From: Ectobius pallidus
Taxonomy: Eukaryota > Arthropoda > Insecta > Blattodea > Ectobiidae
Reading direction: 5' to 3'
DNA length: 64,000 nt
NCBI GenBank assembly: GCA_964059195.1
Contig: CAXKWD010000002.1
Span: 52,292,923 to 52,356,922 of the forward strand
The notes below the pieces were generated by a model that did no database searches, was not told the origin of the DNA, and was given only the letters and a program-made list of their open reading frames with translations. Numbering within the stretch: the first letter of the stretch is position 1; each line of letters opens with the position of its first letter. The position numbers and the translations under genes were made by a program. Below are positions 1 through 64,000 of this stretch, piece by piece.

Positions 1-309
1 CAGGGGAATATATATACCGGGTACTCTGTTATGTGTTATGTAGTGAATAATATTGATAAATTTCAAACTAATTTTAGTGTACATGGACGTACTACCAGAA
101 ACATGAATGACCTACACATACCAAATAACTCGTTAAAACTCTTTCAGAAGGGTGCTTATTATTCTGCAGTACAGATATATAACAAGCTTCCAAACAACAT
201 TAAATTATTATGTATTCAAAGAAAGAGCAAACCTTTCAAAACAGCTGTCAAGGAATGTTTAATAACTCACACCTTCTACAATTTGGAGGAATATTTCCAG
301 CTTGGATAA
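1..309 (+). pseudogene. LINE reverse transcriptase, C-terminal fragment (cut by window edge)
   Basis: The frame is open from the first base to a stop at 307-309. It matches the usual C-terminal tail of insect non-LTR reverse transcriptases: an 'HGRTTRN' segment, an 'LHIPNNSL' segment, 'GAYYSAVQIYNKLP', and an end in 'FYNLEEYF'. This tail lies after the catalytic palm and is a reliable family marker. No catalytic motif is present because the 5' part is outside the window. Several hundred bases of AT-rich sequence follow. It is on the opposite strand to the LINE at 7050-9417 and may be the same family. It is probably a dead 3' end, and whether it was intact upstream cannot be seen. Confidence 0.75.
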
Positions 310-2368
310 ATTTGGCAGCTTGCAGTTTCTGTAGGCCTATATTATTGTTATAAAATGCAGGTATTTTTTGATCTGACGTGTTCTATATCCTTGAGCCCCG
401 CTCAACACAGGATCTATAGGACGAGATATCTACATCTACATCTACATATACTTCATTGCTCACCCCCAACCCAATTGGCTGTCGACAACGGCGCCCGTAT
501 GATATTTTCTAGGGGGGCAATTCTTTTAAATTTATTTTTTGTCGCTTTAACTTCTAGGGCCACTTTGTAACATTATATTAATAATATAATAAGTGCAACA
601 ATGACATAGCCAGAAAATAATTGCGGGGAAGGTTGAAAGTGCTGGGGGGGGGGTTGGAATACCCCCAAAAAGGGGGTCGGGAGTCCATTCCCAGAAAAAA
701 TTTTAAATGTTGAACTAACGAAAATCACATTTTACGCTATTTTAGCACTAAAAAACTAGTTAGGAAATTTATTTACCATACTCTTAAGACATGCCAATGT
801 AAACAAGAATATGTTACCTAATTCGGGTGTCCACCCCTGGGAAATTTTTAAATATTGAACTAATGAAAATAACATTTTACGCTATTTTAGCACTGATGGA
901 AGAAAGAACTATATAGTTCTAACTACACCAGGTAAAATAAATAAATTGAAAATTGAAATTGAAAATATGAAAAGAAAATAACTGCTATATCATATTTGAC
1001 ACACTAACAAATCTTGTTTAATTAAATAATTTTTTTAATACAAATATAGAATTTAAATTTTGATTTTTGGGGGTCCAAACCCCCTGAACCCCTCTTTCCT
1101 AATCCACTGTGGATTCTGCTTCCATGTTGTCGATTTGGTAAAACTTCTGCAATTCAAATAATTGTCTTAAAAGAAAAACACCTGACTATAATAATTATTA
1201 ATATACATTTTTTCCTTGCGCCCCCCCCCCGCCCCCGGGTATGGGGGCCCATGGCTGCCGAAATTCTTCATCTTTATCTTTATAAAGAATTAGAAGAGAC
1301 CTTTTGAAGTTATAGAACTTGACTGTTTTTATTTTTAACATATAAAACTCTAATTTTGCAACAATTTTCAACCCCCCCCCAGAAAATTCATAAATGATCA
1401 TATTTGCCCCCCCCCCCCCAGAAATTTCAATGACGCAGTCTGCGTCTTAACCCCCCCCCCCTGTGGGCACACCTGTATTAATACATTACAAACCATAAGA
1501 AAGTAAGATTTCCAAATATTATTTAAAGAAAAGTATACAGCCACTTTTGATATGCACGTGTGAACATATACTATTAATAATAACAATCATATGATTATTA
1601 TGTTTGGTCAAAATAAAACAAAAAGAATAAGACCAGCTGCTCTTTATCGGTATAATTTCTAAGAGGTTTGGATTGCTTCGTTTTGCACACGTGCGGCTAA
1701 AATATAAAATATTTGGAGAAGAATAATGAGAGGAGTAGCAACAACAATACAACAATGCAACTTAAGCGAGGTGCGGCACCGTCCGTGAAAGTCTGTAATA
1801 AATAAATGAACTGAGTTTTATTTGACAATGGCTATTATAATATTCTGCCATTTACCTAGATGTAGGCATATACAAAATAAACTACGAAAAAACAAAAACT
1901 TCATGTTTATCCAAATTGAAAATTCTGCAGTAGATGGCTAAGAAATAAACAGAAAATGGTAGTATAAAATGCTAACATTAAAAATAGTCGTATGAATAGG
2001 CATACGACACATGGTTGCGTCGTACGTCGTACAAATCTATGAAATAGTCGTATGTGTACGACTATAGTCGTACGTATGGCAACACTGGTCCGTGGAGAAT
2101 TCAAGCTTCGCTCGCTTTCGGGAATAGTTGACAGTCGTATTTATCCAAAACTGTTTTAATAATACTAAAACTAGGTTATTTTACATGACACTTTTTAGTA
2201 ACAGAATGATTTTTTCTTTTGACTTCTAAATGTTCTCTTTAACTTATTACGTGTGGCATTCTAGTAACAGTTACTTTCTAGATTTGCTTTTTATTTGCTG
2301 CATTTTCATTCTTATTTAAAAAAAAAAAAAAGATTTGCTCCATAGTGAAAAGATTCAGTTGTAAAAAA
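310..2368. other. Non-coding repeat-rich stretch with poly-C/poly-G runs
   Basis: No gene is supported here. Runs of 8-13 C or G occur at about 643-653, 1210-1219, 1371-1380, 1407-1419 and 1450-1462. Flanking phrases such as 'atagccagaaaataattgcgggg' look like decayed DNA-transposon ends. Two near copies of a roughly 40-bp block ('aacattttacgctatttta', with a variant nearby) lie at about 720-750 and 860-895. Short ORFs in this stretch read through poly-C and are not credible. The last 250 bases are the 5' flank of the HTH exon at 2369. Confidence 0.6.
1985..2085. repeat. Cluster of TCGTACG/GTCGTAT palindromic repeats
   Basis: The words GTCGTATG, CATACGAC, GTCGTACG and CGTACGAC recur about eight times in 100 bases, ending in 'ggcaacactg'. 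Read on the - strand this starts CAGTGTTGCC, like the terminus of a DNA transposon. It may be the end of a MITE upstream of the first HTH exon. No partner terminus was identified. Confidence 0.45.
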
Positions 2369-2887
2369 ATGTCAAGTTCTACTGATAGTGCCGAAGATGA
2401 TATAGGAATTATTAGCTCTTCAAAAAAGCGGAAAAGGCCTGCGTTAAGTGTTTCAGAAAAGCACATAATATTAAACACGTATCAATCTGTGCTAAATTTA
2501 AATCCTACGACATTAATTTCCGATATCGTAAGGGAAGTAGCATATACAACGGGTGTCTGTGAAGCGTCTGTGTATCGAATATTGCGGGAATATAAAGCTA
2601 CCCATAATTTACGATCGCCGAAGAAAGAAAAACCGCGGAAAAAGCTTGTGGACACTCTAAATGAGTCAGTCAAAATCGGTATAAGAAGAAAGGTTCACGA
2701 GTTTTATGCCCGTAATGAAATACCTACGTTGGATAAGCTACTTCTTGCTGTGAATAACGATGAAAATTTGCCGGATTTTCGAAGATCGACGTTTTATGTC
2801 CTAGTTAAGAATTTGAATATCAGCTTTGACCGTCGAGGACGAGACTCATTTCTCGCAGATAAGTGCGAAGTTATGTTAGTGGAACAA
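2369..2887 (+). CDS. First-type exon: transposase-like N-terminal HTH domain
   Basis: This is 173 codons from the ATG at 2369 to a GTAAGT donor at 2888. The exon ends on a codon boundary (phase 0). A basic stretch 'KKRKR' near residue 20, a possible nuclear signal, precedes a helix-turn-helix-like segment with 'TGVCEASVYRILREYK' (about residues 70-85). A second segment follows in the style 'IRRKVHEFYARNEIPTLDKLL', then 'LVKNLNISFDRRG'. This order (HTH, 'GVS.stVyRi', 'fy....PTl.kLL', 'Lk.lgf.f') is typical of the N-terminus of IS630/Tc1-like DDE transposase relatives in arthropods. The DDE catalytic half is absent: after the donor the frame runs only a few dozen unremarkable codons to a stop. 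A second in-frame start upstream would be GTG and is rejected. The DNA-binding role is inferred from family resemblance. Confidence 0.7.
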
Positions 2888-3563
2888 GTAAGTATTGCAA
2901 CATTGTTTATATTTGAAATGATACATTTTAGGCCTGTACTAGATGAACTTTCTGGTAGGCAATTTCGACTTATCCTAACCGTAAGCTATTTTCTCATGTA
3001 CTACCACAGAAAAAATGCCTCACCAACTGCACTATCCAGCAAAACCTGAGCTGGTTTGAATCGTCACATTTTCCTTTTTCTCAATAGAGCTAAATTAATG
3101 TGAACTGAAATCGTGTAGGAAGCGAACAAGAGAAACATTAACATTAAAAAAAAAACAGGATGTATTACATTCACATAACTTTATCTACCTAAATCAAGGT
3201 CTGTAAAACTTTCTCCCTTTACATTCCCATATTGCAGGGAGTGTGTATTTAGTTCATTGTGCCTCACGCCCAAATAGCCTGAGTTGGTCCAAAATATGGC
3301 TCATAACTATTATTCAATTATTTTTTACTAAAAATGTTTCATATGGAAAGTTTTAGCTTTTAGTGTTATCGCTTTGTGAACAAAATACACTCTACAGGAC
3401 ACTCTTGGTTTGAGCAGGGGAACCAGGGAAACGCTACACTAGCGCTGCGAACGGGTGGACCCGCAGCAGTCAGTATCGCCCCGCTTACGAGTGGACTCGC
3501 AGACGGAGTCATAAGCTGAATATAAGTGTATTCGAAAAGTTGTTTAGATGAATGACGTAAAAT
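2888..3563. other. Spacer; GC-rich probable promoter of the THAP gene at 3564
   Basis: This is AT-rich sequence without coding signal. A GC-rich patch at about 3410-3515, with repeated 'gtggac.cgcag' words (3452-3470 and 3490-3505), lies 50-150 bases before the THAP start codon, where a promoter would be expected. No CRE site is present. Confidence 0.4.
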
Positions 3564-5660
3564 ATGTCTTTTGGTAAAGTTTGTGCTTTATATTACTGCA
3601 AAAACAAAGAACACGAAACCAGTTCGAAGTCTTTCTTCAGATTTCCAAAGGAGAAAACCACGTGAGTTTAATTTCACTATTGTTTACTGAAGACATAAGT
3701 CATGATTAAACAGCTAAATTACTTCTTCCACTTAATGATGACTTTTATTGTTAACATTATTGATATCTTTTTACTTTATAGTTGTGATAAATGGGTTCAC
3801 CTGTGCAGGAGGGAGGATTTGGATTCAATTTACAAGGAGACAGGCCCCCTTTATATGTATAAAGCATACAGGCTATGCTCCGACCATTTCATGAAATCAG
3901 ATTATAGAAACCCAAATTTGTCTTCTCAAGGGTAAGTAGACCTGATTACAGTGGTCATTTATCAATGATAAGACATCATTCATTAATATTTCGATTATTT
4001 AAATTTTCCAACTGAGCAAAATTTGTGTTTTTAATATTGTCAATATTCCACTGGTGGCATACTGACAATATTAAAAATCACTCATTAAGTCTAGGGTTGC
4101 CACCCATCCAGAATTGGCCGGTAATATTGATTTTTTGTCCCGGTCAAGACAATAGACAATAGACAAGAGTAACAATATCCCGTAATTTTCTGACAGTAGC
4201 CGCATAGGCCCTAAATACATACGAAAGTAAATTCGTTCAAGATAAAATAATAGACTTTAACGGAAAATTATTTTTCGAGTGCAATGACTGAGTCAATAAT
4301 GAGGAGTGGATATAACAATCTTGAACCTTAACTTATAGCCTTAGCAACCAGGGAAGGCGGTTGAGGCCAGGTAGGTTCCTTCACCCGCTAACACCCTCAC
4401 ATGTACAAGCAGAGGGAATTAGGACCAACCGTAATTTCCTCCCCATGAGTCACCTAGTCTACTTCAATCAATCAATCTTAGATCTTTTTAATATGTAATT
4501 TTATCATAAAATGTTAGTTATATATCAATTCTACACATAATTACAATAAAAATGACACCAAACAATGTATAATTTACTTTAATAGGAACATTTATAACAA
4601 ATACATAAATAAAAGTTACGAGAAAACTGCTGTCAAGTTCTATGTTCCTATTAAAGTAAATTATACATTGTTTGGTGTCATTTTTCTTGTAATTATGTGT
4701 AGAATTGATATATAAGAAACATTTTAAGATAAAATGACATATTAAAAAAATCTAAGATTGACTGATTGAAGTAGACTAGGTGACTCATGGGGAGGAAATT
4801 ACGGTTGGTCCTAATTCCCTCTGCTTGTAAATGTGAGGCTGCTAGCGGGTGAAGGAACCTACCTGGCCTCAACCGCCTTCCCTGGTTGCTAAGGGTATAG
4901 CCTATATCGATTTACAGTATAGGCTATTGTTATATTAGCAGCGTACGTAAAGTTGAATTTACCATGTCCTTTCAAACAATTAAGAACCAAAATTTCTAAT
5001 AATACTTAACGTTGTATTCTAAATTACAACAGCAGTTACAAATTTAAGACAATAAATAAGTTTACTACCGATACATAAATATTTATTTTTTGTGTTTCTT
5101 CTTTTTAAAATTTCCTTTCTCTTATTGCTGTGTACGGGTGTAATTGATTGTATTTTTATTTCGGAATCGTTTGTATTTTCCTTTGGTATAGACTACAGTC
5201 ATGCCCCCCAATCCTGCCATCTGCCTATAGGTAGATGACGCAGCGGTCGGGTGGTAGGCCTTGTCCCTTCGGGGATGTCGCGCCACGGAGTTTAGTTTTT
5301 TTTTATAGACTACAGTATTTATATCCATTTCTGATCTGCCCATGGCGCGATCATCTCTTTATTCGTTGGCGTCTTGATAAAACAAATAGTAAAATTGTAT
5401 TATTGTAATTTGAATCAACAGCAGGCATATTTCGTTGCTTTAGTGAAAAGAAAATTGCCGTTACCTTAACTCAGAAATTCAAAACACGTTAATTTTATTT
5501 TTATTGTTCCTACTAACATTTCAGACTTAAACCAGGAAGCGTTCCATCACAAAATTTGTTGGGCAAAGTTGTATTACAACCAACGAGGGGGAACTCTAGG
5601 AAGAGAGAAAGATCAGAGCCGAACGTAACTAATGATGCTGAAGAAGTTATACAATCAGAG
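3564..5660 (+). CDS. THAP zinc-finger unit in three exons (3564-3661, 3782-3931, 5525-5660)
   Basis: The spliced product is 128 residues. Exon 1 encodes 'CALYYC' (zinc ligands C7, C12) and 'FFRFP'. Exon 2 carries the THAP tryptophan (W37) and 'RLCSDHF' (C65, H68). Exon 3 supplies 'LKPGSVPS' (about 84-91), the degenerate AVPS box that closes THAP domains. Joins: donor GTGAGT at 3662 to acceptor ...TATAG ending 3781 (phase 2), then GTAAGT at 3932 to ...TTCAG ending 5524 (phase 2). The joined reading restores every conserved THAP position, which supports the model. The last exon ends at a GTAATT donor (5661) in phase 0, like the other units. THAP domains bind DNA through C2CH zinc coordination and occur in P-element transposases and host regulators. 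It is the only unit of the array with introns inside the domain. The 1.6-kb second intron carries a fold-back element. Confidence 0.8.
4341..4892. repeat. Long fold-back (inverted repeat) element in THAP intron 2
   Basis: The left arm (about 4341-4591) begins 'ttagcaaccagggaaggcgg'. The right arm (about 4642-4892) is its near-perfect reverse complement, ending 'ccctggttgctaa'. About 50 bases separate the arms. No ORF lies inside. This is a fold-back or MITE-type insertion, and the RNA would form a roughly 250-bp hairpin in the intron. Confidence 0.85.
5195..5292 (-). repeat. SINE fragment
   Basis: Read on the - strand, 'gaagggacaaggcctacca' and 'gcgtcatctacc' match the SINE at 16470-16660 closely. 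It lies within intron 2 of the THAP unit. Confidence 0.6.
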
Positions 5661-5869
5661 GTAATTATAACGGTTCATATTCTTCACTACAAGGTATAAA
5701 TATCACTAAAATGTTGTAAGGTCCGGAAGTTACGCCTCTATCAGAAGACAAAATATGGATTCAAATATGCTCTTAACAACTTAATTTTTAAAGAAAAATC
5801 TACCTATTGGGATCGATACCATGTCATGACTTTCGAAAAATTCTTTGGTAATTCATTTTTATTAATATA

Positions 5870-6640
5870 GACTAGCTTAAATGGCCCGGCGTTGCCCGGG
5901 TTTTTATTTGTAATTTGAACTTAAATCCAGAATTTAGCTTCAATAAAATACAAAAAGAAATTATATTATTTCACATACAACTTAGGTCTCAACAGCACTG
6001 AATATGGTAAATAGCGCCGTGCGGATTGTGTTTAGATAACACGCAGTACACGGCTGTCGGAGAAGAAGCCTGTATCGCTATGCAGGGGACACAGTGAATG
6101 CCTACATCTCAATAGCACTGAATATGATAAATAGCGCCTTGCGGATTGGGTTTAGATAACACGCAGTACAGGGCTGTCGGAGAAGAAGCCTGTATCGACA
6201 TTGTATATATATCATTACACGCTAGCGGCCGTAATTTTGAAGATATTTGAACCAAATTTTATTATGTTATTTCTAGACCCAATATTTCAGACAAGTTCGT
6301 TAATGAGCAAAATTGGCCCAAGGGGAGGAGTTGAAATTTTGAAAAATTCATATCTCGGCCCCTATGAAGTAAGTTATAGAGGGAAACTCCCTATGGAGTT
6401 TACAGTGACACCAACGATTCGGGGGTTTTGGGGGTACGAGTAGGGGTGGGGGATGGTAATTCGAAATTTTTGAACCCACATCTTGTGGGGTATCGTTGAA
6501 AAGCTCTGGATGAGTACTCCACAAATCAATAACTAGTTTCTAGACAGTTCTCATATAAGGCGAGATTTGAAAGTTTGAAAAAGTGCTCTTTCCTCTTTTT
6601 TGCAGTTATTATTGCGGGTTTGTCATGCCAAGGCTAAAGA
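5870..6640 (+). repeat. Interspersed repeat with an internal tandem duplication
   Basis: It starts with 'aatggcccggcgttgcccgg', a phrase common in insect repeat ends. A block of about 90 bases ('aacagcactgaatatg' through 'gagaagaagcctgtatcg') occurs twice, at about 5990-6078 and 6110-6198, with few differences. Downstream are AT-rich and G-rich stretches such as 'ggggttttgggggtacgag'. No protein is supported and the element class is uncertain. From 6640 to 7050 I see nothing. Confidence 0.5.
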
Positions 6641-7049
6641 AGAAGAGTGCTGCGCAGCGACAGTAAATTAAACCAAAAGCAGCCCGTAGGCCTGCCTAAA
6701 GGGATTTTTTCACATTAAATTATAATTAGAATAAGAGGCAGGGAATGCATATTCAGTTGTTTCAGACTTAAGCAAATGTCTTTTGTTCGCCATGCAGGAC
6801 ATAAGAATGAGTTTCTACAAACGCTGACAGGTTTATAATTAATTGCCCTTCAAAGAATTTTTGCGGGAAAATGTTTCAAATGAAAGTTGCAACATTTGTA
6901 TAAGCAAGATTATATTAGAGAATAACGAATTTATAAATGACTTTACGTTGCCTATTGCATAAATATTCAATTTACTTGTCCCATCTTAAATGCCGATCAA
7001 TTATGATGCCTAGATATTTCACTTGATTTGATTCACTTAAGGAGGGACA

Positions 7050-9417
7050 AGTGCAGCTATTAATACAGCAACCTGAATTGTGTATTTTTAAGCTTAAATT
7101 TTTACTTACTTTTAATTGTTGCATACCGGTAGCTGTTAAAGCGAAAGGAACTAGGGTAGTTTTCTCAACATTTAAGGAAAGTAAATTAAAATCCAGTCAA
7201 GATTTAACAAGATTTATACCTTTGTTGGCATTTTCGTAAGTTTCAATCCATGAAGATCCACTAAATATTACAACGGTGTCATCAGCATATGAGTAAATAG
7301 AGCCATTAAATATATTCAAATTAATCTTTAGTAGTTCATTTATGTATATTAAAAACAATATGGGACCCAATACTGTACCCTGCGGTACACCGATATTTAT
7401 TTTCCGGAAATCACTGAGATCATTATCTATTCTTGTAGCCTGAGTTCTATTACTTAAGTACGATCGAAATAAATTTAAAACATTTCCTCTAATGCCTAGA
7501 GCATGTAATTTTGTCAGAAGAGTATTATGGTCTACAGTGTCAAATGCTTTTTGTAAATCTAAAAATATACCTAAACATTTGTTTCCAGTATCTAATTAAT
7601 TTATGATTTTCGTTGTGACCGTAAAAATGGCATCATCTGTTGACAGGTTAGGACGAAAACCGAATTGATTGTTAGATAAAAGTTTATTATTATTTAAATA
7701 ATTCATCAGCCTATTCTTTATACATTTTTCTAAAATCTTTGAGATACTTGGTATGGAAATTGGCCTATAATTATTTAATTGGTTGTTTTCCCCTGTCTTA
7801 TGAATTGGTACGATTATAGCATTTTTTAAATCTGTTGGAAATATACCTTGCGAAAAACATAAATTAAAAATATGAGTCAGCGGTTTAGCTATGAAGTCAA
7901 CAATTTTCTGTAGAGTTTTATTTGTAATACTATCTATACCAGGAGAAACAGTAAGTTTTAATTGGTTAACAATATTAATTATCTCACTTTCACTTGTAGG
8001 ATATAAAAACATAGATGAGGACACTTTATCAGGTAGAAAATTATTCAAGTTCGATGTCTTCTTTATTTTTTCGGCAATTGCAAGTCCCACCTTTGAAAAA
8101 TAATTATTAAATTCATTTGCCATTAATTGCTTACATTTTAATACGACGCCATTATCACTTATAATTTCTTTTATGACTTTATTATTATTTGGTTCCGTGT
8201 CAGTAGCTTCATTGATGAGCTACCAAAATTTTCTGGGATTGTTCATATTTTTATTAAATTGGTCTGCATAGTATCTAGCTTTCGTGTTTTTTATAACCAG
8301 AGTTAGATATTTCTATAAACCTTGTAATTATTCGACAATTCTGTGTTAGATGGGATGCTTTTTAATTTGTTTGCCATTTTATCTCTTGTGCGAATTGATT
8401 TAATAATACCTATTGTAATCCACGGTTTTATTTTTCTGTATTTGGAAGGAGTGTTTCGGAAATTGTTAGAAGTATGTTTACATATATAGTTCTGTAATAT
8501 GTTATAAAAATTATGAAAGCTTTCATCCGAATTTTGATTGTTAAGTACATTATTCCACGTTTCTTTTTTAATATCTAAGATAAAGTCATTATAATTCAAA
8601 ATGCCATTTCTACGAGCTGAAAGTTCATTAGATATATTAGGAGTAGGGAAGCTAGCATTAGATAACACAGCAAAAATCAGATGATGATCAGTGATTGAAC
8701 TACTATAAATTCCAGAAGAAAATTCCAATGTTTTTTCAAGCTTTTAAAAAATATATGGTCTAAACAAGAATCAGTACCGTAATTTGTGAATGGCCTTGTA
8801 GTAGCATTTAAATATTTCAGAAACCCGAACTCGTGCAAAATGTTCATGTATCTATGACCATTATTGTCCATTTTATTTTCTAGGATTTGAATAATAATGT
8901 CACCGACAATGACGTGACATTTTCTCTCTTTCGTAGCGGCAAGGTAACTCTCAAAACTGTCTAGGAAATCGCTTTCACAACAATTAGGCGATCTGTAGAT
9001 TGCTGATAAAACTATATCAATATTATTGTAAGTAAGATTCAAATGCACAGAATTGCATTGAACAATGTCAACGTCTATCAATTTAACATCTATTGAATTT
9101 ATAACATATACTACGAGGCCATCGCACTTATTGTATTTGTTAATCTTAATATATTTAGAATAGCCATCTATATCATATCCTGATTCAAAGTCAAGCCAAA
9201 TTTCAGTTAAGACAATAATTTCAAATTTGGAGGAAAAGCCCTGTAATAAAGCACACAATTCGGAAAAGTGTTTGTTTATACTACGTATATTTAAGTGCAT
9301 TAAACTGAGGCCTGATGAAAGATGAAAAATGTAGTTATTGCATTCTACAATGTCATCGAAAAGGACTGTGTTATTGCTATTGTTGTATTGCTCAATTTCA
9401 GTTAAAACTCTTTCCAT
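7050..9417 (-). pseudogene. Non-LTR retrotransposon (LINE) endonuclease-reverse transcriptase, frameshifted
   Basis: Read on the - strand from the ATG at 9417. An APE-type endonuclease covers 9417 to about 8660: 'LMHLNIRSINKHFSEL', 'VLTEIWL', 'IYRSPN', a degraded 'VIVGDIII' where GDFNI is usual, 'DSCLDHIF', then after a frameshift near 8730-8745 'SSSITDHHLIF'. A linker (8728-8303) is followed by another frameshift. Reverse transcriptase follows from about 8123: 'SPGIDSI', 'VPIHKTGE', 'NYRPISIPS', 'NQFGFRPNLSTDDAI', then after a stop near 7596 'LQKAFDTVDH', 'GVPQGTVLGPILFLIYIN' (about 7400-7345) and the catalytic 'YADD' (about 7290). It is a jockey/CR1-like LINE by gene order. Two frameshifts, a stop and the GDFNI change make it inactive. 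It interrupts the array between the 3564 and 9809 units. Confidence 0.9.
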
Positions 9418-9808
9418 TATTAATGTTATATAAAAAATAATTGAAAACTAACGATTAATATAATACATAATTATTTACATGTTACTCAGATCTCGGGAGT
9501 GGACAATTCTGATCACATTACTTTGTTCATCGCAACATGGAATTCAATTCACATTACAATTTTGAATGGGACTTTTGGCAAGTAGTACTTCAATATTTGT
9601 CCATACCAGACTTATTTTTAAAGTTTATTTTCTCGTACTCCACCATGTACAACCTCAGAGGCGGAGCTAAACTGGTGGCAACCGTGACGTCACCCGCTTC
9701 AGTTTGTAGAGAGGCATGGGAGTGAAGTAGCCGAGAAATTTGTTCTCGCTTCTTCCAGATTGTAAAACACGTGGGGCATGTAGTGTTTAGTGCTGTAATG
9801 TTTTAAAT
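9418..9808 (+). promoter_or_regulatory. Probable promoter region of the ZMYM1/hAT-like unit
   Basis: This gap between the LINE and the start codon at 9809 contains a perfect CRE at 9685-9692. From 9655 on it is more GC-rich than its surroundings ('ggtggcaaccgtgacgtcac'). It has no credible coding frame. Confidence 0.45.
9685..9692. promoter_or_regulatory. CRE octamer TGACGTCA
   Basis: The site lies in the 10-bp palindrome GTGACGTCAC, 117 bp before the ATG at 9809. The same site at similar spacing precedes four THAP units. CREs bind CREB/ATF-type bZIP factors. Confidence 0.6.
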
Positions 9809-11968
9809 ATGGATCCTGCTTATGATATAGTGTGTATTTTATTAGAAACGCCATTTTCAGATTGGAAAGACGAAGATAAGAAGGAAGTTTTAAATTATGG
9901 GCGCCCTACTGAATCTCTACAAATAAGTGGTACAAAAGAAGTGAAACAGTTAGGCAAATGCTACAATATGAGATTCAAACGATCGTGGTTTACGGATTTT
10001 CCGTGGTTGTGCTCCTCTCCAACACTACAGAAATTGTTTTGTTGGCCATGCCTGCTTTTTAGCTCTAGAAGCAACATTTGGAGCAGAGAAGGGTTTTCTT
10101 CTCTGTCCAATATAACACGAGCGTTACACAACCATGGAGATTTGTCAGAGCATATAATGTGCCAGGTGCATTTGAGAACTTTAAAAAGAAATCTAAATAC
10201 AATTTTAGATGCCCTAAATGAAAATGCTAGATTGAATACCGTGCAGTTCAATGAAAACGTACGTTTGAACAGACTTTTCCTACAGTTGGTGATTGATGCA
10301 GTGCTCTATTTAAACAAGCAAGAATTAACACTTCGCGGTCACGATGAAACAAATTGTGGGAATTTTCAGGAACTGTTGACATTGCTGGTATCAAGGAGTC
10401 CTCTGGAGATACAAAACCAGTATTCCAAGATAAAAAGTGTGTTGAATGACGAATCCAGAAGTATACAAAATGAAATAATCGAGTGCATTTCAGACTACAT
10501 CAATGATTTTGTAAAAACTGAATTGGACACAGCTGGGTTTTTTTCCGTCCAAGTAGATGATATGACAGATATTACTGAAGTGCCTCAGTGTTCTGTTATA
10601 GTGAGGTTCGTTAATGCTGAAGGAGCTGTAGTGGAGCGTTTCTTAGGTTTCTATGAAGTACACGCCGACAGAACACCAGAAACTTTGCTTGCCTTGTTGG
10701 ACAAAATCTTGAGACCATTTGGCTACCAGGACAAATTAGTAGGTCAGTCTTATGATGGCTCAAGCGTGAAGTTTGGCCATTTAAATGAACTCCAGAAACA
10801 AATTAAGGAGAAAGCTCCACTTGCAGTATTTGTACACTCGTTGGCAAACCGCCTAAATCTAGTCTTACAACAGAGTTGCAAAAAAATACGAAAGTGTCGT
10901 ATATTTTTTTCTTCTATAACTGGAATTCCTACCTTGTTCCATCATTTAGCAAAGAGAGCCTATGCAATTACTTCTGTAATGGTACCACGCATTCCAACTG
11001 TAACACTTGCCCGGTGGAGTTCCAATTCAAAATTATTAAGTGTAATTGTGGATGACTGGGAAATTTTGAAAGAGGTTTTCGAAGCCATAGTTTGCTGTGA
11101 ACAGTCTGACGATAATTCCACTCAACTTTCCAGAGGTTTTCTTGGCGACTTGAATAATTTTGAATTCACATTCCTGGCAGTAGTATTTCACGACATATTT
11201 TCTTTGACAGATATGTTGTACGATGTCTTGCAGAAGAGGTCTTTGGATGTTATCTACTGCATATCAGAAATAAGGAATACTTGTGATATGCTAAGAAACA
11301 AAAGGAACGAACAGTGTTTTTCAATTATCTTTGAAAAGGCCAGCAAAATGACGGATATGCACCTCTCAGGAGAGTACAGTTCTGTTTCTAAGGATGAACG
11401 TGTTCCAATGTATAGAGACTTGTATTACGAAATTTTGGATCATATTTTGATGGAAATGAATGAGAGATTTAGCGAGTGTGAAAAAATTCTATTTGTTTGC
11501 CTTGCTGATACCACAAAATTTGAAGAATACCACACACGTTTTCCTTCTAGTGCATTTGAAAACTTGCAAACTGTCTTTGGTTCTGTGTTCCCAAGGGCAC
11601 ATCGCTTAAGAAACGAACTCTCTATTTTGTATGCCGATGAGAAGTACAGACAGATTTCCACCGGAAAGATGTTACAAATGCTTAATGATGCTAAGGATGT
11701 TTTTACTGACACTTATAAATTGTTCTCCCTTATTCTGTCTATCTCTTCTACTACAGCATCTGTAGAAGGAAACTTTTCATGTCTGAAGCGTTTAAAAACA
11801 TACCTCAGAAATACTATTTCAGAAGAGAGACTTTCTCCATTAGCGAACATTGCAATTCAGAAAGAACTTTTACTGCAGTTAATAAAAAGACAGCCATTCT
11901 TTGAAGATGTCATCGACAAGTTTGCAGCCTTAAAGGATCGAAGGATTGATCTGATATACAAGAAATTG
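9809..11968 (+). CDS. ZMYM1-like hAT transposase-derived protein, ends at a splice donor
   Basis: This is 720 uninterrupted codons from the ATG at 9809 to a GTGAGT donor at 11969, ending in phase 0. Domains: a TTF-type zinc finger (about 55-115) with 'FKRSWFTDFPWL' and the Cys motif 'KLFCWPCLLF'; a DUF4371 region (about 180-340); an RNaseH-like core with 'VQVDDMTDI' (about 246-254) and 'GQSYDG'; and a C-terminal hAT dimerisation segment with 'TTASVEGNFSCLKRLKTYLR' (about 645-670). It resembles the 'zinc finger MYM-type protein 1-like' family, which are hAT transposase relatives often kept as host genes. The usual end of that family lies just past the dimerisation segment, so the donor adds a tail rather than cutting the domain. 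The frame shows no decay, unlike other transposon genes here, so it is either young or under selection. A CRE lies 117 bp upstream. Confidence 0.85.
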
Positions 11969-13093
11969 GTGAGTTTATTTATTAAAATAAGCATGTGTAA
12001 ATATATTTTTAGGTAGTCAAAGGTAAAAGAAGCAATTTTAACGGTAGACGATATTAATTAAAAGGAGAAAATTATGCTCACTGGGTGTTAAATATTATAA
12101 CACTCCAGGGTGACCAACTTTGATTTCTTCGCATAGAAAATACTCTTTTAGTTCAGAATAATTGCATATGATTTTGAAATAGATTCAGTCTGATATAAAT
12201 TGATAATGTTAAAAATCGTTACGCCGTTTTAAACGCTAAATTTCTCACGCTGATCGCAAATATGTTATACTTGGCTGAAAAGCGTTGTCCATTCCATCTC
12301 TTACATTGACAGCCATGTACGAGAAATCAATAACCTCTGTCTGCGCAAGTACATAGCCCACTAGGTGGCAGGAGAATTAACGATCAGCTATAAAGCTCCC
12401 CAATTGGCTGCAGCGTTCGTATTAAAAATTATTTCACAAATTAATATTAACGCCTGTCTGGAAAATAGTCTGATTCTATGAAACATCGGCACCCTACGTT
12501 TTAATACAAAGCTGGCGACATACTTGGACCTGGTAGCACCCGCGTCTACGTATCGGGAATCGCTGACAATAGGTCCCCATTGTTGAATGTATTATTTTTT
12601 AACTGTTTTAATACAGCGTTACAATGACGAGTTTTATTAATATTACGGTTTCTATCTAAAACTAGTTGACTTGGTTAGTCAGTATGTGTTTAAAATATAT
12701 TTAAATCAATTTCCTCTGTAGTTATTACTTATCAGGTTTATTATAGTAGGTGTGGTTCTGTTCTTAAATCTTATTGACGGCTTGCCTTAAACCTTGGCCT
12801 TGGCCAGCCATGTTATCTCCTTCCATCTGGCAACACTGTTTGAAGGGGTCTGCTTGCGGGGTATTCCCTCCCGTATATTCTATTCTATTCCCCTCCTTGG
12901 GAATGTACGGTCAGCGTATGTCATGTTCAGGCGGGAAACTTTTGCCGTTTGCCCATTCTATGAAACATCATGCAACTTGGTTACTTTATATACACCAGTA
13001 AAATGTTTTAGGCTGCCCAAATAGATACTCATTGCCTGGGCGAAAATATTATCGAAATATTGTCATTTGAAGGGATTTATGAATGTCATGGTT

Positions 13094-13097
<4 letters not shown>

Positions 13098-13166
<69 letters not shown>
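13098..13166. repeat. (TA)n-(GA)n compound microsatellite
   Basis: About 14 TA units are followed directly by about 20 GA units. Confidence 0.95.
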
Positions 13167-13170
<4 letters not shown>

Positions 13171-14809
13171 TATTGTTTGTTCTAATTCCCCCAGATAATA
13201 GTTAGGCCTACTATGTTTTCATGGAGAATTCAAATTAATCTGAACAAGCTTACCGTACTGAAATGGTCGTCAAAAGCATTTTATTACGAGAGACCCTGGG
13301 AGCCCCGGATACATACCAAGGTTACATATGACCCCAGAATCAGGCATACTGCAGGATGCAGTAAATCATGCTTCCAGGAGGTACAATAGAAAAATACCAG
13401 GAAAGATGAGATCCAGGAAAATATTTGCGGTATATACCTTTAAATTTAGTAATATTATAATTTTGAACTTTAAGGTAACTTAATTCTACCGTAATTTGAT
13501 TTATTGACCATTCATTGCTGTTTTGCCCAGGTGGTTTAGGAAATTTCTTTCCTCACACGTTGAGGTTGCAGTGAAAATCAAGTCTTCAGTCACAGAACAG
13601 CTTTGTGCTTATGCCACTCGAGTGAACAGTCAATATTACACATTCTTGGTTCAGTGCCACCACTACGATTAGAGGCGGTACCCATTTTTGTAAATTGAAA
13701 TTAAATTGCAGCCCTATATCCTTATAACGTGTTTTGCTATAAATATATTTAACGAATTTATTAAGACTTTTGAATATATTTTAATAAAAATTTCGTTAAT
13801 TTTTAAAAATGTTATAGCAATTATTTTAACAACAGAGTTGGGTAAGTCAGTAAGTATCTAAGATACGTTTAAATTACCTTTCTTAAAAAAATATTAGTGG
13901 AGAAAGATAGTTCTGTTTATTGTTTGGTATGATTATTTAACGGCGATTATGTGCTCCTACTTGGCATTTGTAATCTTCGCCGGTGTGCTGCAAATTTCGA
14001 ATTTCGCCAGAGATTGCCAACTGACCATTAATCGCTGCACCTCAATTAGCTTATTTTATTAGCTTTCTGATCATACTGGTTACCATAAACATGCAATATG
14101 TCACATTATGTAATAAATTAATAATAATACAGCTGAGGATCCTAGTTCGATTCCTGGCAGAGGGAAATATGTATCAAGATCGTATATTCCCTTTTCTGTT
14201 AGGCATGCGCTTTGCGCATATCTTCTGCCTGCAACCACTAATGAGGTCAAAGAAAAGGAACGCCGCAATTTACCTCTTGCGTCCGAATGGGCGAGAAAGA
14301 AGTTGGGGAGTATAGTATTTGATCACGTCAACTGAACAACTGGTTTATTCTCACGGTCGAATTCATCCATTGAATTCATTATAGTGATTCATGCGCAGTT
14401 TAGTTCTCATATTCGCGTGAAATAGTCTAAAATAATGGTAGATAATCTACACTGTTACTATTATAATCGTCGGTGGTTTTAGGTAGGGCCATGCAACCAT
14501 TATAAAATCACTCGATTTATAAGGAATTAATCGTGTGTGAATATTATTTTACGAACTATAATAACAAAAAGCTACATACCTCAAGACTGGCACTGATTAT
14601 TTTATAATTATCGCAGTGAAAGAATAATGTACACAACAAAAAGTGACGTGTGTGTGTGCAAAAAAAAATAATTGTTGCCAAAATTACTATTAATCAATGA
14701 TGATTTTTTTATAATACATTAGTAAATTGGTCCCAATGTAGGCTCTAGGGGCCCTTATATCTCCAGGAGGTTGGGCTGTCAGATTTTTAGACACTTGGAA
14801 CCATTAAGG

Positions 14810-14975
14810 TGTTAAGGTTGTCAGCCTTACGCACCAGTAGCCTTTACCCCGTGATTGCCATTTCTGTTGGAGAATGAGTACGGCCGTAGTGTCACCAGAA
14901 GGACTAGACCAACTGAAGATCTAATGGCCTCATCGAGGATCAAAACCACGACCTTCCGATTTTTGATAGCGTACT
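14810..14975 (-). repeat. SINE fragment (tRNA-derived family)
   Basis: It shares 'gtgtcaccagaaggacta' and 'cctcatcgaggatc' with the SINEs at 16470 and 25445 (opposite orientation to the latter). The phrase 'gtcagccttacgcacc' matches the 3' body of the 25445 copy. Confidence 0.6.
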
Positions 14976-15368
14976 AGAATTTTTGAATTTGGCAACTCAT
15001 ATGATCAGTCAGTTAATTCGACTGTTCTAGTTTATTTTAAAATTAACATCATTTGCACTGGATATTCTTATAGTAACCGAACGGTATTTTAAAAAGTTCT
15101 CCTGGAAGATTCTTACGATTTTTCTTTATAAAGGTGTTGAAATGATTGCTTGTTTATTTAATTTGCTATGTATCGGTAGCTTTTATGCAATATTTTTTTA
15201 TTAACATGTTGAATATGAAGTATAATTTTGAAAAAATCAATCGTCTTTGGTAGCTGTTACGACCGATCATCTAATTTCGCGGTCCTGTTTTTTTTTAAGT
15301 AAACTAGCATTTATGGTGACTTCTGGGGTATTTTACAGTGGTATTAACTATAAATAAAATTCCAGAAC

Positions 15369-15848
15369 ATGGAATTTCGGCAAAGTATTTCCGAAAGAGG
15401 GAACGACATCATTATAGACACCGACGGATTTATTTACAGAAAGAAACAATTTTTAAAAAGTGGAGAGTGTTACTGGTTGTGCTCGTTCAAATCATGTAAA
15501 GCAAATGTTTTTACGATGGGGGATGTTGGTACGGTAACTCGAAGTGACAGAAACCATAACCATGAAATTTCAGTTAAAACGACGAACAGAAAGTTTCTTA
15601 GTACGAATGCGAAAAGAAAAGCAGAGGAGGACACTTCATTACGGCCATCCAAAATAATTTCTTCAGCCATTGAAGAATTTCCAAGTGCTTTAAACACCCT
15701 TACTGCATATGACATAGCCTGTGTGCGGAGGAATATTTACAACAGTAAACGAAGAAAGCTGCCTGCTTTACAGACATGTGGAGAAGTTGCAACGGACACC
15801 ATGGCGAAGACGGCAACAAGGAACGTTGTATCGAAACCTCCAACTGAC
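15369..15848 (+). CDS. First-type exon: FLYWCH zinc finger
   Basis: This is 160 codons from the ATG at 15369 to a GTAAGT donor at 15849, phase 0. A FLYWCH-type finger spans about residues 19-66: 'DGFIYRKKQFL', 'CYWLCSFKSC' and 'RNHNH', with likely zinc ligands C38, C43, H63 and H65. The remaining 90 residues are basic and Ser/Thr-rich ('NAKRK', 'NSKRRK'), which fits nuclear proteins. FLYWCH fingers bind DNA or partner proteins, are best known from Drosophila Mod(mdg4), and also occur with Mutator-like (MULE) transposases. No MULE catalytic domain follows: after the donor the frame reaches a stop within 27 codons. It is the only FLYWCH unit of the array. The start was chosen because it is the first ATG and lies ten codons before the conserved region. 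Confidence 0.8.
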
Positions 15849-16469
15849 GTAAGTAGGGATGGGACAAAAATAACAGTTATTTTAAAACTGTTTCAAAATG
15901 AATCTGTTTCGCAAAATACCCTGTTTTAACTGCTTCACGCCAATAACTTCAGGAAGTAGAGCTGATGCCAAATAATTCTGCCGCGATATGCGAGGGACCA
16001 CTAGGAGGCGGAGCTGTGCAACGAAATGTAATGGAGTTTGTCGATGATTTCAGTGTACTTGATTCATCCTAAGGGCGAGCTGACAACAACAACAATTTTA
16101 TTATTCTTTAAAGAAACTTCCATTGGGTACTTGTTGGTCTTCACGTAAATTGGTTTGTCCATCGCGGCAAAATTATATGGCGACAGCTCTAGTCACTGCT
16201 TCTGCCCCTCGAATTTTTTTTAACTGCTTTATACAGCAATCACTGTTTATTCTTAGTTGCTTCCTGCAACCTTTGTTTTGTAGCTGCTTCTTCCGGCCTT
16301 GTCTTAGCACACCATCAAAGCAGTTAAACATGGTTTCTTCCATCCCAACAGAATAGCAGGTAGCTTAGTTGCAGCCATGATTGCTTAAAAAAACAGTCAT
16401 TTTGAAACTTTGTTAAACAATTCCACACAAAAGAAACAGTTTTTCCCACCAAACTAAACTAAACTCAAC

Positions 16470-16660
16470 TCCGTGCCACTACATCCCTGAAGGGACAATG
16501 CCTACCACCCGACCGCCGCGTCATCTACCATAGGCCGGCCGCCGTTACCCCCAGGATTGCGCTGGTAAACATTTCTGTTAGAGGCTGAGTCGACTGCAGG
16601 ACCATAGTGCCATCAGGAGAATTAGGACAATTGAAAAACTCAACCACTACGCCACGGCGT
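16470..16660 (-). repeat. SINE (tRNA-derived family)
   Basis: Read on the - strand it carries 'cctaattctcctgatggcac', 'gtcgactcagcctctaacag' and 'aacggcggccggcc', matching the SINE at 25445-25625. The flank 'gaagggacaatgcctacca' matches 5195-5292. Confidence 0.7.
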
Positions 16661-16979
16661 ACCCCAGGAGTTGTTTGGTGGGGTAATAAATGTGAGATAT
16701 TTGAAATCAGCCAATTCTATTCTGACCATCCTAGAAAGTCCTATTGGTAGCAGAACTGTCATCACAGCTTCCTTTTGTTGTCAATTCCGGTTGCAAGCCG
16801 GTCAGTGTATACTGAGAGAAAGAAGAAAGTCCAGCTTTCGTTAATCATAAAACAAAATTCTATATATGTACCGTACATTACGAAAATTTATAATTTAATT
16901 AGTGAAGTCATGTAGTTCTTATCTTAATTATGAAAATAATGCGTTCATAAAATGAATTTAAAACCATGTTTCTATATTA

Positions 16980-17430
16980 CGCTGTGGCTCAGGGGATGCG
17001 TCCAATCCTCTCACGCAGCGGTCCCGGGTTCGATTCCTGGTCGGGACAAGTTACCTAGGTGAGGTTTTTTCCGGGGTTTTCCCTCACCTGTGAGACAAAT
17101 GTCAGGTAACTTTAGGCCCTTGTGGTCCCCGGATATCATCTGGCCGTCATTATCATCTTCATCCTCGCCTTGTTCTGAGTGAGTGTGTGTGTGAATGGTG
17201 TGTATCGTCGTATGTGTTGGTGTTGTCTCGGAGGTGGCCCCGGCATTGGGCTGATCACTCATCCGGGGAGGCCCTCCATGTCTTTGTCTGGTCAAAAAAG
17301 TATGTCTGTCTGTGTTCTGATCCATAGTTAATTCCTCTCCCGGCAGGTCGCGGCCCGGTAAGGCCCGGGCGGCGCGGGCCGCATAAAGGTCCCTACAAGG
17401 GAGAGGTAAAACTACGAAAGAGAGAGAGAG
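16980..17430 (+). repeat. tRNA-derived SINE with A and B box
   Basis: 'gctgtggctcaggggatgcg' (A-box-like) and 'gggttcgattcctgg' (B box) make a tRNA-like head. A body with 'ttttccggggttttccctca' follows, and a (GA)n tail ends near 17434. The antisense ORF at 17011-17325 lies wholly inside it and is not a gene. Confidence 0.8.
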
Positions 17431-17434
17431 AGAG

Positions 17435-18425
17435 TTTCTATATTATGATGCAGAAAAACAATAATAGTCCATACAATAATTATTATTCTAAGCGTAATGA
17501 CTGATTTGTAGTGTTCTTCGAGTAAGAATCTCTCTTCAAAATAATGCACTTACAGTATGGATGTAGGCCTAAATTAGACTATTCATATGTTCTGTATGTT
17601 ATTAATTTTCATTTTATTCTTGAAATAATCGTTACAAATCCACTCGTAGTTTTGAACTAGATAATTGTCCTCGTGGCTGTTCGTATATTTATAGGTAATT
17701 TCATATGTATTCGTCCTAGACAGTGAATTTTAAGGGGATATGTCCTTAATATTGTGTCAAAAGTAATATAGTTTTCTTTGATTTTTCTTCAGTTTGTTTT
17801 TTGTTTGAATTAGTGACGTCCAGTACACATAATTGCCAAGTATTGCAGTTACGGTACAAACTAATTCAAAGTGGCATTAGACGACTATGCTGTCTTAAAC
17901 CCCTGCATGAAAATGTCTAGAAACAATTTCTCTTGCATTTATTTAAAAAAATCAAATTTGATAGGCTTCTGCAATTTTTAATGAATGTAGGCCCTAATGT
18001 AAAATATGGTTAGCAAAACTACGATATCTTAAAAATAAAGTAAATAGTTTTATAATTAAAAATTTATTCCTACTCGACAAAATAAAGTCAGCTGAACCAG
18101 AATGTTTTATTTTAAAACTCAAGATATTTACGCTCATTATTCCTGAAAATCTCAGGAATGCTGTAAAAACAACCTATTTTATTGCACTAATTGTGTACGA
18201 AAACGCACAGTTTGAGAATATCCTAATTTGTTTCGTAGAAGTTCATTTACTTTAAAACTATTGCGAGAAATGCAGTGCGAACCAAACGTGGCGCCTCAGT
18301 AGTTCGACCGCAGCCCGCTAGGTCCCCTGACCGGCGGTAACTTACATTCTTGCGGCCAGCCATACAGTTAACAATTGGCTGTCAGCTGGAGTAGCCGCTG
18401 TAAAGATCGCAATAGTGTGTTTGCA
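17435..18425. other. Spacer before the DUF4817 exon at 18426
   Basis: It is AT-rich without coding signal until about 18275. A GC-rich patch 18285-18350 ('gcgaaccaaacg...ccggcggtaac' region) sits about 80-140 bp before the start codon and may be the promoter. It has no CRE octamer. Confidence 0.4.
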
Positions 18426-18779
18426 ATGGTCGAATTTTCTATTGAACAGCGCATTTTTATTGTTAAAACTTATCTTCAGAAAAAAAGATCGTACGAAAGA
18501 TGCATTCGCAAATTTCAAAGACATTATCCTGAATGTAACGTGCCTTCAAAATCGTGTGTTTTAAGACTGTCGAGAAAGTGGCAACAAACCGGAACAGTTT
18601 TAAATCAAAAGAAAGCGTGTCCTAAGAGAGCTCTGACTGAAGAAAATCTTGAGTATATCCGTGCGAGAATTGAAATGAGTCCTGAAAAGTCCAGTCGTCG
18701 ATTAGCTCAGGAAATCGGGATTTCACAAACATCGGTGTTAAGAGGGCTTAAAAGTTTTCCAGCGTCCATGTTAAGAAAG
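18426..18779 (+). CDS. First-type exon: DUF4817 helix-turn-helix
   Basis: This is 118 codons from the ATG at 18426 to a GTGAGT donor at 18780, phase 0. The domain starts directly: 'FSIEQRIFIVKTYLQKKRS' (about 4-22), 'VPSKSCVLRLSRKWQQTGTV' (about 39-58), then a second helical pair 'LTEENLEYIRARIEMSP' and 'SSRRLAQEIGISQTSVLR'. This matches the DUF4817/HTH N-terminal module found ahead of Tc1/mariner-like DDE domains in many insects. The second half ('RRLAQE.GIS.tSV.R') is a classical HTH. There is no DDE region. It is paralogous to 19528 and 44145. An upstream in-frame TTG at 18375 is rejected as a start. Confidence 0.85.
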
Positions 18780-18915
18780 GTGAGTGAAATTAATTTGGAT
18801 ATTCTCTTATTTGAATCTTCGTTAAGAGCTAAAAATTGTTGCCGTACCCCTAGTGACGGGAACAAGCTATAGGTCTTATGCACAGTAGAAATCACGTGGC
18901 TTCATGTTTGTTCGC

Positions 18916-19389
18916 CAGCGTTGCCAACTTAGTGGAGTTAATATGGATTTAGCGAATAGCGGATTTTTTTAGTAGATATTGTGCTTTGACGGAATATTTA
19001 AAAAATCTAATTTAATGCCATTATCTTTATTAAATTTGAGCATTCCCGGGTGATGAAATTACCAATAATATCTTCGGCTAAAGAAATGATAGAAATGATA
19101 GAAATAAACTTACAGTGGTTGAAACTTACAACTGTGGAATGGAAAAACAAAGCAAAATATAAGTGAATTTTGAAATGAAATAACAATTTTTATGCGAGTG
19201 ATTTTAATCCTTTCATAGGATGCATTTCATGCTTTTATTGATGCCATGGTGAAATTCAAAAATTTAAAGTGCTTTCAGCTAGTTGAGCTTAAATTAATGA
19301 ATTAATTAATTAATTTAATTTAGCGGATTTCAGTGGAGTTTGAACACTGTTTTAACGGGACAGGTTTTTTTGAGTTGGCAACACTGTAA
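18916..19389. mobile_element. MITE with CAGYGTTGCCAACT terminal repeats
   Basis: The left end is CAGCGTTGCCAACT. The right end is AGTTGGCAACACTG plus two bases. It is flanked by TGTTCGC on both sides (18909-18915 and 19390-19396), a likely 7-8 bp target duplication as in hAT elements. It is non-coding. It separates the two adjacent DUF4817 exons and ends 138 bp before the ATG at 19528. Confidence 0.75.
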
Positions 19390-19527
19390 TGTTCGCACGC
19401 AGTGTGTCTCACCTACGAGTTGGCCAGTCGCCCGGGGATCAATATAGGAGACGCATCCACACTAAGCTGGCTCCACAGTATAGTACCAGTTCAGCCTCTG
19501 TCAAGTGTGTTGTGTTATATAGCGATA

Positions 19528-19908
19528 ATGGCTCGAGAAAAATATACATTAAAGCAAAGGATTTTTATGTACGATTCGTATGTGCTTACGTCATCTTGCA
19601 AGGACGTTGTACGGCGTTTTGTAACAGAATTCCCAGATGTGCGTCCTCCAAGCAGAGAAGCCGTGCGGAAACTTGTAAATAAATTTCGTGAAACGGGTTC
19701 GTTTCTCGATAGGAAACGACAGGTAAAGCGGCGCGTACTTACTGAGGAGAAATTAGATGAAGTTGCAGAACGATTAGAACATTCTCCTGTAAAATCTCTG
19801 CGAAGGCTTGCACAGCAAACCGAAATTTCAAGGAGCTCGCTATGGCGAGCTACCAAATTCCTGAAATTGAAACAAGAGGAGGGCGTTTCCACCATATCTT
19901 CTGATGAG
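19528..19908 (+). CDS. First-type exon: DUF4817 helix-turn-helix (second copy)
   Basis: This is 127 codons from the ATG at 19528 to a GTACGT donor at 19909, phase 0. It has the same layout as 18426: 'YTLKQRIFMYDSYVLTSSC', 'PPSREAVRKLVNKFRETGSF', 'LTEEKLDEVAERLEHSP' and 'SLRRLAQQTEISRSSLWRAT'. A basic linker 'DRKRQVKRR' lies between the two helical halves. The 'KFRETGS' and 'RRLAQ' cores are also shared with 44145, so the three are paralogues. The exon stops 3 codons after the donor if unspliced, and no catalytic domain follows. The MITE 18916-19389 occupies its upstream region, so the promoter is within about 140 bp or is contributed by the MITE. Upstream in-frame ATGs exist (19402) but lack domain similarity. 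Confidence 0.85.
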
Positions 19909-20407
19909 GTACGTGATTAATTTCATTATACTAATAGTGATTTTAGTTGTGAGATAATTCATTGGATTGTTGGGAGTAAGAGCTGCGGTTCCGCAATCCA
20001 AATCCCTCCTCTCACGTGAGACACACTGTATATATTATTAGGCATCGGAAGTTAAGGCATGAAAAAGCCTTACTAAAAGGGAAAAAGGGGAATAAACGGT
20101 GTAGAACTTATATTGTGCAAGAAAATTATATGTGCAAAATAGGTCCCATGACAGAATTACGATCGAAAAATTTATTCTTAGAGCAGTATTAAAAAATCAA
20201 GCTAAATCAGCCATCATCTTCCAAACAGTTTTTGTTTCATTTAGAGTCTGCAATTAGAATAATAAAATAAAAATAATATCATAAAGCCAATTGAATGGAA
20301 AAAATTAAGCTTTTTAAAAAGCACCTTTAAAATTAAAATTCTTCTATAAGAAAACAATGCATTGTATTTTTATTAAATATGCAGAATATGCTGCTGATTA
20401 ATATGAA

Positions 20408-21360
20408 GGTGTCATTCCATGACATAACCAACCAAGATATACATTGTCCACCTCACCATCCCAGATTTGGATGAAATATATTACATGATATCTTCAGACA
20501 AATATAAGAACCTTAATTTTCATTTTTGGAATATTGATTCTAGTTTGGAATTTAAAGCCCCTCAAAATGTTCCTGTTTGGATTTTTAAAATCCTCAACCA
20601 AAGTCGAGTGTCACATCTTGCTTTAACTGCTTTATAAAAGCAAGTTCTTTGTGAAAGAAGTGGTTAAGATGGTTATAAAACACTTTTTGTTTACATAATA
20701 ATTTGTACATGTAAAGTAAATATGTAGTAAAAATTGTATTGCGAAAATGTTTGAGATAATGATTTAGCCTTGTTGAAAATGCACAACTATCCTGTATATA
20801 ACATCAAAAATTCAAATAAATAGTAGGGGAAATGTTGGGAGAAAAGTTATGTTTCAAATGTTTGGTCACCCCAAACAGTTTGTAGAGGGTGTTGAATTAA
20901 GGATAAGCAGAATGATACAATATTGCAACTTTTTACTTAAATGTAGATGATACAATAATGTAATATTGCATCATCTACATGTTCACTGTGTACAGAGTAA
21001 CTATAGTGATCTCTAAAACAAATTGCACATGCTTTTGGGCAATTATTTCCATTTTAAAAGTGATGTTTAAAATCTACATAAAATTCTGAATTTCATGGTG
21101 AATTTCACAAATTTTCGTTAATAACTGTTATTACAATTCAAGTTGAAGCAAGATGTGCCACTCGGCTTTGGTTGTGGATTAAAAAAAATTCCACCAAACA
21201 GAGGGAATTTTTGAAGGGCTTTAAATTCCAAACAAGAACCAATATTCCAAAAATGAAAAATAAGGGTTCTTATATTTGTCTGAAGATACCATGACCAAAT
21301 TTCATCCAAATCTGAGTTGGTGTGGTGGACACCCCTGGATGATCTGGCATGGAATGACCC
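20408..21360. mobile_element. Long-inverted-repeat MITE
   Basis: The left end 'ggtgtcattccatgacata' and right end 'ctggcatggaatgaccc' are inverted. Inverted similarity extends about 230 bp inward; for example 'gtgtcacatcttgctt' at about 20608 pairs with 'aagcaagatgtgccac' at about 21150. It has no coding capacity, and the class is unknown. Confidence 0.8.
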
Positions 21361-22110
21361 GAAATGCTTTTTGAAATTTAGTCCCTAGAGCCCTTTTTAA
21401 TCGAAACAGGAAAATTCAACAAGAACTCGAATTTTTGAAATGTATAAAATAATATGGTTGCATATCGTCCAAAATTAATTTATGGAACATTGTAGAAGAT
21501 ACTTAATGACAATTCCTAGTTTCGAAATAACAATATTTTTAATACTGTTAAAATAGTACTAAAATATTCTTTAAAAAAAGGCAATAAATCTACATGTAAA
21601 AACAAAAAAAGTTCACCAGAAGGCTTTATTTGACATACGGTAATTCGAACACCGACCTTCAACTAAATAAATTCAAACAAAAGAGGCATTTTTTAAACTT
21701 CCAATGCCTAATTATTAGCTACAGTGCTATGAAAGGGAAGGCACGTACAACATTTCAAGGCTTGAGTTTTAAAATCAGTCGTATATAAAATAAAAATGTC
21801 TCCAAACCTCTTCTAACTACGAAACTAATAATTAGGCTAAACTTTATATCGATAAATAATCAGATTTGGCACCGGTAATTTGTTTTAGTAATTACTGCCG
21901 ATACCGTAATCCGGACTTAATTATAGTATTAGCGGTTATGAAAACTGTCTTCTATCGCTAATGGATGTCAGATAGAAAGATGGAGTAGAATGCTAGGCCT
22001 TACAGGCCCTCTCAACTTGTGGAGCAAAAAATATTTTAGTCCATTCTACTGGAAATTATGTGAAAATACCAATGGCGAAGACAACATTGCTCTATTTTAC
22101 TTCGTTCTCG
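21361..22110. other. Spacer, nothing recognised
   Basis: AT-rich sequence without ORFs or repeats that I can name. The 3' end is the promoter region of the THAP at 22244. Confidence 0.4.
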
Positions 22111-22121
22111 AGTTGCAGCCG

Positions 22122-22129
22122 TGACGTCA
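22122..22129. promoter_or_regulatory. CRE octamer TGACGTCA
   Basis: It lies within GTGACGTCAC, 115 bp before the THAP start codon at 22244, in a locally GC-richer stretch ('gttgcagccgtgacgtcac'). Confidence 0.6.
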
Positions 22130-22243
22130 CTGTGGTGGATGCAATATTTTCTTCCTACTGGTGCCGCGCATACTGTAGTATCTTGCTACTTTGCTAGTAT
22201 TAGAGTGATTGTTGTTCCGTAGAGTCGTGTTAACAGTACAACA

Positions 22244-22558
22244 ATGCCACATTGTGTTGTATATGGTTGTAATCACTCAACAAAGTCAACAGTTTCCAAG
22301 GAAAATGATATTGGCTTCCACAGATTTCCATATCGTGAGAAATCTCCTGCAAGGTTTTCTGCTTGGGTTAAACAAATCAATCGTGCCAATTTTGTACCAT
22401 CCCAACACAGTTTTGTATGTTCTCAACATTTCAAAGAGGAGGACTATGAACTTAGCTCAAAGTACAAACCTGAACTGCTGAAATCGAACCGGAAACGTGT
22501 GTTAAAAAGAACGGCGATACCAGAATTAAACATGACTGGTTCAGAGATGCAACGCCAG
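22244..22558 (+). CDS. First-type exon: THAP zinc finger (GFHRFP subgroup)
   Basis: This is 105 codons from the ATG at 22244 to a GTATTG donor at 22559 (CAG before it), phase 0. It is a complete THAP domain: C4 and C9 in 'CVVYGC', 'GFHRFP' (24-29), W41, 'FVCSQHF' with C59 and H62, and 'KRTAIP' closing at about 93. This is standard THAP length, with the domain filling almost the whole exon. It is a close paralogue of 46278 and more distantly of 48057, sharing 'KSP.RF.AW', 'FVPSQ' or 'FIPSQ', and 'EEDYELSS'. A CRE lies 115 bp upstream in all three at similar spacing. The donor is weaker than most here. Without splicing the frame runs 33 more codons of low-complexity residues to a stop. Confidence 0.88.
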
Positions 22559-22808
22559 GTATTGTGCACGGAGTTTCTAGTCTCGTACAATTTAAAATAT
22601 ATTTCAAATTATAACAATATCAATTATTACAAAAATTACGGTACTCGTTCTGATTAACCTATTCATTGGTATCCTCAACAGCCAGTGAGATTTTCTTAAG
22701 CGAAGTGTTATGCTACATAAATACAAGTAACAAGAAGGTGAATAACGGTATTCCATCATTTACAATATCTTGTCAGTTTTTATTTATACAAATTCTATGA
22801 CTTTTTCC

Positions 22809-23497
22809 TTAAGGGGGGGTATACAGCTTTTGGTGAAATTCATAGTTGATAAAGAGGAAATTTAATTATTTTTCCCTCAGCAATGAATTGCTCTACAATC
22901 TTGTAATCTGGCATGCTCCTCATTGAATACCTCTACTATCACATACTATTTTCAGAATTAAATAAACTGTTACAGTTGTGGGTAATTATCGTTACAAAAT
23001 GGCAGCCACGTTTCGTGCACTAAAATGCAGTTTCCGTGATAATTTCCACAAATGTTAATATTTTTTAGTGATTCTTTTTCTATCAATTTTTAAACATCAT
23101 ATGAACAACACATCGAAAACTTTATTTTTCATTAAAAAATATATAATTATTTTAATAATAAACAATTAATGTTAAATGAATGATTGTAGACAGTGTTCTT
23201 CATATGATGTTAATAAATACACAGAAAAATAATCACTCAGATATATTATATTTATGGAAGTTATCAAGGAACCGGGAATTTCAATGCATGAAACGTGGCT
23301 GCCATTTTGAAACGATAATTACCCGTAACTGTAACAGTTTGATTAGTTTTGAAAATAATATGCAATTGTAGAAGTAGTCAAACAAGAGTATGTCAGATTG
23401 CAAGATTGTAGAGCAATTCATTGCTAAGGGAGAAAATATTTAAGTTCACCTATTTCTCATCTATGAATCTCACCGAAAGCTGTATGTCCCCCCTTAA
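22809..23497. mobile_element. Long-inverted-repeat MITE
   Basis: The left end 'ccttaagggggggtatacag' pairs with the right end 'ctgtatgtccccccttaa'. Inner pairs include 'ggcagccacgtttcgtgca' (about 23002) with 'atgcatgaaacgtggctgcc' (about 23285). The arms are about 230 bp. The ORF at 23180-23371 lies in the right arm and is not a gene. Confidence 0.82.
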
Positions 23498-23965
23498 AAC
23501 TGACTTTATTTTTTACTTTCGAAGAATAGAAGACTATGTTAACACTGAAAAATTAAGTTTTTTACTTGTTTACTCATACTATAAGTAGGGTGGCCAGAAT
23601 TTCAGACACAAAGAGCAGGATCAAATCGTCATTCAGCTGGTACTTAAAAATCCGATCCCTTAATGTAAATTTGTATCAAGGCGTAGGCTTAAATCATGAG
23701 TACTTATTTATCACCTCTGAGATACGATAATATTATAAAACTAGAAATTAGAAAAATAATATCGAAATGAAGATATCTATCGATATATTTTCCATGGATT
23801 TTATTCTGTAATAATATAGGTATATAATTTGTCCCAAGACACGGGTCGTAACGTGAGAATGGAAACCATCTTCCTTTATCCTCACTACCACTTTACATGG
23901 AGCAACTTTTATTAAGATTTCCTAGAACATTGTTGTCAATCTGAGTTTCAAAAAATATTGATGAC

Positions 23966-24704
23966 TAGGGCCCGGATTCTTAGGGTTTATCCTATTTTGT
24001 TCCTTGCTAACTAACTCTGATATTTTATCATAATTATCATTTCATTGCCGTGGTAGTCACATAATCCAATCTTGTAGACCTAAAATTTGCTAAACAACAC
24101 GTTAAAAACTGAAGATGATTAAAACTGTTTTAATCAAAATAAGATAAAATACCTGCCTACAGTTTGCACCTTGCTTATTGAAAACTACAATTGTAAGAGA
24201 AAATATAAGATTGTATTTTGTAATTTTGTCAATTTGAAACCTCACTGTTCGGGTAAACGAAATCATTAGTGAACCAAAATCCTTGGTTTCTTTAGAAGCA
24301 AATTAAAATACATTTGTAAGAAGTTTAGGTCTACACTTGCAGTTTATTCACAGTGTGCTCAAGCAACATGCTAAAATTGACGTATTCTGAAAGATGGTTG
24401 ATTAATTTATTGAAAAAACGTTGTTATTGGTTAATGTGGTGGAGGTGGAAATATTAAGGATAATTATAAAATTAATTGTTTTCTAAAATCTGTGGAAAAT
24501 CGAGTAAACGATATTCGTATAGTTTTGTGGTATGGAAATTGTAAATAAAAATGAAATTAATTTCATATTTATTTTAATTTTTACTGTACATATTACAGTG
24601 AAACAAAACACTTGTCTGAAAATGGTAGAAAATTAAAATAAAACTATTTGAATATGTTTAAAAACTAATACAGGGCTTATAAAACCTAAAAATCCGAGCC
24701 CTGA
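23966..24704. mobile_element. MITE with AGGGCYCGGATT ends
   Basis: It starts TAGGGCCCGGATTCTTAGG and ends 'cctaaaaatccgagccctga', which are inverted. TGATGAC flanks both sides (23959-23965 and 24705-24711), a 7-bp target duplication. It is the same family as 36721-37292. Non-coding. Confidence 0.75.
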
Positions 24705-24711
24705 TGATGAC

Positions 24712-25915
24712 CTACAACTTCTAATGATGTCCTACAATAGTTTTTCTCATGATTTCTGCCATATGCTCCTTACAGAACTCTTTTGAAATGCCAGGAAAAC
24801 ATGTAGTAGTATAGTTGCTTGCCGCTAGAGTCCCCTACTATGACGTCCTTGTACAACCACGCGCCAGCATCAGTACGTTGATTTCTTTTACAAATAGTTG
24901 GTGGTTTGTGACTTTATGTGTGTGTTTGGTAGGCCTTTGCATTTCATAAAACCAGTGCTATTCGTGAAATTGGGGCATTTAGTATATGTAGTACTAATAT
25001 AACAGTGTATTACTGGTAAAGTATTATCTTCAGTAGGCTACGATGAAGCCTGTATTTTATTTTCAGGTTAATTTAAACGCTTGAACCGCACCCTTAACGC
25101 CAAAATATTGCGAACATTATTTTTGCTTGTCACTATTTAGTGGACCCTTCCTTATCGTTAAATTGACGTTTACTTGTATTTTTACCATAAATATAATTAA
25201 TTGACAAATTTCATGTTTCAAGTGATACAGTAAAAAAAGATAATCAGTGATATGGAAAGGTTCAGCCTAATATACCACTATATAAGTCCAATTACAGCTG
25301 CATGCTGAAGGAGAGCACTCAGGAATACAGTAATGAATAATCAAGACTGCTAATTTTATAAGAACTAATATTATTTAATGCATTAAAAAATAAACTTGTT
25401 TGTTTAATGGATTAAATATAGGGTAAGATTAAAATATACATAGTAAATGATGACCCCCGGGTTCGATCCCCGATGAGGTCGTTGGAGTTTTCAATTGGCC
25501 TAATCCTTCTGGCGGCACTATTGGCCCTGGGGTCGACTCAGCCTCTAACAGAATCCTGGGGGTAAAGGCGGCCGGTGCGTAAGACTGACAACCTTACCAC
25601 CTTCACGTGTCTCTCGCGATTGTAAGACTAAATCGCCAAAGTTTGTGCCAGCTATAAACAAGAGATTTATTTCATTTACTTTGTTTTCCATGTTAATACA
25701 TGTAGTAAAATGAATAAGATACTGTCAAAATCTATAGTAGCGGTAAAAACTTGTAGGAAATGCCAAGCCAACAGAAAATCGGCAACCCTGTTTTATATAA
25801 ATAATAATTTTTATTGCAAGCATTAATAAACTAATACATACCTAAATTTATAGAGTATGTCCATTCATCCAACTAATTAAATTGTTATTTTTTTACTAAG
25901 AACACTGTTGACAAA
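24712..25915. other. Spacer with SINE; possible promoter near 24840
   Basis: No gene. A GC-richer patch at 24825-24910 with 'ctatgacgtcc' (a half-CRE) might be a promoter, but it lies 1 kb before the next start codon. A SINE occupies 25445-25625. Confidence 0.4.
25445..25625 (+). repeat. tRNA-derived SINE
   Basis: The B-box-like 'gggttcgatccccgatgagg' is followed by the body 'ggcctaatccttctggcggc', 'gtcgactcagcctctaacag' and 'gtgcgtaagactgacaacct'. It is the best copy of the family also seen at 14810 and 16470. Confidence 0.75.
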
Positions 25916-26203
25916 ATGGTGCATTGTTGCATATCTAACTGTAGAAGCAAAAGTGATAGAGAAAAGAACATTTCTTACCACGAATTTCCTTGCAATCAAA
26001 CCGTAAGGGAAAAATGGATAGCAAGTATCCCAGGACAGAATTATGTGCCTAATTTTGTAACAAGAACGTCCTTTGTGTGCGGAAGACATTTTCTTCCTAC
26101 TGATTACCGTCCGAATATGAAAATAAAGGTCCTGAAACCAGATGCTGTGCCTTCGGTATTTGAACCCAGCGAGCGAATCATACAACGGATGAATCGTGCC
26201 AAG
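25916..26203 (+). CDS. First-type exon: THAP zinc finger (YHEFP subgroup)
   Basis: This is 96 codons from the ATG at 25916 to a GTAAGT donor at 26204, phase 0. THAP ligands are C4 and C9 in 'CCISNC', W34 in 'REKWIASIP', and C55 and H58 in 'FVCGRHF', closed by 'LKPDAVPSVF' (73-82). It is clearly paralogous to 42575: same spacing, and both have 'HEFP', 'KW...IP', 'YVPN' and 'DYR'. No CRE octamer lies upstream, so this subgroup seems to use a different promoter type. Past the donor, 22 codons run to a stop with no domain. Confidence 0.9.
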
Positions 26204-26399
26204 GTAAGTGAGATTAAACATGACAACGCAATACGATCCAGTATTAACAACAATATACACAGGCCTTAAATATTATGAAATATTGTATTTTTAATTATAT
26301 AATAATAATAAAAATAAAACAGTAGTGTAAACGATAAATTAACACTTAATATGGTTAACTTGTTATTTTGAATTGAAATCAGTACTCTTTAGATACGTT

Positions 26400-26490
26400 C
26401 CCAGGTGGAGAATCGAATAAAAATCCCAACTACCTCATCGTGGATCGAACCCTCGACCTTTCGATTAGGAGCTCAGTGTCTCAACCAGTA
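26400..26490 (-). repeat. SINE tRNA-like fragment
   Basis: Read on the - strand, 'tcgagggttcgatccacgat' is a B-box-like core, and the flank matches other tRNA-derived SINEs of the window. Confidence 0.55.
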
Positions 26491-26984
26491 TCAGTACGAC
26501 TTACTCCAATCGAACTGTGCTTAGGATGAATTTAAATCACATTTTAATAGCAAAATTTTGTATTTTGTATTTGCATTTTATTTATTTACGGTATTTATTG
26601 TATGAAACACAAGAAAGATACATCAGGTGGTTACCCGAAAGAGCAAATGCTCGTGTTTGGTTCTGTTCAGTTATATATATTACACAATACATACACACTT
26701 ATATATATTTTTTATACTTTTAACAACCAGAAGATACGCCTACTGTATGCAAGTCCTAGGCATGATGTGAACAGAAAGAAGGCAAGTGAACATAGCTTGA
26801 AAGGAAGCAGAGAAGAAAGAATTATCTCTCTATGTTTGCACACACTCCACGAAAATGTATTATTTGTGTTTAAAATGTCTACTGGTAAAATGACAAGCGT
26901 CAAAGCCGGTAGACTTTTTTGTAATTTTTCTTAGTACAATATCTTATCTATTCCATGTAATGTCTTGGCGCCGACTTCAAAAAG

Positions 26985-27003
26985 TTACCCGGGGGGGGGG
27001 GGG
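26985..27003. repeat. Poly-G run next to a MITE
   Basis: About 14 G residues. Another G run follows the MITE at 27587, so the poly-G may be the duplicated target. Confidence 0.6.
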
Positions 27004-27586
27004 TAGGGTGGCCAGACGTCCGGCTTTTGGCCGGACTGTAAGGCTTTTTGCTAAGCAGTCCTCCATCCGGCGCAGCTTTATGCCGGACGTTGATTTGTCC
27101 TCCTTTTCGAGACTCTGATGGATCGGTAAAGCGTATTAATAAAATTTGTATTTTCCCTATGTTCCTGCGAATCCTAAGGTTGGCACGCTTGTCGATACTA
27201 TCATTTGTTCAGTTGGTGCAGCGGAAAAATCTGAATCTATTCCTAACGTTGGCACACTTGTCCATATTTTGTTTGGTGCAGTACGTGGCGTTAGCCGTAC
27301 TGTTGATTGTTGTTCAAGTCTCGTTTTTCTTCAATTACCAGAATGTCAAAACGAAATACTTCTTTTAATTCTCACTGAGTCAAAGAATTTCAGTACATTT
27401 CAAAAAGCAGTAAAGCAGTGTATAATCATTTATTTTATATAAATGCAATTATTAAGTAAAATTAGTCAGGGTTAGGCCTATACTATGTAATATCTGCTGT
27501 CCAGCCGTCCATGCCCGAAGTTTTATACTATGCTAGATTACCGAAGAGGTGTCCTCCTTTCTGACATTTTAGAAATGGCCACCCTA
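27004..27586. mobile_element. MITE with TAGGGTGGCC ends
   Basis: It starts TAGGGTGGCCAGACGTCCGG and ends 'aaatggccaccctA', inverted over about 10 bp, with 'gtcctcctttctgaca' and 'gtcctccttttcgaga' inside. It lies between G runs. The two overlapping ORFs (27048-27442) lie inside and look like non-coding element sequence. Confidence 0.65.
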
Positions 27587-28228
27587 GGGGGGGGGCAAGA
27601 TTTGGATTGCTAGTAGTTATACATAGGCCTTAAATATTATGAAATTAAATATTATGGGGGGGGGGGCAGAAAGTGCCATGTCCCCAAAGTCAGAGCTTAT
27701 GCCCTTATCTGTATATTGAAGTTGTATGCTTGTAATATTGGATGTGTTGTAGGAAATTGGCTAATATTTTGCTTCTTAGCATTTTGGTTCCGAATTAATA
27801 AATCAATCTTGGTTTCCGTTACATTTGAATGATTCATAGTCTATTCTTACAAATATGCAAACAGACGTGATGAAATGGTTATAGTGTACTGTACAAATAC
27901 CACAAAAATTCCATGTATGCTAAAGGCACTGTTGCTGTGATAGACAAGACTGATAACTGGTATTAAAGTTCATCTTAGCTCAGCTGTTATCTCAGATTGC
28001 TAAAGCCGTGCATAGTTTAATAGCCCATGATGAGTTTGTGTTTTCATGTAGAAGATAGAAGCGTTACAATATTACAATACCAGCATCCATTAAATAGTAC
28101 CAAAAACTGAGGCCATTTTTATTTTGGCCATGAGTTTGACAGAATTCGGGGCTAGACTGATTGTGAGTTGAATGGATTCATGTAGATAATTTACTTTATT
28201 ACATGGTCACGTAGGCCTATAATTAGAG

Positions 28229-28476
28229 CAATGGTTGGTCTTCAACCCGCGGCCCGGGACAGCATGCAGCCCGTGGCTTGATTTTTGGCGGCCCTCACAC
28301 AAATAGTAATTTTAACTACAATGTATAAGTTTTTATGGCCTGCAAACATTCACTAGTTTCAACTAGTAAGTATCGTTAAGTATCATGTTATTAATAAATT
28401 GAGAAACCAGTAGGGCCCGCTAGCCTTTTAACAAAATGGAAAAGGCCCTTTGGTTTAAAAAGATTGACGACCACTG
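28229..28476. mobile_element. hAT-type MITE, 248 bp
   Basis: The ends CAATGGTTGGTCTTCAACC and AAGATTGACGACCACTG are inverted-like, with a 'gcggcccgggac' core near the left. The flanks AATTAGAG (28221-28228) and AATTACAG (28477-28484) form an 8-bp duplication with one mismatch, as in hAT elements. Confidence 0.75.
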
Positions 28477-28484
28477 AATTACAG

Positions 28485-29319
28485 TTATTTTATAAACAAC
28501 ATTAAAATATATATTAACTGTCAAATTCCAGTAGGGAGTTACTTCTTCGTAATCAGAGATTAGAAGTCTTAATTGATTTTATCACAGATGCTTGGGAATA
28601 ATTATTTTCAAAGTTATAATAGGCCTATAGACCTATTACATCATTAAAAGTGTTAGTATTCATTGTTTTATACTTCCTTTATGTTTATGAAAGAATATTT
28701 TTGGTTGTTGGTTCAATCATTAATATTTTAATGTAGGCCTATTTTATATTTTTGTGTTTTCTTATTTTTGCATTAACTGGTATAAAGTAAAGTTCTCACT
28801 GTTATAAGTATGGTCATTAATTTTCTTGTTTCAAAATAAATACTGTTCATAACGGTGTTATTTATTGTAATGTCAGTTTTCTGCGAACTTAAACGAATGT
28901 GTGAGGTTTCTAATAGTCACAAATTGAAAACTGCAGTTCTTATTTTACACTTGTTCGAGTTTGCTTTATGTATAACATATTCCGGTATATTAGACCCACT
29001 TACATACCTATAAAACAGGCCTTAAAATGGGGTGCGTCTTATATAACGAATGCACAGCTTAGTTAATTGGTTTTCTTCCCCAAGGCCTTGCGCGTTTCCT
29101 ATTGACTTCGAAGAACTTTCTTACGCGCACGCCTTTTCATTTACCACAAACTTCGTTTTTGTCAAATATGGCAACAGCGTGCGTGACCTTCTCGCGACTT
29201 CTCTAACAATATGGACTTGTCAGTACCGGTAGGGGAAGCCAGCTGAAGAGAACTGCCCCTGTTTCTGAGTGGAGTTTACGAGTGTTTGTACTGTACCGGT
29301 ATACTGTGTGTTTATCATT
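28485..29319. other. Spacer; possible Tigger-end relic upstream of the CENP-B-type exon
   Basis: AT-rich up to 28970. The stretch 28980-29050 ('ggtatattagacccacttac' and 'gggtgcgtcttatataacg') resembles terminal regions of pogo/Tigger elements, but no matching right end was found. 29050-29319 is GC-richer and may hold the promoter of the 29320 exon. Confidence 0.35.
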
Positions 29320-29715
29320 ATGAAAAGTAATACCTGGCGACGTTCATATACCGCAAGCTTTAAATTGCGGGTTGTGAAATATGCAGAGGAATATGGGAAC
29401 AGGAATGCTGAAAGGCATTTTGGAAAACCACCAACAGAAAAAATGATTAGAACATGGCGTGGTCAGAAAGACATGTTGAACACAATGAGTAAAGAAAAGC
29501 GTGCAAAACGCGGAAGACATGCCGTGTGGCCGGAAGTAGAAAGTGAAGTGTTGAAATGGGTTCAAGAAAATCGGCAAAATGGCATTTCGTTTTCAACAAA
29601 AAAGATTCGCACACACGCGGTTAAAATAGCCCGTGAACGGAATGTTCACGATTTCAGAGGAGGAGCGTCATGGTGTTATCGTTTTATGAAACGTAAAGGA
29701 CTCCTATTGCTTACG
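29320..29715 (+). CDS. First-type exon: CENP-B/pogo-type DNA-binding domain
   Basis: This is 132 codons from the ATG at 29320 to a GTAAGT donor at 29716, phase 0. The N-terminal Psq/Brinker-like HTH 'RRSYTASFKLRVVKYAEEYG' starts at about residue 7 and ends with 'IRTWRGQKDML'. The CENP-B-type second HTH follows: 'WPEVESEVLKWVQENRQNG' (about 70-88), then 'IRTHAVKIARE' and 'FRGGASWCYRFMKRKGL'. These are the two DNA-binding modules of pogo/Tigger/jerky transposases and of CENP-B. The DDE_1 domain that should follow is absent. It belongs to a group of four with 33357, 57401 and 61647. The upstream in-frame GTG at 29269 is rejected. Confidence 0.88.
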
Positions 29716-29851
29716 GTAAGTGCAGCTGGTTCCTTTATTAGCAAGAGCAACCTTGTCCAGACCACTACGGTCCCTGGTGAAGTGAAGAAAAAGACTCCAT
29801 GGTCTTAACTTTTACCAGGTTAAATAATACTGTTATTATTATTAATATTAA

Positions 29852-29905
<54 letters not shown>
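29852..29905. repeat. (ATT)n microsatellite
   Basis: About 18 uninterrupted ATT units. ORFs on both strands here encode poly-isoleucine and are artefacts. Confidence 0.95.
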
Positions 29906-31139
29906 GTTTCGTTTCACTAGTCTTCTGTTTGCAATTCCACTGCTTGACGATAGGGTGGCATGGGTTCTTATTCTAAGGTAGAGAACGTTTATGAGTTGTC
30001 CGAGAGAGAGAACTAACCCCAGAAAATAGTATGAGATTTTATGCGGTAGAGAAAGTCGTGTGAGAGTTCCCAGAGATGGATTAAGACCCGAGAAAATAGC
30101 ATAAAATTGTATCACAATATTGGCCCAGTGGTTGAATAAGAGGAGAGGAAATAGCATTCTTAATGACCGAGGTAGAGAAAGTCGCGTTAGTGTTCCAAGA
30201 GAGGCAGGAAGAATTAAGAAGAAGGAAAACATTGCTCTCTTGACTATTGTCATCCCTCAAGCCACCCCCTCCCGTTAGACAGTGGAATTTCCCTTTTCAA
30301 TAGATGGATGGACAATCAACTTTCGCAAGCAAGGTCATCCCGTCATAAATTCTCCCCTACCTGTCTCGTCTTTTGAGACACACTTCATAGAAAAATTACA
30401 GCCCACCGGGAAGAATTCAGGACAACAGGAGTAATGCGTAGAAAACAGGCTTCTTCAAAACCTTGTCATGCTGGAACATTGAAACTATTTATTGAAAGTG
30501 TCGTAACTTTTAAACTAACAGTTCATTTTAAAAACGCAATAATCCACAAGGCTGAAACAGTTCATTTTAAAAACGCAATAATTCACAAGGCTGAAATGCG
30601 AATGAAATAAGAAGATCGCACAATGTGCATAGGTTGGTTATTTTGTACAATGTTGAAATGTAAAGCTATATGTAACATTTAAATATAGGCGCAGGGTAAA
30701 TGCACAAGAGGCTCCTCTACATTTAAATGACCGGCTTGAGGGGTTAATGTTATAATATTTAATAAGGAACATACTAAAGTAGATGATTGTTTTATAAAGT
30801 AATACAGATAAAAAAGACAGCAAAGAAAAGCATTTTGAAAATATCTGGCAGCCTGCTGCATTATCCCAAATGAAACGGGTTGTAAGATGATAAGAAAAAC
30901 ATGTGGCAGAACCATCAGAAGTCGCTTCTTTCATTGTGAAGACCAGCTGTGTCAAACATGTGGCCCCCTGAGCTACGAAATGCGGCCCCCTAAAGTTTTA
31001 AGTAAAATGTATACATATGTCCGCCAAAAAAGTAATATAAAATAAAATTTGCTAGATACCTGATTTTCTACCAGTATAGAAGACAAGTATCTCATGCCAT
31101 AAAACACAGGTAGAGTTTTCACCCGGAAATATTGGCCAA
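29906..31139. other. Spacer with short repeats
   Basis: A phrase of about 38 bases containing 'cagttcattttaaaaacgca' occurs twice in tandem (30519-30556 and 30558-30595). Two variants of 'gagaaagtcg..tgagagttcc' occur at 30045 and 30175. A 'gcggccccc' phrase near 30980 resembles hAT MITE ends. No gene. Confidence 0.45.
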
Positions 31140-31697
31140 TAACAATAAAAATGAACCTTGTTTTGAAATTCGGAAAGAAAACAGTGAATTTTATTTATTC
31201 CAAAAGACTGAATCAACTTCAGTTACCCACTTCGATTAGTGATATACGCAGTGAATATGAGGGCTTGCCATGTCATTAAGAAGTTCCCTGGCTTTCTTGT
31301 CATCAAGTTTTAAAACGCTTTTCACTTCCTCGAGAAGAAATTAAAATTTTCTTAGAAATGAAAGGCGAATCACCTGATAAGCTATGTGATGATGGTAATT
31401 GGCTTGAAGATTTGACATTCATGGCAGGTATTGCAGTGCATTTAAAATGCTTCAATACAAGGTTAGAAGTGGAAAGATCAGTTTGTAGCTTGTGTTATAA
31501 TATTAAGGCTTTTAAATTAAAATTCAGGCCTTGGGAAGGGCAACTGGTAAGTAGCAGTTTAATTCATTTTCCTACTTGTCTGAATTTTCAAGATTCCCGT
31601 ATTACTTCTGACTACAGCATAACACAATTATTAATGAATAACGAGCGTAAACCTAAAATTTGTAAGCAATTTTACGTTAAACTTCTACAGTCTTACT
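31140..31697 (+). pseudogene. hAT transposase fragment (GTF2IRD2/ZBED-like)
   Basis: An open segment from 31358 reads 'LCDDGNWLEDLTFMAGIAVHL' then 'YNIKAFKLKFRPWEGQLVSS' and 'IHFPTC'. This is the middle part of the hAT-derived family that includes GTF2IRD2 and FAM200/ZBED-like proteins ('LCD..WL.DL.FL.DIT.HLN', 'AF..KL.LWE.QL', 'HFP'). Further hAT-like sequence lies upstream in broken frames (about 31140-31350). The N-terminal zinc finger and C-terminal dimerisation region are missing. A GTAAGT at 31547 lies inside a stretch where homology continues across it, so I do not count it as a unit of the array. Confidence 0.55.
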
Positions 31698-33053
31698 AAT
31701 AATCCAGTTGTAACATTTATACCAGGAATATACACAGCTGAGGAAAGAAAGTGTACTAATAATCGTTGCATAAGGCTGAATGTGTGCAACCTTTACACAG
31801 CCTGGCCCCCTTGTTTAAACTTGACGTAAATAATCAAGATGGCCGATCTGCGTAACAGCCGGTCGCTTCGTAGATGTCTGAGATTGAATTTTGAGGTTAT
31901 GCATCCATTCTTAAGGTAACTTGTTATGAAACATTCTGGGCTACTTTTGCGGAATTATAAACATTGTTCCTTGTTTGCGGGACATATTTCCATACTTGTA
32001 CCCATGATTACAGCTTTCTGAAAACAATATAATGAAATACTGAAACTACAATTAGTCTGCAGACGATCCATCGTTGTTTGCCCGCTACACCGATAGATGG
32101 CGTTCAGCAGTCCCTTCATAGCCTGAGGCTAGTAACGTCATGAAAAGCGTGACGTATTTGATGACGTTGGACGTACACACCTGGTGTAAGCTCGGCAGTT
32201 ACACACCTATTATTGGTAATGCGGCTTATGCAGAACTTGCACGGTGAACAACCAAACAACCGTTCAACGCAGGTATAAGCAGCTTTTATTAGTAAGGCTG
32301 TTATTATTTTGGTTATCCACACATTTTCAATGAGCTGCATTTAAACTGTATTGATTGCAATACACATAGCATCAAATGGCAAGAATGATAGTACTGTATT
32401 TTATTGTAGGCCTATGGTGTGTTAAAATTTAAAAGTCGGGTAGTTGCTTTTTACAAAATGTAAAAACACGCTTAAATTTTATGTGAACAAAGGTTATATT
32501 TTAATTTCTTCATCGGCCCTTGGTCTTCAAATTATCAAGTCGAGTTGGCCCTCAGAAAAGAACGTTGAGTTTGGCATGCCTGGCGAAAACTTCTTTCTGC
32601 GCAGCCATTGCTGTGTAAAAATGTTAGTGGACTTTTCTCTGGGAGGTGTAGTTGCCAACTAGCCTCGTAATATTAATGTTCACACTTGAGATTAGGTGTT
32701 CACTCCCAAAGGATAAGGAAAATGAGGCCATGTTTCTCCTCATACAATGTATTATGTTCTGAACGAGAGGAGTGAAATTGTGGTTGTTTAAGAAAGGTTT
32801 CAAAAGAGGCTAAAATGTGTACCCAGAAAGACCATAGTACTATAGTCGTTCACTCATTTCTGTTTTTTTACCCTAATACAGTATAAAAATCACTAAAATT
32901 CAGTATAATTTAAAATGAACATAAATCATAACAGTTGATTAAAAAATATGGTGACTGTGGCCTCAATTGAAGTATGTATTAAAAATTTGATGTTATTTTG
33001 AGAGAACATTATCTTAAGTTTGGTCGATAAATTTCTCACTTCACATTCTGATA
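31698..33053. other. Spacer, nothing recognised
   Basis: Three 'gacgt' or 'acgtca' words cluster at 32136-32172 ('gtgacgtatttgatgacgtt'), which might be a promoter, but no credible exon follows. The remaining sequence is AT-rich and non-coding. Confidence 0.35.
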
Positions 33054-33356
33054 CAGTACGACCTGTCTTATCCGAATCTGTGATATCCGGACTCTCCCAT
33101 ATCCGGACTAAGTCCATGAGCGATACCCGTGTGCAAAATAGTACTGAATCAGTGTGACAGGTGGAAAGTGGAAGTGAGGGTTTGGGTTGGAATGTTGGCG
33201 CGCCTTGTCTATTATTAGGTGCCCTGTGACTTGACTCGCCAATGGCTCTTTCTCGCGCTGCCGTCTGTCTGCCCCGCTCCAGTCTGTGTTTGCGCTAAGC
33301 AGAGACAGTTTGTTTTGCAAGTGATATTCTTTATTTATTTATTTATTTTTGTTAAA

Positions 33357-33800
33357 ATGGCCGAGAAAAGGAAGAAAACCGTTGTGACGATGGATGAAAA
33401 ATTTCGTGCTTTAAAAAGGTTGGATGCAGGTGAAACAGCTAAGAAGATTGCTGCTGAAATGGGAGTAGGAACGAGCACAGTGAGTGACTGGAAGAAAGTG
33501 AGGAGTGAGATTGAAAAGTGGTGCTCATCGAAAGATTCTACCAGCGGGATAAAAAAACTGAAAATGATGAAGATAGCCACTAATAAGCAAGTTAATGAGG
33601 CGTTGTATCTTTGGTTTACCCAAAGAAGAGAACAAGGATTGCCGATCTCCGGTCCTTTGTTAAAAGAAAAAGCTTTGCACTTGAGTAAAGAAATCGGAAC
33701 TCATGATGAATTTAAAGCAAGTGATGGGTGGTTAGAAAGTTGGAAAAATCGTTATGATGTGAGGACACTGCAGATTACCGGTGAAAAGCTTTCTGCTAAC
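33357..33800 (+). CDS. First-type exon: CENP-B/Tigger DNA-binding domain inside a Tigger element
   Basis: This is 148 codons from the ATG at 33357 to a GTAAGT donor at 33801, phase 0. The first HTH is 'VVTMDEKFRALKRLDAGE' then 'KKIAAEMGVGTSTVSDWKK' (about 10-46). The second, CENP-B-type HTH runs 'NKQVNEALYLWFTQRREQG' (about 79-97), 'ISGPLLKEKALHL' and 'FKASDGWLESWKNRYDVR'. This is the classical Tigger layout, and the terminal repeats around it confirm the origin. Normal Tigger transposases are intronless and continue into a DDE domain of about 300 residues; here the frame meets a donor and then a stop, and only about 295 bases remain before the terminal repeat. So this is either a deletion derivative or a transposon turned into a host exon. 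It shares donor phase and strand with the other units. Confidence 0.9.
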
Positions 33801-34095
33801 GTAAGTTTACATTGTAAACTGTTTACTTTTTGAGAATATTATAGGAGAGGCAATAATCTGTGGTTCGTGAATGCTTATATATCTGTTTAGTTTTAGTATT
33901 TTCAATTCCTGTATGTGCTGTAGCTTTACACGTTTGTTTTGCTATACTATGGTTGCTAAATGTCTTTAAAAACAGCACTATGCATATAGTACTTATTTCC
34001 GGCCCTCTAGCTATACTTAAATAGCTTGTGATATCCGGATTTTTCCATAACCGGATCGGCCGGTGCCCACATTAATCCGGATATGGCAGGTTGTA

Positions 34096-34866
34096 CAGTC
34101 GGTCAAATAAAAAACGTCGGGCGGTATTTGATTAAGTATCACGAACGAGCATATGCGCATGTACAGGAAGACTTAAGGTTAGGTTCACACACGCCTCTTG
34201 TCTATCCATGTATTTTCTTGATTATTTAGTCAGTTTTGTTCCAAAACAAACATGTATAGAAGGCTGTGGCTATATGCCTCAAATCCGCCATATTCTTGGT
34301 TGCAAATTGTTATAATATTAATAATTAATAGATTCGCGAGGAATATGTTTATTCAAGGAGCATTTTTTAAAGATTTTATTTTATAATACCGGTACTTGTA
34401 GTGCAAAATCAATAACTTACGCTCAGCATCTGCATCCAATCTTAGGATCGAAATACGCGTCCGGCCAGATCAACGTTTGCTATGAAAACTTCCGGTCGCA
34501 TTATAGTAACGTTCCCACCTCTGAGCTTCTTTTCATAAATATGGAACCTTCTCGCTGCTTCAGAGACCGAAAAATGCAGGTCAATTACAACCCTAACCAC
34601 ACTTTCTCTCACGTTAGCATTTGTATGTGGCGATGACACAAAGCAAAATGAATTATGACAATGCATTAAGTTGAATATCGTGTGTTGCGATTTCCGCGAT
34701 GTTCATTTTTTCCCTCCTTGTTCATATTTTCCCTCCTGCCGCATGGCCTCATATGTTCCGAAAATGACCTGTATTTTGTGTTTTTTATAGGAAACTTGTG
34801 AACTAATGCGTCAAAACTTTAATTTTAACAGCATACGAGTCCCGACGTTTTTTATTTGACCGACTG
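34096..34866. mobile_element. Tc1/mariner-like non-autonomous element, copy 1
   Basis: The terminal repeats begin CAGTCGGTCAAATAAAAAAC at the left and are exactly inverted at the right over about 26 bp. The flanks are TA, the mariner target. A short - strand frame (34442-34666) has 'SVSEAARRFHIYE', reminiscent of an HTH, but no transposase. Confidence 0.88.
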
Positions 34867-34868
34867 TA

Positions 34869-35640
34869 CAGTCGGTCAAATAAAAAACGTCGGGCGGTAT
34901 TTGATTAAGTATCACGAACGAGCATATGCGCATGTACAGGAAGACTTAAGGTTAGGTTCACACACGCCTTTTGTCTATCCATGTATTTTCTTGATTATTT
35001 AGTCAGTTTTGTTCCAAAACAAACATGTATAGAAGGCTGTGGCTATATGCCTCAAATCCGCCATATTCTTGGTTGCAAATTTTTATAATATTAATAATTA
35101 ATAGATTCGCGAGGAATATGTTTATTCAAGGAGCATTTTTTTAAGATTTCATTTTATAATACCGGTACTTCTAGTGCAAAATCAATAACTTACGCTCAAC
35201 TTCTGCAACCAATCTTAGCATCGAAATACGCGTCCGGCCAGATCAACGTTTGCTATGAAAACTTCCGGTCGCATTATAGTCAAGTTCCCTCCTCTGAGCT
35301 GCTCTTTCATAAATATGGAACCTTCTCGCTGCTTCAGAGACCGAAAAATGCAGGTCAATTACAGCCCTAACTACACTTTCTCTCATGTTAGCATTTGTAT
35401 GTGGCGATGACACAAAGCAAAATGAATTATGACAATGCATTAAGTTGAATATCGTGTGTTGCGCTTTCCGCGATTTTAATTTTTTCCCTCCTTGTTCATA
35501 TTTCCCTCCTGCCGCATGGCCTCATATGTTCCGAAAATGACCTGTATTTTGTGTTTTTTTATAGGAAACTTGTGAACTATTGCGTCAAAACTTTAATTTT
35601 AACAGCATACGAGTCCCGACGTTTTTTATTTGACCGACTG
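34869..35640. mobile_element. Tc1/mariner-like non-autonomous element, copy 2 (tandem)
   Basis: It is a near-identical second copy in the same orientation, separated from copy 1 by a single TA (34867-34868). It carries the same short - strand frame (35243-35440). The high identity suggests a recent duplication. Confidence 0.88.
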
Positions 35641-35645
35641 TACTG

Positions 35646-36720
35646 TATATAATAAGAGGATGTAATGCAGGTAGTGCGTTTTTTTATTCAGTTGCCTGAG
35701 ACGCATACAAAGGCAAGCTTAACGACAGCGTTAACTGGCTTATAACTACCCTTAGGATTTTTTTCGAACAGCTGTAACGAAACAAAGTTTCAGCTCTTAG
35801 TATAATAACTTTATGTACAAAACGTATGAACGAAAATCGTTAGAGCCGTAAAGTAAGAGAAATTCTTCGTCAATCTTCATCACATCCCTAGAATAGCTTA
35901 TATCAAACTAGGATACAGAGTGGGTACCACTTTTTAAAGACTCTTTTTTCAAGAACTTCCCCTACCTGCTGCCATCCTAATCCTCCTCGACCTATCAAAC
36001 AGTGAATAGAAAGGTAATTAGGCGTATTCACACTTGTCTGCAGTCCAGTACAATGTTGCCAAAGACGTACCACAGCACTTACTTTACTTAAAAAGTAGTG
36101 AATGACAGCGGCAACACTGGGGAAACCCACGCGACAATCAGAGCAACTGTTCTTTCTCGGTGTCGAAGTTGGTGCAGATTTTCGGATTAGGGAACAATGC
36201 TATTATATTCTTTTGTAGATAGACGATGGTTTGGGACAAGGCCTTCTTAAAATGCCACCGACAGTAGCCTATATTTTTATGTAATTTTTCAATCAGGAGC
36301 TGTGCTGTTCAGACACGCAGACATGATTCTAAAAATAGCATTTTATATTCAGGTGACCTGAAATTAAGTATTTATGTTAAATACTCGACAGCACTTCATC
36401 CACCTGGTGTTAGATGCAGATAAATATGTCTCGTAGTGTCGTTTTCAAACTCCAGAGGAGCATCAGGGGCACTAAGATACAAAGGTACAGTTACTTCATA
36501 GTGATGTTTCTCGGGTAACGCTAAGCACAGTGAAAATACATTAGCTAGTACCTACATACAAATTTAGTTTGTTTCTGTCTGTAATGATTTGTCGCAAAAA
36601 CTACTATAGTGAAAGGGCTAAAATATTGCTTAAATATAGTTTTTATAGCCAGAAAGAACATAGGAATACAGTTGTTCACTTATCTCCGCTATCTAACCTA
36701 ATATCATACATAGTGATTAC
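35646..36720. other. Spacer with a dispersed repeat
   Basis: The segment 36178-36243 ('ttttcggattagggaacaat', then 'ttctttttgtagat..acgatg') occurs as a reverse complement at about 48826-48892. No gene seen. The - strand ORF at 35903-36130 lacks domain features. Confidence 0.45.
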
Positions 36721-37292
36721 AAGGGCCTGGTTTTTGATGACATGTCATCTTTTACCTGCTACATCATCAAGGACAAATATTATTTTGATCATGACTCCTA
36801 GATTTTTAAAATTGTAATTGTTAGGGTCTTTTTTGGTTATTTTCCCTATTTTATTTTAGGTCATTTTTAGAATTTGTTATTATTTGGTCGTTTTTTGGTC
36901 ATCTTATGGTCTCTTTTTCCACATTTCATATATTTTTTGTACTTTTAAAAATATATAGTAATTATTTTCTTATTTTGTGTTGTTTTCGCATTATAGGCCT
37001 ATAGAGTTTTTGTTCGTTAACAGAACTCTAAATAAGCATGAATAAATAGATCTTGTTATAATTTAATTTGGATACAGAAAGACGGTGGTCGCTGTTTGCA
37101 TTTAACCTATATAATTAACTAATTATAAGCCTATGATTGTGTCAACATCATAAATATACACAAGTCTTATGAATAAACCAATATTTCCATACTTTTTTAA
37201 TGGGTATTTACTTTTTGTTTTTGTTGTATTTTTGCAGTCATTTTATAGATCATTTCTTAAGCATTTTTATGTCATTCAAATTCGGGCCCTGA
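36721..37292. mobile_element. MITE, same family as 23966-24704
   Basis: It starts AAGGGCCTGGTTTTTGATG and ends 'ttcaaattcgggccctga'. The 7-bp flank TGATTAC is duplicated (36714-36720 and 37293-37299). Non-coding. Confidence 0.7.
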
Positions 37293-37299
37293 TGATTAC

Positions 37300-38201
37300 C
37301 AACTACAGTAGTTTTAAACACAGCCTTAGAGCACCTTCACATGAGACCACCATAGCCACGCCACCAGGTTTTTTTCATTTTTTTTAAATATCTCGCTTCC
37401 AAGGCACCAAAATTCTCAGAACTACAACTTAAACCCACTGCAGTCTATTAGAAGCCATTCCAAAGGAAGCTAATTTTGTAGTATTACTTCCACAAATATT
37501 TATCATAGATCTTATTGCGTATAGGCTAACATTGATCTCGGTTTCCATTATATATTGTATTCAATATCTCTGTGTGCTTTTTCAAGCTGAGAATTTGCAT
37601 GTAGCCTATACAAAAGATACCTCGTACTTCCTTAGGCAAAGAAATATCACAGAAATCATCTAAAAATTATGACTAATGAAAGTGGAAAAAGGAAACTTAG
37701 AGGAAACTTAGTCTACTCAATGCATGCATAGTTTTATTTAGACGAAAGGAGAACAATGTAGAACATCGTTGTTTAATATTAATATTAGTCTATGACTAAT
37801 AACGGTGACGATATTACAACATAATGCCAGTAGTTTTATCACTGTAATTCTTAGTTAAGAAAAAAGCCACGATTACTTTCTGTAGTAATTAAAAAAATCA
37901 ATTTTGTATATGTGATCTCTTTAAAGAAATGATCACAGAACTGCACTACTTACATTAGACATGTCTTTGGTTTGGATGTGAAGTGTTTGTATTTTGTTTT
38001 TGTTAAATAATTACATGTCATATTGTCACAGTACAGTTTATTAAATTATACTTCTGTTAAATATTTATTTGTTTATTTATTCGATTTCACTTCAACAGTC
38101 CTGCACTGCAGTGTACAGCATGTAAAAATTCTCCAAGAGGCCCCTATAACTGTTAGCTGGTTTTTTGTTTCTGGTCTCTTGGAAAAGTATGGAGAATTGT
38201 T
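37300..38201. other. Spacer, nothing recognised
   Basis: AT-rich, no credible ORF, no repeat that I can name. Confidence 0.4.
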
Positions 38202-39136
38202 CCCTGCAGTGCTCGCGTGGCGTCTGACAGACGCCAGACCAGATTCATTTCACCATATCTAGAATACCTATGAGGCCATTGTGCTGACCTACCATCTACC
38301 TTTCGGTCAACTACTCTTAAATAACATATCCAAGCGGCAACCCTCCAGTTTTCGCCTAGCAAGAGTGGAGTGTCGTTATTGTTGCAAAAATGTAGATGTC
38401 GTCTGTGAGACGCCGCGCGAGCTTTACTGTTACAAGGTAAGTTACTGGTTTAAAACTAATTTCTTGCAGAAACTAGTGATCATAAACCTACAATACCAAT
38501 CTTTTATGATGGAAATTATTTATCTTTAGGCTTTCTGATCCAAATGATTGGAAGATAGTGCAAAGTTGCTAGAAGAAGAAAATGGTGATGATGTTGAACT
38601 TGATTCCGATAGTGATCCTAAAGAAGACATTGCGGAGTCTAGAAGTGAGTCTACGGATACTGAGCAAGAAGCTGATGATGATAATGAATATAGTGAATGT
38701 GATAGGCCTAAATATTTCGTAGGGCGGGACAAAGTTTCTAAACGGAATAAGAAGAGATCAGTAACTAGTAGTAAAAGTTGTTATGCCTACAAAGTCTTAG
38801 GACAATAATAATTTAAAATTATTTAAAAATGGTTACATGCCTAACAACATTGTTTTATTGTTAATTAATTAAAGTCATAATCTGCTAATATGGATTTGTG
38901 TCCAATATGATTAGTTAAATGCTCATTTTCAATAAATTGACTTAATACACATATTTTTAACTAAGCAATGTATACAAAACATGTTCAATAATATTAAATA
39001 AACTATGACAACCCTCAATAAACAAAATGAACACTCAAAACAACATAAAAAATAGAAACAACGTAAAAAACGAACGGCGTCTCTCAGACGCCGCGCGAGC
39101 TTCTATGTCCTAAAATAGCACGCGAGCACTGCAGGG
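38202..39136 (+). pseudogene. piggyBac-like element remnant, scrambled
   Basis: The ends are CCCTGCAGTGCTCGCG (38202) and its reverse complement (ending 39136), each with a 'ggcgtctgacagacgcc'-type hairpin nearby. Inside, 38281-38436 encodes a C-terminal cysteine-rich tail ('VECRYCCKNVDVVCETP'), as in piggyBac transposases. Then 38533-38808 encodes an N-terminal part: an acidic stretch with 'DSDSDPKEDIAESRSESTD', then 'YFVGRDKVSKRNKK'. The C-terminal piece lies before the N-terminal piece and the catalytic core is absent. A second copy of the right-end motif ('acgccgcgcgagctt') sits at about 38411. This suggests two truncated copies joined. No clear TTAA duplication was seen. Confidence 0.65.
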
Positions 39137-39679
39137 TTTCTGGTTTCTCAGAACAACAATATCATTTTAGCAGTCATACTGACAAAAACAAAATAAAACT
39201 GATTTTTTTTTTAGAATACATTACTAGAAACTACTCATTCTTTCATGGGAACAAAGAAGGCAAACTATTTTGTAAGAATAGTTAAAACCCACAAAAATTC
39301 CAGAAAATCGATAAAAATGCAGTTCCTCACAAAAAAAATGCAAAACAATACACAAACAAATATGGTTAATTTAGCTCCAATTGTTGTGAAATTTACTTAT
39401 ATCTAATTCAGCAATGTATCAGGAAAAAGATGCAAATGCGTAGAAAGCCTATAGGCGGGATTAACACTGAATACAACAATGTATATTTTAGTTTGCGGCA
39501 TTACGTAAACTATCCTATGCGTACCGGGATTGGACTCTTGTCTTTCTAAACGAATTTTTTTTTTACTTTATGTTGAAATAAAATATGATTCTCGCTAAGC
39601 GCAGAGTCGAAAACCGTTTCTTTTTATGTTCGCTCACTCTCATTCTGTGAGCAATTTAAATTATACTGTTGCAAGGCTG

Positions 39680-39687
39680 TGACGTCA
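39680..39687. promoter_or_regulatory. CRE octamer TGACGTCA
   Basis: It lies within GTGACGTCAC, 118 bp before the THAP start codon at 39805, in a GC-rich patch (39670-39735). Confidence 0.6.
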
Positions 39688-39804
39688 CGCGGCTAATGCG
39701 CCGCGCCGTCGCGTCAGCAGTTTCAGTTTGGCTTGCTCCGGTATTGTGTGAAAGGTGCCGGTCTTGTATTTCCTAGTATTGTTTATTGTGTAGTGTAAGT
39801 GAAG

Positions 39805-40413
39805 ATGCCTGCGTGCAGTGCTAACGGTTGTTCAAATAATTCTGGTGTCCATAGAAGTGTTGGTTACTATGCATTCCCTGATAAAAACAAGAACAGACAT
39901 TTGTACAACAAATGGGTTTCTTGCATGAAGCGTAAAAATTTTGTTCCAACAAAAAATTCTAGAGTATGTGGAAAGCATTTTACAGAAGATGATTTTAACG
40001 AATCGGATATTTTAAAAATCAGAATATTGAAGGATGAAAAATTCAGGTGCCCTAGACTAAAAGACAATGCGGTACCTTCAAAGTTTTTAGTAGGTAGTAA
40101 AGAAATTCCTTTAAAGAGGGAAGTGTTGGAATTAATTGATAATTCAGTAACTGATTCTAAACACGAAAGAGAAGCTACACAAGTTTATGACTGTATGCAT
40201 GTAGAGTTGAAGACTGACGCAGAAATACAGTGTGAGACAGGCACAGAAATTTATAGAGCTGCAAATTCTGTCTGTATGAACTACATTGATGAACATGACA
40301 CCTCGGATGGTAAGGATGAAGATTACGTCCCCGATGAAATCATCAGTGAAGGAGAAGAAGATGGCATAGAAAATATAAAGTTGTCGGAAAAATATTCTTC
40401 TGTGTTTGTCTGT
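39805..40413 (+). CDS. First-type exon: THAP zinc finger with acidic tail
   Basis: This is 203 codons from the ATG at 39805 to a GTAAGT donor at 40414, phase 0. THAP domain residues 1-93: C4 and C9 in 'CSANGC', 'YYAFP', W37, 'RVCGKHF' (C55, H58), closed by 'NAVPSKF' (89-95). The domain is longer than in the other units because of an insert before the AVPS box. It is followed by about 110 residues rich in Asp and Glu, including 'DEHDTSDGKDEDYVPDE' and 'EGEEDGIE'. It is the longest THAP unit and the only one that brings its own acidic region, which could act in activation or protein contact (inference). An upstream in-frame ATG is not seen, and the codon at 39799 is not ATG. A CRE lies 118 bp upstream. 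Confidence 0.88.
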
Positions 40414-41897
40414 GTAAGTATCCTTCTTACCCGGTTCAGTATATGCCATACATGTGGCGCTCCAGTTAATGAAACGTCAAGTTGAAACGAGAGGAGTAAT
40501 GTTACGAATAAAAATTCATTGTGTGAATGGGCATAAATACGAGTGGTCTCTGGGAGCATAGGTGGAAGTTTAAAAAGTAATGTTCAGGAATGTATCTATG
40601 CGGATTAACATTTAATTATTTATCAGCTTTCTCAAATTCTATTAAAATTAAATACTGCCGTTGAAAAACTAGTTGGAAGTACTCCTATCTACTGTAACTT
40701 CAACAGATAATTTCTCCTTCATTTTCTGCACGCTACTAGCGCCACATCGTGCGGGTGTGAGGTGCCTGCGCCGTGCAGTACAGTACACAGCGGGCGAGGC
40801 TACAGCAAACATCTTCAATGTTAATAACGGCCAATTATTACTCATGTAATAATGAATAGCTTTATTAATTATTAACTTCAGCTTGAATTAAGGGAAGAAA
40901 ATACTAATAAACGTAAGTGCTAAGGTCGAATGAACTAGTTTCCTTTTCAGTGCAATGTACGGCCATAATAATTTTTTATTCAATCGTGTTTAGAACTATT
41001 TTGCAATTTAAGGTGTATATTAACCTTGGAGATTATATTGTTATTGGCATTGCTTTAAATATATATGCAATATTATTTCTAAGCATTTAGTGTAAAATTG
41101 TTTAAATATGTAATATCCCTTCCGTTTTACAGGCCTATAGCCTGTTATTTCCGTATTGTTATGGCGTTCTGAGGATTTTTTCTGTTCTCTCGTGAGTTTG
41201 TGGCTGCCCGGTCCCCTAGATGAGATGGACAATATTGTGATGTGTTTACAAGTGCCGTTCTTCAGTGACTATTTCGGTAACAGGATGGAAGTGATCTGTC
41301 TACTAGTTCACTGTTTATAGAGATCCTATTTTACGGTGAATGACAATGTTAAATTTCGATTCAAAAGTTGTGTTAATTCTGGTGTTATTTCGCAATAAAA
41401 TAAAATAGACTTATAGCTGAAACAGTGCAAAACATTGTATATTACCGTAGAAACACATCAATAATATTTTAGGCCTTTCGCTTTGTAGATTTTAAACATA
41501 TTTTCTTAAGAGTTTACAACTATAAATATTTTAACAGCTTATTTCTTTAGTAGAAACGAACAAAAATATTCAAGCACTATTTTTGTACCATGTGAGCACG
41601 TTTGCAAAAAAAACTGTCTCTAAACTTCTGATAAGTATTTTTTCACGTCAGCAAAGGAAAGTAAAATAATAAATTTTGCCACTGCTGTTTTCAATCAGGT
41701 TGGCAATTTTCGTGCAAATTAAATACAAAAATTAATGCGTGGATGACATAGTCAACGTCGGGTTGGTAACGTCAAAGAATGTATAATAGTCAATCGGTGG
41801 ATTTGTTTTCTTACAAGTGACAGATAGGTCATTGCCACCGAAAGAGCGATCTGGCTGTGGGTTGTTGCCATTCTGCGGAATTTATAAAACTTATAAA
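40414..41897. other. Spacer, no gene seen
   Basis: A GC-rich patch with 'cgccacatcgtgcgggtgtg' and 'gcctgcgccgtgcag' at 40738-40805 might be a promoter, but no exon follows within 1.7 kb. Several short ORFs here are antisense or low-complexity. Confidence 0.4.
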
Positions 41898-42364
41898 TAG
41901 GGGTCGGATTTCTATGACATGTCAAATTTTCCTCCTTTGCATTATTTCAGGTTTCCGACTAATTTAAACCCGATTCTAAGCATCCTGGTGAAAATGAAAA
42001 GGCTTTTATTGTGCATTTGACTGCATATTTAGGAAATTTTCAACTGTTGTAGCATATTTAGTGTGAATATGCATATTTAAGTCATATTTTTGGCATATTT
42101 TGTGCATATTAAAGAAATTTTGAAGTTTCATATCATATTTTGAAAATTTTGCATTATAATGATACTTTTTGAGAATTTACAAATATTTTAAATAATTAAC
42201 ATTATATTTTAATAAAATGAATTGTAATGAAACTTAAAAAAATATGTACATAAAGTGTAAGTGGCAAAGTCATATTTTAAATTGTATTGGTCATATTTTA
42301 CTGTTTTTTAGGTCATAAATGCATGCATATATCCTACTTTTTAGGTCATAGAAATCCGCCCTCT
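41898..42364. mobile_element. MITE with AGGGGTCGGATTTCTATGAC ends
   Basis: The left end is 'taggggtcggatttctatga' and the right end 'tcatagaaatccgccctct', its inverse with few changes. The flank ACTTATAAA is duplicated (41889-41897 and 42365-42373). The internal 'catatttt' words repeat. It lies 211 bp before the THAP start at 42575. Confidence 0.75.
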
Positions 42365-42574
42365 ACTTATAAACTATGCACATTATCACAAAACTTAAAG
42401 TAGAATTTATAGTTTGTACATGTCAACTATTGCTACCTTCAATCTACACTGTTGTACTACTGCCGCTCTACATTTTATTGCTGTTTTAGTTTTCAAAAAA
42501 GCTAAAAATATTTTCTTCCCTCAATTCACTGATGTTACGGCCTGTTTGTTTCTGGCAGGAAAATTGGCCATAAA

Positions 42575-42847
42575 ATGGTCTATTGTTGCGTACCCAACTG
42601 TAAAAAAGAGAGCGGGAAAGGCAAACGAATATCTTTTCACGAATTTCCACTAGATGAAGAATTAAGACAAAAGTGGCTAAGAAAAATACCCAGAGAGGGT
42701 TATGTCCCTAATTATAATTCAAGAGCATCTGTGGTGTGCGGTTTGCATTTTCGTGAATCGGATTACCGTCTTGGTTTGAAAACGCGGAGACTGAAACCCA
42801 ATGCTTTCCCATCGATATTTGATCAATGGAGATATCCAGTGAGAAAG
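42575..42847 (+). CDS. First-type exon: THAP zinc finger (HEFP subgroup, second copy)
   Basis: This is 91 codons from the ATG at 42575 to a GTAAGT donor at 42848, phase 0. THAP ligands are C4 and C9 in 'CCVPNC', W34, and C55 and H58 in 'VVCGLHF', closed by 'LKPNAFPSIF', in which Phe replaces Val of the AVPS box. Residue spacing is identical to 25916, so the pair arose by duplication, and the two units are 16 kb apart with unrelated units between them. It is the shortest unit in the array. No CRE lies upstream, as for its paralogue. Confidence 0.9.
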
Positions 42848-44144
42848 GTAAGTCAGAAAGAATCATGCTATTAGAGTACACCATAAAAATATATTACAAT
42901 AATTATACACGGGATGATAGATTTTTATCAAACAGAAGGTTTATTACTGCTCCACCGTGAAAGTTCCTTAAGTAGTAACTAGTTCAGTAGTGTTTCCTGA
43001 AATATCACATTTGACTGGATAATGGAAAGACTGATGTTAAGAAGAATAATTTTAATAAAATTGAGCTGAGAATATTAATTGTATTCAATAGGCCTATATT
43101 TCTATTCTATTTTCATGAAAACCGAAATGTGTAATGAGTAGACTGTCTAAACTTATAAGTTGAGGGCATTTTACTGTGTTCAATATATCTATTTTGTAAA
43201 TACTGTATGTACTTTGTCTCTCCCCTATTACTGCCTCCACAAACCTTTCCCACACAAAAGATAGTGAACAGTAGATATAGTTGGCTCAACACATGAAATT
43301 CTAGTCGTAGTCACTCACCACATCTATAACTCAGATTTTAAGTCTTCCGTTGCAAATGATGATACTTTAAATTAGGCCTAGACAACTACTTTAATATATT
43401 CGTTTACTCTATACTGAAACATGAAGGGTAAAGGAAGGATTTTTTTTTTTACATTGTATTTAATATGGTGACAATTTTCTTAGCAAATCTAGATCGGAAA
43501 GGAAATTCAAATAACATTAGCTCTGTCAAAATAGGTACATTTCAAAAACATTGTTATTAATTGTGAGTTAGGTATCGGTATTCCGTTATATTTGCTATCA
43601 GATCGACGAACATTTAAAGAGCTACATATATTTTAGCGTAACTTAAATTCTAAACGTTTTTAGTGCTCTTAGAAATTAATACACTATATGTCAGAATTAG
43701 ATGATGTAGGGCATTATAAGTTAATGACTGAAGTGGTGCAGTTGAAAAAAGGTCAGTTGATCTTAGCTCTGCCAGAAAAATAAAGAAAAGAATAAATAAT
43801 AAATGTACAAAAATTCCAAAAATATATTTTTTTTCTGCAGTTAACTTATGGTTAATTAGACATAATTCGTTGGTGAAAATTCTACACCCAAAAACTGCTT
43901 AGAACCTCGTCTGAGACCCCAACCCTCGCCGCCCTGCACCCCTCGCATAGAACTGTGTAGTCCACAAAGTTGCTCCGCAGTGAGAAGTGAAGTCACGTGT
44001 GTTGAGGAGAAACTTTCAGTCGGCAGTGAGGTCGCTCACGCAAGAGACGTGCGGGTTGTGAACAAAGCGCTATTGTGGAAAATTGGTAACGACACCTGCG
44101 TAGGCCTAATTGTGACGTGTAAGTCGTGTTGATTTCTGGCGAAT
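42848..44144. other. Spacer before the DUF4817 exon at 44145
   Basis: AT-rich with no gene. From 43905 it is GC-richer ('cctcgccgccctgcacccct') with an E-box-like 'gtcacgtgtg' at about 43993, a plausible promoter about 150 bp before the start. Confidence 0.4.
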
Positions 44145-44504
44145 ATGTTCACTATTGAAGAACGAGAGTTCCTGGTGGAACAAGTTTTTCGTGACCGTGG
44201 AAAGTTTACGGAAAATGTGAAAAAGAAGTTTCTTATGCGTTTTCCTAATTCTAAGTGTCCAAACCGTGACACTGTTCGTGATTTGATTAGGAAATTTCGT
44301 GAAACTGGTTCAGTTCGCGATGCACCAAGAAGTGGTAGACCTACGGTTTTAACGGAAGAGAAACTTAAAACAATTTCAGATATATTGAAGCGTAGTCCTA
44401 AGAAATCCGTGCGGAGATTATCACACGAGGCTAATGTATCTTATTCGACAGCACATAAGGCCATTACCTTACACCGGAAATTACACTCCTGTAAGATTGC
44501 TAAG
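44145..44504 (+). CDS. First-type exon: DUF4817 helix-turn-helix (third copy)
   Basis: This is 120 codons from the ATG at 44145 to a GTGAGT donor at 44505, phase 0. It has the same order as 18426 and 19528: 'FTIEEREFLVEQVFRDRG', 'CPNRDTVRDLIRKFRETGSV' (about 37-57), linker 'APRSGRPTV', 'LTEEKLKTISDILKRSP', and 'SVRRLSHEANVSYSTAHK'. It is the most canonical of the three, since 'RSGRP..LTEE' is the common DUF4817/mariner linker. In autonomous elements a DDE domain follows this module directly; here the frame ends 15 codons past the donor. Confidence 0.88.
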
Positions 44505-45058
44505 GTGAGTGCAGTACTATATATTATCTGTACGATATTAAAAGCCCCCTAAAATGTGTGTCTCAAATGCAGGTCTTTCCATTATCCAGTCAAATGTAAA
44601 TGTATATGTAAATCCACCCATGTCATATTGTAATCAAACTCCTCCGAGATCCTAGAGATCTGCAATTTTCAACACACGTTCTTAACGACCCGCGGAGTGT
44701 CTAATGTGAAAAGTTGATCCTGATAGCACAGTCAGTTCGGTCGAAATTTTATTTTTAATACGTTTTTGCTTTTGGTATTTTCAGTCTCCTGTCATATCCA
44801 CGATATGGATAATGTTTTATCATTTTTACAATTTTTTTCTGTACACATTACACAGTCTTCTGTCACCTTCAATATGCTATCCGGGCTATGTTTCGACCAA
44901 TCAGAAGGCACCGTTATATTAGTGGTGTTCATTTTGACCTGTATCACTTAATTATTTATAAGATACACTATAGTCGTTCCTTTCGTTTCCATCTCTTTGA
45001 GAAGTGTAAAAAGCTCGGTGGTATAAACTCATGAGTTGACAGGTGGAATATTCTATAC

Positions 45059-45313
45059 CAGCGCGTCTCAAGCTTTTTGAACCCGAGGACCTCTAAAATG
45101 TCTAACAAAATTTACGGACCCCTAATTTTACATCCCACTTTTAAAAGAAGGCCTATATTCTTAATATTTGCGGTATTAATTATAGGTCATTATAACGAAA
45201 TATGTGAAAAAATTGTACTTCTTTATCTTCCACTTGCTTTATGATATTTTTAATTATGTCTGCGGACCATCTGCACCACCAGTGGTCCGCGGACCATAGG
45301 TTCAGAAACGCTG
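45059..45313. mobile_element. hAT-type MITE, 255 bp
   Basis: The ends CAGCGCGTCTCAAGC and TCAGAAACGCTG are inverted. The 8-bp flank TTCTATAC is a perfect duplication (45051-45058 and 45314-45321). Internal 'ggtccgcggacc' palindrome. Confidence 0.9.
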
Positions 45314-45321
45314 TTCTATAC

Positions 45322-46140
45322 GATTGAGTAATGCATCCGTAGTCCAATGCAGCTGCTTCGTAATTCTTCGCCATCTTGGTTGGCTACATGACATTCCCAA
45401 TCTCACTAAACAAGACCATCAAAGAATTTACAATACTTCTAAGATATTGAAGGCTATTGGATGGGAAAACTTGCATTGTGAAGTGTTTAAATTTGTCTCA
45501 TTATTTTACTGATTGCTTATAATAAGTGTTGATATTATAAGAAGTGTGTAATATTAAAATAATATGAATTAAAAAAATCAGCGTGACTCATCGCCGATTT
45601 TTAAAATGTTTTTTCGTTTCTGTTTTGTTCACTTGCTATGCTGCTATAGGCATTATGCGTAAAGAAAACGTGGGGTGTTCTCTTAAATTCCATTTCTAGT
45701 TTTCTGGACTACAGTAGTTCACGTTTTAAGTAACCGCTATCCAAAACTACTACTTTTGGAAACATGTCTTTGCGAGCGTAGCTCAAAATCGAAACATTGT
45801 ATCGAATCGAAATGATATAATATCTTGGTTAAGTATTTCTACTTTTCTTGGATGTGATTTTCTCTCATTGTTCATTCCTTAATCTTCATCTTCCTTTCTG
45901 AAAGCATGACCTCTTTTTTTCCCCTATGAATATATCTTGCTGTGGTCTCATTTTTAATATGTTATTCTCCCAAATAGGTCTCGTAATTTTCCTTAAGATC
46001 TGTTGTTATTGTTGTTATTATTATTGATTAGCCTACATTATTAACGGTATTATTGTCATAATAATCCTAATAACATGTCGGGAGGGGGGGGGGGGAACTC
46101 TGGTATACTAGAACCGGTCGATGGACGCTTAGTATTGCCC
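45322..46140. other. Spacer, nothing recognised
   Basis: AT-rich, with a short ATT run and a G run (46083-46094). No credible ORF. Confidence 0.4.
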
Positions 46141-46147
46141 GTAGCGG

Positions 46148-46155
46148 TGACGTCA
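46148..46155. promoter_or_regulatory. CRE octamer TGACGTCA
   Basis: It lies within GTGACGTCACTG, 123 bp before the THAP start codon at 46278. The flank 'GTGACGTCACTGT' is shared with 22122. Confidence 0.6.
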
Positions 46156-46277
46156 CTGTAGACGAATGGGAGTTGTCGACTGGCTTGCAACTATAATATT
46201 TTTAGCTGCTTCATTTTCCTGCAGTTTTGTGGTACCAACGAACGTAGAAGCTGTGCTTGTATAACCCAGTGTTTGCA

Positions 46278-46583
46278 ATGCCCTACTGTGTCGCGAAAGG
46301 CTGTAACCACTCTTCAAATTCAAAAACATCGAAAGAAGAGGGAATTGGCTTTCACAGATTTCCCAGTCGTCAAAAATCGCCGGAAAGATTCACTGCTTGG
46401 CTAAGGAAAATTAACCGGATCAATTTTATACCTTCTCAATCATCTACAGTCTGTTCAGAACATTTCAGGGAAGAAGATTATGAACTTTCCAGTAGACTGA
46501 AATCTGAACTCCTCAAGGAAAAGAAGATAAGGATGTTGAAAAAGACAGCTGTACCACAATTAAATTTAGAAAGGGTGAAGTTG
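46278..46583 (+). CDS. First-type exon: THAP zinc finger (GFHRFP subgroup)
   Basis: This is 102 codons from the ATG at 46278 to a GTGAGT donor at 46584, phase 0. THAP residues are C4 and C9 in 'CVAKGC', 'GFHRFP', W41, 'TVCSEHF' (C59, H62), closed by 'KKTAVPQLN'. It aligns without gaps to 22244 over 90 residues ('HS..SK.SKE.GIGFHRFP' pattern) and is its closest relative in the window. The related THAP 48057 lies next to it, 1.5 kb downstream. The promoter context (CRE at -123) is also shared, so promoter and exon probably duplicated together. The start is the ATG three codons before C4, standard for THAP proteins. Confidence 0.9.
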
Positions 46584-47940
46584 GTGAGTAGGTGGAAAAC
46601 GTACATTTATTGAATATAGAGAATTCAAAACATTGTGAAACTATTCACATTTTTAAAGCTAATGTTTTTCCTAACAGCTAAACATTACACGCTATTTGCG
46701 ATTTAACATTTAATATTATAACTTAAAATCATGATTTCAATAACGCTAACAATAGTAGTAATAATAATAAATAATAATATTACTTATTGTCATTTTGCAA
46801 GATCAGTTATAACTTACCGGTACTGATTATTATCATAATATAATATTAATAACATACTGCATACCGTATTGTAATTTTTCAAGATCAGTAAGTTATAAGA
46901 CTTATAATAATGATGATAATAAATCATATATTTCCTAAGATTATTGAATCATGAGCAAAAGGAGATATGAAAATAGTGAGTACTTTTATGTGTGGTGTTA
47001 TGAATCTCGTATAATAATACCTAGGCCTACAGGATTAATAACACCAGATTGTGTAATAGCAAATCATTCCAAGCAAAATAATAAAACAGTTGACTTTGTT
47101 GTGAGTATTCTTTGTAACTAGGACCCTGAAGTTTATGAAAAATCATATTTTTAACAATGCACTCTATTACTTGCCTATTGCTAACAAAGCATTATTCTAT
47201 TAAGCATATTATATCTTTGTTTTTTTAAATGATTTTTGCGGTGATGAATCTACCACGTCAGTAACAATGAAAAGGTTAAAGACCACTGATGGTACCATAG
47301 TCCAGGGAGTTGCCTACAAGGAAATGCCTTAATTTTACATCGCCCCCAATTCAAAAATAGATAAATTTTATTCACAACGTATGCCATATTTGAGCCCGGA
47401 ACTTACGGGCACTTATTTTGGTTAAAATAGGCAGGCAAAAGGCACTTAAAATATCTAAAATAGACAGTAATATAATTAAAATAGGCATTTATTAAAATTC
47501 TAATCGGAGATTAATTCCACTCCTTATAAATGAAAATAACTAAAATACTTAATAGTCTATCACATAGCCTACAGTACTTTTATGCTTTGTTTCCAAGCAA
47601 GTAAAATAAGGAGGTAAGTTTTCGACTGCTTGAAAACAAATAAATGCATTTATTGGGAACAAAATCCTCATTAAATATTTTTGTGACGTGAATGTGTGAT
47701 TTTATTATTTGCATAACATTTTTTCACTTTCATACATTGAAATTCTTTATGTTCTTTTTAAATTGTATAAATATAATCAGAGAAAAACATATAAAACTAC
47801 CCGAAATACTTAAAATAGACAGCATAAACCAAAGTAGAAAAAAATTGAAGAGGATACTTTCTCAAAATAAGTGTGCAGAAACCCCGAATATCGTAGCATG
47901 ATTAGTTCTCTAGCAATCATATGTTGGAAGTTCCCCGCCA
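46584..47940. other. Spacer, no gene seen
   Basis: AT-rich with TAA/ATT-rich runs (46740-46800, 46890-46930). The segment 47380-47480 repeats the 'aaaataggca' word several times. The ORF at 47692-47901 lacks domain features. Confidence 0.4.
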
Positions 47941-47948
47941 TCCTGCGA

Positions 47949-47956
47949 TGACGTCA
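47949..47956. promoter_or_regulatory. CRE octamer TGACGTCA
   Basis: It reads ATGACGTCAC, 101 bp before the THAP start codon at 48057. It is the only one of the seven without G in front. Confidence 0.55.
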
Positions 47957-48056
47957 CTCTTGCCCAGTACAGCAGCCTATTATACCATTCAGTTGGTGCG
48001 AGCAGCTCTCTCACTTGTCATTATTGCAGTGTGTTGTGTTCTTTATTGTGGCAATT

Positions 48057-48509
48057 ATGACTGTATGTTGTGTTTTTGGGTGCAGAAATCGTTCTGAACA
48101 TGGTCAGAGCAATAATGTAAGTTTTCACAAATTCCCTGGTAAAGAAAGATCACCGGAAAGACATGATGCATGGTTAAAAATAATTAATCGTGATGACTTC
48201 GTTCCAAGCAAATTCTCACAAGTATGCTCTGACCATTTTACTGAAGACGACTATGAAGCATCATGCCTGTTAAAGTGTAATCTTCTTAAAACTAAATTAC
48301 GTCGAGTTTTAAAAAGAAGTGCTATTCCTTCTCTCCATTTGAAGGGACAAGAACAATCAGATCCTCTATTAAAAAGAAAAAGGAAAGATTCGGAAGCAGC
48401 TTCTATTTTCGAGTCTTACGAAGATTTCGTAAAACAAGTTTCGTTACATGATTGCCGAACAAAGCAACCAAAAAGATCAGATTTCAAGAGAAGTGCGTCA
48501 TCGGAAAAG
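48057..48509 (+). CDS. First-type exon: THAP zinc finger with basic tail
   Basis: This is 151 codons from the ATG at 48057 to a GTAAAT donor at 48510, phase 0. THAP residues are C4 and C9 in 'CCVFGC', 'SFHKFP', W39, 'QVCSDHF' (C57, H60), closed by 'KRSAIPSL' (about 87-94). After the domain comes a basic, charged stretch with 'LLKRKRKDSE' and 'KQPKRSDFKR', a likely nuclear signal. It belongs to the same subgroup as 22244 and 46278 ('SPERHDAW', 'EDDYE'), but is diverged. An upstream in-frame start at 48015 ('MSLLQCVVF...') would add hydrophobic residues before the finger and is less likely, because THAP domains normally begin at the N-terminus. Confidence 0.88.
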
Positions 48510-49550
48510 GTAAATTTAGAATATAAAAATTCCTTGTAATAATAATAATAATAACAACAATATCACAGAAACAATAACTATAACATTTAATATATAAAAT
48601 AAAATGAAGTACCGGTAATCATAATATTAGGCTATCCATTTATTGCAAGGTATAGCATGTATTGTTATTTTACTCAAAGCACCCCATGATTCCATGAATT
48701 AGTTATATTACAAATCTTGTGTAAACCATGTAACCGCAAGAGCAAATTCCGCCCTAACAATCGTTAAATGCTGATTTTCTATTTTATCTTTACTGTACTG
48801 TTCGTGCCATTTTAAGAAGACCTCGTCCCAAATCATCGTCCATCTACAAAAGAATATAATAGCATTGTTCCCTAATCCGAAAATCCACTACTCAACACAG
48901 CTATTTTTCTAGCTTCCGGAGTAAGAGTTACATGAGCCCATCATGGCTATTAGAAAATAATTATAATCAATGCAATATATTTATTGGAAATTATATATTC
49001 TATAAAAATATTTAAAAAAAAAAGCTTCATGAAGCACACTAACACACACTTGTCATTAAATATATCTGGTGGATACAGATTACACTTTGTGCATAACATA
49101 AAGTATAATCACTTGATTACAGTAGACCGCATTTTTAGAAATCGGTCCCATGTAGCACTGGCGCAACCGGAAAAACTCCCGATACTCCCGAAGGGCTAGT
49201 GTGGCCTTATTTCCAACTTATTTTACCCTTGTAATTTTTATAAGCCATATCGCACGCAAAAGCACGCCTTTTTCTGCCGTTCTCTCCTTCCTGTTAATGG
49301 CACTCATGATTACACCATCTATTGAAACAGGAGGGGATAAAATATCCAAAATTAGTGCTTTTAACAATAAAAATGTTATTTTGTTGCTCTGAAATACCTG
49401 TAAATTACGGCCGTTGGTTTCAAAACCGCTGGAATACCCAGCAAAGAAGATAACATACTTTTATCAAATAGACGGGTTTCCAAAACCGCTAGATGTGGCG
49501 GGAAACCACTGGATTGGTAACCCTGAAAGAGCGTCTTGTCTTGCGCTAGC
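48510..49550. other. Spacer with a dispersed repeat copy
   Basis: The segment 48826-48892 is the inverse of 36178-36243. A pair of related 'aaccgctgga' or 'aaccgctag' phrases lies at 49420-49510. The ORFs at 48984 and 49201 are not supported. Confidence 0.4.
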
Positions 49551-49566
49551 CTTGAGTCCTGTTATG

Positions 49567-49574
49567 TGACGTCA
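49567..49574. promoter_or_regulatory. CRE octamer TGACGTCA without a nearby THAP start
   Basis: It lies within GTGACGTCAC in a GC-rich patch (49530-49640). The next recognisable exon (50371) is about 800 bp away. It may drive a non-coding first exon of 50371 or be left from a lost unit. Confidence 0.5.
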
Positions 49575-50370
49575 CCGCGATGGCAAGTTCAAGAGGGACA
49601 AGCCCTGGAGGAGAAAGCAGTATTCTGCCGGCCAGTGGTCATGGTTTCTGGAGTGGATGTAGCGATTGTGTTAAAAAATAATAATTTTAATGAGCCGTGT
49701 GATCCTTGTTTAAGTGGGGTTTATAGTCATTGTGGAGCATGGGCGACAGAGTTCAGAGTATTCTAATATGTTCTAGCATTAATGGGGATAACACACTTAA
49801 AATAACGTTATTAGATCTTTCGACTCTGATATTTAGGGAAATATTATTGTATTAACAATTTTCAATGTGCTGTCCATCATTATACCATTTTGGGGCTACT
49901 TATCCAGGTGAATTAGTTCTTCCGTCAAGTTAAGTTTAGATCTATTATGTTCAACATTTGAACCCCTGGCCTTTGGCTCAAGGATTTACAATAGGCTTGT
50001 TTGGGAATTCATGTCCTGAATAAATTATTTAAGATTTTACTAATTTCTTAAAATATGTTGTAGGCCTATCTGTTCATAACAACTTGCTAAACCAAATTCT
50101 GTAGTAAATTAGTCGGAAGTATGTTTAAGTCTTTAATTTTATTTTCACAAATCTGCTACAACAGTAGGGCATTTAATCAAACTTCAAGTAGATTATTAAG
50201 GTTTTAATTCATTTGGTCTATTTACAGCTACATGAGTTAAGAGGTGTTTCTGTTTGCCATGTTTTGTCCTCAAGTACAGTGCAATAGGTTCAATTTGTAG
50301 GAATGAAGAACTATGGAGTTGGAAGTGTTCAAGTAGATGTTTTAGCAAGTCTGCCAGATTCCTTCCTAAA

Positions 50371-50697
50371 ATGGAGTGTGCAATTTCTACGTGCAAAAAT
50401 TACTGGAGGGTTACGAAAGGCAACAAACAAATGATATATCACGTTTTTCCGAGAGACAAAAAATTGGCAGCAGCTTGGTTGACGAAATGTAGGCGAGAGG
50501 ACCCAGTGAACATTGACAATGCAAGAATCTGTTCTCTTCATTTTGATGAAAACGATTATTTAAGAGATCTAGAACGAGAACTGTTAGGGTTACCATCTAG
50601 AAGACGCAGGCGCCTGAAACCAGACGCTGTGCCTCACCTGTTCCTACCTGGTGCAACAGTTCTGGGCATACCAAGAAGAAATGCTAAAAAAGAACAG
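50371..50697 (+). CDS. First-type exon: THAP zinc finger (divergent)
   Basis: This is 109 codons from the ATG at 50371 to a GTACGA donor at 50698 (CAG before it), phase 0. THAP residues are C3 and C8 in 'CAISTC', 'YHVFP' (23-27), W36 in 'AAAWLTKCRR', 'RICSLHF' (C54, H57), a basic run 'SRRRRRLKPDAVPHLF' (76-91) and a basic end 'PRRNAKK'. The first Cys is at residue 3 rather than 4. It has no close paralogue in the window. A polypyrimidine-poor 'caatttgtag' at about 50299 could be an acceptor for an untranslated first exon starting near the CRE at 49567; this is speculative. The upstream in-frame codon at 50254 is inside untranslated sequence with no THAP similarity. Confidence 0.85.
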
Positions 50698-50958
50698 GTA
50701 CGAATTTTTGAAAGAACGGATTACTTCTCTGTACAGGGATTTGGGGGAATCATCAAGTTGGAGATGGAATTCATTTCTATATAGATCAACAATAGGCATA
50801 GAAATCCTCGTACATATAATTCTAATTTTGATGCACTCACACACACTTGGCATGGCAATAACGAGATCGTACTGGGGGTATGTAGTCGAGAGGGTATGCG
50901 CTGTTTCAGTCTCATAGAAAGGCAGGATTTAAAGCCTCGTTAGACGATGGGTAGCAAG

Positions 50959-51242
50959 CAGTGCCGTATTTAAGCCTAGGCAGACTAGGCATCTGCCTAG
51001 GGCGGCAGATTTGAAGGGGCGGCTTTTAAGCTGTTACTGTTTTTTTTATTATATTAAACATTTTATTCATAACTCTTCAAAATAGTAAACTAATGTAACG
51101 CACAATGAAATAGAAATTAATAACATTGACAACAAATGCTCAAATTTAGTCAACGATCTAGTTCCATTGTTGTTGCCAATGAAATTGCAACTCTCTTTCC
51201 ATTTAACCGCCCTTGATTAAACTCTGACATTCTGATATTACT

Positions 51243-51297
<55 letters not shown>

Positions 51298-51443
51298 CAT
51301 CATCATCATCAACATCATCATCCTACTATTTCAGTTCCAATAATGGTAATTGTAGGTTACTTTGTGGTACATTCATGTGGAAATAAGGGGGCGAAAATAT
51401 TTGTCTCTGCCTAGGGGCGCTTAAGTAGCTAAATACGCCCCTG
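50959..51443. mobile_element. hAT-type MITE with 8-bp target duplication, copy 1
   Basis: It starts CAGTGCCGTATTTAAGCC and ends 'aaatacgcccctg'. GTAGCAAG is duplicated on both sides (50951-50958 and 51444-51451). An internal ATT microsatellite lies at 51245-51297. The same family is at 62593-63046. Confidence 0.92.
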
Positions 51444-51769
51444 GTAGCAAGTATGCTATATCAGAAGTTGGTAAACAAAATTGGATTAATTGATACCGTA
51501 TTCATAGCTGTAATTTTCGCAGAAGGCCTAGTTGAAAAAAGGCTAAATCATTTTGGGGATGAGGAGTTTCTAACTGCTAAATTTTTGTTTGGGGTTAAGT
51601 CAGTGGCGTCAAAATATTCAAGTGTTCATTGGCTGAAAATAGGAAAGTAAAATACAGAGATATAGATATAATAAGCATTCATGAACCACAGATTCTCTCT
51701 GTTGGATATTGTTAGGGCATTCAGTCATAGGAGAGAAGTTCCATCTGGCGCTGTGAGTTGAACTCCGGC

Positions 51770-51840
51770 GTAGCTCAGTTGGTAGAGCATTGGCGCGAAT
51801 AGCCAAAGGTCCTGGATTCAAGTCCCAGTGTCGGAGGAAT
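51770..51840 (+). repeat. tRNA-like SINE head
   Basis: It folds as a tRNA: acceptor CTCCGGC/GTCGGAG, D arm GCTC...GAGC, anticodon stem TTGGC/GCCAA, T arm CTGGA/CCCAG with loop TTCAAGT. The anticodon-loop position 33 is C instead of T and the T stem has a mismatch, so a working tRNA is unlikely. On the - strand it reads 'DLNPGPLAIRANALPTEL', a common translation of tRNA-derived SINEs. Confidence 0.65.
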
Positions 51841-51913
51841 TTTTCTCCGTAATATTCTAAAATACAGAGCTTGCCCATTTCACCCATGCTAATATTGTGC
51901 AAAACGCACAACT

Positions 51914-53886
51914 TAGCAGTTCACACCCAAGGCTAGTATATGAAAGGTTGCCTCGTTCCCGTAAGAGCTGTGGGGAGAGTCCTACACTGCTGTGTGACGT
52001 CACTCGCAGCCCGCGCGAGAATTAAGCAGCTACATACAATGGTAATGATGGGAAGAAATAACACGAAAACACCATCGTTTTACCAACAATAGGCCCCTAA
52101 TACATGTTTCAGATGTGAAGATAGAATGCATACGACCCTGCATATAAAGAGGATTTAACACAAATTAAAATAATTAGTTAATACAGGTACAAATAAGAAT
52201 AGTACAGCTTTACGAAGTTAGGAAAAAGTTTGTCTGACTGAGAAAAAAAAGTAGTCTAGCAGATATAGCTCAGATTATGCTTGAAAGGTTTTTAATTTTA
52301 TGATTACTTATTCCAGGTAAATTAGTCTAATTTATGGAAGGATACTTGAAAAGAATAGACTTTTGCATATTTTGCGATATTCGTTTTGACTTAGAAAAAT
52401 AAATTTCTCAATTAGATTGTATATTTTCTATATTTATTTATTTTACATGAAATTAAGTTAAATTAAACATCTATAAGATGGACCAATACACTTCTGATTG
52501 CAATGTATTTGACACAATTTAATTACAGAGATACTAAACAATTATTAAAACCAAAGAAGAATAGAAGTTTTAAAAGTTAACAGCTTGGAATAATGCTTTC
52601 CAGAGACAAAAAACTGGAAGATTTAGCCAAATAAAATGTGCGCACGGAATGACTATTATATTATAAACTGGAAGATGTATATTATTATATTATAAAACTG
52701 GAAGATGTAGCCAAATAAAATATGCGCACGGAATAACAATTAATATATTACAAACCAGTCTGTGTACTGTTTGTAGAACATTTTGAAATAAACATTTACA
52801 AATGATTCAAAGTGATCACGTCATAAATGTTAACAGGTATATCTTTAAATGTATACCGACCGACAGCATTTAAATGGTCGAACAATCCAAGACTCAATAC
52901 TGAGTAACTTAGTAATATTTTTCAAGTAAAAATGGATTTTAAGACGCGCTTATAATAAAATAATAATAAAAGCGTCATAAACTCACCTTCAGTAGGAAAT
53001 TGGCTTCTAGGTTTCCATTTTTTTGCTGTTAACAACAGATCCATTGTTGAATATTCTTCCCCCCCCCCCCCCAGTGAGCGAGGCCCAGCTGGTTTATGGG
53101 TATATACTTGTAGTTATTCGGTATCTGAAAGATGTTTTATTAGGGGAGTCCATAAATAAAATGTTCAAGGATTTTACTGGAAAGGAGCATTCCTTTCCTC
53201 TGCATGGGATGAAAGTATTTTAATACTCGAAGCACTATTATTTCACAATAAAACACACAATCACTCCCTATTTTTGTTGTTGATAAAGTGCCTCAATAAA
53301 AGATTTTCTGCCTGTCTGCTGGTGTCTTTTAATAAAATGGACAGGCCCTTTAAGTTTCTATTGGAAATGTGAATGAATATAGATTTATTTACAGAAGGGT
53401 AAACTTGCCTCTGCGAGACAAAAAAAATCGTAGTATACTTCCCATTTTCTTAGTCATAACCAAACAGAGTTGTAAAAGTACCCCAATAAATTTAAAGAGA
53501 GATCCCTTGCCAGAGAAATGTAGGGTTTCTGTGTGTTTTCTTTATTTTGTGATCCACAGTATGTTTTACAGAAACCAGCCGCTTAAATATTTTAATTTGT
53601 TTCAAACGTCTCATTATATTTTGTTACAGCTTATTCATTTGAGGTCTGAGCACTCAGAAGTGGTCTCTCTATTAAGCCATAACCCCTGTAAGATCATATG
53701 TAGTATATCTTTACAGATACATGTATTATTGTAGTTAAAAATAAGTTTTATTCCCATCATTTCCATTGTGTGTAGCTGTTTAAATCCTGTGCAGGGCTAC
53801 GGGCCACGTCACATTCCTCGTGCTCAACACGCATGCGCGTCGAACGAGACAACCTTCCATATACTAGCCTTGGTTCACACCCACTA
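51914..53886. repeat. Unit bounded by inverted copies of a CRE-containing segment
   Basis: The left segment 'cacccaaggctagtatatga' with 'ggttgcctcgttc' (51920-51965) is inverted at 53845-53882 ('gaacgagacaacc', 'atatactagccttggttcac'). The left copy carries the CRE at 51995, and the right copy has 'ccacgtcaca' at the matching place. The 1.8 kb between holds no credible gene: an AT-rich interior with a tandem repeat of 'actggaagatgta' at about 52665-52710, and a C run at 53058-53071. Confidence 0.6.
51995..52002. promoter_or_regulatory. CRE octamer TGACGTCA without a nearby exon
   Basis: It lies within GTGACGTCACTC in a GC-rich patch (51985-52020). No domain-coding ORF follows within 4 kb on the + strand. 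Confidence 0.45.
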
Positions 53887-56309
53887 TGAGAACCACCTCG
53901 AGAAAGCCCGAAAGACGAAAACAGCATTTTTGAGCTAATATCATTAAATCGGGTATTTACAGGTATTGTTGTTTTTGTTACATTACTATACTATTATTTT
54001 GTTTTGCTGTTATGCTGAAAAATAGGCGTGGATGCAAAGTGGAAATGAAAAAAAGCGTTCAATATAAAATTAGGCCTATAGAGAGACTTGTAATGGGCTT
54101 CAGTATTATTGTAATAATAGTACTAGTAATACTAATACGAATACTAATATTATTATCATTAGAAGTTTGGTTCAAATCTCACAATGGCAAGTTTGAAAAT
54201 TCAAAATATAAGTTAAGACTATAGGATGCATTTTTTCTTTTAGATGGAAGATCAAGTTTTAAATATGATATGTGTAAAATGCCACCATAACAGGCCTAGG
54301 GAAGAATAATTTATAAAACAGAATGTTTTTAATTGTAGGAGGTGCATGGTTTTTATTTGTAGAAGATGTGAAAATGTCCTTTCTCGAATAGAAATGATTT
54401 AGTTTCGAGTTAATTTTCCAGACGCCATTATATGGCAGCTGATAAACTGTCCAAGATCGTATTCGATGCCCTTCTTTATACATAAATCTGTTCATAATGA
54501 GATAATAACCATCAAGATGTTGAAATTCAGAGGAGAAGAAAAGACTAGGAATGTAGGGGAGTATTTAGGAAAAATGAGGGAAAAGTGGATGAGAAAAATT
54601 AGGAAATAGATAAAGAGTAAAATAATCAAGAAAGGTGTGGTAAGTTAACCAGAATCCCCATTCATACACTAAACCCAGGGGTTATAGTATGAGGGGATTC
54701 TTACTGGGTAGTGCTAGACTTTGAGATAAGAGATGTTTAAAGTGGATGTAGATAACTATGTATGTAAAAGTATGTGTAAATAAAATTCTATTCTATTCTA
54801 CATAAATCTGAATTATAGGAAGTTATTTTTTTTTTTTTTTTGCAATGAAAACATAGGCCTATATCTTAATACCTTTTTGCTTGCCCAATGACCCATTCTT
54901 ATTGTTGATAACTCCAATTCAACTTGAAGTTCGAGCCCAATACTTCTTCTTCCTTTGAAAGTTGTTTCCACATGTTTTGCGGTACACTAATTACTCGGAA
55001 AGTCTAGGCAATTTAAAATTCATATAATAGAGAAGGGAAATAAAATTTTTCTCCTCGGCAAGTAGCATAATCTTTAAATTTCCAACAATGGCTTTAGTTT
55101 ACTATTATTTATTTCTTGCAAACAGAATTCTGCAAGAAAAGACCCATCATACAGAATTCCGTAATATAACTGCAAACGATTATGTAAGGAAACATGAGAT
55201 GTTTGGCAACAGTGGATTCGATCGGGCTTGGTATGAACTAGCTCGCGAGACCTCCTTTTCCCGCTAGAGAGAGGTTAGGCAGCACTGTCGCTACCGACCA
55301 TTGTACTGAAAAGGAAGAAGCCTGTAATACGTGTGCACGTTTTTGTTGTCTGCTTTTATTATATTTAACGAAGGAACAATTTGAGTATGTTAAAATACAA
55401 ATTATTTTCGATTGATGGGCTAAAAATGAACAGAACAATTTGCGTGTGAATTTTTGTGTGTTGTAAATAAAATCTGATTTCATATTTAATTTTTTTTATA
55501 CTTCCAGAAGTGACTAAATGACTTCTTTAAATATGTGGAGTGATAGGATGATAGTAGCCGTCCTGAACTTTTCTTTTTAATCACAGAACCAACTTCGTTA
55601 ATTTTGTACTATGTGGAGAAGTTTCAAGATAGTGGTATTCTTACGGTAATTTTAAAGCAATAATGAAAATCATACAGATTTGATGTTTATGATACGAAGC
55701 GTGAATTAGGGAAACATAATTTTATTATTAACAGAGTACCCTTCAAAATACTTTTCCGGTTCTGTTGTAATAATTTTGTCCTGATAGTTCAAATTCCACA
55801 GTACTCAATTTCTTATTTCGTAAGAATAATTGCATTGATCGGTTCGTTTTTTTTATTTTATTCCTGTAGCAAGTTCTCTTTCGGTTTAACTAACTTGTGA
55901 GTTGATCAACTGATGCGTTTGAAGATAGTAGAAATAGTGATAAGAGAGATTTTCTTTCACGTATAGAGTTTAGCGATTTTTCAAAGATTTTATTTCCAGT
56001 AACCTGAGGTACTCTGATCAGGAATCATCCCAAACCTTGGTTATTATAATGCTGCACTGTTTTTATCCACCATGCTTACATTTATGGCAACTTTTTTTCT
56101 AACTTAAGAGTAATTTCACTTATTCGTACTGGTAATATAATTTTTTTAGAGTTTTCCTATTAATTAATGCACCATACGTAAATCCTTCTGAAATACCTTC
56201 ATAAAGGGTACAAATAACCGCGCTAATCAGTATTGGTACTGATTTTTATTTCGTTAGTTTACTTTGAAGGAGTCACGTGATTGAATAGTTAATTTATTTC
56301 AGAATTAGG
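53887..56309. other. Spacer, no gene seen
   Basis: AT-rich. ORFs at 54012, 54259 and 55238 are short and low-complexity. The segment 54660-54800 looks like a LINE or SINE 3' end ('ataaaattctattctattct'). An E-box-like 'gtcacgtg' lies at about 56272, 38 bp before the THAP at 56310. Confidence 0.4.
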
Positions 56310-56693
56310 ATGCCTTCATGTTTTATTCCCGGGTGCAGAAATGGTTATGGAAGTTCCCGCGGATGTCATACATTTAGAGCTCCGACCAATAAGGAAGATT
56401 TTGATAAATGGGCCCAAGCTATCGGACGAAAGGACAGAAAGTTTTCTAGTAAAAGTAACGTATGCCAGGCTCATTTTTCTGAAGATTCTATAATCAAGTC
56501 GGATTCTTTCGTTATAATGGGCGAGCGAGTAGAAATACACAGGGCAAGATGGAAATTAAAACCTGGTGCAGTGCCCCATATATTTCCAGACATTACCCAG
56601 TATGTGTTTAAGAAAGTTAAGTCCGAACGAAGAACCCAGAAAGAAGATGCAAGTAAAACTGGCAACAGAAGAAAGAAACGAAATAGAGATGCG
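56310..56693 (+). CDS. First-type exon: THAP zinc finger with basic tail
   Basis: This is 128 codons from the ATG at 56310 to a GTAAGA donor at 56694, phase 0. THAP residues are C4 and C9 in 'CFIPGC', 'CHTFRAP', W34 in 'DKWAQAIGRK', and C52 and H55 in 'VCQAHF', then a longer loop and 'KLKPGAVPHIF' (82-92). The last 30 residues are strongly basic ('KKVKSERR', 'NRRKKRNRDA'), a probable nuclear signal. An acceptor-like 'atttatttcag' ends 10 bp before the ATG, so an untranslated upstream exon is possible. It has no close paralogue among the other THAP units. After the donor, 17 codons run to a stop. Confidence 0.88.
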
Positions 56694-57400
56694 GTAAGAG
56701 CCAAAACCAAACTTATTTTGATTTGGGAAATAGAGGTTCGGTAACATATTGTTACTGAAATTTGGGGACTTGCTGATTTTTTCCCTCTCATGTGATTTAA
56801 TTTTCAAATTTTCAGAACTCAATACAAGCCTAGGGAATGGTATGCGGAATTTCAGTAATGCATTTCTTAATTTTTAACTGTAATAATATTATTATAATTC
56901 TTTCCTCTTCCGTGATTTCAATTCAACTGCAGCTGCGACAATGAACGTTCTAAATTTAAATAATCATAACACCAGGTTGGTAAACATGCACTTCAAAAAA
57001 ATCCCTAATTAAAAGTTTTCTGGAATACCTTATTGGTATATGTAGCCTTGTTTGGTTAAAACACCTTAAAATTGATTGCTTGAACAACGTACCATATTTA
57101 GGCCTACATAGGCCAATGTATAGGCCCCACACTTGTATAAGCCGCACCCTAATTTAGAGACAATAAATCTGGGGAAAAAGTAATATTTTTCTGAAATTTT
57201 AAAATGCAATTTCCAGTGTTTCTACTACACCATAAAAACTGTACCGAGTGTGATTCAGTCACACAATTCAGTTGTAAATCCACAATAGCCTATCTGGCTG
57301 TGTAAGGGAACCGTGCGGGTCACGCGTAACCTAGGGTTTGAAGGTATAGTCTGTATGGTAATATCTCACTCAGTGTCGTGTCTGTTCACTCTGTGCAAAC
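56694..57400. other. Spacer; Tigger-like terminal words at 57090-57155
   Basis: 'taggccccacacttgtataa' and 'gccgcaccctaatttag' resemble the ends of pogo-type elements ('..ataagccgcaccc'). A single later 'cataagccgcatctg' lies just after the 57401 exon (57891-57905), but no proper inverted end was found. No gene. Confidence 0.4.
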
Positions 57401-57844
57401 ATGGGTCCAGTGAGAGCTAGTGCCACTTCTAAATTTAAGCTAAAAGTTGCGCGTTATGCATTAAAACATGGAAAGAGGGCAGCAGGGAGAAAGTTTAACG
57501 TAGATGAAAAAAATGTACGACGCTGGATTCAAACAAAGGACGCTTTAGAAAAAACGTCTGAAAGTCGACAAGCTTTCCGCGGGAAGAAAGCAAAATACCC
57601 AGGTCTCGAAAGAGATCTAGTGGATTACGTACATAAAAGACGAGCAGAGGGATTTTCTGTTTCCGTCGCAATGATTCAGACTGAAGCTCTCAGGATAGCG
57701 AAGGACATGGCAATTCCTTGCAGTGAGTTTAGGGCTAGTTATGGTTGGGCCGTGCGTTTTATAGCGCGCCATGAACTTCGGCGTCCTACATCTACAGCAC
57801 AGAAGCTTCCGGATACATGCCAAGAGAAACTGATAATTTATAAG
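57401..57844 (+). CDS. First-type exon: CENP-B/pogo-type DNA-binding domain
   Basis: This is 148 codons from the ATG at 57401 to a GTATGT donor at 57845, phase 0. The first HTH is 'SKFKLKVARYALKHGKRAAG' then 'FNVDEKNVRRWIQTKDAL' (about 7-46). The CENP-B-type second HTH has 'YPGLERDLVDYVHKRRAEG' (about 66-84), 'VSVAMIQTEALRIAKD' and 'FRASYGWAVRFIARHEL', and it ends with 'RPTSTAQKLPD'. In pogo-like transposases that last region is the link to the DDE domain, which is missing here. It resembles 29320 more than 33357 (both 'F KLRVV/KLKVA..Y' starts). It lies 700 bp after the THAP unit 56310, the closest neighbours of different class in the array. Confidence 0.9.
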
Positions 57845-57959
57845 GTATGTATCGGTAATAACTCTAGCGTGGAACATTTTCTTTATTTTCCAGCATAAGC
57901 CGCATCTGAACGTTCTAACTTAGGCCTAATTTTTTAGTAAATATTGAGTAATATGTGAG

Positions 57960-58105
57960 TAAATACAGAAAAAATAAAACATAAGTTATATGTCTAAATA
58001 CTGGCCTAACCAGCTCTCAGACCTGTCGGTTTGGATTAAATGGTCGGTAAGGCACTGACTTTCTGTTAGAAGATCGAGGGTTCGATCCCGGCCCATTTAA
58101 CTTCA
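57960..58105 (+). repeat. tRNA-derived SINE fragment
   Basis: 'gaagatcgagggttcgatcc' is a B-box core and 'ggtcggtaaggcactgactt' an A-box-like head. It is related to 26400-26490. Confidence 0.6.
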
Positions 58106-59613
58106 TTGGGGAAAATTAGAATTCAAGATAAAAAATCAATAAAGAAATGCAATGCCATTAATAAAAATTGATAGGCTAGTGCAGGGCTATGGGATATCCA
58201 AATACACCAATTAAAAACAACCTAACACATTTCATGTCGTTCAAGTAAAGCAATGCATTAGGCCTAATGAGATTAATGATTCTCAAACTGCTAAATGCTA
58301 AAAAAACTAACTTTTGAGAAAATGAGTTTAAAGTGTTGCATGCGTAACCCAGAGTAAAGATAGTAGATAGCAGATGTACCAATTCTAGGAATCTAACCTC
58401 ATCATAACACTTCTGAAACATAGCTGACACCTCTTTGAGCTTTAAACTTCGAACAAAATAGACCCATGAACATATAATGATGTGCGTAGAGTTCTAAAAC
58501 GAAGCTAAACTTGACCGTTTAGTATACGTACTATAAGGTTGTCAAGGGGAGCATAGCTTTTTTTTATTTTTATATTTTTATATTTGAAGGTCCTAGTGAT
58601 GTTTGTAAATAGTAGTCATTTAAAAATCGTTTAAAGGGTAGAAATTTATTAAGAATAAAGAGCACTGACGGTAACTTTGGCTCTGGATTGGGGTAATAAT
58701 CATTATATATACTCTAGGATATATAACTAATGTGTACAATTTCTAATCTATAAATAGTAACGCTACTAATAAATGTAATGATATACACAAGGACTTTGTC
58801 CCCAAGGGTTCTATGAATTGAAAAATGAATCAGACTCAGCTGCGAAACCCACCCCTACCAATTGAGGGACGGCACTACTGGCAACCTTGTCGCCTTCGTG
58901 TGCCGAATGTCTAAAAATCTTAGACCCTCAACCTCCTGGAACCGTAAGGGCTTTCAGGGCCTGCAAAGGGCTGACTTTATTTTACATGTACACAATTGTG
59001 TATCGGTATACTGTAATTACAACAATAATAAAAAAATCATTAAAAGTTACTTAGCACATAGGCTGATTTTAATTTTTTTCGAACTCGTTTAATCAGTTCT
59101 TGTTTGCTATCTTAAACAAAACCCTGTTCATTAAAGTTCCCACGACTACTCATGAAACATTCTCCAGGATGCCATGGAAAATTAGAACTTCTCAGCGTGT
59201 GCAGTGCTAAGAAGTTAAAAAACTTCAAGACCAAAGTAATTGGAACCTTTTGACAAAATTTCCCGGCCCTTTCGCGTCTTATAACTAATTTTCTTCCTAT
59301 CGAGTCATTGCTAACTAGAATTTAATTCAGTAAAACTCATTACAGAATCTATTGTAGCACCAACAGTTTTGAGAAGGCGGAAAATATGCGAACTAACAAA
59401 ACTGACATCATATAGTGGCCCCTCTTCTCGTAAATGCGACAACCAGTTGATCAGCACTCGTGTTTCGGCGTGTTCTCTCTTCCTACACCGGTGTGCTTTG
59501 CGAGCGAAGTTTTTATCTGCAAACTTACATTTTAGTTATATGTGTTCGACTTGTGAATAATATACTTAATGTTTTTTATTCGTTAGTTATTTTCTAGCTT
59601 TAAGTAATTAAAA
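58106..59613. other. Spacer with a SINE fragment at about 58830-58960
   Basis: Phrases like 'gggacggcactactggcaac' and 'cgccttcgtgtgccg' match the SINE family body. The rest is AT-rich. 59380-59530 is somewhat GC-richer and may hold the promoter of 59614. The ORF at 59369-59560 is untranslated flank. Confidence 0.4.
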
Positions 59614-59910
59614 ATGCCCACTATGATTCCCGATGGTGAACGAGACTTGATTCGATATGTGACTGCAAAATGCGAAGAAGAAAAAAGGGACGGTTGGAAG
59701 TTTCCTCGAAATCAAGCTTCGAAAAGAATAGCTTTTTTGACAGGAAATAAGTATCCTTCGAATCCACTTTCTAGTGGTGAAAGAAAATTAATTTTACATA
59801 TAATTGCAATGTGTAAAGAAGAAGAAAGGGTCGGTTGGATGTTCCCTAGAGACCAGTCCTTGCAGAGAGCTGCCTATTTGACAGGGAAGTCAGTTGCATT
59901 CATAGGCCAG
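59614..59910 (+). CDS. First-type exon: duplicated HTH-like module
   Basis: This is 99 codons from the ATG at 59614 to a GTAAAC donor at 59911 (CAG before it), phase 0. The protein is two copies of one 35-residue unit: 'GERDLIRYVTAKCEEEKRDG' with 'KFPRNQASKRIAFLTG' (about 8-44), and 'GERKLILHIIAMCKEEERVG' with 'MFPRDQSLQRAAYLTG' (about 54-90). The pattern (helix, acidic 'CxEEExxGW', 'FPRxQxxxRxAxLTG') resembles the start of HTH segments ahead of transposase domains like that at 2369 ('..VREVAYTTGV..'), but I cannot name the family. No paralogue elsewhere in the window. The donor is weaker than most. Confidence 0.6.
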
Positions 59911-61646
59911 GTAAACAAACTGTGCAAAACCTATTGCAAGAACTTTTTCATCTATGATAGTCATGAACTTCATTTCCTTAAAGGGCATGAAATTTCTGGA
60001 ACAGAATTCTGAGGCGGAAGACAAAGATGCATTTAAAACAAGAAACTGCTATTTTGTTATTATTTTACACATTCCGTTACAAAAAAAAAATCAATTTTAA
60101 TATAATTTTTGACATGAACAAGTTGACGAAATATTGGTATTTACTTGTATATCCGGAATTTATGGACATAGGCTATAGTAATTTCAATTTCCAACATTAT
60201 TTCATTGGTTTTGGTTTGGCTATTGTTTGTTACGGCTGTTAAATCTTACAGTTGGTGAAATACCGTACTTCCAAAATGTATCGTTTGTTTTAACAGTTTG
60301 CTACAAATTTTTTGGTGCCATGCAAAAAATTCAAACTAACATTTTTTTAAAGCAGGATGTTCTTTCGGAGTGAGATTTTATTTTTTAATTAGTTCATTTC
60401 TGATATGTAAACAGATTATAAGCTGTAATATTCATAATATATTTTGTACGTAAACAAATAGGGGAGGGAATAGTTCTTCATAGTTCCCAAAAGGCCTATA
60501 ATTACCAAAACTTCTGGGCTTATACCATATGTAAGAATTATGCCGACTAAAATTCACGGTTTGCTACCGTGGCCTTGTATAACAGTAGTTATATTTCAAA
60601 ACACAAAACACAAAATATAGTAACTATATTTATTAATTGTTAATAAATTTCATTTTGACTAGGCCTACTTACTACTCCATCTTCTGCCATATAATAAAAT
60701 TTAGGCCTACAAATCTCTTAAGGTCGGAAGTTTATGAAAATCGTATTTTTAAAATAATGCACTCCATTACTTGCTAATTTTAAAACTATGTACAAGGCAT
60801 GAAAAAAAAATGGCAGAAAATTATGGTTTAATTTTCCAAACTGTCGCATATTTTGTTTGTTTCGAGATAATGCATCACATTTGCGTAATATTAAAATATT
60901 TATGGGTTTCTTATTTATTTATCACATTTTTAAGGGCATATTTCTGACTTCGGAGCTGATTGTATGATATTAAAGTGATTTTTCACTTCATGAGTTTCAA
61001 TTTACTAAAAACTGTTGTATGAACCTTGTTCTTTTTTAAAAAGTTTTAATGTAATTTACACATCTTTACCATTTTTTATAATTTAAAATGTAATTCACTA
61101 ACAAAGAACGTGAAGTATTAAAATTACTTTTATGATAGCGCACACTTAATTGATTCTGGACCATATTTTACAAATTTTAGAGCACATTTTCATGCATATT
61201 TCGTCTTCTGATAAAACATTAACTTCCGTGCTAAATCCTCGTTAAAACGTTCCCGTTTATTACGCTCTTTTTAATGCTTCGGTCGCTGGACATTTCATAT
61301 GTAACCTTATATCATTTTAATCTGCCATAACGTTATAAATTACACTTCATTCAAATCCCATTTGCATCAGTTTTTTTTTTTTTAAATCATAAATTGTATA
61401 TTGTGAAAATTGTAATGCTTTAAGGTGTTGTAAAGAAAATTTTTCTCTTGACGGTAGGGACGGAATGGAATTTCACTGGTGTACTTGGAAAATTTGTCTG
61501 CCATACTCAGAACTATGGTATGCACGTAGAATTATTGTGCTTAACGGTACTTTTGTGTGACGCAAGACTGTTGGACCTACCTTGACGTTCTTTCTCTAGT
61601 TTAGTCTTCTTTTGAACCCTGTGAGGTGCAGTTGTGAGAGGGGAAA
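59911..61646. other. Spacer, no gene seen
   Basis: The block 59990-60090 shares words with 63628-63710 ('cagaattctgaggcg', 'aaagat..gcattt'). The rest is AT-rich. The ORF at 60027-60242 is unsupported. Confidence 0.4.
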
Positions 61647-62063
61647 ATGATCAGGCGGAAATCCCTTTCTATAAGTGAAAAGCTGCAAATTCTTCATAAG
61701 TACGATGAAAATTCTACACAGAATCATAAGAATTTCGCAGCCTCTATAGGAATCCCTTCATCCACTTTAAGAACGATTATAAAAAATAGAGATGATATTA
61801 CTCATGCAGCGAAAGGTAGCTGCAAACGTAGAAAAGTCAAGTGTGGAAAATATGAAGATGTCGAAGAAATCCTCGTTGAATGGATTCAGCAGTCCCGTGA
61901 TGCTGCATCAGTACCGTTAAGAGGACCGATAATTCAAGAAAAGGCACGAGAAATTGCAAGTCAATTGAACAACGCAGACTTCACTGCTTCAACCGGTTGG
62001 TTACACAGATTCAGACAAAGGCATGGCTTAGTGAGCCGCCAAAATAATGGAGAATCAGAATCG
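61647..62063 (+). CDS. First-type exon: CENP-B/Tigger-type DNA-binding domain
   Basis: This is 139 codons from the ATG at 61647 to a GTTAGT donor at 62064, phase 0. The first HTH is 'LSISEKLQILHKYDENS' then 'FAASIGIPSSTLRTIIKNRD' (about 7-50). The second is 'YEDVEEILVEWIQQSRDAA' (about 71-89), 'LRGPIIQEKAREIASQL' and 'FTASTGWLHRFRQRHGLVSR'. It is the best match here to the canonical CENP-B/Tigger order ('GWL.RFk.RhgI'). The linker 'GSCKRRKVKCGK' is basic. It is the last unit seen before the right edge. After the donor, 11 codons run to a stop. No terminal repeats of a transposon were found around it, unlike 33357. Confidence 0.9.
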
Positions 62064-62592
62064 GTTAGTAACGGTGAAGTACATTTCTACTTTTAATAAG
62101 GGAGGAGTGGAAATTTCAAAGGTTTTTAAGTGCCATTTATTTAAATTTTTTGCACAATGTGGATCCTCGTACCAATGCCAATAATCCGTGTACGGTAAGT
62201 TCTATGTCCTGTTCACTGTTACAGTAGTTGCTACACCCATGCACAGATGAGTGCTCCAGTTTCACTTATAAATACTCATTTGCGAGATCTCAAAACTCAT
62301 CGTTATTAAAATATCAAAATACTTTCGTTGTAAACTTCTTACTAAGAAAACATTTGAGGCCTGGAAGGAATTAAACGTCTTCGAAACATGGAAAACGCCC
62401 TTCTCCTATAAGGTCCTTTACGTAATAGTTTTTTCTAATACGAGTCTACCTCAAGCAAAGAAGAGATCTTCTTACCTAATATGGGTAATATGTTGCCATA
62501 TCTTTCTATTCGTGCAAAGACTTTTATGATCTGTTTAGCAGGTGCTGTGTGTTCTATTCTGTTCTGTTCAATGTTTGTTCGAATAGCTTATG
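62064..62592. other. Spacer, no gene seen
   Basis: AT-rich with no coding signal. No acceptor followed by a long open frame was found. Confidence 0.4.
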
Positions 62593-62870
62593 CAGTGCCG
62601 TATTTAAGCCTAGGCAGACTAGGCAGCTGCCTAGGGCGGCAGATTTGAAGGGTCGGCTTTTAAGCTGTTACTGTTTTTTTTTAATACGTTAAACATTTTA
62701 TTCATAACTCTTTAAAATAGTAAACTAATGTAACGCACAATTAAATAGAAATGAATAACATTGACAACAAACGCTCAAATTTAATCAACGATCTAGTTCC
62801 ATTGTTGTTGTCAATGGAATTGGAACTCTCCTTCCATTTAACCGCCTTTCATTAAACTCTGACATTCTGA

Positions 62871-62923
<53 letters not shown>

Positions 62924-63046
62924 GCCTATTATTTCAGTTACAATAATGCTTATTGTAGGTTACTTTGTGGTACATTAATGTGGAAATAAGGGGGCGAAAA
63001 TATTTTTCTCTGCCTAGGGGCGCTTAAGTAGCTAAATACGCCCCTG
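62593..63046. mobile_element. hAT-type MITE with 8-bp target duplication, copy 2
   Basis: It has the same ends as 50959-51443 (CAGTGCCGTATTTAAGCC ... aaatacgcccctg) and the same internal ATT microsatellite (about 62870-62922). AGCTTATG is duplicated (62585-62592 and 63047-63054). Confidence 0.92.
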
Positions 63047-63054
63047 AGCTTATG

Positions 63055-64000
63055 GCACTTAGAACCTTCCAGGACTTTCGTGTCAGAACCAACTCAATGC
63101 AATATGTTTTGTATAAAGTACCTTGTCATGTGGTATCATATATTTGCTTCAAGTTATGTTGATTAAATAAAATTAAATCAAAATAGTACAGAAATGTGAG
63201 GGTTTTTGTGTGTCCTGTACAATTTTGTAAAAGGCACTTAGAACCTTTGCTGCTTCCACTCCTAAAATATCTATTTATATGCATGCATTCAGTTTTTTAG
63301 TTGCGAAACTCTTTTGCCGGAATATACATTAGTTGCGAATCTATATATCATTCATATCAAAATGTTCAGTCATTCTCTGTGGTACCCTTCTTTGTGAAAG
63401 CTGTTATAGTAAAAGTGAGACCCCATAATATTTATTTTTCCAAACAAAGCACTGCATATATTTATGGTACTGTAGTTACATGAATCTTATTGAAAATGCC
63501 ATGGTCTAATAATCTAATTCATAATAGAAGTGCGCATATGCCTCTATGCAAAGCAAACACTGTTTTAAAAGGAAGTAAGCTAATGCTGCAGGGCGCGAAA
63601 TTTCCGGTCCTCAGATCGCCATTGACGACCAGAATTCTGAGGCGAGCGCAAAGATTTGCATTTGAAAACAGCTGTTTTGTATACTTCTATTATTTTAGTT
63701 TCCGCACTAAAACATCAAATTTGATAGTAGATATTGCCACAGGCAACTGGATATCTGGATATTCGTATTCACTAGGAAGTGTTCAGTAATTTCCAGAAGT
63801 TACTATATAATTTGATTTCCAACCCATGGTTTAGGTTCCCTTGATTTAACCAATCGCTCTTCTTGGAAGAAAAAATGTTGTTTTTGGAATGATAATACTT
63901 TCATACTGGCCGTGTGTAGGCTAAGATGAAAGGTGAAGTCAGACTGATAATTTCAATGCCATATCCGGGATTTGAACCAGGATCTTCGGGCTCTACGTGC
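63055..64000. other. Right edge, no gene seen
   Basis: The ORFs at 63301 and 63490 have no domain. 63628-63710 shares a block with 59990-60090. At 63963-63995, 'ccgggatttgaaccaggatc' is a reversed B-box-like word, a SINE or tRNA fragment. No constant exon is visible before the edge. Confidence 0.4.

Follow-up and report, generated by a model that had tools for sequence, protein, structure and literature searches.

Clustered protocadherin and UGT1 loci combine variable first exons with constant 3' exons. The locus described here, from the cockroach Ectobius pallidus, resembles them in its same-strand variable exons, a shared phase, promoter-like signals before many of these exons and a constant 3' part, whereas their heads are paralogues of a single family (ectodomains or enzymes) and the predicted cockroach heads are DNA-binding domains whose sources are several unrelated superfamilies of transposons. 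In Drosophila guanche, too, the host has retained groups of transposon remnants with THAP domains; a 1992 report by Miller and colleagues is said to describe them as tandem P-element sequences acting as stand-alone, repressor-like genes. These belong to one family and have no shared tail exon, in contrast to the several superfamilies and predicted tail of the cockroach locus.

For mod(mdg4) and lola of insects, PMC4667647 describes a single locus with a constant interaction part and many swappable DNA-binding parts, FLYWCH among them. The cockroach locus likewise has a constant part with swappable DNA-binding parts, in reversed order: mod(mdg4) and lola have a constant BTB part at the 5' end and DNA-binding exons at the 3' end, whereas here the heads are 5' and the tail, in which BTB is absent, is 3'. 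In vertebrates, Cosby et al. 2021, as described in PMC8616336, counted 94 independent events across tetrapods in which transposase DNA-binding domains were joined by splicing to host domains, as is predicted for the cockroach, but the cockroach locus has dozens of predicted heads for one tail, and there the transposon part forms the N-terminus and likely brings a promoter of its own. It is proposed here that one locus holds almost 70 alternative first exons, most with a transposon-type DNA-binding domain and likely their own promoters, which are probably spliced to a single 3' exon to give a set of proteins that share a tail and differ in their interchangeable heads. In the open-access literature searched (one library), no locus of such a kind was met.

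Results

Extent and composition of the array

The window, the whole stretch of DNA that was analysed, comprises 64,000 nt of contig CAXKWD010000002.1 (C2; 52,292,923-52,356,922) in a genome of 2.1 Gb; coordinates marked x follow window numbering, continued beyond both window ends. It contains 19 units at 2369-62030, all on the + strand and each open from its own ATG (Table 1), in agreement with the sequence-only reading, which had seen about 20. Pfam names 17 of them (THAP 8, HTH_Tnp_Tc5/CENP-B 4, DUF4817 3, FLYWCH 1, hAT 1). U1 has no Pfam match and shows ~50% identity to the N-terminus of DDE_3 transposases (P0001/P0003), and U18 is unnamed, its structure model (low confidence, helices only) not being used in interpretation. 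The CENP-B DBD structure is matched by U9 (1hlv) and by residues 3-126 of U19, and in both units the domain aligns with that structure over its full length.

Table 1. Units, tail exon and CRE-like sites. Donors are hand-chosen phase-0 sites (slash, exon edge); low scorers are given with their score.
Feature	Position	Strand	Description	Donor (phase 0)
U1	2369..2887	+	head exon; N-terminal part of DDE_3-type transposase	CAA/GTAAGTAT
U2	9809..11968	+	nearly whole hAT/ZMYM1-type transposase; no stop before donor	TTG/GTGAGTTT
U3	15369..15848	+	FLYWCH head exon	GAC/GTAAGTAG (3.2)
U4	18426..18779	+	DUF4817 HTH head exon	AAG/GTGAGTGA
U5	19528..19908	+	DUF4817 head exon	GAG/GTACGTGA
U6	22244..22558	+	THAP head exon	CAG/GTATTGTG (weak, 1.2)
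U7	25916..26203	+	THAP head exon	AAG/GTAAGTGA
U8	29320..29715	+	Brinker-type HTH + HTH_Tnp_Tc5 head exon	ACG/GTAAGTGC
U9	33357..33800	+	CENP-B_N + HTH_Tnp_Tc5 head exon	AAC/GTAAGTTT (3.3)
U10	39805..40413	+	THAP head exon	TGT/GTAAGTAT (hand-picked, 0.8)
U11	42575..42847	+	THAP head exon	AAG/GTAAGTCA
U12	44145..44504	+	DUF4817 + HTH_32 head exon	AAG/GTGAGTGC
U13	46278..46583	+	THAP head exon	TTG/GTGAGTAG
U14	48057..48509	+	THAP head exon	AAG/GTAAATTT (weak, 3.8)
U15	50371..50697	+	THAP head exon	CAG/GTACGAAT
U16	56310..56693	+	THAP head exon	GCG/GTAAGAGC
U17	57401..57844	+	Brinker-type HTH + HTH_Tnp_Tc5 head exon	AAG/GTATGTAT
U18	59614..59910	+	unnamed, internally duplicated	CAG/GTAAACAA (weak, 3.7)
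U19	61647..62030	+	CENP-B_N + HTH_Tnp_Tc5 head exon	TTA/GTGAGCCG (hand-picked, very weak, -0.5)
Tail exon	C2:52499331-52499807		159 codons, single copy, 142 kb past window on + side	
TGACGTCA	9685..9692		124 bp upstream of U2 ATG	
TGACGTCA	22122..22129		122 bp upstream of U6 ATG	
TGACGTCA	39680..39687		125 bp upstream of U10 ATG	
TGACGTCA	46148..46155		130 bp upstream of U13 ATG	
TGACGTCA	47949..47956		108 bp upstream of U14 ATG	

The window is only part of the array, which holds nearly 70 open units: 68 open frames of this kind lie on the + strand and span at least 257 kb of the 324 kb examined around the window. A similarity search of the opposite strand gave one match in 324 kb, a hAT copy, and beyond the window 46 sites show similarity to window units (self-matches excluded), 45 of them on + and 1 on -. 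On the minus strand of the window, 107 ORFs of at least 60 aa produced LINE hits and a single weak hit to HTH_28 (E 1.3e-4). Three + strand units still occur in the last 10 kb surveyed upstream, and the start of the array probably lies beyond. At its other end the array stops at the tail exon, with 70 unit clusters in the 242 kb upstream of that exon (MADF gene excluded) and two in the next 57 kb, a MADF match among them.

Membership is broader than first described, since the array also includes some near-complete transposases (U2, x 114971 and x 144300) and a few plain transposon copies, of which those at x -6352 and x 91385 are young. As U2 (DUF4371 and Dimer_Tnp_hAT by Pfam) is nearly whole, the claim that no unit has a catalytic domain is true for only 18 of the 19. 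The unit at x 91385 is a THAP transposon with an internal deletion (TE 2-449 joined to 2101-2250) and is the one unit for which a KP-like derivative was observed. Outside the window, 5 of 51 unit clusters have broken frames.

Transposon origin of the heads

Both Pfam and similarity to intact transposons indicate that the DNA-binding part of the units derives from transposases. Two intact transposons elsewhere, L039 (THAP, 689 codons) and L040 (CENP-B type with DDE_1), begin with the same domains in a frame that continues without a break into the rest of the protein. Because both run through in this way, a reading of the units as transposase genes split by an intron downstream of the binding domain was rejected. 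A cluster of ordinary genes, each with 3' exons of its own, was likewise rejected, given that Pfam found no catalytic domain in the 136 tested of the 153 other + strand window ORFs (at least 50 aa); tblastn with nine transposases found none in the window. Judged with a THAP profile built for this analysis, the lone THAP match among these other ORFs most likely represents a fragment at 3699-3932. Purifying selection was not upheld by dN/dS: U7/U11 gave 0.45 (NG86) and 0.37 (YN00), dS for other unit pairs was not finite or 1.3-4.9, and dS in general is near or beyond saturation.

Splice phase

Given that the donors in Table 1 were chosen among phase-0 sites, their shared phase is no evidence. 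The best-scoring donors were determined with splice-site weights entered by hand. In the window the best-scoring donor is in phase 0 in 17 of 19 units, against a codon-shuffle mean of 7.9 and a maximum of 14 in 500 shuffles, and when donors are scored by the intron side alone the count is 15 of 19 (shuffle mean 8.2, maximum 14). Exact GTRAGT occurs 13, 1 and 0 times in phases 0, 1 and 2 of the window unit frames. Outside the window, the best donor is in phase 0 in 34 of 46 units against 20.6 +- 3.3 (maximum of 300 shuffles, 30), and GTRAGT is found 19/6/0 times against 7.1/5.2/0.5 expected. The exceptions are the remaining 12 outside units and, in the window, U10 and U19, whose best-scoring donors (40309 and 61815) are in phase 1 and whose transposase similarity, of THAP type in U10, extends beyond the picked donor. 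The best-scoring donor of U9 (33497) is another phase-0 site. Of the 19 picked donors, 11 are GTRAGT and seven score below 4 (U3, U6, U9, U10, U14, U18 and U19). Acceptors as strong as that of the tail exon occur upstream of unit ATGs in 3/19 and 6/31 cases (random, 12%), with mean best scores of 2.2 and 2.9, slightly above the 1.7 found at random.

The candidate tail exon

A common acceptor had been expected within several hundred kb on the + side, and a fitting exon was found there. The tail exon has a phase-0 acceptor, a stop and AATAAA, and a start codon is absent near its 5' end. The acceptor is of no more than moderate strength, its score being reached by 224 of the 15181 AG sites of a 264-kb stretch, and the phases of the units match its phase 0 above chance, though not in all units. 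The exon encodes an acidic linker and a BESS-like module, EFxxFGxxVAxQLRxLPxxxALxxQxxIQxLL, and matches no Pfam family up to E 1, BESS (PF02944) included. Five weak relatives of the tail exon were found, three of which have a same-strand MADF exon ~2, 9 and 40 kb upstream, an arrangement that recalls MADF-BESS transcription factors; in contrast to these, no MADF head was found among the units predicted to feed the tail, and the lone MADF gene found inside the array is separate, with two exons and its own stop. Searches of public proteins gave no head-tail isoform and no tail orthologue (one scored the 7997 best candidates). An optional exon at L022:737-868 (x 194737-194868), with a strong acceptor, phase 0 on both sides and a VKEEI linker, may also belong to the gene; because it is followed by a further unit, of THAP type at x 198054, not every isoform could include it.

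Promoter-like motifs

TCAGT precedes 30 of 55 units, against 16.0 +- 3.4, and none of 1000 draws was as high. The CRE-like TGACGTCA is also enriched, with 13 of 19 sites falling in the 400 bp that precede any of 61 ATGs, a space that makes up 7.5% of the sequence. Twelve of these 13 sites precede THAP-type units, two of them young transposon copies, and shared descent may therefore account for them. Longer initiator forms showed no enrichment before units outside the window. Both motifs are promoter-like, and the units may carry promoters of their own. Phase, the end of the array and the motifs together support the sequence-only reading of alternative first exons of one locus, in which the splicing itself is predicted.

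Discussion

The arrangement could have arisen as follows. DNA transposons of several superfamilies would have inserted upstream of a MADF-type gene, the transposon promoter and DNA-binding part being retained and the transposase body lost, and a splice donor would have arisen at or near the edge of the domain. Since first exons require no 3' splice site, and units further on would be skipped as intron, the choice of promoter would decide the head. BESS domains homodimerise (PMC10573801), and the BESS-like tail may therefore dimerise too; together with its acidic linker it would allow isoforms to pair with one another or to recruit partners. Each head would recognise the ends of the element family from which it came, most likely regulating or repressing that family, and in this way the locus may have a role in transposon control.

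Repression of transposons need not involve a shared tail. KP repressors derive from Drosophila P elements, and KP elements are internal deletions. By analogy, each unit could be a stand-alone truncated transposase whose DNA-binding fragment, translated past the apparent donor as far as a nearby stop, represses the transposon family it belongs to. The internal deletion at x 91385 and the tandem P-element sequences of Drosophila guanche favour this, and every window frame closes 3-53 codons after the picked donor; however, the average of 21 codons is about as short as noncoding DNA gives (16-17), and this explanation, which we consider unlikely, leaves unaccounted for the excess of phase-0 donors, the near-uniform strand and the fact that the array halts where a phase-0 host exon lies. 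The same regularities bear on the view, quite unlikely in our estimation, that the array is a transposon graveyard upstream of a MADF-type gene, with strand and phase as by-products of segmental duplication and common transposon structure and no fusion expressed. Young copies (x -6352 and 91385), the broken outside clusters and a genome in which elements related to the units abound are what a graveyard would contain, but the strand, and for the most part the phase, is common to several unrelated superfamilies. Furthermore, the nearest genomic relative found for U13, after itself, is U6, another member of the array, the DNA similarity of the two beginning only at the ATG, and among the 150 best U13 matches all eight in the array are stop-free compared to 20 of 142 elsewhere by hand count, although the dispersed matches are related among themselves and these counts are not independent.

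Trans-splicing might instead connect separately transcribed units with the tail exon, in the manner of mod(mdg4), whose 5' part acquires its 3' parts in this way. The promoter-like signals at many units would suit such a scheme, and trans-splicing is documented for mod(mdg4), which in one butterfly involves a locus of 550 kb (PMC4667647). This scenario is quite unlikely as well, given that nearly all units lie on the same strand upstream of the tail: cis-splicing is sufficient, and the largest intron would be ~265 kb.

Alternative first exons spliced in cis to one tail remain the favoured explanation. A further step, less likely than not, is that this is a transposon-capture locus, in which a host gene keeps converting invading DNA transposons of many superfamilies into promoter-plus-head modules on a dimerising tail; its proteins would read genomic parasites by means of the parasites' own DNA-binding domains, and heads would be added against new invasions, young THAP copies being present in the array already. 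If the favoured explanation is right, the repeated capture of transposase DNA-binding domains would be a running process within one locus, and, with captures of old, intermediate and recent age next to one another, the origin of such fusions would be directly testable. The locus would mirror mod(mdg4) and lola, with DNA-binding heads selected by promoter rather than by 3' exon, and, in a hemimetabolous insect, would be a candidate for a protein-based counterpart to the control of transposons by small RNAs.

Extent and content of the array

The window occupies positions 52292923-52356922 of contig C2 (plus strand) in a 2.12-Gb assembly of 410 contigs. It contains 19 units (U1-U19), each with its own ATG and a transposon-type domain (the head) and all on the plus strand. 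This agrees with the sequence-only reading of about 20 units on one strand, although the array proved not to be confined to the window. Pfam names 17 of the 19: eight THAP, four HTH_Tnp_Tc5/CENP-B type, three DUF4817, one FLYWCH and one hAT. U1 represents the N-terminal portion of a transposase of the DDE_3 type, with about 50% identity to the transposase proteins P0001 and P0003, and U18 is without any match; it carries an internal duplication (59634-59747 and 59775-59888, 71% DNA identity over 114 bp) and its predicted structure is all-helical, at low confidence. Both U19 (residues 3-126, E 5e-22) and U9 match 1hlv, the solved structure of the CENP-B DNA-binding domain, and U11 matches THAP domains. 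The exception among the window units is U2, a nearly whole hAT transposase that is stop-free up to its donor, and for this unit the earlier claim that the heads lack a catalytic part fails. The 107 minus-strand open reading frames of at least 60 aa in the window include no THAP, DUF4817, Tc5 or FLYWCH domain; they yielded fragments of reverse transcriptase and of endonuclease, and a single weak hit to HTH_28 (E 1.3e-4).

A further 200 kb downstream and 60 kb upstream were fetched and searched with the units as queries. In 324 kb, 46 further places match the 19 window units, 45 on the plus strand and one on the minus strand. A wider query set, which contains outside units and therefore yields some self-matches, gave 74 clusters in 314 kb, 73 on the plus strand and one, a hAT copy at x -47227, on the minus strand. 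Here x is the window coordinate extended along the chromosome and equals the C2 position minus 52,292,922. Three more plus-strand units, one each with a Pfam Tc5, THAP and DUF4817 domain, were found in a further 10 kb. Together with the 19 window units and 46 of 51 outside clusters (the other five, being broken, were dropped) these make 68 open frames, the outermost at x -59.2 kb and x 198.4 kb. Of the 68, at least four (-6352, 91385, 189541 and 196638) are more plausibly simple fragments of transposons, and three (U2, x 114971 and x 144300) are nearly whole transposases. The nested MADF gene (cluster 94842), whose intron is in phase 1, is a useful internal contrast to the array units. Mitochondrial COX1 matches number 94 in the genome, on many contigs, several being near full length on large contigs. 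One such nuclear copy has 96% identity to COX1 of several cockroaches (Blaberidae, Blattidae), which places the animal among the cockroaches.

Features in and around the array (L handles, fetched genome stretches; C2, the contig)
Feature	Location	Strand	Remarks
Tail exon (candidate common 3' exon)	x 206409-206885 = L023:2409-2885 = C2:52499331-52499807	+	
Optional exon	x 194737-194868		strong acceptor; phase 0 both sides
Two-exon MADF gene	L012:803-1000 + L012:3132-4030 (x 94803-98030)	+	nested in array; complete, own stop; weak BESS match
Nearly whole piggyBac frame	L014:971-2797, x 114971	+	DDE_Tnp_1_7 (Pfam)
Nearly whole hAT-like transposase frame	L017:300-2381, x 144300	+	
Intact THAP element	L039		689 codons; remainder weakly like MULE transposase in Pfam
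Intact CENP-B-type element	L040		508 codons; DDE_1 domain
MADF/BESS gene exons	L025:189-980, L028:2462-2848		downstream of tail exon
Crypton-like core-binding stretch	L030:1385-1858, x -38615		by eye; Pfam only borderline Pox_D5 match
Three similar units	L031:4990-5727, L032:3364-4101, x -21342		repeated HTH motifs; U1-like C-terminal part
LINE-type reverse transcriptase/endonuclease frames	window 7197-9447	-	several pieces
tRNA-Phe (gaa)	window 51763-51837	+	ARAGORN prediction; gene or tRNA-derived repeat
THAP fragment	window 3699-3932	+	short open frame; perhaps broken or multi-exon unit
Tandem duplication	window 34092-35646		about 783 bp, 97% identical
Inverted repeats	window 4334-4899, 22809-23497		90% and 79% self-complementary; possibly foldback elements

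Splice donors and phase

Donors were scored with a hand-entered set of splice-site weights. Of the 19 window units, 17 have a phase-0 site as their top-scoring donor; in 500 codon shuffles within units the mean was 7.9 and the maximum 14. The mean best score is 5.1 versus 3.2 in the shuffles; when the intron side only is scored, 15 of 19 are in phase 0 (shuffle mean 8.2, maximum 14). Exact GTRAGT motifs number 13 in phase 0, one in phase 1 and none in phase 2, and the best donors of U10 and U19 are phase-1 sites. Donors for the parts list were picked by hand among phase-0 sites and their common phase therefore proves nothing; 11 of these 19 are GTRAGT, that of U19 is very weak and seven score below 4. 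Past the picked donor the frame of the window units closes after 21 codons on average (16 at random noncoding positions, 17 at GTRAGT sites outside units) and the head exons are open for 91-720 codons, so that the coding part seemingly stops close to the donor.

The outside units had no part in forming the phase idea and are an independent test of it. Their best donor is in phase 0 in 34 of 46 (300 shuffles: mean 20.6, sd 3.3, maximum 30), and GTRAGT is distributed 19/6/0 over phases 0/1/2 (shuffle means 7.1/5.2/0.5). Misfits outside the window include plain transposon copies and the THAP unit 108971, whose phase-1 donor lies within the domain; unit 81933 has a similar phase-1 site.

The candidate common 3' exon

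A common acceptor had been predicted on the plus side within several hundred kb, and a fitting phase-0 exon, the tail exon, lies 142 kb past the window. Its acceptor is TTAGTTTCAG/TTTGGTGG, in phase 0; 159 codons are followed by a stop, with AATAAA about 150 bp further, and the genome search matches include no second copy of the exon. The first ATG comes about 95 codons in and an upstream exon is therefore needed. The 242 kb from x -43.6 to 198.4 kb, upstream of x 206409, contain 70 unit clusters (leaving out the MADF gene and the minus-strand hAT), and downstream of the tail exon two plus-strand clusters stand alone in 57 kb, a MADF match at 222165 and a degenerate mariner-type HTH at 237667. 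The last unit before the tail (198054) has a phase-0 donor, ATT/GTAAGT, in keeping with the tail exon as the common partner. The tail acceptor is middling, with 224 of 15181 AG sites scoring as high (16 of 15181 for the optional exon), and an acceptor with at least 100 open codons occurs at 29 places on the plus strand in 314 kb. Among these the tail exon is the one taken as a host 3' exon; the others, judged by eye, belong to units, to MADF genes or to transposons and repeats, or are unassigned frames that resemble nothing (x 77804 and 189877, for example).

Five weak paralogous exons (E 1.5e-5 to 9.2e-4) were found, and the aligned tail paralogues have a common C-terminal module, EFxxFGxxVAxQLRxLPxxxALxxQxxIQxLL. 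Among the best 150 MADF candidates, a MADF exon lies about 2, 9 and 40 kb upstream on the same strand at at least three of the five. The tail is taken as the putative C-terminal exon of a MADF-type gene. According to PMC10573801, MADF-BESS proteins form homodimers through their C-terminal BESS domain; the tail gives no hit to Pfam BESS, and "BESS-like" is therefore our reading only. With MADF/BESS exons also lying beyond the tail exon, this part of C2 contains several MADF genes.

Upstream motifs

First exons need a promoter and do not need an acceptor. Acceptors as strong as that of the tail precede 3 of 19 and 6 of 31 unit ATGs (random: 12%); before these ATGs the best acceptor scores 2.2 and 2.9 on average, slightly higher than the random 1.7. 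TCAGT, the arthropod initiator core, occurs in the 300 bp before 13 of the 19 window units (control 5.3; 0 of 300 draws as high) and before 14 of 31 other units (control 8.7; 2.8% of draws as high). For the combined set the count is 30 of 55 (control 16.0; 0 of 1000 draws as high). The longer forms TTCAGT and TCAGTT are not enriched before the 31 other units, nor is TATAAA before the window units.

A k-mer search over 55 of 65 open units (the ten omitted being transposon copies, near-duplicates or incomplete frames) found TGACGTCA, the CRE palindrome, before 10 of the 55, versus 0.54 expected. There are 19 exact sites in 324 kb, and 13 of them fall in the 400-bp stretches preceding 61 ATGs, which make up 7.5% of the sequence. 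The site stands at -100 to -130 in the THAP units U6, U10, U13, U14, 71767 and 88568 and the hAT unit U2. Of the 13 near-ATG sites, 12 precede units of THAP type, and two of these units, with the site at -124, are young transposon copies; the motif therefore probably arrived with THAP transposons and was retained.

Probable transposon origin of the heads

The array shows stages in a putative capture of transposons. The intact elements L039 and L040 carry, at the N-terminus of one unbroken frame, a U13-like and a U19-like domain respectively; the similarity of U13 to L039 stops five residues before the U13 donor, and that of U19 to L040 extends about 12 residues beyond the picked donor. Units -6352 and 91385 are 95-96% copies of the L039 5' part, 91385 being an internal deletion that joins element positions 2-449 to 2101-2250, and 88568 is 83% identical and has a low-scoring phase-0 GTAAGT. 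U10 keeps a resemblance to the L039 protein past its donor, and U13, apart from itself, best matches U6 (65% protein identity), the DNA being alike from the ATG on only. By hand count over the best 150 U13 matches, 8 of 8 in the array are stop-free versus 20 of 142 elsewhere, which is support and not a test because dispersed copies share ancestry. Dispersed copies 52-61% identical to U19 (L002-L008) have short DNA-binding-only frames, some with stops, and are perhaps non-autonomous elements carrying the head alone.

Discussion

On sequence grounds, the simplest account would be that alternative first exons are cis-spliced to one tail, in which case promoter choice would select the head. Against this mechanism count weak donors, several whole transposases in the array, and a protein database search, in part over the best 7997 candidates, that matched no isoform and no tail orthologue. 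The layout is that of the protocadherin and UGT1 loci, where the heads are of one family, whereas here they are not; the predicted outcome is that of mod(mdg4) and lola, but here the constant part is 3' and without BTB, and for these reasons the array belongs to neither system. No locus of such a kind was found in the searched open-access literature. Transposon-derived transcription factors with several of these domain types are reported across animals (PMC10027918). PMC8616336, describing Cosby et al., reports a host-transposase fusion in vertebrates with hundreds of bound cognate sites; by analogy, the combination of a putative dimerising tail with transposon-specific heads suggests that the products of this locus may control their cognate elements.
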